Source: Tetradesmus obliquus
Lineage: Eukaryota; Chlorophyta; Chlorophyceae; Sphaeropleales; Scenedesmaceae
Reading direction: 5' to 3'
NCBI GenBank assembly: GCA_030272155.1
Contig: CP126202.1
Location: 2,108,001-2,172,000 of the forward strand
DNA: 64,000 nucleotides
Position 1 is the stretch's first letter, and the number at the start of each line of letters is the position of its first letter. Positions 1-64,000 of this stretch are shown one piece after another. The notes under the pieces are model-generated. The model was not told the DNA's origin. It searched no databases and was given only the letters and a program-made list of their open reading frames with translations. A program made the position numbers and the translations under genes.

Positions 1-526
1 GTGCGATCCTTGTAGGTACTGCAGAATGTTGAGGTGTTGTATGGAGTTGCTGTAAGTAACCAAATTAAAAAACACATGTAGCTACAATCTGCAGTACCTA
101 TAGGTACTGCAGATTGTTGAGGTGTTGTGCGTTGGCCAAGTCCAGGACTCTTGATTCGGTGGTATGTGTTATGGTGTAATCTGCTGATATATTCCTTTGT
201 CTACAAGCTGTGCAAAGTCCCGTGACAATTAGGCACACGCCTTGCCAACACCTGTCAGCCTGGTCTAGGTTTTTGGAAGACCATGAGAAGGGAACAACCA
301 ATCTATGTGGCGTGCCTCAGCCTCATCAAGCGGCAAACCTTGGAAGTTCTGTAGGTTAAACTGCCTACGCCATTGCAACATGTGTCGCAGTGCATGATTC
401 CTTGTCGTCCCTTCAGCAAAACGTGCTCAGCCACCAATGATAACCAGTAATGATGAGTGTGAAGTGAACATGGGCTGTCCGGCTGTCCGGCATGGGAGGC
501 AGCAGCGGCGCGGCTCAGGCAACAAG
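1..526. other. Spacer, no gene recognised
   Basis: No convincing coding region is seen. The one visible structure is a direct repeat of about 30 bp near 11-43 and 97-130, both containing TAGGTACTGCAG followed by TTGAGGTGTTGT with a few mismatches. Confidence 0.4.
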
Positions 527-559
527 TTAGCCCACGTTGGCTACAGCTGAGCTCACAAC

Positions 560-1942
560 TTCAGCAGCAATGGCAGCAACAGCAAGTACAGCAGCAGCAG
601 CAGCAACAGCAGCAGCGGGAGTCATGGCAGGCAGCGGCTGATCACTATTGGCAGCAAGGTAGGCAGCAGGGTTTGCAGCTGCGCCTGCAGCTGCAACAGC
701 AATGGCAGCAACAGCAGCAACAGCAGCAGCAACGCGAGGCATGGCAAGCAGCTGCTGACCGCTTCTCGCAGCAGGGTAGTCAACAGGGCCAACAATTGCG
801 TTTGCAGCTACAACAACAGTGGCAGCAGCAGCAGCAGCAGCAAGAGCAGCAGCAGCCAGCACAGTCGACACAGCCGCAGCCACAGCAGACACATCACCGC
901 ATGCCGCGCCAGCAGGGGCAGCCTGTGCGTGCAGCGGTGTCGCAGCAGGAGTCCCCAGCAGCTACGCCACCCCTGTTGCATGAGAGCCAGAATGGTTTCA
1001 GGCCCAAGCGTAGCTGTGCGGAACATCAGCTGGTGCTCAGTGAAGTGTTGAGCGGGCGACAGGCAGAGGGCAAAGAATCGTTCTTGTTGTTTGTTGACAC
1101 GTACAAGGCATTCCCGACTGTGGCTTGATGGGTTGTTCCATAAGCTGTGGGAGAAGGGTGTACGAGGCAAGATGTTCCGTGTGTTGTACAACCTGTATCA
1201 AGGATCCCGGCGTTTGGTTTCGCATGAGGGTGAGGTCGCATACAGCTTCAGTTGTGATCTTGGCCTACATGAAGGTGATGTTATCTCTCCTACACTGTAC
1301 CTGTTCTTCATTGATGACCTGCTGCAGGAAGTGCATGCCAGGCACCCTGGTGTCACACTTCTCGGCCCCTGTGGTGCGCCAGCTACTTCAGTTGTGGCTG
1401 CCATGCAAGCTGATGATTTTGTTGCCGTATGTGACTCCCTGCAGGAAGCACAAGCAGTAGCTGCAACTGTTTACGCTTACAGTTGCAAGTGGCGCTTTCA
1501 GTTGAACAGTCTAAAGTCTGCTGTTGTGCATGTGGTCCCAAACAACATCCGCAGCCGGTTAACAGATTCTGGCATTGTGTGGAATGGCGTACCCGTGCCC
1601 GTGGTCTCTGAGTATTGTTATCTGGGCTTATGGTTCAATTCTGCATGCACATGGGACACACACATCACCAAAATGTTACAAAAGGCGGCACGTGTGTCTG
1701 CTAGCCTTATGCCGATTTGGAAAAGTCGGCGCATTAGTGTGGAGGTGAAGCGCATTGTGTTGCTTTCGTATGTTCGACCAATTGTGGAGTATGGTGCTGA
1801 AGTTTGGTACCCTCCGCTGTCTGGTGGTAAGGTGCTGTTGGGCAAGATTGACAAGTTGCAGGTTGACATCATCAGGAGTGCTATGCGTTGTGGCAAAGAG
1901 AACCCAGGTAACATAAACCAGGCGCCCAAGGGCCATACGTAG
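560..1942 (+). pseudogene. Degenerate LINE-type reverse transcriptase fragment behind a Gln-rich stretch
   Basis: CAG-rich sequence (about 560-870) encodes poly-Gln. From about 985 the frame carries a reverse transcriptase start region, QNGFRPKRSCAEHQ, then FVDTYKAF, as in the RVT_1 domain of non-LTR retrotransposons. The frame breaks near 1118-1128, where about two bases appear to be missing, and resumes in another frame with WLDGLFHKLWEKG, LHEGDVISPTL and the polymerase box QADDFVAV near 1405. The usual aromatic residue before ADD is replaced by Gln, so the copy is probably dead. The frame ends at 1942 after the thumb-like part. No endonuclease domain or poly-A tail is visible, so this is a 5'- and 3'-truncated relic. 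Family placement (LINE rather than group II intron) is inferred from the motif spacing. Confidence 0.75.
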
Positions 1943-2403
1943 CTCACATTTCGCTTACAGAGCTGCTGAGCACTTCACTGCCGCCGCTGCTGCTTCTGCT
2001 GGTGCTCATACCGTCTCAGCAATAATGGCAGCACAGACGGCAGTGGAGTTGCTGCAGAGCGGCCCTCTGCGCACTGCAGCTAGAGGCCGCAGCTCTGCAT
2101 TTGCTCCGATTTTACACCTGCACAGACAGTGCACACGATTCCCAGTGCAGCGCAAATTGTCAGCAACATACCAGCGACCCATGCATCATTAGCACGTGTG
2201 CATGCGCTTTTTGTTCAGATGTGCTTGCTGCATGTATCTGCGGGCGCTCACCAGTGCACTGTAATGCGCTTGGTGCATGCGGCTGTACGCACTCGGCGCT
2301 GTTGTGTCAGCTGCGCCATCTGCTGCAGGATTCAAGGGCGTGCAACAGAACTGCTGCATCCTGGCTGCTGCTTCTGCAGTACCTGCCAGATGGCCAGGCA
2401 TCA
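1943..2403. other. Spacer, no gene recognised
   Basis: GC-rich sequence with short open frames that are not convincing. It contains a small palindromic run, TGTTACAGCCTGTAACAGG, near 2411-2430. It lies between the LINE relic and the 3' end of COX17. Confidence 0.35.
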
Positions 2404-3375
2404 CTACCAGCCTGTTACAGCCTGTAACAGGCTGTGACAGGCTGTACATTGGCTTGCTGCTGCTGCTACTGCTACTGCTGCTGCTGCTGCTGCATGCCTG
2501 CAATGACGTGATGGTGGTGTTGTTCTCTGAAGTGAAACCCCCACTGCTAAAGTCAAAACCCCACTGCTGCTGATGCTGCTGTTGCTCACATTGAAGCCCT
2601 CCATTCTGAGGCAGGCCTTGTGAGCCTCAATCAGAGCCTGGCAGTAAGCATTCTCCTCGCCTGCGCAGAACAGCATGGAATGGCATAGATTTGCATGCTT
2701 GGATATACAGGGTTGCACTACTGTACGGATTTTGCAATGTCAGTCGCTGCAATCCTGCTGCTGGTGTATCAAACGCTGGCGTTGCAGAAACATGCAGCAA
2801 CTTTGATACTGCACCCAACTCAAGCTGATGAACAGACGACAGCAGTCACTGAACCGCTGCAGGGACAGGGATTGCACACAGGCAGGCGCTGCAAAGGGAC
2901 AATGCAGACCTGCGATATTCAGACCTTCGTGAAAACCAACCACAAGACGGACAACATTCCAGAAATGCAACATGCAGTGAGCCTGACTTCTGCCAAGGTA
3001 ACTGCACAGGGCAAAACCTCTGCTTCGGCACACTCTTTGTTCAACCCTATTGCAGTCACTGCAGGAACAATTATGCTGGTGCTCACCATTAGTGGCAATA
3101 CATTCGTCTCGTAGACGCTGCATGGCAGAACTCAGACAGTTAGGCACAGAGCAGTCGGTTTGCAAGCATGAGCAGCTGCACCACAGACTGGGAAAACAGC
3201 ACAGCAGCATGCACCCTCCTGAGATGACGCAGATCGCACTAACTGTTATGTTGCAACTCATCAGGCGTTCACTGACCTTTGTGTCTGGGCAGGCGCAGCA
3301 GATCTTCTTCTTTGGCTTTTCTGGTTCTGGCACAGCAGCAGGCTCTGCCGCCTTGCCAAACTTCCACCAGGACAT
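2404..3375 (-). CDS. COX17: Cox17 copper chaperone for cytochrome c oxidase
   Basis: Cox17 is the twin-CX9C copper carrier of the mitochondrial intermembrane space that loads Sco1 and Cox11 during complex IV assembly. Three exons can be placed on the minus strand: 3277-3375 (MSWWKFGKAAEP through CCACPDTK), 3087-3117 (RLRDECIATNG) and 2590-2660 (EENAYCQALIEAHKACLRME then GFN). Introns are GT-AG with phases that fit. The copper-binding CC pair in KKICCACPDTK and the cysteines of DECI, AYC and KAC are all present. The first 67 codons match the usual full length of about 65-75 residues. The 3' end is unresolved. Plant Cox17 ends GFNV, but here the frame reads on through GTGAGC, itself a good 5' splice site, for about 60 Ser/Ala-rich codons to a TAG at 2404. 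Either the protein is extended or a tiny last exon was missed. Confidence 0.87.
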
Positions 3376-3816
3376 GCCTAAAAACGAACAGATATGTCAG
3401 ATCGACACGTTCGTGAGCAACAACAGGCAAGCAGCGAGCGCACGCAGCTGGATGGTGCACTGTTTGCACGTTGCGGGTGACTTCAAGTAGGTGAAGTTTT
3501 GAGACAAGCAAAGCGTTCATCTCCTGTATTGATCTTAGCATTGCTTGAACTGCGTGGGACGAAATCAGACACTCAAATGAGTGATAGTGACAGAGCTCCG
3601 TACGCAGCTGACAGGCACGGCATGCAGGGCATGGTGGTGCCTGCAGCAGGGCGTATTACAACCATTCTTGAGTCTGTACTACAGTTTTTTTTGCAGACTC
3701 TGCACACACCACAGTAGCCAGCACCTACTTGCTCCAGTCCCAGGGCCTGTCCGGCTGCTGCAGCACACAAACATACATTCTTGTCGGTTTTCGAAGCAAG
3801 TTGGTACCTTTGAACA
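3376..3816. promoter_or_regulatory. Divergent intergenic region between COX17 and EIF1AD
   Basis: This 441-bp gap separates the ATG of COX17 (minus) from the ATG of EIF1AD (plus), so it must contain both 5' UTRs and promoters. No clear TATA box or named regulatory site is visible. The promoter role is inferred from gene orientation only. Confidence 0.4.
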
Positions 3817-5299
3817 ATGGGTCAACGGCGCAAACACATGCTGCAGACTGCCATCACCCAAGATGTGCAGCCACCAGCAGACAACCAGCAAATAGTGCGA
3901 GCTCTGGGCACCAGGGGAGGCAACATAGTAGAGGTAAGAAGCAACACTTCAAGACGCAACTTTTGGCGTGGCAGTTGAGCTACAGACATCACCAGCAGCA
4001 CCGAATGTGGCAGTCGCAGCAGTAGCACTGTTGGCAGCAGCAACAGCAGCAGCAGCAGCAGCAGCAGCAAACTTGCATGCATCTGCTCTAGCTGCAACCC
4101 ATTTGCTCGCTGTATCTCCGGCCGAGTATTCCACTTGCGCCACACAGCTGTGCGTGATGCCAGCCAAGTTCATCTGCAATCCAAACTCCACACAAGTTCG
4201 AAAAATGCATCCTGTGTCACTGCAGGTGGAGTATCCCAATGGCACAACCACCCTCTGCATGATGCCAGCCAAGTTCAACCGCAAGCTGTGGGTGCGCAAT
4301 TTCACATTTAACAAACACGCATCGTGTGCTCCTGCGACCACTGCATTTACAGGTGGAGTACCCAAATGGCACCACCACCCTCTGCATGATGCCAGCCAAG
4401 TTCAACCGCAAGCTGTGGGTGCGCCGCGGCGGCTTTGTTATTATTGAACCAAGCCCAGAGGCTGAGCAGGACGCGGGCAGCCGAGTCACTGGCACCATTG
4501 CCACAGTGCTGTACGAGGAGCATGTGAAGCAGCTGAAGAAAATGCCTGGGGTCTGGTGAGTAACACCAACGTTGTTGGTTTTACAAGTTCTTCAGGAATT
4601 GAATGGTTGAGGTCTAAGGTGTAGGGCGGCGGCTTCCGCATCATAGAGCCAGACCAGAGGCTGAACAAGATGCGGGCAGCAGAGTCACTGGCACCATTGT
4701 TACGGTGCTGTACGAGGTGCATGTCAAGCAGCTGAAGAAGATGCCAGGAGTGTGGTGAGTAACACCAAGGTTGTTGCCTTTACAGGATCTGCAGGGTTTG
4801 AGAATATCGTTTGAGGTGTTCAGGTGTAGGGCGGCGGCTTTCTGATCATAGAAGCAAGCCCAGAAGCTGAGCAGGACGCTGGCAGCAGAGTTACTGGCAC
4901 CATTGCTGCTGTGTTGTTTGAGGAGCATGTGAAGCAGCTGAAGAAGATGCCAGGAGTGTGGTGAGTAACACCAAGGTTGTTGCATTTACAGGATCTGCAG
5001 GGTTTGAGGTGTTCAGGTGTAGGGCGGCGGCTTTCTGATCATAGAGGCAAGCCCAGAAGCTGAGCAGGACGCTGGCAGCAGAGTTACTGGCACCATTGCT
5101 GCTGTGTTGTTTGAGGAGCATGTGAAGCAGCTGAAGAAGATGCCAGGCGTCTGATGAGCATCAGCGCTCGCAGAGGCTTGTTGCTAGCTGTTGCTGCGTT
5201 GAAGTGCCGTTGATGCTGGTGCAATTGCTGACAATCTGTGTCTGCCTGCTGCTTGCATCTGCTGTATTCACAGGCCTGAGGAGTTCACAGCAGCAGCAG

Positions 5300-5346
<47 letters not shown>

Positions 5347-5736
5347 TCTGGCGGCTCTGACCTGCCGCCCTCAGGCTCAAAAAGCGGATCAGAAGCAGAA
5401 GCAGATGATGCAGATGATGATGGCATACAACCTAGCATACAACCCAGCAGCAGCGCAGCAGCAGCAGGCGAGCCGCGGCACAGCAGCAGCAGCAGAGCAG
5501 CAGCAGCAGGGCAGCGGTCAGGCAGCAGTATAGCAGCTGGTGCAGGACCTAATAGTGCAGCAGCAGCAGCAGCAACAGCAGCAGCGGGTGTTGCGGGAGT
5601 GCAGTTAGAAGATCAAGCAGAAGAGAGTGAGAGTGAGAGTGATGATGGGCTGCCTCCGCTGCAGCAGATACACAACAGGCGCGTGGTGCATTATGCAGCT
5701 GACTCAGAAGACAGCAGCGACGAGGACACAGAGTAG
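3817..5736 (+). CDS. EIF1AD: eIF1A-domain protein, EIF1AD type (S1-like OB fold)
   Basis: The product is 260 aa from three exons: 3817-3933, 4353-4555 and 5274-5736 (phases 0 and 2, 261 codons with stop). Residues 1-39 contain the basic MGQRRKH start and DNQQIVRALGTRGGNIVE. Residues 40-106 give VEYPNGTTTLCMMPAKFNRK, LWVRRGGFVIIEP and EEHVKQLKKMPGVW, matching the eIF1A-type OB fold of EIF1AD (probable RNA binding, nuclear). The C-terminal half is low-complexity Ala/Ser with acidic patches and ends in IHNRRVVHYAADSEDSSDED, echoing the NRRQY plus acidic tail of animal EIF1AD. The intron before exon 2 contains two damaged copies of the start of exon 2. The intron after it contains three damaged copies of its end. 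Reading these copies breaks the frame, so correct splicing must use the last acceptor and the first donor. Confidence 0.85.
4121..4298 (+). repeat. Two upstream echoes of EIF1AD exon 2, 5' edge
   Basis: Positions 4121-4197 hold a diverged copy encoding EYSTCATQLCVMPAKF. Positions 4226-4298 hold a near-identical copy, VEYPNGTTTLCMMPAKFNRK LWVR, preceded by a usable TGCAG acceptor. After about 25 codons both leave homology where exon 2 continues RGGFVIIEP. The intact exon follows at 4353. Confidence 0.85.
4625..5153 (+). repeat. Three downstream echoes of EIF1AD exon 2, 3' edge
   Basis: Copies at about 4625-4754, 4831-4960 and 5023-5153 repeat the second half of exon 2 (GGFLIIEASPEAEQDAG ... 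KQLKKMPGVW). The first is frameshifted. The first two keep a GTGAGT donor. The third has lost it (CTGATGAGC). Each is preceded by GTGTAGGGCGGCGG, so each unit includes some intron. The last two are nearly identical, which implies recent duplication or conversion. Confidence 0.87.
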
Positions 5737-5794
5737 ACTGTGACTGAGATGTCCCGTCAAGCTTGGCAGGGCTGTTGCTAGGGTGGCCAGCCGC

Positions 5795-5798
5795 CACC

Positions 5799-5858
<60 letters not shown>

Positions 5859-6023
5859 CTTGTGACACGTGACCTGGCCCCTCATCGCGCATCAGAAGCA
5901 GAAGTAGCAGACGATGACAGCCGGAGACAGCGCTGCAGCAGATCAACAAATGGCGCGGGGTACACTATCATAGTGCATCACGCAGCTGACTCAGAAGACA
6001 GCAGCGACGAGGAGACAGACTGA
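5795..6023 (+). pseudogene. Degraded second copy of EIF1AD last exon
   Basis: After the EIF1AD stop a CAG run encoding poly-Ala is followed by a diverged copy of the exon 3 tail. It ends HHAADSEDSSDEETD and a stop, against HYAADSEDSSDEDTE in the real exon. It has no upstream exon and probably lies in the 3' UTR or just beyond. Confidence 0.75.
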
Positions 6024-7099
6024 TGGCAGGCACACTGTGTTGCTTACGATTTCAGTGGGTTTCAAACAGCCTGAGGCTGTTGCTTACGATTTCAGTGATT
6101 TTCAATGATGTGACGACCTCTTGTGCGTCACTGTCAGGCACTCTCATTGTACATTAGCTTGCTCATGTTTTGTCCTGGCAGTTCATCAGCCCTTCAGGTC
6201 CATGGTTTCCATCTTGCGCAACGCAGTGTTGCGCGCACTGCTGCAGGCTGCAGCTAGAGCCATGCATGTTGGTGGTGCGCCTTTGGTGTGTCTGGCATCT
6301 GAGCATGTGTTTGGGGCTGCAACTTGCAGCCTGCAAGGACACAGTGTGTCTGGTGGCACGCTCTGCGTCGTGTACATGTACGTGTGGGGTGTGAGGGCAG
6401 CTTGGACCGCGCAGTGCTCGTTGTAAGTCACGGACTACAACTGTACGTCAAGACTAAACTCCCACATCACGGTGATGATCACCCACATCAGCAGAGCTTC
6501 ACGTACTATGTAGTACGTAGTACTATCTTTCCGAACGATGAATGAATGAGAAAGTTTCTGGCAGTGCTGCACGGCTCAGCCGTATGTCAACCATGCCAGG
6601 CTAATGAAGTTGGCATAGAGAGCTGTCTATCCTCTCAATAGTCACTTATGGCTCCTTGCACCATCTTAGTATGAGCCACAACAGGCTAAACACATAGGTA
6701 CAGAAGCTAGGGGCTACGTACTTTGTACATCTGTACAGGTGCTGATGTCATTGACACCACGTTACAGGCTCAGCGGCACAGCTGCTACTCGGACGAACGT
6801 GAACAGCCACTTCAGCTGACTGTCCGGCACCATCACTTGTCACACAGCCTGACACAAGCCTGGCGGGCTGACTCCAAAACACGCTGTCACACGCTTTCTG
6901 GCATGCACATGTTGTCCAGCCACGCCACGCGGGCAGTGCTGTGCCCCTTGCCCGTGCCGGCGCTACCCGCAGCGCTGTGCCCCTCAACCGTGAACTTAAG
7001 TTGCACTGCGTTCCGGTCTCTGGACAGTGTGGTGTTGAGCCGCCCACAGCCGCCACCGCTGCTGCTGGTGCTGCTGCTGCTGCTGCTGCTGCTTAGCCA
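6024..7099. other. Convergent intergenic region
   Basis: This lies between the 3' ends of EIF1AD and the uS10m gene. No gene is recognised. There is a palindromic stretch near 6500-6530 (ACTATGTAGTACGTAGTACT). A segment near 6645-6700 (CACCATCTTAGTATGAGCCA and following) resembles 61225-61285. Confidence 0.35.
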
Positions 7100-7823
7100 C
7101 CCAGTCAGTTATCAGCTGTCTGCTGTCTCCTTGCTGTCACCAGGCAGCATGGTCTCCAGCCGCGCCGCGGGCGGCAGCGCCAGCTCAATGCGGATGTTGC
7201 GGCTGGACTGCTGCTGCTGCTGCTGCTGCATTCAAGCGTCCGCTGAACCATTATCCTCACTGGGCAGCATTGTTGCCAGGCGCTGCTCATCTGGCAGTGA
7301 CAGCTCACTGCTGCTGGCTGCGTCGGCAGCACTGCTGCTGCTGCTGCTGCTGCTGCCTGGGCCCCCAGTTGCGTATCAACTGTCCGCCGCACTCTTGTTG
7401 TTACTAGGCAGCATGCTTTGCAGCCGCTGCTCATCTGGTAGTGTCAGCTTGCTGCGGCTGGGCCAATGCTGCTGCTGCTGCTGCTGCTGCTTTCAAGCGT
7501 CCGCTGAACCTTTACTGTCACTAGGCAGCATGCTTTGCAGCCGCTGCTCATCCGGCAGTGCCAGCTCGCGCCTGCTGGACTACTGCTGCTGCTGCTGCTT
7601 TCAAGCGTCCGCTGAACCTTTACTGTCACTAGGCAGCATGCTTTGCAGCCGCTGCTCATCCGGCAGTGCCAGCTCGCGCCTGCTGGACTACTGCTGCTGC
7701 TGCTTGTCTCAAGCGTCCGCTGAACCCTTGCTGTCACTAGGCAGCATGCTTTGCAGCCGCTGCTCGTCGGGCAGTGCCAGCTCGCGCCTGCTGGACTACT
7801 GCTGCTGCTGCTGCTTATCCCAA
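7100..7823 (-). repeat. Tandem echoes of the uS10m last-exon tail
   Basis: On the minus strand at least six units of about 80-130 bp repeat the end of the last uS10m exon, reading LALPDEQRLQSMLPSDSKGS ADA then TGA. They are separated by CAG runs, at about 7716-7790, 7601-7690, 7497-7580, 7386-7460, 7231-7310 and 7118-7180. Divergence rises with distance from the gene. They lie beyond the real stop codon, so they are presumably 3' UTR or flank. The long plus-strand frame here (Leu/Cys/Ser runs) is a shadow of the CTG repeats. Confidence 0.85.
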
Positions 7824-8657
7824 TCAAGCATCCGCTGAACCTTTACTGTCAGCAGGCACCATGCTTTGCAGCCGCTGCTCATCTGGCAGCGCCAGCTCGC
7901 GCCTGCTGGCTGCGTCAGCAGCTGCATGCCACTGCTGCAGCAGCAGCAGCAGCAGCGCGTGGTTGGCCTGTCCCAACTGCTGGTAGGCTGCTAGGCCTGC
8001 TGCTGCTTGTGAGGAGGCCACCTCAGCCTGGCGCACCTGTTCAGACAGCAGCAAAGGTTGCGGCAAAAAAAGGAGTAAGAGAGGTGCCTGCAGGTGGAAG
8101 ATACAATATGCGTGTCTGGGGCGTGTCCCCTCAGCCGCACAAGCCTCATGGCAGCAGCATAGGTGACAGTTAGTTAAGCTGGCGGCAAAAACTGCAGCGC
8201 GTGGTAAGCTGCCAGGCCTGCTGCTGCTTGTGAGGAGGCCACCTGGCGCACCTGTCGAAAGTAGATGTAAGGTACAGCAGGCAGCATGCACCACAGCAGA
8301 CAGCAAGTGTGAGCAGAGTGCTCGGGACACACGACACATGCATGTGCATTCCACAGCCTGCCAGGCTTGACGGCAGCAGCATGAGAAAGCTTACAGATAT
8401 ACACTATACGCTACTGGTGTCGATTCCAACAAGCGTCTAGCGCTTTGCTGCATACCTTGCCGTATTTGAGCATGGCATGCATCTATTGTTCAGACTGAAA
8501 CAACCTATGTGTGTTGCACTGCGACTAGGCCACATTAACGCCTCACTCACCTTGCCGTATTTGAGCATGGCATGCATCCACTCCGCTGCAGGCAGCTGCT
8601 GCTGGCCAGGCTGGTAGAAGGCCATCAGGTAGGGGAACAGCTTGTGCCTGCAGCAGC

Positions 8658-8705
<48 letters not shown>

Positions 8706-8854
8706 TGTGGGTGACACTCTTGTGTATACATCAGGTCAACACGATGAAGGTCACCATGCCGAGCGAGGATGCTGTGAGCAGCCCGCCTGCAAGCGATTAT
8801 GTTGAGAATGAAGCAACAACTTCCATCTGCCGCTCCAACCACAAGTCAACAGAA

Positions 8855-8893
<39 letters not shown>

Positions 8894-10807
8894 ACCTGTC
8901 CAGCACATCCAGCTTCATCTGCAGCATCGCCTTGTCAATGGCAGCAGCAAGCGCCAGCTGCTGCTGCTGCTGCCCATCCCCACTGCCATCCTCCGCTGCT
9001 GCTGCTGCTGCATCAGCTGCTGCAACCATGTTACTGACTTGCAGCTGCTGAGCCACTGCATCTGCCAGCTGCCGCCCCGGCATCTCAGCAGCAGCAGCAG
9101 CAGCCTGCGGCAGCGCCGACAGCGCCCCGCCAGCTGCAGCAGCGGCTGCTGCTGCTGCCTGCCTGCCGTCAGCAGTCTCTTGCCAGCGCCCGTAGTTTTG
9201 CACCCCTGACAGCTTCAGCCGCTGCTGCAGCAGCTGCTGGTGCATTGACTGCCGCAACCCCTGCAGCGACTGCTGCAGCGCTGCATAGCTGCTGCTGTCT
9301 GCCTCCTGCTGCTGCTGCTGCTGCTGGGGGTCTGCCGGCGCTGCCGCTCCAAAGAGGTGTGCGAAGCGCTGTTTGTGGGAAGCCAGCAGTGGGGTGTCTG
9401 CTGCTGCCTGCTGTGCTGCTGTGGTGGGCAGCAGGTGGCTGCTGCTTGTCACTTTGACCAGCAGCTCCACACCGATGAACTTGTAGAGCTTGAGGGAGTC
9501 CAGGAACCATGCAAGCTCTGCAAGCAAAGACAGCAGAACAAATGTTACTTTGACCAGCAGCTCCACTCCGATGAACTTGTACAGTTTCAGGGAGTCCAGA
9601 AACCATGCCAGCTCTGCGTATACACGCGCGGCGAACAGTTGGCCATCTATCAGCAGCTGCTGTAACTGATAATACACTATCGCTGCACTAACACCAGCAC
9701 CAGCAGCAGTAGCAGCAGCTGCAGCAGCAGCACTCACCTGATGCGTTGTTAGTGGCGTAGGTGATGACGCGCGTCTGCGTGATGCGCGCAAACTGCTCCC
9801 GGCTGGTCTTGTGTACATGGGGCCCCCGGATGACAGTCCAGTGCTTGCGCTTGGTGGGCACTGCTGCATCGCCAATGGGCATAGCCTGTATGCCGTGGTG
9901 CAACAAGAACGACAGCAGAGTGCAGCATAGTTTTCAAGAACGAGTGTTCAGGTGATCAGCGTGCGGGTGTGCCTGGTGGGCACTGCTGCGTCACTAATGG
10001 GCATTGCCTGCAGAGCGAGAGGGCAGCATAGTACTTGTGGTGGGGTGTGCAGCATAAAGCAGCAAGTTGAGAGGAGCCATGATGGGCCTGATGCATGTAG
10101 GTGTTTATTTGAAGCGCCGGATGATATGCAGGCAGTGAACAATGCAGAACGGGGGTGCAAGGCAGAGAGGAGTGCCCTTTTGGTTGCCGCAGGGAAAAAA
10201 CAGAGTTGGATGCTATAGCAGGCGCTGGTCCTGACCAACTGCTTGCTGCAAAGCAGAATCCATAGATGTTCGTGCCACAGGGGTGACAAGTCAGCCTGGT
10301 AGCAGCATTGCTGCTGCTGCTGCTGCTGCCGCCGCTGCCAGCCCATGGCCCACAAAGCACAGCAGCTCTCACCAGCTTAACGTAAGGCACTCCTGTGTCT
10401 CCCTTCTTCCATCCTGGTGGCAGCACCTCGCTGCTTTTGGGAGCAAAGTGCACAAGCAGCAGGTCCCGGATCACTGTGCTGGCTAGCTTCAGGAACTTGA
10501 GATCGTGCGCTTTGACTGTTACTTTGACAGCGTAACGACTAGCAGGAGGCAGCGAACGCTGCGGGCTCCAGCTGAGCTCCTGCGGCCGGCCTGCTGCTGC
10601 TCGTCTGTACTGCTGCGATGCGTCTGCCTGATCATCTGCGCCCGCATCGCTACTAGTTGATTGAACAACGGATGCTGCTTGGTACAGTCGATGCTGCGCG
10701 CCTGCTGCTGCGGGTAGCAGCTGCTGCAGTGCCAGGCACGCACTGGCCTGCTGCTGCTGTTGGCTGAGCAGGGCGAGTCTCGCTATCCGTACTAGACTCA
10801 TTCTCAC
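7824..10807 (-). CDS. MRPS10: Mitochondrial small ribosomal subunit protein uS10 with long C-terminal extension
   Basis: The model is five exons: 10373-10807, 9738-9885, 8896-9517, 8551-8647 and 7824-8036. They total 505 codons with stop and all phases agree. Residues 1-50 (MRMSLVRIARLALLSQQQQQ) look like an Arg-rich mitochondrial presequence. The uS10 fold follows: YAVKVTVKAHDLKFLKLAST (exon 1), PTKRKHWTVIRGPHVHKTSR then EQF (exon 2, the signature segment) and ELAWFLDSLKLYKFIGVELL (start of exon 3). uS10 sits in the head of the small subunit. About 300 residues follow that ordinary uS10 lacks: a Gln/Ala-rich helical stretch, then FPYLMAFYQPGQQQLPAAEW in exon 4 and a helical last exon (VRQAEVASSQAAAGLAAY). 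I do not recognise this extension. It could belong to a second gene if an exon boundary is wrong, but the continuous phase argues for fusion. Echo copies flank exons 2-5. Confidence 0.8.
8193..8251 (-). repeat. Upstream echo of uS10m exon 5, 5' edge
   Basis: On the minus strand, an acceptor (TTTCGACAG) is followed by GTGCGCCAGGTGGCCTCCTC and the sequence for SSQAAAGLAAY. This copies the start of exon 5 at 8036 with a small deletion. It leaves homology after about 19 codons. Confidence 0.8.
8456..8482 (-). repeat. Downstream echo of uS10m exon 4, 3' edge
   Basis: A 27-bp exact copy of the end of exon 4 (coding MHAMLKYGK) is followed by GTATGC, a possible 5' splice site. The intact exon ends at 8551 with GTGAGT. 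Confidence 0.8.
9547..9613 (-). repeat. In-frame upstream echo of uS10m exon 3, 5' edge
   Basis: On the minus strand an acceptor (TATACGCAG) leads into a copy encoding ELAWFLDSLKLYKFIGVELL VKV. Then come GTAACA and, about 30 nt later, TTGCAG and the intact exon 3 at 9517. The offset between copies is 96 bp, a multiple of three, and no stop intervenes. Inclusion of the echo would give an in-frame tandem duplication of this helix, unlike most other echoes. Confidence 0.82.
9956..10011 (-). repeat. Upstream echo of uS10m exon 2, 5' edge
   Basis: CTCTGCAG is followed by a copy of the exon 2 start coding AMPISDAAVPTR (intact exon: AMPIGDAAVPTK). Homology stops after about 15 codons. Confidence 0.8.
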
Positions 10808-11787
10808 GCTGATTAATGTCTAGCAAAACAAATACGATGTATGTTTTGCAGTTTGGGAAGCCGCAGAGCTTGATCTAGGGCTGGGTGACCTTCTGGTGCA
10901 AGTGACCAAACCAAGCACAATCTGTCAGCTGTTCGGTAAGTGCAGCCACGTCAATTGCAGCAACTAGTGCGGCAGACACAAAGCAAGCAGTTTGACAGCA
11001 ATGCAGCTGCAAGTTCAGGCCATTCAATGGCAGCAATGCTGCAAGCTCGTAAGCCTCTGACAATGACAAGTAACCGTTATGTGGTGTTGACACACGAGCC
11101 TTGGGGGGCCCCTTGCTCGAGTTCTTCAACTGTTGACTCTTTCAAAGTAGACGGTCCTTGCGCCACAGTGGCTTTACCTGGAAATCACACGTTTACCAAC
11201 AAAGCATTTGTTTGGAGCGTGGCACGCACCCACCTACATCTTGGCAAACATGTTCTGACAGCTGCAAGCCATCACACAATGCACGCAGGACAACAACTTG
11301 GACAGTCAATTATGTAACACCTGTTGCATACGCAGCAACACTAAAGGGCAAAGAACCCATTCCACTCCATCCCCTTCCCGTGCCGTGCCAGTGTTGAGGT
11401 CTATACATGCGCCACCATGGCAGTGACTGGCAGCAAACACTCTGTTTGCAGCTGCTGCAGACACAGCAAGGTTATGTATAAGAATAGCGGACAGTCCCCG
11501 AGGAATACACAGGCACAAAGAAAGAGTGAGTCAACACATCAGCCTAGGGTTTCGCTCCCCCTGGTAACAAACAAAAACCGTCAGCCTGGCGCCACTTCAG
11601 GCCAACATGCAGCAGCACAGTCTGCAGATCAAGCTCAGCTGGTTGAGCACAACAACCAGAACATGTGACTGCCATGCTGGCTGATGCTGCAGCTGCGATG
11701 CCTGTGTGTCTGCTGCATCCTTTGCTGCAGGATAATTATTGCCACCATGTTGACAACTACAACCATAACAACGGAAGCCACAGAAAA
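10808..11787. other. Spacer between subtilase 3' end and uS10m 5' end
   Basis: No gene is recognised. It must contain the uS10m promoter near 10.8 kb and the subtilase 3' UTR near 11.7 kb. Short open frames here have no family match that I can see. Confidence 0.35.
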
Positions 11788-12190
11788 CTACCGCACATCA
11801 ATGCGCGTCGACCCCAGCTGCTGCTTCCCTTTTGAATACTCAATCATGCCGAAGTAACGCTGTGGTGGCACACCAGTAAACCGCAGACCGCTGAAACTCA
11901 GCTGTACATCCAAAACTTGACCCGCACGCACCGGTGTGCGACCAAACGGCTGTACATCCATTAACACGGGGTTTGCTGTCCCCTGTCTGGGCTGCTGCTG
12001 CAGCATAGCAACACCGGCAGCAATTGATGTGTCACTGCTGCTGCCTGGCGCGTCACTGGAATCAGCGGCGTCACCAGGCAAATCGCTGCTGCTGGCGGCC
12101 GCAGGGGAAGTGTCACTTGGGATGACACTACTGGTGTGCTCGCTGCCGCCCATACCTTCTGGAACTGATGGCAGGTCTAGTGCAGACACA

Positions 12191-12223
<33 letters not shown>

Positions 12224-13546
12224 CTGAGCATCCACACGTACACAAAGTAGCTGACCCGGCGAGGTGCCTTGTCATATCCGCCAAGCACCCTGACAGTGTA
12301 TCTCCCGGGATCTGGAGATCTCACCCAGATCTGCTCATCTGCAGCACCGGGAGTCCAGCTGCTGCCCACGATCTGCAAACCTTGGGACAGCCTCAGATCT
12401 AGATCACAGCACGAGGCCGGCTGCAGATCTCCTGCAAACATCGAGATCCGCAGATAGGATGTGCCAGCTGGTACTGTGATGTTATGCGGGTAGCCGTCTC
12501 TGTTAGATGACATCATAGATCCCCGCAAGATTGTGGGCGCCGCAAGTCCGAGGTTCCGTATGTCCAAAGTTCCGCGCCAGCCAGGCGTGATCTGGTAGCT
12601 GAAAGCCGTTGAATCTTTGGACGGCTTGACTTGCGGCGGCGCCTCAAACTGTGAGGCTTTGGCGGCGATGGGGATGCGGGTCATTGTGTCTTGATCCGAC
12701 TGCAGCATAGCAGCAGCAAACACCCAGCCGCCGCCAAGCGCTGCATCCATGATTCGAACAGCGATCTGGATCTCCTGACTGGCCCCAGGCGCGAGGGTGA
12801 AGGACCTTGGTGTTATGGAGTCCACGCGCAATGGCCCGGATGCACCGCCTGGCTGCTGCACAGCACTGAAAGTTGCCGTGGTGTTTAGCACGCTTGTGAC
12901 GCGGCGGGTGACGATCTTTGTTGATCCAGCAACAATAGATGGTAGCGAGATAGATGGCAGGTTCAGCTCTGCAGGCGATGTGCAAGCGGGATCAGCAGTA
13001 CCTTCTGCTGCTGCTGCTGCTGCTGCTGCACAGCTGTTGCAAACTTCTTTGATGCTTGCTGGCAGGTCCACATTTGCGGGCTTTGCTGCTGCGCAGGCAA
13101 ACTTTGCCCAGTCGCTGAACCCTGAGTCGAAGATGAGGCCGGGGTTTAGCATCTTCTCAGGGTTCACGTGCCCGGCGCCAAAAGCAAATGGATTCTTGCC
13201 GATTTGTTGGCTGGTGTTGCCAGTGCGTGTGAACCTGTAGGCTGTAGTCATCATTGCTGCGAGGTGAAGAAAGTAGACACAAGCGGTAGCAACGCAGGCA
13301 GAATGTCAGTGATTATTGCGGGAGCAGCTGTGCCATGCAGCGGGTGTTGGATGCATATGCATGCACTGCAGCTGGGCTGACATCTTTTAGTTGCATGGGG
13401 GTGTTGACAACGCACATGACATTCAACTGGATGCATGCTTGCCACAGATACAGCGGCAGGGCTGCAATTTTTTGCCGGAGCACATTCTGCCTGTAGCCAT
13501 GCATGCTGGCACCAGCTATAAGCTTGCTACATATGCCGCTGGGGGT

Positions 13547-13585
<39 letters not shown>

Positions 13586-16096
13586 GCAGCAGGCCTGTTG
13601 CTGCTCACCTGACTTGATGGCCATGGGTGACCAGTCGGGGTGGGCCTGCCGCAGCAACGCTGCCAGTCCAGCAACGTGAGGCGAGCTGTAAAGGCAATAC
13701 AACATGATGCACAGCAAACAGCCTTAAGTGAGATTTGATTGATCACAACTGATTGATGAAGTTTGAGATGAAACTGGCCGACAGCCCAGCAATGTGAGGC
13801 GAGCTGCACGTGCAGTACAACATGATGCACAGGGGCAATCATCCAGCTTTCACAGTGTGAACGTTCCCAGCATGTTGCAACACACACAGTGCTGGTATGA
13901 GCCAGTCCAGCAATGTGTGGCGAGTTGCATGCACAGAAAAACATGATGCACAGTGGCAACTGTCAGCTTTCACAGTATGAACTCTCCCAGCATGTTCAAA
14001 ACACACAGTGCTGATATGAGCCAGTCCAGCATTGTGTGCAGGCAGCACAGCACAATGCAAAGCAACCAGTCTTGATTGAGATGTATATCTAAAACCATGA
14101 ACGCGTTCAAGACAGCTATGCAGATGCTGTGCATAGTTCACGCACCGGCTGCTGATTGAGTTGAGGGGCTATCAATAGCACTGTCTTTCGCTGCTGGCTG
14201 CTTGTCAGGTGCTGCTGCTGCTGCCGCTGCTGTTCAGCGAAACTAATGTAAAGCTACGCAGCTGCAGCAACAGCTGGCTCACCTCATCGAAGTTCCTGGC
14301 GGCATATGAAAGAGGCAGTGCATTGATGAAGCAGGCAACGACAGCAGCAGCCAGGGCAGGCAGGGCAGGCAGCAGACCCACGCGTCAGCAGCAGGGCCTA
14401 GCAAGCAAGCAGGGTCCATGCATCAGAAAGGGAGTTGCAATGATCAGCAGCAAAGCACTAACGGCAAGCGCACCCCGCCGCGTTGCAACCTGCATGCATG
14501 ACTGCAGCTACCGTCTTGGAACCAGCCACTGTGGCGCACACTTTTTGTTTGGTATGTGAGAAGCATTGAACACAACCGCCAAACGAAATCTGACTGACAC
14601 CAGTGACGCATAGCCCAAACTCATTCGCAACGCACCTGAAAACAACGCAAAGGCGTTGCCTGCCGCATCTTGGATGCTGGCCTTGTCCTCCGGCGAGGCA
14701 GCCGCCGCAATGTCCACCCCAGGCGCATAAATATCTGGCTTCAGCGCAGCCCCCCCCCCCCCCCCCCCCAGTGCAGCTACTGACTTGAGACCAGCCACGT
14801 GCAGTCGACAGCCCTCCACACAACTGAAACAAGGCACTTACAGACAAGTATTCACAGTCCTGAACCCTGAAAAGCTCACCTGAAAGCAGCGCAAAGGCGT
14901 TGCCCTCCGCATCCCGGATGCCGGCCTTGTCCTCGGGAGAAGCAGCCGCCGCAATATCCACCCCAGGCGCAGAAAGATCCGGCTTCACCACAGCCCCCCC
15001 AGTCGACGGCTCAGGGCCTCGGGAAGAAAATGCAGACACCACTGGCGCCGTTGCATTCAAATCAATCACAATGGGCAGGAATGCAGCTGTAGCAGCAGAC
15101 CCGGCTGCGGAGATGAAGCTGCGCACTTGGTCCCGCAGTGCGGCGAGCAGGTGGACCGTTGGAACTGCGTAGCGTTGTGCATTGGCCCAGTCTGCATCGC
15201 TAGGGGTGTTGAGCAGCAGCACTCCGATGCCGCCTGCTTCCTTTACTGCTGCTGCTTTGTCGGCACGTGCATTGCCGCCGCGGTCACATGCCTGCGGGAG
15301 CAAGGGGAGCAGAGACAGGGTTGAGAAACTGATCAGGTGAGGGAGGTTTACAGGCAGGGGATGAGGGAGACACGAAGCGCACTCACACAGCACACTGTGA
15401 TTGGCAAATGGCCCTCCATGACGCAGTACAGCATCTGTGTGTGTGATACAACACTCCCGCAGCACCATCATGCACTTGCCCTCCTTCTACATGTGTGCAC
15501 GTGATTGAAAACACGGCACATTAGTGCTCTGGACACTTTGGGGATACACACCGCTACAAAGAACCCCGCTAAAAACAAAACATCCTTGCAGCATCACGGA
15601 GCACTCACCACAACTTTGCCGCGCACTTTTGCAGCATCCAGCGTCCCTGAATAGCACTGCTGCGCCCTCGCCATATTCGCCTGCGCCTTAGCTCCCTGCT
15701 GCGCCAGAATAACAGGCGAAGCCTCCAAACCCTGCATGTAAAACCCTGATCCCACAAGCGTCAGGGTTTTGGCTGTCGCTGAACCGCCGCCGCCCAAAAC
15801 CACGGTTGCCCTGTATGCCCTGTTGTGGTTGCTGGCAGCAACTGTTGTTATCCAAGGTGCTGCATTTTGAACGGATTCCTCTTTGGGTCCATCATTGCCT
15901 GCTGATGCTGCCACAAACACACCGGCACGGGCCACTTGAAGCAGCGCAGTTGCCAGCAGGTCCGGAAACTCATACGTGTCACTTCCAAGTGACATGTTAA
16001 CAACATCAACGCCGTCGGCCACTGCCTTGTCGAGTGCAGCGATGATGTCTGCTTGCGGGCACGAGCCCCCTTCCAAACCCCAGCAGACCTGCAGCA

Positions 16097-16129
<33 letters not shown>

Positions 16130-19100
16130 CAGTAGAAAGCAGTTCAGCTGCACTGATCGAAGGATTTGCAGTGCTGCAGTGCTGCTGTAGAGAGAAGCAC
16201 AACATGCAGAACAATGCACTTGCAAGCCAGGCGCACCAGCTGCAGCTAGCGGCAGTGGGCGAGAGAACCAACTGCCTCAACAAAACACAGCTGCTGTGCC
16301 TACCTTGTAAGCAGCGATGCGCGCTCGAGGGGCCATGCTTGATATGATGCCACCACGGGAAGGAGATAAGATGAGATAAATGTGCAGCAAGGTGCATTGA
16401 ACACACAGAACACTGCTGCACACAAGCCATGCTCAACACACGGCAGTGCTCAAACAGAGATACTAGACTGAGTCAACAAGCGTGGCGCAGCTGCTGTGCC
16501 CACCTTGTAAGCAGCGATGCGTGCTCGAGGGGCCATGCCTGAAATGATGCCACCACGGAAGGGCACTCCGTAGTTGCCCCCAGCTGTGGAAGCTGTGTGG
16601 GTGCCATGGGACGCAATGTCCCTGAGGCAGCGCAACAGCAGCAGCAGAAGCAGTAGATCCCATTGCGCACTGCAAGCGGCACTGTATGAAGCAGCACTGC
16701 TGTCTGCAGCACATCAGCTTGGCCACCTGCAGCACAGCGTACACTTGCCCGTTGCAGGGCACGTCGAACATCATCTTTAACTCTGGCCTCACATTTCACC
16801 GGCAGCTATACGGCACACCATGCAAACCTGTACAAACATGTATGCAGCTGTAACTTTCTACTGAGCCCTTGCAGCACACAAAACCCCAGCCTGCTCAGTT
16901 TTGGGCTCAGGGTTCAGGTTTCACCTGCAGCTCTCCATCTCCTCGGGGTACAGCGCCTTGACTTGCGCTCCCATGCACATGATCAGAACACATTCACCCG
17001 GCTGCATGCACACTGAAGACTGACCTCTTGAGGCACACATACAAAACCCTAGCTTGGAAATTGTGCAGCCTGAGGTTTTAGGGTTCACCTGCAGCTCTCC
17101 ACCTCCTCAGGGTACAGGGCCTTGACTCCGCCGCTGGGCCCAAAGGATTTGGAGAAGTGCTGGCAGCCCACCAGCTTGCGGCTGCAAGTTACAATGACAA
17201 TAACAGTTACAGTAACGGTACAGATATGCGGAGAGTTTGTCATCACGGCACGCAGCAGTGCGGCAGGGCTGCCGTTGTGAGCTGGTATAAGCAAGGCTTG
17301 GCAGGTTAGATGGCATGCACAGCCAGTCAAACCCCTGGCAGCGCATGGCTGATTGCTGCTGTGGTGCTTGCCTTGCATGCCGCTGCCACTACAGTCGGCT
17401 GCGTTGCATATACATATATATATATATGCTATATATGCTATATATGCTATATATATGCTGTAGTGGCAGCGGCATGCATGTTGAGTGCGTATATTATATA
17501 TATTATATATATATTATATATATATATATAATATATATAATATACGCACTCAACATGCCCTTGAGTCTGATGGACCAGCAATTTACTGTTGTTGCACCAA
17601 GGCGGTATTGAGGTTGAAGGCGGCACACACTCACGTGCACTGGGAGGGAGTGAAGCGCTCTCCTGCCACGCACTGGCCCCTGAACTGCTGCTTCCCCAGC
17701 ACCGTGTAGGCAAATGGGCTGCTGCTGCCGCTGCCGCTGCTGAGGTCTTGCCTGTCTGAGAAGCTGGGGTGCTCCGGCCAAATGCCTGCAGCAGCAAAGG
17801 GGAGTCAGAATGTGTGACAATGCAAAAGACAGCTGCATTCAGCAGTGTGCAGTGGTGTTGCTGAGGTCCTGCCTGTCTGAGGAGCTGGGGTGCTCCGGCC
17901 ACACGCCTGCAGCAGCAAAGGGGAGTCAGAATGTGTGACAATGCAAAAGACATATGCATTCTGCAGTGTGCCGTGGTGGTGTTGCTGAGGTCCTGCCTGT
18001 CCGAGAAGCTGGGGTGCTCCGGCCACACGCCTGCATTGTAAGGAATACATGGTGTGGCAAGCCAACATAGAGATGTGGTCCGCAGTGTGCATTGGTGTTG
18101 CTGCTGAGGTCCTGCCTCTCTGAGAATCTGGGGTGCTCCAGCCACACGCCTGCAGCAGCAAACGGGAGTCGGAAGGGGAGTCAAAAGGGGAGTCCAAAGG
18201 GTGTGACACTGCAAAAGACAGATGCATTCAGCAGTGTGCAGTGGTGTTGCTGAGGTTCTGCCTGTCTGAGAAGCTGGGGTGCTCTGGCCACACGCCTGCA
18301 GCAGGGCACAGATGGTGTGTCAAGGCGGATGAGATGTATTGAGCAGTGTGCAATGCTGCTGATGTTGGCGCGCATCAGTTGTTGCATTTGCTGTAGTTTC
18401 AGCTGTATAACCGGTTGGTGTGTGTCCTTGCCTGAGTTGCATCAGCGCACCTGTATCTATGATGCCCATCACAACGTCCTCTCCTGCTCTTGCCGGCCCT
18501 CCAAACTGCCCTCCCAATTGGTCCCAAACCCCTCCCCTGCCATTGCTGCCGCTGCCTGCCAGCCCGAGGAACTCCGGCGTGGTCAAAGTTCGCACCGAGA
18601 AGATTTTGTTCTCGGTCACCGCCAGAACTTCAGGGTCCCGCCGCAGTGCGGCCAGCTGCTGCTCAGTCAGCGTATCTGCTACTGCAAAGCCAGCTGTGGT
18701 GAATCGGTATCTGTAAGTTATGCTGGAGGAGGCGATATTTGCGCGGGATGCGACAGATACTGATGCTGTTTCCAGGAACGATGAGTATGCTGCAACTGCT
18801 GCCGTAGTGACATCGAGCTTTCCACCACCTGAGGTAGGGTTTGCTGCTGCTGTTGCTGCTATGCCTGATGGGCCCCCACCACTGAAGCTAATCACTGGGT
18901 CATGCCTCAGAGTGATTATGTAACCCAAGCTCCTGCCCCTTCTGCTGCCGCTGCTGCTGCTGCTGCTGGGTGTGGCAGTGTCCGCTGCTGCCTCTGCAAC
19001 TCCTGGGTCTACCTCCGCTGCTGGTGTTATTGTATCTGTAGGTGCTGCATCATTGTCGGACTGCATGCTAGCATGCAGCATTGGTAGTGTGGTGAGCTGC

Positions 19101-19165
19101 AGGAGCAGAAGCAGCAGAAGCCAAGCTGCCCGTACATGCAGCCTCGCTTGCTGCTGCTGTGCCAT
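11788..19165 (-). CDS. Secreted subtilisin-like serine protease (S8 subtilase with I9 propeptide, PA and Fn3-like regions)
   Basis: Nine exons: 18451-19165, 17635-17785, 17089-17181, 16504-16621, 15609-16088, 14880-15291, 14283-14295, 13609-13685 and 11788-13256. They close to 1176 codons with stop. Residues 1-31 form a signal peptide ([20 protein letters not shown]). An I9 propeptide follows (FTTAGFAVADTLTEQQLAAL ... LTTPEFLGL). Catalytic residues are Asp237 (GIIDTG), His325 (RDIASHGTHTAST), oxyanion Asn424 (SAGNDG) and Ser659 (GTSMSSPHVAG). AAYKVCW and GKVVACDRGG, with a PA-like insert before SAFSSRGPEP, place it with plant/algal subtilases. After the catalytic domain an Fn3-like region (about 760-860) and a beta-rich, Ser-rich tail follow. 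It is likely secreted or periplasmic. Ser659 is carried by a 13-nt microexon. Exons 2, 3, 4, 6 and 8 have damaged edge copies in adjoining introns. The copia element begins about 630 bp upstream of the ATG. Confidence 0.88.
13783..14045 (-). repeat. Three upstream echoes of subtilase exon 8, 5' edge
   Basis: Minus-strand copies of CTCGCCTCACGTTGCTGGAC (coding SPHVAGL) occur near 13786-13803, 13909-13925 and 14024-14040, about 118 bp apart. The intact exon starts at 13685. The nearest copy keeps a CAG acceptor. The others have lost it (CAA, or a small insertion). Confidence 0.8.
14283..14295 (-). other. 13-nt microexon encoding the subtilase GTSM active-site motif
   Basis: GAACTTCGATGAG on the minus strand is flanked by CGCCAG and GTGAGC. 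Exon 6 ends TCA-G and exon 8 begins C-TCG-CCT-CAC. Inserting these 13 nt restores both phases and gives S-G-T-S-M-S-S-P-H-V-A-G, the catalytic Ser motif. No other sequence between exons 6 and 8 supplies it. Confidence 0.85.
14636..14770 (-). repeat. Downstream echo of subtilase exon 6, 3' edge, behind a G20 run
   Basis: This copy encodes LKPDIYAPGVDIAAAASPED ... NAFALFSG, against LSAPGVDIAAAASPED ... NAFALLSG in the intact exon. It ends in TTTTCAG then GTGCGT, so it keeps the same phase and a possible donor. It starts in a run of 20 G (20 C on the plus strand, 14750-14769). With a suitable acceptor it could act as an alternative exon. Confidence 0.82.
16304..16352 (-). repeat. Downstream echo of subtilase exon 4, 3' edge
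   Basis: This copies the end of exon 4 (GGIISSMAPRARIAAYK) with donor GTAGGC. The intact exon ends at 16504. Confidence 0.82.
16925..16962 (-). repeat. Downstream echo of subtilase exon 3, 3' edge
   Basis: This copies the exon 3 end (VKALYPEEMESCR) followed by GTGAAA. The intact exon 3 ends at 17089 with GTGAAC. Confidence 0.8.
17374..17558. repeat. Two abutting palindromic (foldback) elements in subtilase intron 2
   Basis: The first has perfect 21-bp arms at 17374-17394 and 17458-17478 (TGCATGCCGCTGCCACTACA plus G, and its complement) around a TATATATGC-repeat loop. The second has 30-bp arms at 17476-17505 and 17529-17558, starting GCATGTTGAGTGCGTATATT, around an AT loop. The arms meet at a shared GCA. 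No coding capacity and no obvious target duplication are seen. They could be foldback or MITE-like insertions, or cruciform-prone AT repeats. Confidence 0.85.
17856..18302 (-). repeat. Four upstream echoes of subtilase exon 2, 5' edge
   Basis: Units of about 115-150 bp lie at about 18247-18302, 18098-18153, 17982-18033 and 17856-17911. Each has TGCAG or similar followed by GCGTGTGGCCGGAGCACCCC, coding VWPEHPSFSDRQDLS. The intact exon starts at 17785 and continues to FAYTVLGKQQFRGQC. Copies diverge after DLS, and some reach TGA within a few codons. Confidence 0.87.
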
Positions 19166-19792
19166 GCCTCCTCGCTGCTGCTAACTGCAGATTAACTATT
19201 GCTTGCTATTCATGGTGTGGCAACCGTGCAGCAACATTGGGCTGCCGTTGGAGCTGCAACAGCAGCAGTGATGCAAGCCAACTGGGTTACGCAGCTGTGG
19301 CCTTGCTGAAAGAGCGGAAAGAGGCGAAAAGTTGCAGTTCAAAACCAGTCTTTTGCGAAGATTGTTTACAGGGCAAAAGACCAATACAAAGTGTCGGTGC
19401 GGGCGGGTTGGGCGATGTGCAGTGACGCAGGCACGATGCGACTGGCGGACGTTCTGATTTTCCTCATTTTAGACCATGTCTTTGATGGCTTGCGACACGC
19501 ACTGTCGTATTCCCGCAAGTTGTCCTTCCTGCAAGCTTCCCGGCACTACCCGTCGGTCAGCAGCAGCCAGCTAGGGGCGTTGCAGCGCAGTCAAGATCGG
19601 TTACTGGGAATTTCGTGACCTACTGCATTGACACCGAAATCGGACTCGTGTTTGCCTGCCAGGCAGGAGCCACCAAGTGTACGACCACAGCAGCACCATG
19701 CCGCCAAGAATGCTGCTGTATAAAGAATAGGAAACATACAGTATTAAAGACGTGCAAGCAGGTCACATTGCAGCAAACACTGCCACGGGCAC
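19166..19792. other. Upstream region of the subtilase gene
   Basis: It holds the presumed promoter and 5' UTR of the subtilase and ends at the insertion site of the copia element. A 75-codon frame at 19391-19618 has no recognisable family. Confidence 0.35.
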
Positions 19793-19797
19793 TGCAA

Positions 19798-20210
19798 TGA
19801 CAAAATGTGTTATTACAGCCTGCATACTGCAGCACACAGTTTGCCTCGGCACTCTACAATGCTACTCGCATATGACAGAGTGCCAAGTGATTACGCTCTG
19901 CAAAGAGCCACATACATACTTTAGTATATTATCAGTATCACGTATATTGCTGTGTTGTCAGCAATGGAGCAGTTCTGACGGAGAACCACCTGTGGTCCTA
20001 TTCCACAGGCAGCATACTACGCCTGGTCCGTGGTATGATGGACCGACCTCTTTAGTGGGCTTTTGCCCCTTCGGTTGTGCCTCCTGTCTATTGGTCTTCT
20101 AGGCTCCAGCCGATATAAGCAGTGTCACCGGCAGTGAACTGTAACAGAGTATACCGAGCGGCACAAGTCTTTGGCAGACTTGTCCTACTGACGACGCAGG
20201 AATTTTCTCA
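19798..20210 (+). repeat. 5' LTR of the copia element
   Basis: It begins TGACAAAATG and ends TTTTCTCA. The TATA-like box reads CCGATATAAGC, against CCTATATAAGC in the right LTR. This is the only difference I see between the two. Confidence 0.93.
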
Positions 20211-20223
20211 GGTTATGAGCCCA
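20211..20223 (+). promoter_or_regulatory. Primer binding site matching an initiator-Met half-tRNA
   Basis: GGTTATGAGCCCA follows the LTR directly. It is complementary to TGGGCTCATAACC, the anticodon arm of eukaryotic initiator tRNA-Met, and not to the tRNA 3' end. Priming by an internally cleaved initiator tRNA is the known mode of Drosophila copia. The same mode is inferred here. Confidence 0.75.
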
Positions 20224-22148
20224 TTCCACGCTTCCACTGCGCGATACCAGGCTCTATACTCTCGTTCAGGATTGTCCCGAAGTGCTAACTGCGGAGAAGC
20301 AGGCCCAGCAAAGGGAGCGACAAAGTAAGCAAAGAAAGTGCTGATCGATCACGATCAAAGCACGTTTGCTTAGCAGCGTTTATGCTGCAGTAGAGCATCG
20401 GCAAGTTCTGACCGATCGTCTCTTCCTGCTCGCAGTGAAGCGAAGCAGCAGTCCCGTGCCATCGACCAAGACCAACCTTCCCGCCAAGAAGACCAAGTCT
20501 GCAAGCCAAGTCCCTGCCCCAGACCAAGTCCGACAACCAGCCCCTTCCGCCAAGTTCCTGCCCGACCAAGTTCCCGACCAAGTTCCCAACCAAGTACCAG
20601 TCCAGCCCAAGTCCTCCAACTTCAACCCACCAAAGCCACCCGCCAAGCTTGAACATCTTGAGCTGCTGCCAACCAAGCTCAAGAACCGTCCTGTTTTCCA
20701 GGACAGCAAAGGCACTGTGCTAGTGGCTGTCACGCCCAGGCTACAGCTTGCCCCCAAGGCAAACTACCTCAGCCTCGCAGTTGCTGGCAACACCTCCAGC
20801 AAAGTCACTGCTGAGGTCAAGGCAGCCCTCAAGGCTCGCCCATCTGCACTAGCAGCAGTTGCTGCAGCGGAGGCAGGCCGAAGCAGCAGCGCAGCGGCAT
20901 CACCCGCTATCAAAGCAGCAGCCGCATCCAAAGCAGCTGCGTCAGCTGCTGCCGAGTCAGCTGCTGCTCCCGCAGCAGCCAAGGCAGCAGGCAAGCCATC
21001 ATCAGCTGCCAAGTCAGCTGCTGCTCCCGCAGCAGCCAAGGCAGTAGGCAAGCCAGCAGCAACAAGCAGGTTAAGCGCTGCAGCAGCAGCAGGCCGCATC
21101 GGCAGGGGCAAGTACAGCATCGGTGAAGCCTACACCGACCTCGGCATAGTTGAAAACAGGACAGCTCGTGCAGAAAGGCTGCTCTCAGAGCACAAAGGCC
21201 AGCATCAAGGTGCTCAAATACAAGCTCAGCGAAGCAATCAAAGCACAACCAGGTCTTGAGCAGCTTGTCAGCGACCGCAAAGCGGACGAAGCAGCAGCAA
21301 AGACAGAGTACCAGCGTGTGTATCAGCTGGTACAGCAGAAAGCCTTAGCAGCAGCAGCAGCAGCCCGTCAGCAGGACGAGCTTACCGTGCTTGGCAGGTA
21401 TTTCCGGCGGCTTAAGCAGGCAGCACAGTCAGAGTCTGAGCGCAAGGAGGCTGAGGCTGAGCACCTGCGCATTGTAGCAGCTGCTGCCAAGGCAGATCAG
21501 GAAGCAGCAGACAAACGCAGCAGTGCAGCAGGCGCAGCTGCACTCAAGCTACACAAAGAGAAGCAGGCAGCGGAGAAGGCAGAAGCATTACAGGCTTTCA
21601 TAGCCAGTGTCAAGCGCAGGGACGCGGAAGCTGAACAGCTCCGCCTGGCGCAAGCAGCGGAGAAGCAGCGGCAGCAGGAGAAGTTCGCCAGCTTAAAGGC
21701 AGAGCTTGCAACCTACGGAGGCCAGGTCTTTAACGACACAACTCACAGCGACGCATTCTACAAGGTCTTTGCCGAGCTAGAGGCTGGCAGTGAGTCAAGC
21801 CTGCAGTACACAGCAGGCAGCGAGTCAGACGACAGTGGTGACGAGGGTGCCTGCGACAGCGGCAGAGGCTTTGACTCGCCCGGCAGGTCACTAGTGCCAG
21901 CGCCAGCAGCAGCGCTCGAGCCGACACCACAGGTGCTAGCATCAGCGCCGGGACCCCCACCGGCAGCAGCGGCAGTATCAGTGCCAGCAGCCGCACCAGA
22001 GCCGGCACCCACACCGGCAGCAGCACCAGCAGCAGTACCTGCAGCAGCAGAGGAGGAGGAGTACGACTGTACAGACTGGCAACTCTGCAAGTGCTCTGAG
22101 TGCGTCACCGCACGCGACGAGTACTACAGTTACTCGTTACCAAAGTAA
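20215..22148 (+). CDS. Accessory ORF of the copia element (Pro- and Ala-rich, coiled-coil, acidic tail), function unknown
   Basis: An ATG at 20215, inside the primer binding site, opens 110 nt that end in AAA then GTAAGC. A 49-nt candidate intron (20325-20373, ending TTGCTTAG) joins it in phase to a long frame running to 21259. That frame has no ATG of its own. It has PDQVP-type repeats, a folded-looking region (LKNRPVFQDSKGTVLVAVTP) and Ala/Lys-rich repeats. A second frame, +1 relative to the first, continues to 22148. It has a long charged helix (LKQAAQSESERKEAEAEHLR and similar), an acidic Ser/Asp segment and a Pro/Ala tail ending CKCSECVTARDEYYSYS. The switch probably lies near 21190-21210 (CACAAAGGCC). 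It may be a programmed +1 shift, an unrecognised intron or a mutation. Copia elements normally have nothing here. Confidence 0.5.
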
Positions 22149-22357
22149 CAAACCTCCAGGTATAAGTGTACACTTCGTTTTGGATAAAAAAGGAAGACCT
22201 CAAGTGAGGCCGAAGGTACACAAGACAGTGACTGTTGCAACCTTCCAAAAGGTACAGTCATAGCAACAAGTGACTTGGGCATTGGATAAAAAGAGAGATC
22301 AAGCCCTAACTGTAAGGGACAGGTCACTTGATTGCATACCACCTGGCTACAAGCGCC
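22149..22357 (+). other. Structured leader between accessory ORF and gag
   Basis: The 209 nt contain two copies of TTGGATAAAAA (near 22179 and 22284). They also hold possible hairpins: CCTC-AAGT-GAGG near 22199, and nested GACTG/CAGTC with ACCTT/AAGGT arms near 22227-22262. This could be a packaging or internal-initiation element. That role is inferred from position only. Confidence 0.35.
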
Positions 22358-22714
22358 ATGGTTGGTACTGTCGGCAAAGAAGGCTTTGCAAAGCTGAACG
22401 AGTCCAACTGGCTCAGGTTCAAGGGTAACATGATCAGCTACCTGGCAACGAAAAACTGCAAAGATGCAGTCACAGACCCGGCCTCACCCAACTCAGACAA
22501 GGCCAAGGGCTACATCACACTATGCGTGGAGGACTACTACCACGGCATCATTGAGGACGCTGCAACTGCTCACGCAGCATGGCAGGCGCTGGAGGCTCAG
22601 TTCCAGCAGGCCAGCCTGTCCAACCAGCGCGCGCTCGAGCAAGAGCTGACTGCTATGAAAAAGAAGTCTGGCGAGAGCATCAGCCAGTACGCAGCGCGCG
22701 GCCGCGACGTCAAC
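22358..22714 (+). pseudogene. Copia gag, 5' part, cut by the nested element
   Basis: The frame starts with ATG at 22358 (MVGTVGKEGFAKLNESNWLR) and runs through a copia-type Gag core with LEQELTAMKKKSGESISQYA. It is interrupted after the Asn codon at 22712-22714. The same reading frame resumes at 31377 with NSELRSINAG. The break therefore separates two halves of one intact ORF, and the insertion is the only lesion seen. Confidence 0.9.
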
Positions 22715-23374
22715 TGACAGGACCGATTGGCTCTTTGTCCGATTGGGGCTAGCCTGGTCATGCTGCTCTTCTGTTATTGAGTAATGTACTGCCTTTGACT
22801 AGTGAAGTACTGTTCCCACAGCCAATGTGCTGTTGGTCACTGAGCAGCACTTGTGCTGCATAGTAAATATCCTTGGCAAATTTGTGATGTTTTGGTGAGG
22901 TCGATCAGGGAGGATCTGAATGTTCGATGTGATGATGTGAGTTACGTGAGTTACGTTATGCACGTTAGGACACGGTGTCCGATGTGTGGTTCCTGGCAGC
23001 GCCATTAAGGTGTTGCAGTGCGCGTGCAAGGGCACGCCGAGTATGGCTCCGAATGCATAGGTTGCTTGGAATTACATATGAATCACAGTGAATAGACATT
23101 TGCACATTGAAGAACCTTTGTGCAGCACAGACCGTCGACGGCTGTGTAACTTGTCGCCTTTGCTGTCTCAGTGCGAACCTGCAAGTGATAAACACAGCAG
23201 AGCACGAATAGAGCAGCTGGCAGCTGTGACTGTGTAACCTTGTGTCCTTTGCAGGAGTGTAAACTCAGGCGAAGCTTCTCTGCCCACAGCAAGTAAGAGT
23301 GTTGGGTTAGCTCGATCTAACCGCGAACACACCTGCAGCTGCAGACACTCAGCGTTGCAGCGCATTCTCTCTTA
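22715..23374 (+). repeat. Block B of the nested element, left copy
   Basis: It begins TGACAGGACC and ends ATTCTCTCTTA. It matches 30532-31191 at a constant offset of 7817 with no difference seen. Unlike a normal 5' LTR, it is not followed by the A block present after the right copy. Confidence 0.9.
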
Positions 23375-23591
23375 TACTCGGCGTCACCTTGCATGCTTGT
23401 GTGGCAGCAATTGCATTATATTGTATAGCAAGCAGATCGCAGCCGTTGCAGCAGTGCAGCCTAGCTTTCTGCCAGGCCAGGTACCCCGAAGGTTCTCGAC
23501 CAGACCAAGGCCGACCCGGCGACCTGTCCAAGTGCCCAAGTCCGTCCACTACGGCTGCTACTGGAGGTTGTTCTTTGAAAAGCTCTATTCT

Positions 23592-23691
23592 GCGCCAAAT
23601 GGCATGATCCAGCGCCGAAAGGCATCTTAAAGCGCCGAAAGGCATTGTCACGCTCCGAAAGGAACCTTAAAGCGCCAAAAGGCAACCACTA
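23592..23691 (+). repeat. Five 20-nt tandem units, each able to form a tetraloop hairpin
   Basis: Exact 20-nt periodicity with cores GCC-AAAT-GGC, GCC-GAAA-GGC, GCC-GAAA-GGC, TCC-GAAA-GGA and GCC-AAAA-GGC. The three-base stem is kept in all five units, including a paired change (G-C to T-A) in the fourth. Three loops are GNRA type. The array ends about 55 nt before the gag ATG. RNA function (packaging, dimerisation or translation control) is inferred. Confidence 0.7.
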
Positions 23692-23746
23692 CGCTGTTCT
23701 GCGTCCAAACAAGCAATACTAGGGCTGCTACGTGCCCAATGCGTGC

Positions 23747-26700
23747 ATGGTGGGTGACTCAGCCCGTGGGCCAGTAACGCGGTCTCGAAGCACTTTGCCT
23801 ACAGGCCCGCTGCACCACACACTAGAGTTAATTCAGCAACAAGCACGCGCTGTTACCAGTGAACTCGCTCTTGTTGACAGCAGCCACGAGCCAGGCACTT
23901 TGCAAGACAGTGATCCTGTGTCTCCCTGCTCCTCCCTCTCGCTTGAGCAAGAAACACCAACACGCGTTTACCACAACCCGTACTTCAATCCAGGCACAAT
24001 GGACGACCTGTCCTACACAAGCTCTCTGGCTGCCCTGCTAAAGAAGCAGTACACTGGTGAGCAAGGAGCCCCATGCTTTGACTTCACCAAGGGCATCAAG
24101 CAGTGGCACCTGGATCAGTGCAGCAGGAACCTCACTGCAGGCAGAGACACTCCCAGCCCTGCGATACTCATCCAGCAGATGCTCAACTGCCTGCCAGATG
24201 ACTCAGACGCCTACTATGTGTTTGCGCAGATCCGCACAGCGATCCTGCCAGCCATCAAGGCTGCTGAGCGCGGCCTGTACTACCCAGGCCAACCCACTGA
24301 GGCAGAGCGAGATGCGGCACTGCGCAGCAGGAGGGGCCTGCAGGAGTACGAGGACCACATGACCGCAATGTACAGCAAGCACTTCAAAACTGTGAGTGAC
24401 GTGGCAGCAAGCCGAAACCTGCTGTCAGACGGGGCAGGCACAGGCAGCAGCCAGCAGCAGGCTGCGGTTAGGGTTCAGATCAGCGTGGGTGCAGCCAGCG
24501 CATCGCCTGGGCTCGCAGCTGCAGCGCCAGTGGTGCTTGATGACGGCGGCGCTATGTACACACCCAACATGTATGTATTTGCGCGCGCAGTGCTCATGTT
24601 TGAGATCGCCTTTGGCACAGCCACGCAGCAGCAGGAGAACGAGTTTAAGGCAATGAAGCAGGGCAGCATGACAGCAGACGCATTTGCATACAAACTGGAG
24701 TACCTGAACCGCACACTGCTGCACAAAAACTTCACTGACAGCTACCTGGTGCGGCTGTTTGTGAACGGCCTGCAGGACCGCGAGTGCGCTGCCTCGCTGC
24801 AGAGCAAGCTGCAGTACATGCCGGCTACGCAGGTCAAGCTGGCCACTTTCAGGCAGCTGGTGAAGACATACTACGAGAACAAGCAAGAGGGCCTGCAGGT
24901 GCAAACTGAGAGCGAGGTGGCTGCAAAGATGCTGGGCAAGCTGAACATCAAGACGCCAAGCTCAGGTGCGCAGCCGGGGACCCAGCTGACTGAGCACCAG
25001 CGCATGCAGCAGCTCGTGAAGCACGCAAAGGAGCTGGGGTTTCCAGAGGATCATGACATGGCGCCATGCATCCTGCCGCGGCACAATGGCCACTGCAACA
25101 TGCACTGCAGGGACCCCAAGCACCCCCGCAACATGAAGCAACAACAGCCAACACCAGCGGCAGGCATGCACGGCAGCAGCAGCAGCAACAGCAGCAGCTG
25201 GCAGTACCCTGCACCGCCTGCCATGCCTTACACTCCGCACATGCCCGCTGCTGCACTGCAGGGCAGCAGAGCAGCGCCTGCTAGCCCTGCCAACCCCAAT
25301 GGCAGCCACTGGTGGCAGGGCGGCCAGCAGCAGCGGCAGCAGCCAGCAAACCAACGCTGCAGCATGTGCAATGCATCGCACAATGACAAGAGCTGCTGGT
25401 ACAATGATCCGCGGCAGGCACCAGCGCACTGGGCGCCCAGTGAGAGCGCACCCTACAAGGCCATCCAGCTGTACCAACGCCGCTGCGCAGAGCTGGGCAT
25501 TGCGCCCAAGGCACCAGGTGCGCGATCAGCGCCCAACATACCGCAACAGGGTGGCCGCGCACCGCCACGTGCCCAGGCAGCTGCAGCAGCATTTGCAGAC
25601 CCTAATGGCCAGCCTGACCTGCATGCAGCAGCGCTGATGCCTGAAGCAGCTGATGACACAGAGAGCCTTGGCGGCTGGTTCATGGCAGGCTCCTGCATGC
25701 GCGCGCAGGATGACTGCAGCAGCAGCAGCAGCTACGCCGCTGGCACCACATTTGCAGCAGCACTCGGCGGCAGGGACAAGCAGCCGCTCAGCTTCCTGCC
25801 ACCAGCCAGCGTGCAGCCTCGCAGCAGAGCAGCAGCAATAGGCACTGCTGCTGACACATCCGCTGCCACCACCATTACTGCTGGTGACGTGCAGATGCAG
25901 ATAACCTTTGCAGGGTCACCCACCAAGCTACGGGGCCTACTGCAGCAGATGAGTGAGGCTGGGCTGCTGGAGACAACCACAGCAGACACAGCAAGCGCTG
26001 GCGCGTGCGCAGCAGCAGCTGCAGCTCCAGGTAAGCCGCCTGGGCTGGACCCCAGTTGCTTGCCAACAGCTGTTGAGCAGGGCAGCGGCAACGTGAGCCT
26101 TGACTGCCATGCATCTAGCAGCAGCAGCAGCAGCATCAGCGCCTGTGATGATGTAGCAACAGATACAGCAGCAGCAGCCATGCCTGCAGCTGCACTGCTG
26201 GGACAGGCAGTAGTGGGGCAGTTGGCAGACTATGCGCGCCCAGGCTGCAGCAGCGAGCAGCTTGTGGCCGACTTCAAGGCCAGCAGCAAGATCCCCACCA
26301 TGCTGACCTTCACTGGCACTGAGCCGGCTAGCATGCCGATGATTATGACAGACAAGGGCCTGATCATGCCGTTCAAACCTGTCGCAGACTCCGGCTGTGA
26401 GCCCAACATCATGACGCGCGCGCAGGCAGACGCGTGCCAGCTGTACTACCGCCCCCTCAAGGAGGGCGAGCTCAACATCATGACCATCGAAGGCAACGCC
26501 ACCTCCTGCTTCATCGGCCGCACAGACCCGGTGAGCGTGGTGTTTGGTCACGGCACGAATAACGAGGCTTCTGTGTACTGCAAGGACGGCTTCCTCATCA
26601 TCGATAACCCCGCAGCTGAGAAGATGTACAGCTGCGTGCTCGGCAGGAGCTGTGTGGACAAGGTGTCAGGCTTTGTGGTGCCCGTGCTGCAAACATTCTT

Positions 26701-28006
26701 TTACATGCCGCGCCTGGAGCAGAATGACCTTAGCGCCGGTGCCATGCCGGTGCGGCTGGGCCGCAGCCAGCACAGCGGCAGCAGCACAGCAGCTTCTCTC
26801 ACAGCTATAGCTGAACCTCCACTGCTGATTGCCTGCGCTGCAATGCCGCAGGACCCACCAGCCTGCAGCGGCTCAGGCCAAGGCATCAAAGCAGAAGAGA
26901 GCACTACAGACCAGGGCAGTGGCACTGCCTCCAGCACACAGCCTGTGCTGCACTTCTGCAGCAGCGCATCAGCAGAAGACGTGCTGTGCAGCATGCCAGC
27001 ACCGCAGAAGGCGACCTTTGAGTACATGGACAACAGCAGCTGCATCAAGCAAGCTGCTGCACCAGAGGTGAGCGCCAGCACAGCAGCAGATGCGCGTAGC
27101 AGTGGTGGAGCCCCAGCGGCAGATGTGCACAGCAGCAGCAGCAGCAACAATGTGGCTGAGCAGCAGGCCAGCAAGCCATTCTCCTGCAAGCTGCAGCAGC
27201 AGCAGCAGCAGCAGCAATGCATGCCGCCCATCTATGCAGCATGCAACTGGGCTGTCAGCTCTGTGCTGTGGCTGCTGTCCTTCCTGCCATACCTGCTGCT
27301 GAGCTGCATTGGCAGCACCATGCGCGGCTACGTGTGCAAGCTCATGCACTGGCTGCACCGCATGCTGCTGATGCAGGCACCCTACCACAAGCACGGCACG
27401 CTGCACTACCGCCTGGGGAGCATCCACCACTCTGCCAGAAACTTCTTCGGCTTCAGGAGCACCATCAAGGTGCGCATGAGACAGGCTGCGTCTGGCAAGG
27501 GTGAGCACAGCAAGCCCAAGATGCTTGAAGTGAAGAATCGCAACCCGTTTGCGTTGCGCTTTGCTTGCACAGCATTGCCAGTCAAGCTGCTCTTCCTACT
27601 GCTATTGCTAGCAGTGTTTTGCGCAACCAGTGCTTCAGCCATGCAGCTGCGCACAGCGCCTGTTGCCTCCACTTTCTTCCCCGCGGCGGCAGCCGGCGTG
27701 GTCCTGCTTGAGCCGTTCGGGGGGTTGTGTGCTGGGCTCAAAATGGCCTTACGCAATGGAACGGCAGTCAAGCAGTACTACTACCTAGACACCAACTCAA
27801 CCAGCAGGCGCATCGCTGCTCACCGCATACAGCAGCTCATGGCACTGTACCCGCGCCTGCTGACTGCAGGTGCTGTGCAGAACGCCTTTGCGCTTCCACA
27901 AGACATACGGCAGCTCACCACGCGTGACCTGATAGCGGCCGGCGCCAGTGCACCCATGCACCCTTGGCTGGTGGTCGCGGGGTGGCCATGCCAGGACTCT
28001 CGCTAG
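23747..28006 (+). CDS. Nested element polyprotein: Gag, protease, hydrophobic region, cytosine-C5 methyltransferase N-part
   Basis: The frame is open for about 1420 codons. The first ATG in frame is at 23747 (the frame opens at 23732 with GTG). Gag-like helical sequence (about 60-410) is followed by two Cys/His clusters: CNMHCRDPKH (about 446) and CSMCNASHNDKSC (about 543). A Ser/Ala/Gln-rich linker leads to a retropepsin-like domain with active site VADSGCEPN (about 884) and a hydrophobic flap region. Two hydrophobic helices follow: SVLWLLSFLPYLLLSC (about 1172) and LPVKLLFLLLLLAVFCA (about 1282). Then comes a C5-methyltransferase start, VVLLEPFGGLCAGLKMAL (motif I, about 1322), and GWPCQD (motif IV, catalytic Cys, about 1418). 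The frame then stops. One base later LSLAGAGAGLQGERSSLL then QDLVRVI continues the methyltransferase in another frame to 28078. Motifs VI-X are not found. Confidence 0.8.
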   Translation: MVGDSARGPVTRSRSTLPTGPLHHTLELIQQQARAVTSELALVDSSHEPGTLQDSDPVSPCSSLSLEQETPTRVYHNPYFNPGTMDDLSYTSSLAALLKKQYTGEQGAPCFDFTKGIKQWHLDQCSRNLTAGRDTPSPAILIQQMLNCLPDDSDAYYVFAQIRTAILPAIKAAERGLYYPGQPTEAERDAALRSRRGLQEYEDHMTAMYSKHFKTVSDVAASRNLLSDGAGTGSSQQQAAVRVQISVGAASASPGLAAAAPVVLDDGGAMYTPNMYVFARAVLMFEIAFGTATQQQENEFKAMKQGSMTADAFAYKLEYLNRTLLHKNFTDSYLVRLFVNGLQDRECAASLQSKLQYMPATQVKLATFRQLVKTYYENKQEGLQVQTESEVAAKMLGKLNIKTPSSGAQPGTQLTEHQRMQQLVKHAKELGFPEDHDMAPCILPRHNGHCNMHCRDPKHPRNMKQQQPTPAAGMHGSSSSNSSSWQYPAPPAMPYTPHMPAAALQGSRAAPASPANPNGSHWWQGGQQQRQQPANQRCSMCNASHNDKSCWYNDPRQAPAHWAPSESAPYKAIQLYQRRCAELGIAPKAPGARSAPNIPQQGGRAPPRAQAAAAAFADPNGQPDLHAAALMPEAADDTESLGGWFMAGSCMRAQDDCSSSSSYAAGTTFAAALGGRDKQPLSFLPPASVQPRSRAAAIGTAADTSAATTITAGDVQMQITFAGSPTKLRGLLQQMSEAGLLETTTADTASAGACAAAAAAPGKPPGLDPSCLPTAVEQGSGNVSLDCHASSSSSSSISACDDVATDTAAAAMPAAALLGQAVVGQLADYARPGCSSEQLVADFKASSKIPTMLTFTGTEPASMPMIMTDKGLIMPFKPVADSGCEPNIMTRAQADACQLYYRPLKEGELNIMTIEGNATSCFIGRTDPVSVVFGHGTNNEASVYCKDGFLIIDNPAAEKMYSCVLGRSCVDKVSGFVVPVLQTFFYMPRLEQNDLSAGAMPVRLGRSQHSGSSTAASLTAIAEPPLLIACAAMPQDPPACSGSGQGIKAEESTTDQGSGTASSTQPVLHFCSSASAEDVLCSMPAPQKATFEYMDNSSCIKQAAAPEVSASTAADARSSGGAPAADVHSSSSSNNVAEQQASKPFSCKLQQQQQQQQCMPPIYAACNWAVSSVLWLLSFLPYLLLSCIGSTMRGYVCKLMHWLHRMLLMQAPYHKHGTLHYRLGSIHHSARNFFGFRSTIKVRMRQAASGKGEHSKPKMLEVKNRNPFALRFACTALPVKLLFLLLLLAVFCATSASAMQLRTAPVASTFFPAAAAGVVLLEPFGGLCAGLKMALRNGTAVKQYYYLDTNSTSRRIAAHRIQQLMALYPRLLTAGAVQNAFALPQDIRQLTTRDLIAAGASAPMHPWLVVAGWPCQDSR

Positions 28007-28344
28007 CAGGCGCCGGCGCAGGGCTGCAAGGTGAGCGCTCCAGTCTCCTGCAAGACCTCGTGCGCGTGATAGTGAGCTGATGCAGTGCCTGTTTGCCATC
28101 ACACGCGCGTGGTGGAGACCAGAAAGTCCCCAACAGTGCAGCAGCGCATGCATGCCACTGCATGACGAGACACCAGCCACCAGCTGCGTAGATGCACACA
28201 GATATGTTGTTGCTTGCGCTTTAGCAACCGCTGCAGCTGCGCAGGAGGTGATGCAGAAGCCTGATGCCAACCACACTGACATCTGGCATGATGCCGTTGC
28301 ACTGCATCTGCTGCAGCACTGTCACAGCTGCTGAGAAAAGCCGT

Positions 28345-30090
28345 GTCAACAAGCGGCTGCAATACTACACTTGGCGTGATGGCAAGGTGCTGCGCCTAAT
28401 GCCTGACAACAGCACACATGTGGTGCCTCCACCATCAGAGCGCCTGCAGCTAGTCAAGGACTGCCACGACCGCACAGGGCACTTTGGCATCCGCCGCACC
28501 ACAGCGCTACTGCTACACACTTGGTGGTGGCATGGCATCCAGGCGGACGCGGCATCTGTGGTGAGTGCGTGCAAGGAATGCAGCCGCGTGCGTGCCACTT
28601 TCAATGCCAAGCCAGCTGAGCTGCAGCCCTTGCCAATCGAAGGTCTCATGTACCGCTGGGGGGTGGACCTAGCAGGGCCATCCCCAGAGACTGCTAGGGG
28701 CCACAAGTACCTGTTCATTGCAGTTGAGCATTTCAGCAAGCACATCATTGCTGTGCCAATCGCAGACAAGACTCCTTAATGCACAGCATATGCGTTCCTG
28801 CACCATGTCCTAGGCAAGTACGGGGCAATGGCGGAGTGCTGTCATGACAGGGGCGGCGAGTGGGCAGGAGCATTTGAGCAGCTACTGCTTGATGCAAAAA
28901 AAGACAGCAGGTCCACATCAGCAAACCATCCTGCAGCCAACGGCGCAGCAGAGAAAAGCGTTCACATTGTCAAAACTGCTCTCAAGAAAGTGTGCTTGCA
29001 GCGCCAGAACACCAGTGACTGGGACATGGAGGTGCCATGGCTGCTGCTTGGCTACAACTGCAGCCCGCAGCGCAGCACTGGCTACAGCCCCTATGAGCTG
29101 CTCTACGCACACACACCTGTAGTGCCACCTGCAACTGCTGAAGCAATGCAGGAGCCCATCAACTTGGACTCACCCGATGCGGCAACTGCCTCGCTGCTGC
29201 ACCGCAGAGAACTGGCCAAGCGCATCTGCCCTGAAGCCATGAACAACCTGGCCATTGCGCAGCACAGAGACACGCTGCGCTACGCGCACATCCGCTCAGG
29301 GACCTATGAGCCCAAGCACGCCAAGTTTGAGGTGGGCGACTTTGTGTACACAGCGTACGCAAACACGCACAGTGCGTTGCAGCCTCGTGCCAAGCCTGCC
29401 ATACTCAGAGTGACCGAAGTCAGGCCATCAGGGCGCCTCATCCTGCAGGGCCGATGCGGCCGCACAACTGACAGGCACATGTCACAGTGCGCACCCTGCC
29501 ACCTGCCTGGCGTCGACGCAACCATAGACCCCACACTGGCAGACAAACCTGCTGAGATAGTGTGCGAATCCTGCAACTCCCCCACATCAACTCAAGAAGA
29601 TGCAATCCTGCTCTGCGACTACTGCGATGCAGGCTGACACATGAAGTGTCTTGATCCCAAGCTGACGGCAGTGCCGGATGGCGACTGGCTTTGCCCAAGG
29701 TGCGTGTCAGACGGCATTACAGCTGCACAGCTTCAGTCTGCTGCAGTACAGCGCAAAACGCAGCAGGCACTTGATGCAGCACCCAACCTGTTCCCTGACA
29801 AAGCAATGAGGCAACGTGATTCAACGGCGGGTCAGCTGCATGGCCGCCTCATCAAGCAGAGCTTCAGGGATTGCAGCACAAACAAACCGCGTCCTTTCTG
29901 GGGCAGGCTGCACTACATGGGCGAACAGCGCCGCCCACGCTACTACGACGTGTATTTTGAGGATGGCGACATTTATCAATACACAGTTGCTGAGGCTAAA
30001 AAGCACCTGCAACCGCCCAATGCTGTACTGCCTGCAGGCATCACGCTGCCCAACGACGCAGCGTTTGCCAGGCAAAGCACCTCAACATGA
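28345..30090 (+). pseudogene. Nested element integrase, PHD finger and barrel-like C-terminus, with two in-frame stops
   Basis: The zinc-binding domain (HDRTGHFGIRR ... CKECSR) and the catalytic core start (RWGVDLAGPSPETARGHKYL) precede a TAA at 28777. The same frame continues with HDRGGEWAGAFEQLL and NGAAEKSVHIVK, giving the expected D-D-E spacing. A later TGA at 29635 falls inside a C4HC3 PHD finger (CESCN ... CDYCDAG-stop-HMKC ... CPRC), where the family normally has an aromatic residue. The end, YYDVYFEDGDIYQYTVAEAK, resembles a Tudor or chromo-type barrel. Both stops are single transitions away from sense codons. The integrase class is retroviral/Ty3-like. Confidence 0.8.
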
Positions 30091-30346
30091 GCCACCTACA
30101 ACACTGCCAGGCTACCACCACCAGCAGCAGCGGGGTGCCTGCGCCTGGCAGTGCAGCAACAGCTGCAGCGAGCAGCAATAGCAGTCTAGCAATCAGAACT
30201 TCAGCAGATGTGAGTCAGCAGTGCGACCCCACAGCAAATGCTGACAAGCAGCAGATGCCCAGTCATCTGGAGTGTGTAGTGTGATGTTACTGGCAGGTTG
30301 TGAACAAACACACCTCCGCCAGCTTTTGTGTGTTGTTCAGGGGGGT

Positions 30347-30529
30347 TGTTTGGTGCCAGTAACCAGGGCTCTCTCAAGGCACTCTGTGCCAACAGTTGGA
30401 AGTCAGTCAATGGCAGTGGTGTAACTGTAACAGCAGTGTTGCCAGTGTCAGCTATGCCTGGAAGTACTGTTCAGAGTGGGTTACAGTCAGGCTTGGCGCC
30501 TATCTGCCAAGCGCTAGTATGTTACGTCA
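30347..30529 (+). repeat. Block A of the nested element, inner copy
   Basis: It begins TGTTTGGTGCC and ends TTACGTCA. It is identical by eye to 31193-31375. It is preceded by a G-rich tract and followed by GC and block B, so the join reads GTCA-GC-TGAC, a perfect palindrome resembling an LTR-LTR circle junction. Confidence 0.88.
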
Positions 30530-30531
30530 GC

Positions 30532-31375
30532 TGACAGGACCGATTGGCTCTTTGTCCGATTGGGGCTAGCCTGGTCATGCTGCTCTTCTGTTATTGAGTA
30601 ATGTACTGCCTTTGACTAGTGAAGTACTGTTCCCACAGCCAATGTGCTGTTGGTCACTGAGCAGCACTTGTGCTGCATAGTAAATATCCTTGGCAAATTT
30701 GTGATGTTTTGGTGAGGTCGATCAGGGAGGATCTGAATGTTCGATGTGATGATGTGAGTTACGTGAGTTACGTTATGCACGTTAGGACACGGTGTCCGAT
30801 GTGTGGTTCCTGGCAGCGCCATTAAGGTGTTGCAGTGCGCGTGCAAGGGCACGCCGAGTATGGCTCCGAATGCATAGGTTGCTTGGAATTACATATGAAT
30901 CACAGTGAATAGACATTTGCACATTGAAGAACCTTTGTGCAGCACAGACCGTCGACGGCTGTGTAACTTGTCGCCTTTGCTGTCTCAGTGCGAACCTGCA
31001 AGTGATAAACACAGCAGAGCACGAATAGAGCAGCTGGCAGCTGTGACTGTGTAACCTTGTGTCCTTTGCAGGAGTGTAAACTCAGGCGAAGCTTCTCTGC
31101 CCACAGCAAGTAAGAGTGTTGGGTTAGCTCGATCTAACCGCGAACACACCTGCAGCTGCAGACACTCAGCGTTGCAGCGCATTCTCTCTTAATGTTTGGT
31201 GCCAGTAACCAGGGCTCTCTCAAGGCACTCTGTGCCAACAGTTGGAAGTCAGTCAATGGCAGTGGTGTAACTGTAACAGCAGTGTTGCCAGTGTCAGCTA
31301 TGCCTGGAAGTACTGTTCAGAGTGGGTTACAGTCAGGCTTGGCGCCTATCTGCCAAGCGCTAGTATGTTACGTCA
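30532..31375 (+). repeat. Right terminal repeat of the nested element (block B plus block A)
   Basis: B (30532-31191), one extra A, then A (31193-31375) make an 844-bp TG...CA unit. It ends at the CAAC target duplication. Its outermost bases are TGAC and GTCA, inverted as expected for integrase substrates. Confidence 0.85.
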
Positions 31376-31376
31376 C

Positions 31377-34300
31377 AACAGCGAGCTGCGCTCTATCAAT
31401 GCAGGCAAAACTGAGGCTGCACTCACCCTCATCCTGCTCAACGGCCTGGGAGCCGAGTTCAACAACATCGTCGAGATCATTGAGTACGCGCCACAGCTGC
31501 CCGACCTGAACACAGTGATCGGCAAGCTGATGGTTGCGGAGAAGCGCATGGCGCCCCCCGGCGCGCAGGCCTACATCAGCCGCGCCATCCCACAGCAGCA
31601 GCTGCAGCTGAATGGGCGGGCGGGCGGGCGCGACCCGCGCGTGTGCTACTACTGCAACAAGCGCGGCCACATCAAGCGCGATTGCCGCATGCGGATTGAG
31701 GACGCAGCGCGCAACGGCCAAGGCCGCGGCGGCTTCAACGGCCGCGGTGGCTTCAACAGCCGCGGCGGCTTCAACAACCGAGGCGGCGGTCGCGGCAGCA
31801 GCAGGAGCTTCAGGGGCGGCGGCCGCGGTGGAGGCTACCGCGGCGGCAGGCAGCACAACAACCGTTTCAACGGCGCCAATGCAGGCAGCAACGGCAACGG
31901 TGGCAACGGCCGCGTGCTGGCACTGCCCGCCATCATCGATGAGGACCTGCACATCAACGCCATCCACTACAGCAACCGTCACCCAGGCAGCCAGCTTCCA
32001 GAGATCACGGCGATGCGTGGCCACTACTACTCCATCATCGCCGACACCGGCGCGGCGCGCCACATCGTGAACAACCTGAACTTCCTGTTTGATGTGTACG
32101 AGCTGGACAAGCCCGTCACCATCACCTGGGGAGACGGCATTACCAGCGAGGCGACCTGCGCAGGAAGCCAGCTGCTGATTTCAGATGGCCAGCCAGCTTG
32201 CATGCTGACGGAGTCACTGTATGTGCCGGACGCAACAGCCAACTTGCTGTCCATTCGCCAGATGACCAAGAAGGGTGTGGTGGCGGAGTTCAGCGACAAG
32301 TTCACCTGCAGCCTGGACGGCAAGGTGTTCCTCACAGGCGACGTAGTCGGCAACCTGTACAAGGTGCAGGGCTGCGTGGCTGCGACCAGCGATGTACCAG
32401 ACATTATCACTGGCAAGTTTTTCGGCAACTTACTCAACGGCTGCAGCAACAGCAGCAGCATCAGCAACAACAACGGCAACATCGTGGACGCCTATGTGGC
32501 CACAGCGCCCGAGACGGCTGAGCTGTGGCACAGGCGCCTAGGCCACCTGGGCTACGACAACCTGCAGCGGATGGCCAAGGAGGAGCTAGTGCACGGCATG
32601 AACATCCTGCCAAAGCACTTCTCAGAGAACAAGTACGACGCGTGCGACCCGTGCACGCTGGGCAAGCAGAAGAGGCTGCCATTCACAGGCACCTTCAGCG
32701 GCAGAACATCAAAACTGCTGGAATTGGTGCATACAGACATCTGCGGGCCCATCACCCCCATCTCCGTGGGCGGTAGCAACTACTTCATCTCCTTCATTGA
32801 CGACTACAGCGGTTACGCCGAGGTCAAGCTGCTGGACAGCAAGCAGGCCCTGGCACCGCTCATTGAAGAGGTGTTGACCCGCTGGATGATGCGCACAGGC
32901 TACGCAATTGTGCGTGTGCGCTCAGATGGCGGCATGGAGTACCTCAGCCACGCCACCAAGCGCTTCTACAAGGCCAACGGCATCACACAGGAGCGCAGCA
33001 TGCCGTATGCGCAGCAGCAGAACGGCGTAGCCGAGAGCTTCAACAGGACCATCATGGCCAAAGTCAGGCCCATGCTGGTGCAGTGTGGCATGGAGCAGGA
33101 GTACTGGGGCGAGGCACTCATGACTGCCACCTTCTTACAGAACCTGTCGCCCAAGGCTCACCTGCCCCTGACCCCGTGGCAACTGTACTTCGACGAGCAG
33201 CCCAACGTGTCCTTCCTCAGGGTGTTCGGCTGCAGGGCCTACGTGCGCGTGCCGCACAGCCTGCGCCGCAAGCTGGACATCATCAACAAGCCAGGCACCA
33301 TGATAGGGTATCCAGCAGACGGGCGGGGATACAGGGTTCTGCTGGATGACGACACTATCAAGGAGTCTAGGGACGTCATGTTCGACGAGTCCTTCTTCCC
33401 GGCACTGGACGACCAGCCCCCACCACTGGTGGACTACTCGGACAACGAGTCCGAGCTCGAGGAGGACGACGGTAACGACGACGGCAACGACGGTGGCGAC
33501 ACAGGAAATGGCGGCGACAGCAGCAGCGGCGCAGCAACTGGGCGCCCGCAGCGCAACCGCCGGCAGCCGGCACGCCTGCGCAACGAGGCACTCTCTGCAG
33601 AAGTTGTGGAGCCTCAGACCTATGAAGAGGCCCTCAACTCTGAGAACGCAGAGCAGTGGCGTCAGGCCATGGACGAAGAGATGGCCTCCCTCTACAGCAA
33701 CAACACATGGGCGCTGGAAGAGCCACCCCCGGGCATCACACCCATTCCAGTCAAGTGGGTGTTCAAGGTGAAGCGCGACGCGCACGGCAACATCGAGCGC
33801 TTCAAGGCACGCCTGGTGGCCAAGGGCTTCAAGCAGCGCGAGGGCATCGACTATGATGAGGTGTTTGCGCCTGTGGGCAAGCACTCAACCATGCGGGCAT
33901 TCATTGCCATGGTGGCGGAGCTCGGCATGGAGTTCCATCACCTCGACATCAAGACGGCCTTCCTCAACGGCGAGCTGGCTGAGCACGAGCGCGTGTTCAT
34001 CATGCAGCCGCCTGGCTATGAGAACGGCTCTGGCCTGGCATGCCACCTGGTCAAAACGCTATACGGCCTAAAGCAGGCGCCACGCGCCTGGCACGAGCGC
34101 CTGCACAAGGAGCTGGAAATCCTGGGCTTCAAGGCCTCTGATGCTGACCCCAGCCTGTTCATCCAGAACAACAAGACCAGCAACACCTACCTACTTACCT
34201 ACGTGGACGACATCCTGATCGCGGCACCAACCATCAGTGCAGTGGAGAGCATCAAACGCAGCCTGATGAGCGTATTTGACGCGCGCGATCTGGGCGAGAC

Positions 34301-35150
34301 CAACCACTACCTGGGCATCAACATCATCCGAGACCGTGGGAGCGGCACCATCAAGCTCTCACAGGAGCTCATGATTAGGGAGGTGGTTGAGCACTACGGC
34401 CTGACTGAGGCCAAAACGCTGTCCACGCCGCTGAGCCATTCCATCAAGCTCAGCGCAGGAGACGGCGATCTGCTAGACACGGAGACCTACCCATACAGCC
34501 AGCTCATCGGCAAGCTCATGTACATCATGGTGTGTACGCGGCCCGACATCGCATACGCCGTGGGAGCGCTGGCGCGCTACATGAGCAAGCCGCGCATGCC
34601 ACACTGGCAGGCCGCGCGCGGCTTGGTGCGCTACCTGGCTGGCACAGCAGATTACGGCATCACCTACGGCACCAGCAAAGGCGAGCTGGTGGGCTACTGT
34701 GACGCAGACTACGCCGGCGACGTCGACACGCGCCGCTCTACCACCGGCTACGTCTTCATGAAGGGCGGTGGAGCCATCACATGGCAGAGCAAGCGGCAGC
34801 AGACCGTCGCAGGATCAACAACGGAGGCTGAGTACATGGCAGCCGCAGGAGCTGTCAAGGAGGGCCTCTTCCTGCGCAAGCTGGAGGGCGCCCTGAACAA
34901 CAAGATCGGCAGCATCAACATTCTGGCAGACAACCAGAGTGCCATCAAGTTGCTGCGCAACCCCATCTCATCCCTACGCAGCAAGCACATCGATGTGATC
35001 CACCACTTTGCACGTGAGCGTGTCATGCGCAAGGAGGTCACTTTCAGCTACGTGAAGACTGACGACCAGCTGGCGGACATCATGACGAAGGCCCTGCCAG
35101 CACCCAAGCACGACAAGTGCACAGCTGGCATGGGAGTCGGCCCCGTGTGA
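31377..35150 (+). CDS. Copia gag (3' part) and pol polyprotein
   Basis: This continues the gag frame interrupted at 22714. In order it has the Gag end and zinc knuckle CYYCNKRGHIKRDC (near 31645), an RGG-rich stretch, and protease YYSIIADTGAARHIV (near 32030). Integrase follows with HRRLGHL ... CDPCTLGK zinc ligands (32530-32665) and core residues in HTDICGP, RSDGGMEY and GVAESFN. RT follows with WVFKVKRDAHGNIERFKARL and YVDDILIA (near 34200). RNase H has GYCDADYAGD, STTEAEYMA and LADNQSAI. The stop is at 35148. No frameshift or stop is seen. Because the 5' part of gag is displaced, this copy cannot make the full product, but the sequence looks recently active. The RGG-rich region after the zinc knuckle is longer than usual. 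Confidence 0.93.
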   Translation, partial: NSELRSINAGKTEAALTLILLNGLGAEFNNIVEIIEYAPQLPDLNTVIGKLMVAEKRMAPPGAQAYISRAIPQQQLQLNGRAGGRDPRVCYYCNKRGHIKRDCRMRIEDAARNGQGRGGFNGRGGFNSRGGFNNRGGGRGSSRSFRGGGRGGGYRGGRQHNNRFNGANAGSNGNGGNGRVLALPAIIDEDLHINAIHYSNRHPGSQLPEITAMRGHYYSIIADTGAARHIVNNLNFLFDVYELDKPVTITWGDGITSEATCAGSQLLISDGQPACMLTESLYVPDATANLLSIRQMTKKGVVAEFSDKFTCSLDGKVFLTGDVVGNLYKVQGCVAATSDVPDIITGKFFGNLLNGCSNSSSISNNNGNIVDAYVATAPETAELWHRRLGHLGYDNLQRMAKEELVHGMNILPKHFSENKYDACDPCTLGKQKRLPFTGTFSGRTSKLLELVHTDICGPITPISVGGSNYFISFIDDYSGYAEVKLLDSKQALAPLIEEVLTRWMMRTGYAIVRVRSDGGMEYLSHATKRFYKANGITQERSMPYAQQQNGVAESFNRTIMAKVRPMLVQCGMEQEYWGEALMTATFLQNLSPKAHLPLTPWQLYFDEQPNVSFLRVFGCRAYVRVPHSLRRKLDIINKPGTMIGYPADGRGYRVLLDDDTIKESRDVMFDESFFPALDDQPPPLVDYSDNESELEEDDGNDDGNDGGDTGNGGDSSSGAATGRPQRNRRQPARLRNEALSAEVVEPQTYEEALNSENAEQWRQAMDEEMASLYSNNTWALEEPPPGITPIPVKWVFKVKRDAHGNIERFKARLVAKGFKQREGIDYDEVFAPVGKHSTMRAFIAMVAELGMEFHHLDIKTAFLNGELAEHERVFIMQPPGYENGSGLACHLVKTLYGLKQAPRAWHERLHKELEILGFKASDADPSLFIQNNKTSNTYLLTYVDDILIAAPTISAVESIKRSLMSVFDARDLGETNHYLGINIIRDRGSGTIKLSQELMIREVVEHYGLTEAKTLSTPLSHSIKLSAGDGDLLDTETYPYSQLIGKLMYIMVCTRPDIAYAVGALARYMSKPRMPHWQAARGLVRYLAGTADYGITYGTSKGELVGYCDADYAGDVDTRRSTTGYVFMKGGGAITWQSKRQQTVAGSTTEAEYMAAAGAVKEGLFLRKLEGALNNKIGSINILADNQSAIKLLRNPISSLRSKHIDVIHHFARERVMRKEVTFSYVKTDDQLADIMTKALPAPKHDKCTAGMGVGPV

Positions 35151-35429
35151 GGCGGCCGTGGGAGCTAAGAGGAGAAGACATTAGGCAGCATGAGGCTGCG
35201 TGGATTAGGCAGCAACCTGGCTGCGTTGTATAGATTGTACCCTCACTTGCATTCGACAGTATTGCAACAGGTACCTTTCGTGTGAGCATGCCATTGGGAA
35301 GTTACACTACCCCATCATGTCTCAGTTGCAAAGAGAATTGTTCCTTGCAGATGTTTGCAGAAGTATGCATTACATGTCTAGATTAATATGACGCATGTGT
35401 GCATGCCTATTATGCAGTCTGCGTGGGAG

Positions 35430-35842
35430 TGACAAAATGTGTTATTACAGCCTGCATACTGCAGCACACAGTTTGCCTCGGCACTCTACAATGCTACTCG
35501 CATATGACAGAGTGCCAAGTGATTACGCTCTGCAAAGAGCCACATACATACTTTAGTATATTATCAGTATCACGTATATTGCTGTGTTGTCAGCAATGGA
35601 GCAGTTCTGACGGAGAACCACCTGTGGTCCTATTCCACAGGCAGCATACTACGCCTGGTCCGTGGTATGATGGACCGACCTCTTTAGTGGGCTTTTGCCC
35701 CTTCGGTTGTGCCTCCTGTCTATTGGTCTTCTAGGCTCCAGCCTATATAAGCAGTGTCACCGGCAGTGAACTGTAACAGAGTATACCGAGCGGCACAAGT
35801 CTTTGGCAGACTTGTCCTACTGACGACGCAGGAATTTTCTCA
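35430..35842 (+). repeat. 3' LTR of the copia element
   Basis: It is the same as the left LTR except for one base, with an intact CTATATAAGC TATA-like box. It is followed by the TGCAA duplication. Confidence 0.93.
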
Positions 35843-35847
35843 TGCAA

Positions 35848-37623
35848 GGCAAGCACTTTATATGCGAGAAGCAGACGCGGTTGCAGCTCAGCCCAGCAGC
35901 AGCACATGACCTTAACTGGTGGGCCGGCACAGCACTGCAGTATAAAATTGGTACAACCTGCAAGCAGGTCAATCATTTCAACTAGATGCAGCATAATGAG
36001 TACTCACATGGCTAGAAGTGGTCCCCCAAAATGCATGCACATGTTGCAGCGGTCGGTTCAAAGCTGTTGCAACAGCTCCCAGATTATTATCGTGCCTAAT
36101 CAAGCAACCGCGCATCACAAGCATGCCTTCTGTGCAGTGGCATATGACACATCATACTGAGGTGGTTACATGTGAGTCCTCACAAATCTGCTGGTCATTG
36201 GCTGGCACAGCCAATGTTGCCGACCAGTGCCTGGCTGTGGCATACAATGCTGGCCACCCTCCCAATAATAGTAGGATCAATCAATTAGCGCCCTCTTTCA
36301 CACGCATACATGTAGACAGCAACTGCAACTGCAGACTCTCTGTTATCAGCTGCTACTTCAGTGCGTAGGTCACCCACGCAGCTGCCTCTGAAGCAGCTCC
36401 CTGTCGCAACACTGATGTTTTGCGTCACCACTAATTGCTCAGCATGCAGACCTGCCTATTGCTGCAAGTATAAGAGCATGGATGCAGAAGGCTGCTGCTG
36501 CGAAAGCCTTGGGGCAGTGGGGGCTGCCGAGTGCACACCGAACACCTGCGCACAACAGCAGGTGGCTTGGCATCACAGCATGAGGTCAGTGGTTAGCACG
36601 AGCAGCAGCGGCAGTCGACATTTAAGCAGTGAAAGAGTGAGCACGAGGAAGCAAGCAATCGGCTCAAGCTGGAGCACTTGCCGGAACACCAGAGTGTGCA
36701 AGATGCTGCATGGTGTGCTGCACTGTTGGCAAGCTGCAGATTTTTGTGTGCACATGTACTGTGAGGATGCTTGCAATGCTGCACACCTGCGCCTGCTGGG
36801 CCACTCTGCTCATGCATCATGCAAAACACCATGCTGATGCGATTCAGCAAACAATCAGCACAAGGCTCCCGCCGGGAGTTGAACCCGCAGCAACACAACG
36901 CCCAGCCAAGCAAGCACAGCAGCACAGGCCTTGACACACACCAGGGATGTGTGCTAGGGAGGCTGTGCAGCAGGCAGCCATGTCAGAGCAGAGTGTATGC
37001 TAGCCCCCAACCAATACATGCCCTCAACACGTGCCGGCCAAGGCAGCAACATTCTGCTCAGGACAACAACATTATCACACACACACCAACACAACACAGC
37101 TTACCTCTTGTACCAAGCATGCAAGGGGAAGAACCACAACAGCAACATCACACCAACAGGCCGGGCACGTGCAGGGACATGCAGGGGGCGCAGCAGCAGT
37201 AGCTCTCAACCTACAGCACTGTGGGTTTCCCGGGGTGATCCCTCACCCTAGTACTAACCACAGCCCGCCACAGTCACTTCCGAGGTCTGCAGAACCCTCA
37301 CACCCAGGGCGGCAAGCTGTCATTATAACAGCGCATTTGACTGTTATAACAGGGGGCTTGCAGGAACCTGGGTGTGTGATGAGGGCTGCGTGGGATCGGG
37401 TGTTTGAAGTGGCGGTAATAGCCGTAGGCCTAGGCAGCACCGCACAATGTACGGTGCAAGTGAAACACACACATACACGCGATGCTTTGTGCGAGTGCAG
37501 CCCACACCATCCAAATCTGCCTTTTTTGCTCATAACGTTTCTTTTTGTACACACAAACCTGACCCCTGTTGCAGCAGGGCAGCCTTGCAGCTGCAGCTGG
37601 CTCAGTTTTGCTTGGGGACCGGC
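35848..37623. other. Spacer between copia element and MBD gene
   Basis: No gene is recognised. Several short frames (for example 36361-36837) show no family features. A stretch on the minus strand near 36865-36888 resembles only the T-arm of a tRNA. Confidence 0.35.
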
Positions 37624-39047
37624 TCAGATCACTTCGCCAGCAGCAGTGGCAGCACTGTCTCCTGCGCTGCTGTTGCTGCTCCTGCTAGCCATCTTGCTGG
37701 CAGCGATCTGGCTGGCTAGCTCCCGCAAATTTGCACGCCAGCTGGGCAGAGCCTTTGGCTTCCGCGGCTTGCAGGAACCCCCCTGCTGCTGCTGCTGTGT
37801 TGATGCTGCTGGCAGCAGCAGGCTTGAGCATGCGCTGCTGCTGCTGCGGCTGACGCTGCACACCTCGACTGCTGCTGCTGCAACAGCAGAGGCAGTGCTG
37901 CAGGTGGTGGTGCCGCTCACACAAGGTGTGGCTACACCCCAGCGCTGCTGCTGCTGCTGCAGGCCTGATGCCGTATCTGCACTGCTGGTAGTGCTGGCAC
38001 TGACAGCAATGCAGCTGACAGCGCCCAGGGGTGCTGCTGCAGCTGCATATTTGGCTGCAAGCATTGCCTTGGTGCGGCGCACTGGCTGCGGAGGTGGCGG
38101 CGGCATTGACTGCACATCTTGCTCTGCACGCTGCTGCTGCTGCTGCGGGCTGCTGCAGGACGCTTCTGGCACTGCTGCTGCTGGTGTTGCTGCTGCAGCA
38201 GCAGTAGCGGCTGTCGCTACAGAGTCGCTGCTGCTTGCAGGAACTGCAACCCGCTTGCTGGCACTGCCACTGCTGTGCAGCTGCACGGGTGTGATTGATG
38301 TCACCTGCAGGGGGCGCTTCATGCCAGCTGCTGGGGTGCCACTGCTGCTCTGCTGCTGCTTTGGCTGAGGCTCAGGCAGCAGCAGGAACTCGGCCACCTG
38401 TTTGTGGCTGCGGAAGGTCTTGCCACAGGGACTGTAGTAGTACTGCAGAGTGAAAGTAAGACAGCAGAGACAACATCAGTGATGAATGCAAGGAAACTTC
38501 TACCAAGCCGTGGCTGCTGTCAACAGAAAGGTAAGGCATGCTGGCGTTGACTGGATCAGAGAAGGCTGCAACGGTAAAGGCGCTACTCACGTTGTCTGTG
38601 GTGAGGCCCAGGCGACTGTTCCTGCGGGTGGTGGTCCTGAAGCGCAGCTTGCAGTCCCAGCCATCTAACAGCTTTCCACCTGCAGAACACCAAAAACTCA
38701 TGTCAGCTGTGAATCGCAGCAGCGTGAGCTGCACCCAGCAGAGCACGCTCAAGAAGGCGTTGGAAGCACAGAGCTCAGCAGCAGAGGCCAGTGCACCCAC
38801 CGCAGCTCTCAACGTATGCATGTAGGTGGTTCATCGCCCTTGTAGTCTTTTGAGCCTGCTCAGCCTGCGAGAGGAGAAAGCCGCCTCAAGTCAGCAAGAT
38901 GGATGGGGGCCGCAAGCCAGCAGGGTCAAGCCTAGGCAGACGGCTGCTCACCGGCGAAGGTAACCGGCACTGATCCATTTCTGCAAGAGGTCCCGCCTCC
39001 TGTTGTGGCGCAGGCAGAAAGAACACATGGCTGCCGGGGAGCGCCAT
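37624..39047 (-). CDS. Methyl-CpG-binding-domain (MBD/TAM) protein
   Basis: Four exons: 38952-39047, 38801-38864, 38591-38679 and 37624-38442, 356 codons with stop and all phases consistent. The MBD spans about residues 55-105. GKLLDGWDCKLRFRTTTRRN lies in exon 3 and YYYSPCGKTFRSHKQVAEFL starts exon 4. This is the core of the MBD fold, which in plants and animals binds methylated CpG or acts as a chromatin adaptor. The upstream part holds a short helix (AEQAQKTTRAMNHLHAYVES). The remaining 250 residues are low-complexity Ser/Ala/Gln with basic patches (KRPLQVTS, VRRTKAMLAAKY, KPRKPKALPSWRANLRELA) and are probably nuclear. Methyl-DNA binding cannot be judged without a structure-based alignment. 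The ATG chosen is the first in the exon that fits. The gene is divergent from nitrate reductase. No exon echoes are seen. Confidence 0.83.
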
Positions 39048-39545
39048 CTTGCTGTACTCCGGTGTACTCCGGCAGACACCTGATCCACTTTCACACGAAC
39101 TTGGCGAACTGTGCACAGCTCACTGTGCGAGTCTTGGGGCTACAGCAGTGCCCAGTGACCCTAAAAATGACAATTTAGGTTTCGCCTCGAGACCTCGAGG
39201 GTGAAGACCTGCGCATCAATTTATATTATTAAGGTCATGATGAAAAAGTAAACCTTAAGTTTGTTGCGTTTGTGGTGCACTCAAGTGTAGGAGCTGGCTA
39301 GGTGTGTGGCCTCTTGGTAGTGGTCCCAGCCCTCTGCACCCAACCCGGCGTGGCCCATCCCCAGCATAAATGTGTAGCCCCACGCTACGTTCAGCTGCTC
39401 ACGAAATTCTCAAGTCGAATGCGTGACAATCTAAAGTCAAGGAATTGAGCACATGTCCTTGTCCTGGGCCCCGTGATCGATCAAGCAGTACGCCGCATCC
39501 GCACGTGCGCTTCTCTTCAGCAAAACAAGGACCAAAACAGCAACA
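39048..39545. promoter_or_regulatory. Divergent intergenic region between MBD gene and nitrate reductase
   Basis: The 498 bp lie between the two start codons. An AT-rich segment, ATTTATATTATTAAGG near 39219, could serve as a TATA element for nitrate reductase. Nitrate reductase is typically nitrate-induced and ammonium-repressed in green algae. No named regulatory site can be assigned by eye. Confidence 0.4.
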
Positions 39546-42248
39546 ATGACGGTCGCTACGCTTGCTTCTAGCGTGGCGCAGACAGTAGGAGGAGCTCCAG
39601 CAGAGGACGCACTCGTGCAAGGCACAGCAGACTGGGACCTGCATCTGCCTGCAACCACAGTGGACTCAAAGGATGCCGACACACCAGACGCATGGGTGCC
39701 ACGTGACCCCAGGATTCAAAGGCAAGGCGCAGCATTGGGGCTTGGTGCTGCTGCTGACATTCCTGCAAGCATGAGGCGGCACTGCCTGTGACTCACCTGC
39801 TGCTTCGGCTGCTGCTGCTGTCATGCTAGCCCAGCATCAGGCTGCAAAGCTTTGACAATGTACTGTGTAAATAATGAACGAGCTTAGGAGGGTGTGCAGC
39901 AGCTTCAGCTGCATGTGCGTGCATGCAGCCAGCACAAACCCTGAGCTCAGGCTGCTCAGCAGGCGGATGTGCCTCCCCCTAAATGCCTAAGGCAGGTGCA
40001 GCACCATCTGCCCGACACCACAGCTACCTGCGGCAGCTCCCATGAGCCATGATGTGTTCAGCTCCAAAGGCTGTTTGCTGCTTACACACTCAATCCATGT
40101 GATTTGTGCATGCAGCTGTACTCACCAGCCTGTCATTACATCCCTCCTGCAGGCTGACTGGGCGCCACCCCCACAACTGCAAGCCCCCCATGAAAGTGCT
40201 GATGGCAAGTGGCTTCATCACCCCTCCAGTCAACACAACGCTAAACCCCCTGGTTTTTCCCCATGCTGCTGCATCTACAGGCTCACTGGGCGCCACCCGC
40301 TTAACTGCGAGCCTCCAATGGACGTGCTCATGGCAAGCGGCTTCATCACGCTGCTTGAGCAAACTTAGATCAAACTTTGACCCGGCTTCCATGCCTTTTC
40401 TGCAGGCTCACTGGGCGCCACCCCCTCAACTGCGAGCCCCCAATGGATGTGCTCATGGCTTCTGGCTTCATCACCCCTCCAGCCATCCACTACGTGCGCA
40501 ACCACGGCGCTGTGCCCAAGCTGTCCTGGAGCAGCCACAAGATTACACTCAACGGCCTGGTGGAGAAAGAGCTGAGCATCAGCATGGACGAGCTGGTGGC
40601 GATGCCAAGCGTCACAATCCCAGTGACGCTGGTGTGCGCAGGTGGGCATGAATGCATAGATTCTGGCTTGAACCCAATTTGGAAGCAGTAAAGTTGTCCG
40701 TGTGGCTGAATAGTTTGATCTGCCTGTGCCCAAGCTGTCCTGGGCCAGCCACAAAATAGCGCTCAACAGCATGGTGGAGAGGGAGCTGACTGGACGAGCT
40801 GGTGGCGATGCCTTCAGTCACAATCCCTGTGACGCTGGTGTGTGCAGGTGGGCATGAATGCTTGTCAATGTGTAGATTCTAGTTTGGAGCCAAATTGTTG
40901 GCAGCACTGCAGTTGTCCGTGTGGCTCAATAGTTTGTTTCGCCTGTGCCCAAGCTGTCTTGAGCCATCCACAAGATAACACTCAATGGCCTGGCAGAGAA
41001 AGAGCTGAGCCGCTGATGATCAGCATGGATGAGCTGGTGGCGATGCAAGAAGCGTCACAATCCCCGTGACGCTGGTGTGCGCAGGTGCGTGCATTCTGAA
41101 TGAATGTAGAGGGCGCATTGGTGCCAGGTAGCCTGTCCTGCAAACCTCGACAAGAGCTGCTGCAACCGCTGCTGCGGCAGACAGCCGGGGGAAGCAGGCG
41201 AACGTGCCCAACAAGGGCTTTGGCACACCTGTGCTGCAATCTGTCCTGCAAACTCTCACAATCCCTGCTGCTGCTGCAGGCAACCGCCGCAAGGAGGAGA
41301 ACATGCTGAAGAAGAGCATCGGCTTCAACTGGGGGCCCTGCGCAGTGTCCACCAGCCACTGGACCGGCGTGCGCCTGGGCGACCTGCTGCGTGCTGCTGG
41401 CGTGAAGCAGGGAGGCGCGTATGTCAGCTTCAGGGGGCCCACTGGCGAGCTGCCCAAGGGCGATGACGGCAGCTACGGTGAGCTACAGCGCAGTGCTATG
41501 GTTGTGGTGTTCTATGATGTTATGCGTGCTGCTGGTGTGAAGGAGGGTGGCAGCTATGTGAGCTTCAGGGGGCCTACAGGGTAGCTGCCCAAGGGAGATG
41601 ATGGCAGCTACGGTGAGCCTTCCTCTGCTGTCGTTGCGCAGTATTGCTTTCTTTGCAAACGACGTGCTAACGCTGCAAGCGACCTGCTGATGGCTTATAG
41701 GCAGAACAGGCGCTGGCTCACACCCGACCACGGCTTCCCAATTCTTGACCTTATGTTCCTGCATGTTACTGCTGCTGCCTCTGCCTTGTTTCACACCCTG
41801 TCCTGCAGGCACCTCGCTGGCAATGCACTATGCGCTGGATGACGCAAATGACGTGCTGATCGCTTACAAGCAGAACGGGCGCTGGCTCACACCAGACCAC
41901 GGCTTCACAATGCTCGACCCTATCGTTGCCTGCCTGCTGCTGCTACTCATGCTGCTGTGTCTGCTGCTCTCCTTTTGTTCCTGCAGGCACCTCGCTGGCG
42001 ATGCACTACGCGCTGGATGACGCAAACGACGTGCTGATCGCCTACAAGCAGAACGGGCGCTGGCTCACCCCAGATCACGGCTTCCCGGTGCGCATGATCA
42101 TCCCGGGCTTCATCGGCGGCCGCATGGTCAAGTGGCTGGCGGAAATAACAGTTACGGCGGCCGAGAGTGACAACTTCTACCACTTCCACGACAACAGGGT
42201 GATGCCGCCGCACGTGGATGAGGAGCTGGCGAAGAAGGAGGGTGAGTG

Positions 42249-42302
<54 letters not shown>

Positions 42303-43462
42303 CATGCAGATCGCTGTAGACCTTGTGTTGATGATAGTCTGGCTGGGACTCACCACGTGTGACACTTGATATGCAAGGAGCTGTGCATGGCACTACTTTG
42401 CTACTGCTGCTACTGCTGCTGCTGCCTTTTCTATGGTGTTATGTGGCCTTGCAGCATTGTCGCACATCGACTGCAATGTGACTATTCTTGCCCCAACTGA
42501 GAATGATGCCTGCTGCTGCTGTTGCTGCTGCTGCCACTCCTCGCTCAAATCAGGCTGGTGGTTCAAGCCGGACTTCATCATCAACGAGCTCAACATCAAC
42601 AGCGCCGTCAGCAGGCCCTGGCACGACGAGGTGCTGCCGCTGGGCACAAATGTGACCTACCCCATGAGCGGCTACGCATACACAGGTGGGTGGGGTGATA
42701 CTGTCCTCAATATGTCACTCAGCAGCAGCAGCAGAAGCAGCAGCAGCAACAGCAGCAGCAGCAGTAGCAGCAGGCTCTTGCACACTGAGGTGCTGCCGCT
42801 GGGCAGTGGTGTAACCTAGACATGAGCACTTGCGCATGCACAGGTGCGTGGCTGAGGGTACAACTAGCAACAAACACAATCATCACTGGTCTGCTGCTCT
42901 TGATCTCACAGCTGCTGCTGCTGCTGCTGCTCCTGCTGCTGCTCCGCAGGTGGCGGCCGCAAGATCATCCGCGTGGAGGTGTCCCTGGACGGAGGCAAGC
43001 TGTGGCGGCAGGCGGAGATCACCCGCTTTGAGCAGCCCAACCCTGCGGGGAAGCTGTGGTGCTGGATCTTCTGGCACTTTGAGGTGCGTATAGGGCCTAC
43101 TATAGTTTAAACCTGGCTTGTTTGGGCTCGCAACCAAGGCTAGTAAGGATCCGTCCTGGGGGGAAGCTGTGGTGCTGGATCTTCTGGCGCTTCGAGGTGC
43201 GCGCAGCTGCTGCTGCTGCTGCTGCTTCTGCTGCAGTGTGCGGATTGAGGTGATAATTGATTGTGGCTTAATTTGAGCATGCAGCATGATGAATGTACGA
43301 GGTTAATTGGGACATGCAACGATATCTCTGCTTGTGGTTTGCTGCTGCTTCTGCTGCTGCTGTCGACCGCAGGTGCAAACGGTGGAGTTTGCGCGTTCAG
43401 CGGAAGTGCTGGTGCGAGCGTCAAACAGCAGCATGAACAACTGCCAATTACACTGACGTACA

Positions 43463-43497
<35 letters not shown>

Positions 43498-43596
43498 CAA
43501 CCGCATGTGCAAACGGTGGAGTTTGCGCGTTCAGCGGAAGTGCTGGTGCGAGCGTCGGACAGCAGCATGAACAACTGCCAATTACACTGACGTACA

Positions 43597-43627
<31 letters not shown>

Positions 43628-45745
43628 TCGACCGCAGGTGCAGACGGTGGAGTTTGCGCGTGCAGCGGAAGTGCTGGTGCGAGCGTCGGACAGCAGCATG
43701 AACAACTGCCAAGTACACTGACATGTGTATGCTGCTACTGCTGCTGCTGCTGCTGCTGCTGCCCGCAGGTGCAAACAGTGGAGTTTGCGCGTGCGGCAGA
43801 GGTGCTGGTGCGCGCGTGGGACAGCAGCATGAACACGCAGCCGGCGCACATCACGTGGAACCTGATGGGCATGATGAACAACTGCCACTTCAGAATCCTG
43901 GTGCACAAGCACGTGGACGACCAGGTGGGCTGCACTCGGTGGTTTCCCACTTTGTTTGTGCTGAAGCCTATTCGGTGGCTGTTTTGACCGAGGTTTCGTG
44001 TTTTTGATGAGGCGGTGGTGATGAATTTGCTGCCTGCAGCGCAACATGGGGCTGCGCTTGCAGCAGCCCTCACCAATGCAGACAGGGGCCACTGATCCAC
44101 AGGGCGGATCACCAATGCATGTGGTTTTTGTGCAGGGCAACATAGAGCTGCGCTCCTAGCGCCACTGGGGTAAGATCTGACACTGAATTCACCTGATCTT
44201 ACCTGCTGTCCTTCTCTCCACATCCATTGTGCAGGGCAACATGGGGCTGCGCTTCCAGCACCCAGCGCCAGTGCAGCTGGGCACCGCTTGACCCTCTCAG
44301 CTGACAATGCTATTGTGCGTGTTTCTGTTCTTTTGCAGGGCAACATGGGGCTGCGCTTCCAGCACCCCGCGCCAGTGCAGCCGGGCGCCCTCGGCACCAT
44401 TGGCTGGCGGGAAGAGGAGAACCTGGCCCGGCAAGGCCTTGAGGCGGCAGCAGCAGCAGCAGCGCCGGCAGCAGCAGTGGCGGCCAAGCCGGCAGCAGCA
44501 GCAGCAGCAGGCGCTGCGGGGATGTTCACTATGGAGGAGGTGGAGCAGCATGCGACAGAGGAGAGCTGCTGGTTTGTGCACGAGGGCAAGGTGAGTCAAG
44601 AGACAGAGGCTGTGAAAGACTATAGCCTGTTAGTACTGGCAGCACGGCTGTGTCGGCTGTTGGCAGTGGATCTGCTGCTTGCCACTGGATTGAGCACAAG
44701 GGCAAGGTGAGTCGAGGGACAGCGGTTTGACAGATTGCTTGTCTGTACAGACGCCGCAGGTCACTGCAAAGTGGCAGCTTTGCTCTATATCTCGTTCATC
44801 CAGCCATAATTTGAACAGGTGTATGACGCCACACCGTTCCTGGAGGAGCACCTTACCTTCGCCAAATCCATCCCAATCAGTGTAGGCATGGATGCAACAT
44901 CACTGATGGTTGGGAGTACATTCTCATGAAATCTTTGTTTTTCGATGTGCTGCCGTCGTAACAGGTGTACGACGCCACGCCCTTCCTGGAGGAGCACCCA
45001 GGCAGCACAGAATCCGTCCTGATCAGCGCAGGCATTGATGCAGCTTCACTCACGTTTGGTGACGTTTGTGTTGTTTTTCAAATGTAACAGGTGTATGACG
45101 CAACACCCTTCCTGGAGGAGCACCCAGGCGGGGCTGAGTCGATCCTAATCAGCGCAGGCATGGATGCAACCGACGAGTTCAACTCCATCCACAGCAGCAA
45201 AGCAAAGGGCATGCTTGCTCAGTACTACATTGGAGAGCTGGTCACAGCAGAGCAGAAGGCAGCAGCAGCAGCAGCGGCGCCGAAGGGCGCTGTGGCAAAC
45301 GGCGTCGTCAGCATCACAGCCAACGGCACTGCAGCGGCAGTGAACGGGGCAGCAGCAGCAGCAGCAAATGGCAGCGGGGAGTTAGTGGCGCTGGATCCGC
45401 GCAAGAAGATTGCATTCAAGCTAGCAGAGAAGATTGAGCTGAGCCACAACGTGCGGCTGTTCCGCTTCGCGCTGCAGAGCCCGGAGCACAAGGTGAGCGG
45501 CGGTGCAGCGCTACTTGCAGCTAGTTTGACTGCACGTTGACTGCTGGTTTGACTTGGACTCGCTGGTTTGACCTGGATCCGCTCCAACCTCCGCGCCCCA
45601 TAACATGCCATAGAGTATATAGCACAGCTCCACAAGCAACGATCCATTATGCAGGCTAACACTTGCTGCTGCTGCTGCTGCCGTGCAGTTTGGCCTGCCT
45701 GTGGGCAAGCACGTGTTCCTGTACGCCAGCGACTGACTGAAACTC

Positions 45746-45790
<45 letters not shown>

Positions 45791-47337
45791 ACTGCAGTTC
45801 GGCCTGCCTGTGGGCAAGCACGTGTTCCTGTACGCCAGCATTGGAGGGGAGACGGTCATGCGTGCGTACACGCCCACCAGCCAGGACAAGGACCTGGGGC
45901 ACTTTGACCTGGTAATCAAGGTCTACAGGTGGGTCAAAGGCGTTACTTTGACCAGCGTGGTTGACCGCAGTTGCATGCACATATCAGTCTGTCTTGGTTG
46001 AACTTCTGCAAGCAAACACCAGCTGCGCCAGCACCAGAGAAGAGCAAGTGTTGCAGTAACAGCCGTGGAATTGCCGAGGCAATCCTCAGCCCAGTGAAAC
46101 TCTGGTCAAAGCTTTTACCATCTCTTCTGCTGCTGTTGCTCCTGCTGTTCAAACTGCTGTCTGCAGGGCCAACGAGCACCCCAAGTTCCCTGAGGGCGGC
46201 AAGATGAGCCAGCACCTGGACAGCCTGGCAGTGGGTGACAGCATTGAGGTGAAGGGGCCAGTGGGGCACTTTGTCTACGAGGGCCGCGGCAAGTTCAGCC
46301 TCAACCGCAAGCCGGGCTTCGCCAAGTGAGTCGAGCTTTTGAGGGTTGGGGGCTTTGAGTATTGCTGTTGGCTGCAGCACAGTGACCTACAGCCTGCAGT
46401 GCGTGCCAAATGCAAGAAGCTTGCTGGTGCTGTGTGTGGCTCCAGTCATCAAAGCAGCTGTGGTTGTGCGCACATATCGTAGCACGTGCTTGGCTACACA
46501 CAAGCACCTCGCGCTCAGGTGACACGTGTGCCATACAACGCCTGACGCAATGCTGAAGCTTCTCGTTCTTGCTGCTGCTGCTGCCGCTGCTGCTGCTGCT
46601 GCTGCTGCTGCTGCAGGAGCATCAGCCTCATTGCTGGCGGCACCGGCATCACTCCCTGCTGGCAGGTCATCCGCACCATCACTGACGACCCGGAGGACAC
46701 CACAGAGGTCAGCTGCATTTTGAATTGTGTTACTTCTGTTATTTATGTTACCATAACGTGGGAGGTGTTTCACTGTGTCATTTGTGTAGCATGCAGGACA
46801 GCGTGTTGATGTGTGGTGGCGTCTGCTGCACTAGCAGCTGCCCGGCTGCTACTGGCCAGTCAAAACTGCCGATCCTGCAGGACCCCTTTTCTGTTCAACT
46901 TCAACAGCAACTCGAACTGACTGACACTCGCAACTGTCTGTTGTCCTGCCTTCTGTCTGCAGGTGCGGCTGCTGCTGGCCAACCAGTGTGAGGACGACAT
47001 TTTGCTGAGGGAGCAGCTGGAGGGGCTGGCAGCAGCACACCCCAACTTCAAGCTCTGGTACACGCTGGACAGGTGAGGCGGGATAAAATTTGGGCCGGAT
47101 ATAATTTGCATGAGTGATTTCGTTGCACAATCTAGCTGCTGACACTCAGTGAGAGATGCGTTGGCATGATTTATCAGGGTCTTGAGCACTTGTGGGTCCC
47201 TGGCAGCCTCAAAGCATCAGCAAACACAAGCATGTGCACATGGTCTTATGGTAGAGACATTGGTGCTTTCCACAGCCGGCAGTACTGTCACGACTTGGTT
47301 ACCTGCTCACACTCACCACCGCTGCTGCTGCTGCTTG

Positions 47338-47370
<33 letters not shown>

Positions 47371-47765
47371 TGCAGGGCCCCTGAGGGCTGGGCCTACAGC
47401 AATGGCTTCATCAACGAGGACATGCTGCGTTGTCAACTTCTAACACACCACTGCTGCTGCTGCTGCTGCTGCTGCAGGGCGCCCGAGGGCTGACCTACAG
47501 CAGCGGCTTCATCGACAAGGACATGCTGCTTCATCATAATCTCACACACCACTGCTGCTGCTGCTGCTGCTGCTGCTGCAGGGCGCCCGAGGGCTGGGCC
47601 TACAGCAGCGGCTTCATCAACGAGGACATGCTGCGGGAGCACCTGCTGCCAGCAGGGCCCGAGGCCATCGTGGCGATGTGTGGCCCCCCACCCATGATCA
47701 AGTTTGCGTGCATCCCTAACCTGGAGAAGCTGGGCTACACGGAGCAGCAGATGATCACCTTCTGA
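39546..47765 (+). CDS. NIT1: Assimilatory nitrate reductase (Moco, cytochrome b5, FAD/NAD(P)H)
   Basis: It reduces nitrate to nitrite in the cytosol with NAD(P)H. The 14 exons are 39546-39721, 40406-40641, 41280-41477, 41987-42241, 42554-42685, 42950-43083, 43769-43924, 44339-44590, 45091-45492, 45798-45928, 46167-46325, 46617-46707, 46963-47072 and 47582-47765. They total 872 codons with stop, the normal length for the family. Moco domain: [20 protein letters not shown] and [14 protein letters not shown], with ligand Cys136. The dimerisation region includes [19 protein letters not shown]. Cytochrome b5 has haem ligands His524 (EEHPGG) and His547 (NSIHSSKA). The reductase has RAYTPTS (669-675), GGTGITP (751-757) and CGPPPMI (844-850). 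Ala-rich hinges flank the b5 domain. Intron 1 appears to be GC-AG (AAAG/GCAAGG). Ten of the 14 exons have damaged edge copies in the neighbouring introns, about 21 in all. Confidence 0.95.
40153..40350 (+). repeat. Two upstream echoes of nitrate reductase exon 2, 5' edge
   Basis: Copies at 40153-40230 and 40281-40350 each follow a good acceptor (CTGCAG, TCTACAG). They encode [20 protein letters not shown] and [20 protein letters not shown], and lose homology after GFIT. The intact exon starts at 40406. Confidence 0.88.
40722..41084 (+). repeat. Two downstream echoes of nitrate reductase exon 2, 3' edge
   Basis: Copies at about 40722-40847 and 40942-41084 repeat the second half of exon 2 (PKLSW ... 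CDAGVCAG region). They have frameshifts and a TGA, and both keep a donor (GTGGGC, GTGCGT). Confidence 0.87.
41525..41612 (+). repeat. Downstream echo of nitrate reductase exon 3, 3' edge
   Basis: It copies [19 protein letters not shown], then an in-frame TAG, then [10 protein letters not shown] with donor GTGAGC. The intact exon ends at 41477. Confidence 0.87.
41650..41909 (+). repeat. Two upstream echoes of nitrate reductase exon 4
   Basis: A decayed copy at about 41650-41740 has lost its start. A near-exact copy at 41809-41909 ([20 protein letters not shown] then [12 protein letters not shown]) follows CCTGCAG. The intact exon begins at 41987. Confidence 0.87.
42785..42841 (+). repeat. Downstream echo of nitrate reductase exon 5, 3' edge
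   Basis: It copies [10 protein letters not shown] followed by an in-frame TAG and the ACACAG/GTGCGT junction. It lies after a CAG-rich stretch. Confidence 0.78.
43152..43195 (+). repeat. Downstream echo of nitrate reductase exon 6, 3' edge
   Basis: It is a 44-bp copy coding [12 protein letters not shown] with donor GTGCGC. The intact exon ends at 43083 with GTGCGT. Confidence 0.82.
43373..43718 (+). repeat. Three upstream echoes of nitrate reductase exon 7, 5' edge
   Basis: Copies start at 43373, 43507 and 43638, about 132 bp apart. Each is preceded by a CTG tract and encodes [25 protein letters not shown], then reaches TGA. The second has lost its acceptor (CGCATG in place of CGCAGG). The intact exon starts at 43769. 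Confidence 0.9.
44040..44285 (+). repeat. Three upstream echoes of nitrate reductase exon 8, 5' edge
   Basis: Copies start at 44040, 44136 and 44235, about 100 bp apart. Each follows a TGCAG-type acceptor and encodes [14 protein letters not shown] or a decayed version. One carries a TAG and another ends at TGA. The intact exon begins at 44339. Confidence 0.88.
44683..44706 (+). repeat. Downstream echo of nitrate reductase exon 8, 3' edge
   Basis: It is a short decayed copy of the WFVHEGK end followed by GTGAGT. The intact exon ends at 44590. Confidence 0.65.
44819..45048 (+). repeat. Two upstream echoes of nitrate reductase exon 9, 5' edge
   Basis: Copies start at 44819 and 44965 after AACAG acceptors and encode [11 protein letters not shown] with partial SILISAGMD. 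Both lack the complete haem-ligand motif HPGG: the first has HLT, the second HPGS. The intact exon starts at 45091. Confidence 0.88.
45689..45738 (+). repeat. Upstream echo of nitrate reductase exon 10, 5' edge
   Basis: CTG tract, TGCAG, then [14 protein letters not shown] followed by D and TGA. The intact exon begins at 45798 after a longer CTG tract. Confidence 0.88.
47376..47530 (+). repeat. Two upstream echoes of nitrate reductase exon 14, 5' edge
   Basis: Units of about 103 bp, each with a CTG tract and CTGCAG, start at 47376 ([18 protein letters not shown]) and 47478 (with an 1-codon loss, [14 protein letters not shown]). The intact exon starts at 47582. Confidence 0.9.
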
Positions 47766-49517
47766 AGCGTTATAACATGTTACAAGTGTTATAAGGGGTT
47801 GCTGTTAAACAGGGGAGTACAGAGCAGCTGTTTGCTGTTAGCTGTGTGTTAGCCCTGCACGGTCGCCATAGAGAGGCTTGCTGTGATGTGCTGGGCTGAC
47901 TGGCTGCTAGTTGCAGCAGCAAGAAGGCAGGGCTGCTTCATGTGCAGCCTGTCTGCTTTTTGGACTTGCAGGCTGCACGTTGCAGGGTGTACACTATTTG
48001 CAGGGCGTTGGTACAGGGACTGTGGCGGTGGTATGTGCTGTGTAGGCTGACAACATGGAAGATGTGCTGATGTCCATTCTGTTGTTTGATCTTGTTGATG
48101 CATGGATTGATCCATCTACCTAGAGGCAGGGTGCTGCCCCTGCATGCTGTACTGCAGCAGCACAGCAGCAGACTGGTCTTCCTTTTTCATAGTACGAACT
48201 GCGTCTTCTCGGTGGAAAATGCAGTGCTTTGAACTGCGCAGCCTCTAATGCACAGGCCGCGCAGTTGCTGTCTCTTCCTGAGCCAGCGCAGTGCTGAGTG
48301 CCGGCTGCGTTGCATGAGAGAGCTTCTGAAACCAAGGAAAACCTATGCACTGGAGAGATTAAGCTTTTGACAGTTTGTGAGATGCATAGTTGAGCTGCCA
48401 CTCTCAGCGTCGGATGCTGAGGCTGTGGCTGAGAGCGCTGGTTAATCCTGTTGCGCGGCAGCGCAAGTGTGCTGAGTGCGTGCTGTTTCTGCATCCTTGT
48501 TGCTGGGGGGGCTGGGCAGCGCCATGGCGCAAGTGGTGGGCTAGCACTGAGCAGCTTCATATCGTGTTGTGCAGTGCATGAATCAAGGAACGCGTACTGC
48601 ACGTTTCAAACGTGTGCGTGCCACCATATACCTGGGAGCACTGTTCGTACATGGTGGCCGCCACCAGCAGAAAACTGCTGCGTAGGCGGCCTACCAGGTA
48701 GAGGTATGGGTTCCTACATGCAACCGGTTGCGAATGCTATGTATCTGGAGATGTGCCCACATCTGTGACAGCGGACTTGAACCTCATGAGGTTCACTTGA
48801 ATTTGTGGATCTGGCTCATTGAACGCATTGAAGCTGAGCTCGACCCATCAAGTGCCTTGTGTTTTTGGCGGCTTTGTCAGCGCCAAATCTCCTATGATCC
48901 ATGACACAGTCGTGTTATGATGTGCGGCACACCCTCTGGGTCAGACCAACCTGGTCTGGCCTTGAGTCAAGTTGAAGGCCCAAAGTCACCGCAGCCCAGT
49001 CATGTGTTCAAGTACCTTCTGTAACCTGGCGGGGTGCCAATGTGGATGCGATAGCCGCTAGACAGCGCTTGCTTGTTAACCTAACGGTCCACAAGAGTAG
49101 CACCGGTTGTGCACCATGCTGTTGACCGAGGTAGGCCTACCAGGACATCACAGCAATGTTGAGCATGGCGGAACAGCGATATCAGGTCTAGTAAGACAAC
49201 TTGTTCGAAACTGCTTCATATACTGTTGTAATGCGCCAGGATTAAACGCTCCCCCGCGGCTGCACGGAGGTCACCCCGGTCGCCTTGTCACTTAGGACGT
49301 AACCCAGGACGTAACCCATGTGGCAAGGCAACATTGCACACAGACACTGCGCAGGTGCCGCCGCACGCAGCATTTTAGCATTGCTAGACGGCAAAATAGC
49401 CTGAAAGCCTGAAGACCGATCCAGACAGCCATGAGCGGCCGTCCATTGCATCCGGACGCGCAAACTAGGCAAACGTCGGATGCGCCAAACCTTTAACAGT
49501 TCCTTTTAGTACTTAAA
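47766..49517. other. Intergenic region between nitrate reductase and F-box gene
   Basis: It holds the nitrate reductase 3' UTR and the upstream region of the F-box gene. No gene, RNA or mobile element is recognised in this 1.75 kb. Confidence 0.35.
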
Positions 49518-52500
49518 ATGGCCAGCAGGTCTCAAGGTAGGGCGCATGGCAGACGCAAGGCCTGAACCGATTGAGGACTCTGCTGACTGCGTGCCGTGTT
49601 GTCGCAGGTGGAGTATTGGAGCTACCTTTAGAAACACATGTTGAGATTTGCAGATGGCTGGACCCTCGGATCCGGTCGCACCTCAGCAGCAGCTGCAGAG
49701 CCTTCGCTGCAGCTGGTCGACTCGCCCCATTCAGCGCAGTGCACGCACACATAGCATCGGATCAGGTTCCAGGATTCAGCAAGTGGCTGCAGGTGAGGCA
49801 ATGCGGGGTTACAGTAGCAACAGATGGCAGTCAATGCTGACCTGTGACTGCGCTGCTGCTTGTATCCCCCAGCCTCTGCTCATGTCAGCGTGCACTCTCA
49901 GCAGCGCCGCAGGACCCTGATCTTGAGCAGAAATTGCTGATTTATCCTCAAGCATATAGCTGTTGGCAGTCGTCAGCTTCACAGCGCAGATTTTGCTGTT
50001 GCAACAGGTCAACATGTTGTAAGTGGGCTGTACAGCCCACTTACAAATCGCAGCGGTACAATTTACTACACATTACCACTGTGTAGCATCCACTGCGTGC
50101 TCATCCCTTTAGCGTTCAAACTCAGTTTCTACACCAAAGCGCTGATATTCATGCCAACCTGCCTGCCAATGGCCTCAGGGACACCTGTTGCAGCTGCACA
50201 TCCTGCCGTTTCACCTCCTTCGGTGCTTTGCCCTGTTACACTTGCAGGAACATGGCAGCCGCATCACCAGCCTCTCCATCCAGGGCCCAGCACTGCACAG
50301 TCAGCGCGCCAAGTCAGCACTCTGGGCAGCACTCGCTGCCCCCAGCAACCTGCAGCACCTGCAGCAGCTGCAGCTGGATATGCCGCTGACTGTGGAAGAC
50401 GAAGCAGCGCTGCTCAGCTGCATATGCGCTAACGCCCCCAGCCTCACGTCTCTGGACCTGCACTACCAGCGGCCGCTGTCACACGCCCGCAAGAGCAACG
50501 CCATGTGCTTCTGTGCACACTCGAGCGCCGCGCCGTGGGCAGCAGCAGCGGGCCAGCTGCGCGCGCTGAGCATCACAGGCGCCTGCTTCTGCAACATGAG
50601 CTACGTGGCTCAGCTCACAGGCCTGACGCTGCTGCAGGTGCGTGCAAAATCCACTGGTTTTGCTGCCGGCTGGTGTTGCGTATGACACTGATGACCTCAA
50701 CGTGATTCCTGCAAGCAATTCCTTGCGCATGCACCGGCTAGCAGCAGAAGCAGCAGCAGCAGCATGCGCAGCGACAGTGACTATGCTTGCATATGTTCAG
50801 CAAGCTGACCAGCAGCTTGGCGCAGCACTTTCATTGTGCATCAGATGTGTGTACACGCCACGTGCGTTTGTCGCGCAGTTATCTTAGATCACAATGGGAT
50901 AGTGGCAGCCGCCTTGAGCCCGACACCCAAGCCAGCCCTGCTGCTCACGCATGTGACCTGCGTATGTATGTGGCACGGCTGCTGCTGTTGCTGCTGCAGG
51001 TCAGCTGCTGCAACACTACCAGACCATGCGCTGAGCTGGCCCTGCTGCTGCAGCGGCTGCCTCAGCTGCAGCAGCTGACCTACACAACCAGCACGCCGGC
51101 CGTGGTCGATCACGCAGTGGCAGCAGCAGTGGCAGCTCACGGCAGCCTCACGCACTTGGAGCTCCATAACTTCATTGCTCCTGCAAGCAACAACAGCAGC
51201 AGCGGCGATGCAGCAGCAGCTGCAGCAGCAGTTGCAACGGCGCTGCGTGGAGCCGCGCTGCAGAGGCTGCAGTGCTTGAAGCTGGTTGACTTCAACGGGC
51301 TTCCGCGGGTGCTGCCGATGCTTGCTGCAGCAGCCGCGGGCCGCAGCAGCAGCAGCAGCAGCACTGGTGTTGCGCTGAAGCAGCTGCAGCTCACACGTGG
51401 CAGGCAGGACGGGTTCATGCCGGCGCTGCTTGCAGGAATGTTCAGCGACAGCGATAGCGATAGTGACAGTGACAGCGACAGTGACAGTGAAGACAGCGTC
51501 GATGACAGCAATGACGCTGGCAGCAGCAGCGATAGCGATGACAGCAGCAGCGATTGCAGCGATGACGGAAAGGACGCAGCCGGCAGCGGTTGCTGCGGCG
51601 TTGCTGCTTCGTCAAGATGCTGTGGTGGGGTCAGCAAGGCCACAGCTGCCGCTGCCGCTGCCGCTGCCGCTGCCATGACAATCAGGAGGAGCAGCGGCAG
51701 CCTGCAGCAGCTGAGCTACGGCAGCAGCGGCTCAGCAGCAGCGCGCTTCAGCAGCAGCTTTGCGCCGCTGGCGCTGCTGCACACGCTGGTGGACCTGGAC
51801 CTGTCAGGGCTGGGCTTGGTCAACATCGGACCAGTTGTTACTTTGACTTTGTTGACCAGCTTGAAGCTGGGCCCAGGGCTGGGTGCAGTGGGCGGCAGCC
51901 AGCACGTCAATCGTATTGATAGCCGGGGGCTTGCAGGCGTCGAGGAGCTGCAGCAGCTGCAACACCTGGACCTGTCACACAACCAGCTGCGGTTTGACAG
52001 CCTGTTGCGGCTGCAGGGTTTGACGGGCCTCACATACCTGAGTCTTGCAGGAAACGACCTGAGCAGCAGCAGCAGCAGCAGCAGCTGCAGTGTTCAGACG
52101 AGCCCAGCATGTAGTGTCGACCTCGCAGTGCGAGTGTGCAGCAGCAGCAAGGCATCAGTCGGCGCCGGTGCACGGGCTGTGTGCTGTGGCGGCGGCAGCA
52201 GCAGCAGCAGCTGCTGTGCAAGCGGCGGCGGATGCATCGATGCCAGCAGCAGCGAAGATGAGGCACCCACACCCAAGAGCAGCAACAGCAGTGTGCGTGC
52301 TGCCGCTGCCTTTGGCTGCATTGTGACAGCCGCAGATGCCAAGGCAGCAGGTGCTGTGCTTGCCAGCAGCAGTGCCCTGGCTACTGCCTACAGCAGCAAT
52401 TCCAATGCAGATCGCAGGAGGCTGGTGCCGCGCTGCGACAGCACCATCAGCAGCACCGCCTGTGCAGCTGCTGCTGCTTGGCGCGGCTGCTGCATGCCAG

Positions 52501-53472
52501 CAGCAGCCAACAGCAGCAGCTCATGGCTGCTGCCAGCTGCCAAGCTGCGCTATTTGGACATCAGCGGCTGTGGCCTCAGCAGCTTTCCCAGCCTGGCAGC
52601 TCCCGCAGCTGCTACTGCTACATCAATTTCAGCAGCTGGCCTGCTGTCTAGCAGCACACTGACTTGCTTGAGGGCTGGCACCTCGCTGCGCCACCTGGGC
52701 AGCGGCGTGTGGCACAAGACGGCCAACCAGCTGACCCCTGAATGCATAGCCAGCCTAGCAGGGCTGATTAACTTGAGGGATCTCGAAGTTGCGGCGGATG
52801 TGCCGGCTGGGTGTTATGCTGGTGGTGCAAGACTTTGCAGCTGCTGAGGGCATCTTCTGCGCAAGCGGCAGCAGCAGCAGCGGCAGCAGCAGCAGCAGTG
52901 CCGGATCCGGCTGCGGCTTCCCACTGTTAGAGGAGCTGGGGGTCATGCTGCGCGGCGCTGCTGGCGCAGCAGCGATGCGGCAGCTGAGGGATAGCTGCAG
53001 GGACCTACGCAAGCTCAGCATCTACCAACACCTCACGCCAGCAGTGAAGCCCAGCAGCAGCTGCTGCGCAAGCACGGCAACAAACTGTGCAGCAGCAGCA
53101 GCAGCAGCAGCAGCAGGGCCGTGCGTCCGCAGCTGGCACGGCGCAGCGCTGTCAGGCCTGAGCCGGCTGCAGCAGCTGTCGCTGCAGCCCCCGCCTGACA
53201 TTAGGCTGCTCACATGCCTCACTGGGCTGCGGCAGCTGCAGCTGCTGGGGCCTGAAGCTAGCTGGAGGCCTGACAGGGCAGCCAGCCAGCCTGGCACGTC
53301 CGCCCCAGCAGCAGCAGCAGTGAATGCGGCGCAGGTGCAGGTGCTGCCATGCTGCGCGCCGTCTTCTGCTGGTGGCTGCTGTGGTGGCGGCGACTCTGCA
53401 CGAGCAGCAGCTGCTGGTGGTGGCTGCAGTGATGGCGCTGCCGCTGCTGCTGGTGGTTGCTGCAGCGATGGC

Positions 53473-53504
<32 letters not shown>

Positions 53505-53790
53505 AGCCAGGTGTGCTCCTGCCGCTGCTGGTGCAGCTAGGTGTGCTCCTGCCGCTGCTGGCACATGCGCTGGGCCATGCTTTGAGGCAGACCCTTCCAC
53601 TCCAGCAACAGCAGCGGCAGCAGCAGGCGTGCTGGCTGGCTCTGGCGCTCGCTGTGTCACAGATGCAGAGCTGCTGGGGTTGAGTGTTATGACAAAGCTG
53701 ACGCACCTGGAGCTGAAGCAGGTGGTGTTCAATGACAGCGCAGCTGATGAGCTGCAGCGGCTGCTGCCCTGCACACGCATCAGCGTCTGA
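49518..53790 (+). CDS. F-box and leucine-rich-repeat protein
   Basis: Exon 1 (49518-49536) supplies MASRSQ and splices to 49608-49792, which encodes an F-box: LELPLETHVEICRWLDPRIR then SHLSSSCRAFAA. Exon 3 (50248-50637) begins EHGSRITSLSIQG and carries the first leucine-rich repeats (SLTSLDLHYQ, QLRALSITG). Exon 4 starts at 51000 (VSCCNTTRP) and contains repeats such as LTHLELHNF, HTLVDLDLSGLGL, QLQHLDLSHNQLRFDSLL and TYLSLAGNDL. It also has an Asp/Ser repeat (51443-51560) and long Ser/Ala/Cys low-complexity inserts. The frame ends at 52847, but the repeats resume in the +1 frame (LEELGVML, TKLTHLELKQ) to a stop at 53788. A one-base indel or a missed intron near 52795-52845 must be assumed. 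F-box/LRR proteins usually select substrates for SCF ubiquitin ligases. The substrate is unknown. Confidence 0.75.
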
Positions 53791-54952
53791 AGTGTGGTAT
53801 GAGCACAGGGTTCTGTTTGCAGGCCGCGCCGCACGTATGTCTAAAGTTCAACACGACTCATAGCGGCGAGTTTGCTGCTTACATATGGCTCCTGCAGCAG
53901 GTGCTGCTGTACGCTGCAACTGTTGCATATGATGTTGCTGTACATGCAATTGTGCGTATGCAGAGGTTGTTATGGACTGCTGTTTGCGCGCAAGGCGTGC
54001 CAGCAGTTGCAGAGCCTGCTGATATTGGTTGTGTAGTTGACTGGCTTGTGGAGGCACACTCTATGTGGAATTGGCTCATGGCAGGCGACGGGTACATGCC
54101 CGGTTTCTGTGTTGCAAAGTACTCGAAGCACTAGATGATCGGCGCTCGGGATTCCAGCTGGCAGGTTGTGCCGCAGCAGTGGTGCAGCGGCGGTGCAGGT
54201 GGGCGGCTGCAGCATGTGTGCAGTGTTGCAGGCAGCAGACTGGCCCCCTTGCAGCTGTTATTATTTGTGCCATCCACATCGCGTGCTGCTGTCCAATGTG
54301 TTATTCGTCTCGTGTCACTGTTATATGCTTCAAACTGTGTTGTTCTGGGCAATGATCAGACTGCACACGGCAGCACGTCGTTTTGCTCCTGTGTACCTTT
54401 CTGGGTGTGTTGCACTTCCCAAGGCTGTGTGTGCAGCTCTGCTGCTGCGCCGCCTGCAGTGTCATGATGCAGATCGCAAGCCGCAGCCGCGGCTTGTGCT
54501 AGCACTGCGCCATGCAGGTTTATGTTCTTTTTTCACATGCCACCTCCTGCGGTGATGCATTATCATATGCTTTGCAGTGCAAACCAGCACACTGAGCACT
54601 GTGAAATGCCGGCAGGCAGGCTGCAGCGTGCCTGAGCATGCTAGTAGGCTGTCTGCTGCATTGATGTGTCTTTGCTGCTGGCCACTGCGCTAGGTACAAA
54701 AGGTTGGTCCACATTCTTTTGCGTGCTCGTTACACAGCATGCTAGACAGTACTGAGGTTAGTTAGGGGCCAAGTTGGCCGGTGACAGTCAGCAGGAGGCA
54801 CTCAGCTATCAGCTGCCAGCATTTTCTTTTAGGTGTCTCGAATGCTGCTGCGTCTCCAAACTGCCTCAACTGGTATCTGCAGCACGGTTTATGCGCACAG
54901 CTTGGGTACGGTTTTGTGCAGATGCAGGCGAGCACAGGAATGACCTGCGTGA

Positions 54953-55030
54953 TTTCCTGCTGCCCTTGGCATCCGAGGTTTCCTGCTGCCCCTGGCATCC
55001 GAGGTTTCCTGCTGCCCCGGGCATCCGAGG
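54953..55030. repeat. Tandem repeat, 3 x 26 bp
   Basis: Three consecutive copies of a unit starting TTTCCTGCTGCCC and ending GGCATCCGAGG, with one or two differences. Confidence 0.92.
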
Positions 55031-55477
55031 TGAAAGAGATTGCTGCTTCATGGCGCTGTCAGCGTTTCAGCCGTCGCACTTCTATGGATATGTACTGCGT
55101 TCTTATTTACTGTGTGTCTTTTATCGTGTTATGTGATGCGCCCAGGTCTGGACGCCTTGAAATTCAAGTACTGGATGTGTGCAGCAGGTGCTGGTGTCTG
55201 CAAGGTGCTTATGCCACAGCATGCTGCAGTGTCGGGTGGCAGGATGGGTTGCAATGTATATGCTGCTTTACGTGAGGCAGGCCGGAGCTTGTGGTGGCAG
55301 TTTGTCGCGTGGTGTCACCCGCTGCCGTGCTGCATTCTCAAGTGCCCTGGCATGCCTCCCCTTGCTGTATGCAGTGAGTGAGTGAGTGACTACCCAGGCA
55401 GCTCTGCAGCTACTGGGTAAGTTGAGGCTGAGAGGGCGTGCGTTGCTAGGGGCGTCGCCCCTGGGCTCAGCCGCTGT

Positions 55478-55780
55478 ATGCACAGGATGTGCGCATGCAC
55501 AGGATGTGCACATGCACAGGATGTGCACATGCACAGGATGTGCGCATGCACAGGATGTGCACATGCACAGGATGTGCACATGCACAGGATGTGCGCATGC
55601 ACAGGATGTGCACATGCACAGGATGTGCACATGCAGCAGGATGTGCACATGCACAGGATGTGCACATGCAGCAGGATGTGCGCATGCAGCAGGATGTGCA
55701 CATGCACAGGATGTGCACATGCACAGGATGTGCGCATGCAGCAGGATGTGCGCATGCACATGATGTGCACATGCAGCAGG
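55478..55780. repeat. Minisatellite, 17-bp unit, about 17-18 copies
   Basis: The unit is ATGCACAGGATGTGCAC, with a GCGC variant and an 18-bp variant (ATGCAGCAGG...). The junctions form GTGCACATGCAC or GTGCGCATGCAC, close to palindromic. Confidence 0.93.
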
Positions 55781-55995
55781 CAAGCCTTGAGGCAACTCCC
55801 CGCAGGCACTGAGCAGCAGGGATGCAGTATGTTGCCCAGCTTGCTGTAGCGTGGTTTGCTGGAGCAAGCACATGTGCGTGTGCTGTGATGCTGAATCGCT
55901 TGCGAACAAACATTGGCGATTGTTGCAGTTGCATTACATGCTGGTGTCCTGGCATTGATCAGCCAAGGAGACCGTGCTGTGCCAGTTAGCCTGCA

Positions 55996-56637
55996 ATGCA
56001 GGCGCATTTGCTGTCAGCTGGTAGCAGCGGACACTACAACCCCACACCGCAACATGCGCCACCAAGCACTTACATTTCACACACTGCTATGTGCCATGCT
56101 GTACACAGACATGATGCGTTGTGCGGAGTTACCGTTGCATGCATGGCACGCATATGTATACACCCACCTGCATGTGATTCATGGCACATGTTTTTACACA
56201 CCCTCATGTGATGTATGGTCGTCTGTGGATGAAGTGCTGTACCTACTGCCTGGCAGCCGCGCAAGTGCACAAGTGCAGGCCAGGTTGTCTGGCTTGCCTG
56301 TTATTCCTGCTTTGCTGCCTTCCTGCTTGGAAGCCTTGCTAAGGATTTGCGGCTTACCTGCTACAGGCTGAGCAGCGTAGATTAGCAGCAGCTGCAGCAG
56401 CAGTAGATGAAGTACATGTATTGATGGCCGGATGAAGGCATGGATAGGTGGAAGCGCCTTCAGCTGTGTTGCAGGCTGGACAGGTGGAATTCAGCGCGAT
56501 TGATGCATGGATGACCACGTGAATACGGATATGGATGGATGCGTGGGCGGATGGTCGCTGAGCAGATGAATGCAGGCACATTTGCTGTCGGCTGGTAGCA
56601 GCGGACACTACACCCCACGCCACAACACGTGCCACCA
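55996..56637. repeat. Direct repeat pair of about 68 bp
   Basis: The segment ATGCAGGCGCATTTGCTGTC and the following bases (55996-56063) recur at 56570-56637 with about eight differences. Confidence 0.85.
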
Positions 56638-57245
56638 TATGTGTGGGCGGGTGGTTGCTGGGCAGATGAATGCACGGCTGGTCGGATATGTGCTTGCCTG
56701 CTGCTGGATGGGCAGGTGGCATACGCATCAGGCGGATTGATAGTAGGATGGATGCGTGGATGGTTGCGTGCATCGATAGATGCTGGGATTGGTGGTTGCA
56801 TTCATGGCTAGATGGATGCGCCTTTGCCAATGCTACAGGCTCGGCAGCTGGGATTCTCGGCAATGGATGGATGGATGCGTGGATTGGTGTTGGGTGGATG
56901 CGTCCGTGCCAGCTTCAGAAGCGACAGATGGGATTTTGGCGATAGAAGGAGCGACGGCTGCACAAGGGATGGGCTGGGGTTGGATGTGCCCTTGCTGCAG
57001 GATGGACGGATGTGTTTATCTGTAGATGTACGGATGGGTGGATGCTTGCATCTATGGGATGGTTAGATGGATGCTTGCTTGCAGGGGATGGTTGCAGGGG
57101 GTGCTTGCTTGTAGGGGATGGTTGGCTGGATTATGATGGACGCAGGCGGATGCGCCCTCATCTGCTACAGGATGGGCAGGTGGGTCTTGGATGATAATGA
57201 TGGATGCTTGCATGTGTGAGGGATGGTGGATGGATAAGCGCTTGT
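56440..57245. repeat. GGAT-rich degenerate repeat region
   Basis: Dense imperfect GGATGG, GGATGC and TGGATGGATGG motifs run over about 800 bp with interspersed unique sequence. It looks like an old tetranucleotide-derived array. Confidence 0.75.
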
Positions 57246-58209
57246 CCAGACGGTGCTGGCTGTGGGTGATCTGCACGGCTGTAGGGCATGCTCATGCTGC
57301 TCCATTTGACATGCTGACATACGCAAATCCTCTAGCTGCTACCGTGCCTGGTTTCACAGCCAGCACCGGCAGCCCTCCTGCTGTTGCCAGCTGTTGCCAG
57401 AGGTGTTATGTGTGCCGCCTGGCGCGTTTCTGCAGCTGGATCGGCGCAGCTTTGACCCATGTTTGACCATGGTCAACCGATCTGACGCCAAGTTTGACCA
57501 GGGTTGACTGGCGGAAAGCTGCTGCTGCAGGTGGCGCATCGTGCCCATGCGTCTGTGGGCAGCAGCGACGGGGTATGGCTTTTGTGTGCGAAGTTTCTGT
57601 GAAGTTTGGGTTTCAACGGGCTGTTGCATGGCTCTGCCAGACACCTGGCTTGCCAAGTGCAATTTGTCATATGCTTTGTGAGTGTGGGAGGGCTTCCTGT
57701 GCCGAGACACACGGCTGTGAGGGTGCTGGTGGCTGCACACTGCACAGCATTCAGAGATGTACTGTCTAAGCAGCACCAGGGAGCAGCCGTAACGCGCATG
57801 TCTGCAGCATACACGTAGTCGTAGTTGCTGCCGGCATGCTGCAAGATTATCAGGTGGTGGTGTGTGCTTTGCTGGGCTTGCGTGTGGTACAGGGCATGTG
57901 CGGTTCAGGGCAATTCCATGCTGTATTGTGTATGCGGCTGTTCAGCTATGATGCGGCAGCAGTCAGCTGTGAGACTGTGGGAAGTGTGCACATCGGTGGT
58001 CAGTATTCTCACACCCATGTGCCTGCTGTGTGCACAGCGCACTAGGCCTTTCAGTGTGGGTTCCGTCGCAGTTCCGTGTGTTGCATTGCTAGATCTGTTT
58101 GTGTGTGAGGAGTTCTGCAGCTGCTCTAGTGCGTACTGATAGGGAATTGGGGACGTGGTTCTTGTTTGCTGGCTGCTTGCTGTGCTGTGGACATCCAGGC
58201 ATCTGCAGC

Positions 58210-58300
58210 AGCCAGTTATATGCAGCATGCCAGATATATGCAGCATGCCAGATATATGCAGCCAGATATATGCAGCCAGATATATGCAGCTGTATGCAGC
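58210..58300. repeat. ATATATGCAGC tandem repeat
   Basis: Four or five units of ATATATGCAGCATGCCAG or the shorter ATATATGCAGCCAG. Confidence 0.88.
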
Positions 58301-60692
58301 ATTGTTTCAGGCTGTGTAGGTTCATCTCTGGACTCAACACCCACCCAGCATAATTTCACCAAACCCTCTCTGTTGCAAGCATTGATACCTTACCAGGGCT
58401 AGCATGCAAGCTGGTAGCATGCTGCAATGCTGTGCACTGCTGAGCCAGCTGGCATTGCTTCTCTTACCAGGAATAGCTTTCTCATCAGGCAGTTGCTTTG
58501 TCGGGCTTCCTTGTCTTGCCTGCTCCTGTGTCTGTCTATCTGTCAGTGTGTTCTGGCACCAGCTTTTGCTGGGGTACTGTGCACACACCGGCTGACCTGA
58601 TGCAGCAGCAATTGCTTGCGAGCTTGGTTCATTCAACAGCATGCTGCTTGTAGTTACAAGCAGCATGTTGTTGTGCTTTGAGCGGTCTCGGCTGGTGCTT
58701 CTTGCATGCTTCTGGCGTCCTAAGCAGCTCAAAAACACTTGCAGTGTGTACACTCGCCTCAGCTTCCTCACTACGGCAACTGTGTGTCCAATTATGGTGA
58801 CAGCTAGCAGCAACCTAGTGCCAGTTTTGGGTGCAGTCGAGCAACCGGATGCAGTCGGGTGGTGCCAGCAGCTTGTGCGAGTGAGCCAGCAAAACTGTGC
58901 AGACGTCGTGGCAGTGTAGCTGAGTGGCTGTCTCTTGCATTTGTCAAGCAGGACTGTGTTCAGGGTGCCAGTAGCGCAGTTGCTCTGCTAGCTGCTGGGT
59001 TTCGTGCAGCACAGCTGCATGGACGTGTTATATCGATGGTGATATAACACAGCAGGCTGGCAGAGCAGCTGCTGCTGTGCAGCGTTGCGTGCTGCTGACA
59101 TGTTGTGCAGTGCAGCACGTCGTGTGTGCACTGCAGGGCCAAATGGCTGCAGCTGCAGCTGTATCCCATTGGTGTTGGTGTGCTTCCATCGCTTCTGAAC
59201 TGCCCCCAATGTGTTATGTACCTGTTGTGTTGTCATGACGACAGGGTTGCAGCAGTGACACTTGCGTTGCCTGCGCGTCTGCATCTGCTTGTGGCAGGCT
59301 CTTAATCCCGCACTACACTACAGTATTGTACAACTTGCTATGAACCCGCACGCAGCTGATGGATGTTTGCATGTGCAGTTGTGCGCTGCTGCGTTGCCAG
59401 GCTCAGCCGTAGAGTCTACGGCTTTTTCCTGGAGTCACAAAGTCTCAGTGCGGGCATGCAGCCCTCATCTCTTGTGTCGTTTCTCTTTTCAAGCACTGTT
59501 TTTTGATGGTACAGGTACAGCCCCACATATTGCAGCAGGTTGGTGCTGCTGTCTGCACTGCACTGCCCATTCAGCACGCACACACTATATTGAGACTGGA
59601 TGGCAGCTTGGCGCAGAGCTGCCGCCTGCACGCCTGCTGCTGTGTGCCTGGTGCAGCGATGCGCTGTTTCCGGTGCGGATGTGCAGTTCATAAGGAAATG
59701 CAATGGTGGCGGCCGCTACGACTATGCTCAGCACTGCTCAGCACTGCTGAGCCCACTTGCAATAGTGGTGGCTGTTGCATATCTTGTTTGGCATCTTGGC
59801 AGAGCTGGGTGCAGATGGAGCGAGTTCTGCCCTCAGAGGCGCAATTGCTGGGTGCACGGTTGCAGCATGGGGCGGGCCATTCTGGTGTGTGATGTGTGCT
59901 GCACCGGCTGCTGAAGCTAGAAAGCTTCTAGCTAGCTAGCTAGAAAGCTTGCTGGTGGTTGGCAGGCAAGTGCATTTGATACATATACCAAACTTGCTGT
60001 ATATGTGCTGTGCTGGCTGCTTTCCAGTGGCAGCTTTCCAGTGGCTGCTGCCAGTGGCTTCCAACTTGCTGTGTACGTGCTGTGCTGGCTGCTTTCCAGT
60101 GGCTGGCAGGCGGTGCATCTTGAACACACATCAAACACTCTGCCAGCGTATGTGTGCTGTGCAGGGCGTTGTGGCGGCTACTATACTATATAGTATATTA
60201 CATATATGTGAGTCGTTGCGTTGCCTGCCAAGGGTTTTGAGGCAGGCCTTGAGGCAGCGCGCCGCCTGGTGCTGACAGAAACAGCATCACTGTTGCGGCC
60301 CTGCATGGCTTGGACTTTGGCTGCTTTGAAGCTATGCAATGCTTGCATGCAGCGCTTGAACCTGAACTTGGGTGTTTGCAACGAAGTCGCTACACAGCCT
60401 TCTAGTATGCCCCGGATGCTGATTGGATTATCAGTGGCTGATCTGGGTGCTGGTGCTGGTAGTTTGTGTGCTTCTGTGTGCATGGGGGCTGGCTGCACAT
60501 TGACCCGATTGAAGTCGGGCAATCTACAGCTGCCGCCTGGCTGCTGCGCTGGTGTGCATCCCATTTGCTGTCAACAGAAAGAGCCCGAGCTGAGCTGCTT
60601 GCAGGTCTTACTTGAGCAGGTGTCGGCCGTGGCGTACAAATATATCCCTGTATATACAACCATGTAACCCTCTATCCCTTCCATCCCTGTGC

Positions 60693-60875
60693 TGTTGACA
60701 GAGGTACTGCAATCACTACATGCTGTCCCTTCAATCCCGGATGGGCTATATGCTGTTGACAGAGGTATTGCAATTGCTACATGCTGTCCCTTCAATCCCG
60801 GATGGGCTATATGCTGTTGACAGAGGTATTGCAATTGCTACATGCTGTCCCTTCAATCCCGAATGGGCTATATGC
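60693..60875. repeat. Tandem repeat, 3 x 61 bp
   Basis: The unit begins TGTTGACAGAGGTATTGCAA and ends GGGCTATATGC. Copies two and three differ at about one base, copy one at a few. Confidence 0.93.
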
Positions 60876-61699
60876 TGTTCGGGTGATGCCATGCAGCCAG
60901 GCCCACCAAAGAGCAGCATGATGCGCAGCAGCAGCAGCACTGGCAGGCAGCAGCTTTGATAAGCACATGCTGGCGGTCTGAATGCAGCACTCACACTCCA
61001 TTAGTCACATTGAAAGTTTTCGCCATTCAGTATCAGAGTTGGCAAACCAGAGGAATCGCTGCAGCCTTTGTGAAGCACAAGACACACATTACAAACTGAA
61101 CCAGTGACAACTCAGAGGAGCATAACGTTTACATGATTGTTCGGTATGCTTGCTGCATAACATGTATCCGCTATGTAGAAGGCAGGACACATCTTCATTA
61201 ATAGAGAGAGGATAGTTGCATGTGGGTCCTGGCACCATCTTGGATGGTATGAGCCACAACATGTTGAACACAGGTCTGAGACCAGACAAGGAGAGTGAGC
61301 ACCATAAAACACACTGCACACCCTTGAGCACCAAATCTCTCATGTCATATCCAGAGACGTCTTACTGCGGTGCGCAACGGCCAGTACCCACAATGCAAAT
61401 ATGGGATTAACGGCACGGCCAGTACCCACAAGGCAAATAGGGACATGCCTGAACCGCCAAGGTTGATTACGGACAACCCGAACTAGGCTGTGCACATGAT
61501 CCTCTGCCAAACGCAGCCTCAGACGCTCAATTAGCTCAGCCGCAGTGATTGACGATCCCTGCTCAAGTCAAAATTTACTCCTGTGTAACGGACGCACCCA
61601 CATATAGTCACCTCTGCCCACTGCTGATGTAACAGCTGACCGCCCAGGATTGCAGCAACGAAACTGCCGCAGGTCACACATGCATATGCATACCTGCCA

Positions 61700-62760
61700 T
61701 TCTAAACATTTCGGTGCACCTGATTGCAGTGCCGAAAACAACAGGAAAGGCAGTGAGCTGATGCTGAAGCTAGCATAATACTGGGAGACGTGGCATAAAC
61801 AACAAGTAAGTGTGCGTGCTGCAAGCAATGACGGTGCACCTGATTGCAGTGCCAACAAAACCGGAAAAGGCAGTGTGCTGCTGAAGCTAGCTTGTTCTTG
61901 GGAGAAGTGCCATACTATGTCTGAGACAACAAGTAAGTGCGCGACTCACACAGCTCGGAGCTGCATGCACTGACGGTGCACCTGATTGCAGTACCAACAA
62001 AACCGGTGCTGCTGAAGCTAGCTTGTTCCTGGGAGAAGTGCCATAGACAACAAGTAAGTGTGTGTGCTGCATGCACTGACGGTGCACCTGACTGCAGTGC
62101 CAACAAACAACAGGAAAGGCAGAGAGCTGATGCTGAAGCTAGCGTGAAACTGGCTGTAGTGCCATACACAACAAGTAGTTGTGTGAGCTGCATGCCGTAA
62201 ACAACATGAAAGTGTGTGGGCCGGCTGCATGCACTGACTGTGCACCTGATTGCAGTGCCAGACATTAGAGAAATGCAGTATGCTGCTGAAGCTAGAATGT
62301 TATTGGCTGTAGTGCCATCAACAACAAGCAAGCGTGTGAGCTGCATGCCGTAAACAACATGAAAGTTTGTGGGTCGGCTGCATGCACTGACAGAGCACCT
62401 ACATGCAGCGCCAGACATTATAGAAATGCAGTATGCTGCTGAAGGTAGAATGTTACTGGCTGTAGTGCCATCAACAACAAGTAGTTGTGTGGGCTGCTTG
62501 CCACAGCCATTGCACCTGGTCGCAGTGCCAAAACCCCGGAATTGCAGTGTGTCGCTGAGGCAGCAGTGCAACTGGACAAAAACACCGGAACATGTGGGCT
62601 GCATGTCACTGACAGTGCACCTGACTGCAGTGCCGATAAATCAGGAAACAACAAACAAGAGGTGCAGTGTGTTGCTGAAGCTGCAGTGTAAACGGCCACA
62701 GTGCCGAAACAACCAAGAAGTGCAGTGTGCTGCTGTTGCTGGATTGCACTGAACTGCAGT
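61700..62760. repeat. Imperfect tandem array, about 8 units of 105-160 bp
   Basis: Anchors resembling GGTGCACCTGATTGCAGTGC occur near 61713, 61833, 61975, 62081, 62239, 62392, 62509 and 62613. Between them are conserved GCTGAAGCTAG, GTGCCAT and ACAACAAGTAAGTG segments. A 229-codon frame stays open across several units on the minus strand (61915-62604). Confidence 0.85.
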
Positions 62761-63508
62761 ATGAACTGACGGCTCGCGTCAACGTGCTGATGCAACTGCC
62801 ATGTACTCAACGTGTGCGCAAGGTAGTGAATTTGCTACGCCTGAGCCGGTAGTATATGAATAAGCCAAGTCCCTTGGACAAATGCTCGTATATGCTGCTG
62901 ATGCTAGCTGCAAGCTTTAGCCTAAGCGGCAGCACACGCGCCTGAGGCTTGTGACTCCTGCTCCTGTAAACACTGCAGCACGTAATACTACGTGAAAGCT
63001 CTTGCGGAACAATGCAGCTGAGCTGCCGCCAGTAGAATTTTTATTATTCGTCCGGGCTCACATGCTTATTCAGGCAAATAGCCCCCAAAACATCAAGCAC
63101 TGACAGTACTGCAGCCATATGGAAGACTAGCTGAAAACAAGTAGCAGATATGTAGAGGCTGGCATGCCATGCATGCTGGATAATCCAAGAGATGCTGCAA
63201 CGTTTCACAAGCGTACACTGCTAGGCATCTGCAATGCCTTCAGCAGCATATGCCACAACATCAGCAGTGGCTGGGGTGATCACTGATCACTGACCAGTTG
63301 GCAACTGGTTGACACTGGTGTCTTTGATGCCTCATGAAGGCAGTGTAACGCTCTTCAGCACTACAAGAAGATCCTCTTCATGCAAAGTTAGTTCACACGT
63401 AGTGTGTTGCAGTGCAGGACCAAAAAGACCAACGCACCGCCTGCCTGGCATGGGCGGATGTGGCTATACTGTGCAAGCAAAAGCCAGCAAAAAAATGCCT
63501 GTTGGTGT

Positions 63509-64000
63509 TTAGTAAATTAAACTAGAAACGTGTGCAACTCCACGAACAACCACAGCAACCAAGAGAGCCGCATCCTGTAAGATCTCACACACATTAGCAG
63601 CATCTGCTGTGCCACAGTGCCACTGCTCTTCAAAGAAACACTCACTCCCTGTACTTGCAGCTCAGGAGCTGCAGTCAGCAAACTTACAGTGATTGTGAGC
63701 ATCATGAAGCCTGCTAGGAGCAGCAGCACCCCGAGGGCTTCCCACAGGGCTGGCTGCAAAGAAGACGCCAGGGTTCAGCAGGCTCACCCGCCCTGCTGCT
63801 GCCAGCCTGCTGCTGCTGCTGCTGCTGTTGTGGGCAGCACCTGCAGCAGCATGTGGTGCTACATCAGATGGTGATTGCTGATCAGGCGAGTGCTCCCGCG
63901 TCGCTGCAACGCCTGCAGTACCACCGCCTGCTCCGCTGCGTGATAGGTGGTGCCCAACTGTTGAAGAGCACTGGCTTCCATTTGTTGAAACTGAGGCAGT
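63509..64000 (-). CDS. 3' exons of a membrane protein gene, incomplete at window edge
   Basis: On the minus strand, an open exon from the window edge to 63788 (Ser/Ala-rich, ending NSSSSSRLAAAGR) has donor GTGAGC. It joins in phase to 63688-63753 (PALWEALGVLLLLAGFMMLT then IT; acceptor TTTGCAG, donor GTAAGT). The last exon is 63509-63574 (DAALLVAVVVRGVAHVSSLI then Y and TAA). Both short exons are exactly 22 codons. Two predicted hydrophobic helices form the C-terminus. I do not recognise the family. Confidence 0.5.

Follow-up and report, generated by a model that had tools for sequence, protein, structure and literature searches.

The window, a stretch of 64,000 nucleotides from the green alga Tetradesmus obliquus, holds four genes of interest. 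An EIF1AD-like gene lies at 3817..5736 on the forward strand, with three exons (3817-3933, 4353-4555 and 5274-5736) in an open frame, and matches the Pfam family eIF-1a. A uS10m-like gene on the reverse strand (7814..10801) has five exons (10801-10373, 9885-9738, 9517-8896, 8647-8551 and 8036-7814), the last of which contains the stop codon, and matches Ribosomal_S10, while a subtilase gene on the same strand (11788..19165; nine exons, including one of 13 nt at 14295-14283) matches Peptidase_S8/PA; these Pfam matches were obtained with parts of the proteins as queries. A nitrate reductase gene (39546..47765, forward strand) has 14 exons and an open frame of 871 amino acids, and its protein has PDB matches among solved structures of nitrate reductases and of cytochrome b5 reductases. 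The rebuilt frames of all four genes are intact, with no stop ahead of their own ends.

Exon-edge copies in the four genes

With CAG/CTG tracts masked, 47 local sense-strand copies of the genes' own exon edges were counted (EIF1AD 7, uS10m 10, subtilase 9, reductase 21), which agrees with the 45-50 estimated in an earlier sequence-only reading of the window. They affect 21 of the 31 exons and 19 of the 27 introns, range in number from 0 to 6 per exon edge, and all lie inside existing introns or 3' flank, not in new introns within exons. Most diverge from their exon by 4-25%.

In the EIF1AD gene (forward strand), exon 2 has two 5'-edge copies, one that has lost its AG (4110..4179, 72% identical) and one that has kept it (4223..4297, 96%), and three 3'-edge copies, of which two keep the GT (4626..4784, 84%; 4831..4990, 86%) and one has AT in its place (5024..5163, 84%). 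A copy of the 3' end of exon 3 (5931..6019, 76%) and a 30-bp scrap (5887..5916) lie in the 3' flank. On the reverse strand, the last exon of uS10m has 3'-end copies at 7119..7186 (74%), 7232..7330 (80%), 7375..7461 (77%), 7493..7578 (93%), 7601..7686 (93%) and 7709..7794 (90%). Further 5'-edge copies in this gene belong to exon 5 (8202..8255, 87%), exon 3 (9543..9617, 91%) and exon 2 (9968..10010, 86%), and a 3'-edge copy of exon 4 (8454..8483) is fully identical over 28-30 bp beside an unrelated flank. The subtilase copies, also on the reverse strand, comprise 5' edges of exon 8 (13777..13832, 84%; 13901..13953, 79%, AG lost) and exon 2 (17859..17936, 95%, flank alike; 17983..18035, 92%; 18100..18174, 89%; 18248..18304, 91%), and 3' edges of exons 6 (14633..14756, 87%), 4 (16288..16363, 93%) and 3 (16906..16963, 88%).

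The reductase carries its copies on the forward strand. Those of 5' edges belong to exon 2 (40136..40240, 82%; 40274..40349, 88%), exon 4 (41801..41913, 92%, and a 5'-part copy without the edge at 41659..41739, 79%), exon 7 (43367..43439, 88%; 43501..43573, 89%, AG lost; 43632..43704, 90%), exon 8 (44035..44090, 84%; 44124..44163, 82%; 44227..44285, 93%, flank unrelated), exon 9 (44814..44898, 81%; 44958..45042, 86%), exon 10 (45684..45730, 98%) and exon 14 (47374..47429 and 47476..47529, both 93%). Those of 3' edges belong to exon 2 (40724..40861, 83%, flank alike; 40943..41087, 85%, flank unrelated), exon 3 (41523..41618, 86%), exon 5 (42768..42851, 78%), exon 6 (43155..43201, 94%, flank unrelated) and exon 8 (44685..44734, 82%).

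The placement of these copies follows the rule, said in the sequence-only reading to be without exception, that 5' edges are copied upstream of the exon and 3' edges downstream. This holds for 46 of the 47 (26 upstream copies of 5' edges and 20 downstream copies of 3' edges), and the one row off the rule is the scrap, which derives from the EIF1AD 3'-end copy. A masked self-comparison of the four gene regions on both strands gave 31 direct and no inverted pairs (overlapping array alignments and matches under 30 bp or 70% excluded), and 3-mer-shuffled reductase and subtilase genes gave 0 pairs. Self-overlapping palindromes are present at 17374-17558 and were excluded from the inverted-pair count. 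Without masking, additional matches appear on either side and strand, which we judged to be triplet-repeat or distant low-identity matches. The inner ends of the copies are sharp and mostly common to the members of one array, and no consistent AG or GT was found by eye at these breakpoints, on which ground complete mini-exons or alternative exons were rejected. Duplication of whole exons followed by truncation was likewise dismissed, as it should put an exon's 3' parts on the upstream side and its 5' parts on the downstream side just as often, a pattern that was not seen.

Occurrence elsewhere in the genome

Outside the window, exon cores were defined as Pfam rows picked by eye in retrieved loci. 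The rows taken were 37 of 149 for kinases, 58 of 133 for carriers and 10 of 13 for oxidoreductases. Those with 300 bp on either side (101 of 105) were scored, with loci L002 and L005 (the window's own gene) omitted. Local copies accompany 27 of the 101 cores, compared with 1 of 101 matched in unrelated control loci. Of the 54 core copies, 53 are in direct orientation; 24 are 5' parts upstream and 27 are 3' parts downstream, all 51 of them direct, and the others are one inverted copy and, both at locus L067, one 5' part downstream and one 3' part upstream. One of the L067 'cores' is probably itself a copy. Chance or low complexity was rejected on the strength of the masked search, the shuffles and the unrelated loci, and an assembly artefact was judged improbable from the look of the copies, most of which differ from their exon by 4-25%. 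Exon-edge copies are thus real and widespread in this genome.

A splice junction could be placed in 69 copies from the window and elsewhere, and all 69 obey the side rule. Of the 47 window copies, 9 have no such junction (8 gene-end copies and 1 lacking the edge), while 31 of the 69, at 18 junctions, were placed by hand in the loci with a splice-site matrix; copy-bearing cores with no clear splice site were omitted from these counts. A further 37 matches that stop short of the edge were set aside, 6 on the predicted side and 31 on the other; the latter arise where the query covers the whole of a short exon and so also picks up copies of its opposite edge. AG or GT/GC is retained in 60 of the 69 and lost in 9, and 8 of the 39 acceptors are without AG.

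Divergence of flanks and exon parts

An intron flank matching that of the exon is still present in 25 of 66 copies. The flanks of the other 41 (28 acceptors and 13 donors) resemble the exon's own flank no more than unrelated introns do, although the exon parts beside them are 73-100% identical to the exon; this split uses a cut of 0.05 against about 70 controls, and is weakened by CTG-rich acceptors. The flank profile, like the decay simulation given below, excludes 6 of 72 pairs missing more than six edge bases and skips matches on the other side. As a set, the unlike flanks have slight residual homology (combined p 0.0009). In the 13 unlike donors, identity to the exon's flank is 0.85-0.92 at +1, +2, +3 and +5, whereas +4 (0.46 vs 0.45) and +6 to +15 (0.22 vs 0.26) stand at the background of unrelated real donors. 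The 28 unlike acceptors lie slightly above background, at 0.40 vs 0.34 from -6 to -15 and 0.71 at -4 and -5 (background 0.51 and 0.43), and their pyrimidine tracts score 0.64, compared with 0.69 in 27 real acceptors and 0.49 at 277 intronic CAG. The splice sites of the copies are good-looking candidates by sequence, for which we claim no role in splicing; gene predictors and splice callers applied to such genomes will face exon-like decoys in introns.

Exon identity and flank similarity are uncorrelated (Spearman 0.10, p 0.41, n=69). EIF1AD copies 4831 and 5024 have 127 of 130 exon bases in common and unrelated flanks. Between copies 4626 and 4831, by contrast, 47 of 48 aligned flank bases agree and 20 of 129 exon bases differ, 13 of these at third positions. 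Among 28 informative triples, 20 are incongruent and 8 congruent, and the 2 that are individually significant are both in one exon. In pairs of copies with alike flanks, exon and flank divergence are equal (100/947 vs 65/571).

Codons with a single difference between copy and exon comprise 333 synonymous, 158 missense and 7 stop changes, against 27/70/3% expected of random change; the ratio of stop to missense is neutral. Four-fold sites differ 1.74 times as often as expected if the copy alone had changed neutrally (bootstrap 1.21-2.35), both counts omitting one core that resembles a copy. CpG or base context was rejected as the source of this third-position excess, the factor remaining 1.70 and relative mutability 1.00. 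The synonymous share is 77% in copies with alike flanks and 62% in those with unlike flanks (p 0.008), and third-position divergence is the same in both (0.196 vs 0.218).

Proposed origin of the arrays and relation to known systems

We propose that affected exon edges take the form of small tandem arrays, whose units would each be a splice-site flank with about 20-130 bp of exon edge. An array would be born by a short tandem duplication with one end within the exon and the other in the intron, spanning the splice junction, and this step is well supported. Normal mRNA would come only from the unit still attached to the remainder of the exon. The other would become intronic, and would lie upstream where a 5' edge was duplicated and downstream where a 3' edge was; the side rule then follows from the geometry of tandem duplication and the survival of the protein, and is no separate law. 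Further copies would form within the array, as the mostly shared inner breakpoints suggest, and unequal exchange or short gene conversion between units would then act, for the most part within the exon tract, as this remains similar between units whereas the short flanks drift. These later steps we infer from sequence comparison. Exchange of this kind would keep the tracts similar and alter which flank and splice site adjoins the intact exon, and silent copies would hence often carry once-live flanks and exon tracts. Such copies might be expected to have splice sites that are independent yet good, differences from the exon that are mostly synonymous, and a recent layer of neutral change that includes stops. 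To this reading as a whole, in which exon-edge arrays are born by duplication and recombine in the exon tract, and silent copies are once live edges, we assign a probability of about 0.5. In its favour are the side rule, the sharp and mostly shared inner ends, the decoupling of flank and exon part, the synonymous excess and the incongruent triples. Against it count the 8 congruent triples and the confinement of the significant ones to one exon, the equal divergence in pairs of copies with alike flanks, the larger synonymous share where flanks are alike, the residual homology of the unlike flanks and the slightly raised profile of the unlike acceptors. It is possible, as a more tentative extension, that a neighbouring copy from time to time supplies its splice site in place of the live one, a turnover by exchange and not by point mutation that would also lengthen introns; if this is true, splice sites can turn over through recombination.

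The tandem duplication invoked in the sequence-only reading is supported by the direct orientation, the side rule, the mostly shared inner breakpoints and the 25 matching flanks, but it is insufficient for the 41 that are unlike. The possibility raised there of a purely mutational origin would be realised if junction-spanning duplications decayed neutrally and were conspicuous only since selection keeps their exon partner. Direct orientation, the side rule, the 25 flanks still alike, equal exon and flank divergence in pairs of copies with alike flanks, loss of AG or GT in 9 of 69, the near-neutral ratio of stop to missense and the local duplications found outside genes too all speak for such debris, whereas the unlike flanks beside closely matching exon parts, the excess of synonymous differences and the retention of the donor consensus next to positions at background speak against it. 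Simulated plain decay with 0.1 indels per substitution gave a mean of 9.4 flank failures per 66, and with 0.25 a mean of 16.9, in neither case more than 21 against the 41 observed, and recombination within the exon tract therefore seems to be needed in addition. With a high intron indel rate plain decay could nevertheless match the observed count, because 0.5 indels per substitution gave a mean of 29.8 (maximum 36) and doubled divergence gave 43; gaps in the exon parts amount to just 21 events per 523 mismatches. We regard plain debris as a doubtful explanation, albeit one to be taken seriously.

That the copies are selected as auxiliary or decoy splice sites, tuning splicing or intron retention, is unlikely: the AG or GT/GC retained in 60 of 69 and the functional-looking donors and pyrimidine tracts would suit such a role, but 8 of 39 acceptors have no AG, stops accrue at the neutral ratio, and copy number varies from 0 to 6 per edge with no visible pattern. 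The fading of similarity at the junction beside unrelated good splice sites in 41 of 66 copies, and the identical uS10m exon 4 copy with its unrelated flank, might instead recall partly spliced pre-mRNA, cut at junctions and copied into the intron onto a pre-existing splice site. Spliced RNA would lack the exon-like intron flank found in 25 of 66 copies, though, and with inner ends that have no consistent AG or GT and two searched spacers that are both single-copy, this route appears very improbable. Those spacers, neither of which has a second copy in the assembly, also weigh against the idea that haplotypes separated for long, or hybrid genomes, exchanged sequence and so brought in a foreign exon edge next to the resident copy. 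Deep haplotypes would account for the synonymous bias and the unlike flanks, but they should raise flank and third-position divergence together, and the latter is equal in the two classes; we hold this to be equally remote, even though a Scenedesmus strain is reported to be probably diploid, its alleles having been separated (PMC7955037). Mobile elements or introners as the source of the spacers were rejected, since the two spacers are single-copy and few spacers match across genes: 104 spacers and flanks gave 12 cross matches, of which 10 lie within one gene and the other 2, both weak, link different genes.

The duplication and exon-tract exchange favoured here can be set beside several described processes. 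In internal gene duplication, of which Gao and Lynch are said to have written in 2009, intragenic segments are reportedly duplicated in tandem, splice sites included. The copies resemble it in bringing splice sites along with tandem intragenic segments; unlike it, they strike exon edges again and again, in 21 of 31 exons of the window's four genes, and build arrays within introns already present, with no intron gain seen and with exon tracts that seemingly recombine apart from their flanks. Exchange in the concerted evolution of tandem repeats keeps tracts alike while the sequence outside drifts. In our arrays such a process would act on half-exon tracts of 20-130 bp and determine the splice site in use. 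A further likeness, by title alone, is to the human introns that Zhuo and colleagues reportedly derived in 2007 from tandem arrays, in that such arrays surround splice sites.

In AGGT tandem genomic duplication, to judge from parts of the reports, a new intron arises inside an exon (PMC3443670; Drosophila cases in PMC2891723). There as here a local tandem duplication turns one exon copy intronic and leaves the protein unchanged, but in this alga the growth is at the ends of introns already in place, and the inner breakpoints have no consistent AG/GT. Internal tandem repeats, which are minisatellite expansions according to a section heading, likewise alter the exon-intron structure of human genes, whereas the unit here is an exon edge with its splice site (PMC2812944). 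Introners, presented in part of one report as copies of one element (PMC9860276), similarly alter many introns across one genome, yet neither of the two spacers searched in our assembly recurs there, and matches between the spacers of different genes are few. No described case of comparable density was found among the titles and abstract openings listed, and the word 'intron' was not found in two reports on related algae. The copy density looks unusual, for a survey of a single assembly and with internal gene duplication already a described process. If the rate among the sampled exons holds, the genome offers many natural tests of spliceosome choice among similar exon edges.

The 27 introns of the four genes have a mean length of 447 bp. 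Copies and spacers make up 48% of their bases, and without them the mean would be about 234 bp. The published mean for introns of T. obliquus is 462 bp, and the means for four other green algae lie at 230-302 bp (PMC5966456). How long the introns studied are can be explained roughly by the copies, which offer a concrete cause of intron growth.

Exon-edge copies in the window and across the genome

The four genes of the window (EIF1AD-like and nitrate reductase on the forward strand, uS10m-like and subtilase on the reverse) were rebuilt from splice sites and reading frame; all are stop-free up to their own end, and protein matches back the models. Every exon, extended by 30 bp of flank, was used as a query on the sense strand of the gene it belongs to after CAG/CTG tracts had been masked; this found 47 local copies outside exons, in keeping with the 45-50 or so edge copies estimated by the sequence-only reading. 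Every one of the 26 copies of a 5' edge lies upstream of the intact exon and every one of the 20 copies of a 3' edge lies downstream, as that reading had proposed without exception; the single remaining copy is a 30-bp internal scrap derived from an EIF1AD 3'-end copy. Copies affect 21/31 exons and 19/27 introns. A search of both strands of the four gene regions returned 31 direct pairs and no inverted ones, with 22 duplication families in 21.5 kb. The other stretches of the window tested hold fewer families: three in 17.5 kb that are mostly intergenic, one in the 15.8 kb transposon stretch and none in the 4.1 kb repeat-rich gene (49655-53790), which has no local duplicate pair. This repeat-laden gene has long open stretches and is leucine-rich by eye. 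Eight 3-kb pieces taken arbitrarily from the genome, whatever their gene content, gave eight families in 24 kb, with one inverted pair.

Junction-bearing copies contain 22-132 bp of exon edge, and among 69 of them AG is retained in 31/39 and GT or GC in 29/30. Their inner ends are sharp, show no consistent AG or GT, and are mostly common to the copies of one edge, as in an array. Spacers separating an exon from its nearest copy measure some 45-140 bp in most cases (25-287 among those listed). The copy of subtilase exon 6 has a run of ~21 C (G in sense orientation; 14749-14769) at its inner end.

The genome-wide sample came from loci with exons for kinases, mitochondrial carriers and molybdopterin oxidoreductases, chosen as best-scoring matches rather than at random (101 Pfam-defined exon cores, 55 merged regions, 188,628 bp). 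Local copies accompany 27/101 cores, a figure that probably understates the frequency for whole exons because the Pfam core often ends short of the exon edge; the same cores set against unrelated loci gave a match for 1/101. In direct orientation, 24 rows are 5'/upstream and 27 are 3'/downstream, so that 51 rows fall on the predicted side in the wider search that the sequence-only reading had suggested. One copy of each edge breaks the rule, both in a single locus in which one of the 'cores' is itself probably a copy. One further copy is inverted. Exon-edge copies are real, occur across the genome and are striking in quantity.

The genome (104.66 Mb, 17 contigs, 56% G+C) and its introns resemble T. 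obliquus in size, G+C and intron length, published as 107.7 Mb, 57% and a mean of 462 bp (PMC5966456). Copies make up 25% of the intron bases of the four genes, and 48% together with spacers; these introns average 447 bp as they stand and about 234 bp once both are taken out. By arithmetic on these four genes, this difference is near the gap between the published mean and the 230-302 bp of four other green algae (PMC5966456).

Codons, flanks and their histories

Among 131 exons examined, 96 copies of 45 exons entered the codon analysis. Mismatch rates at codon positions 1, 2 and 3 were 0.089, 0.066 and 0.206, and the 498 single-difference codons comprised 333 synonymous, 158 missense and 7 stop changes (27%, 70% and 3% expected from random change). 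Missense and stop changes stand at the neutral ratio, and hence the copies look free now. Differences at four-fold sites exceed the neutral change of the copy itself 1.74-fold (1.21-2.35); equal mutation in both lines would give a ratio of about 1 at most, and neither base nor CpG context accounts for the excess. Among the yardsticks of neutral mutation was a tandem array in intergenic DNA, with units of 121-153 bp (61712-62531).

With exon-only queries, 66 copies reach the edge, and the next 70 bp of intron could be compared with the exon's own flank. In 41 (13 donors and 28 acceptors) this flank resembles the exon's own no better than unrelated introns do; of the copies in the window, where junctions are firm, 24/38 are unlike. 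Past the junction, the unlike donors match the profile between two unrelated real donors (identity 0.85-0.92 at +1, +2, +3 and +5, 0.46 at +4, and 0.22 from +6 to +15). The unlike acceptors lie slightly over background (0.40 vs 0.34 from -6 to -15; 0.71 at both -4 and -5 vs 0.51 and 0.43), and retain a pyrimidine tract (0.64 vs 0.49 for intronic CAG). Third-position divergence is similar with alike and unlike flanks (0.196 and 0.218), and the synonymous share is higher with alike ones (77% vs 62%).

Downstream of EIF1AD exon 2, copies 2 and 3 are identical at 127/130 exon bases and have no flank in common, and copies 1 and 2 are identical at 47/48 aligned flank bases and differ at 20/129 exon bases, 13 of them third positions. 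Across all groups, exon and flank histories are incongruent in 20/28 informative triples, only two being individually significant. At L032, a sampled locus, the live edge and three copies follow in succession, and their flanks alternate between two types (X, Y, X, Y), a pattern like that of a duplicated block of two units.

Origin of the copies

Duplication spanning a splice junction explains both the birth of the copies and their side rule, and is shown as their source within the limits of a single genome. To this extent the tandem-duplication origin put forward by the sequence-only reading stands; a purely mutational course, one of the two options it named, seems not to cover the flanks, the synonymous bias and the histories. 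Neutral decay after such duplication does not readily fit the flanks: simulation gave on average 9.4 unlike flanks per 66 at 0.1 indels per substitution, 16.9 at 0.25 and 29.8 at 0.5, rising to 43.3 at 0.25 with divergence doubled, against the 41 observed, and the exon parts of copies carry 21 gap events vs 523 mismatches. Nor does it fit the mostly synonymous copy-exon differences or the incongruent histories of exon and flank.

We infer that recombination was restricted to the exon tract and that edges now silent were formerly in use, which would account for the lost flanks, for splice sites that are independent yet good, and for synonymous bias alongside neutral stops. Against recombination of this kind, echo-echo pairs (copy against copy) with alike flanks diverge equally in exon (100/947) and flank (65/571), a little homology survives in the unlike flanks as a set (combined p 0.0009), and AG is lost in a fifth of acceptors. 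The origin of the copies is of a described kind; judged by literature titles and abstract openings, how dense they are and how far exon tract and flank have come apart seem to be new.

Other features of the window

By eye, sense-strand (CTG)n tracts in nitrate reductase introns often abut the CAG of the 3' splice site (for example in the introns at 43340-43835, 45747-45795, 46570-46614 and 47321-47635), as if playing the part of a pyrimidine tract. The first intron of this gene appears to start with GC (AAAG|GCAAGG, 39722-39727), which would make it a GC-AG intron. In the subtilase, a 13-nt exon (14283-14295, reverse strand) encodes part of the GTSM stretch, which we take to be the active-site motif, and the second intron holds AT-rich palindromes with arms 76-98% identical (17374-17558). 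Direct repeats, near-identical by eye, at about 19790-20220 and 35430-35840 look like the LTRs of an element inserted recently; the 15-kb stretch between them has a long polyprotein-like frame and is presumably copia-like.
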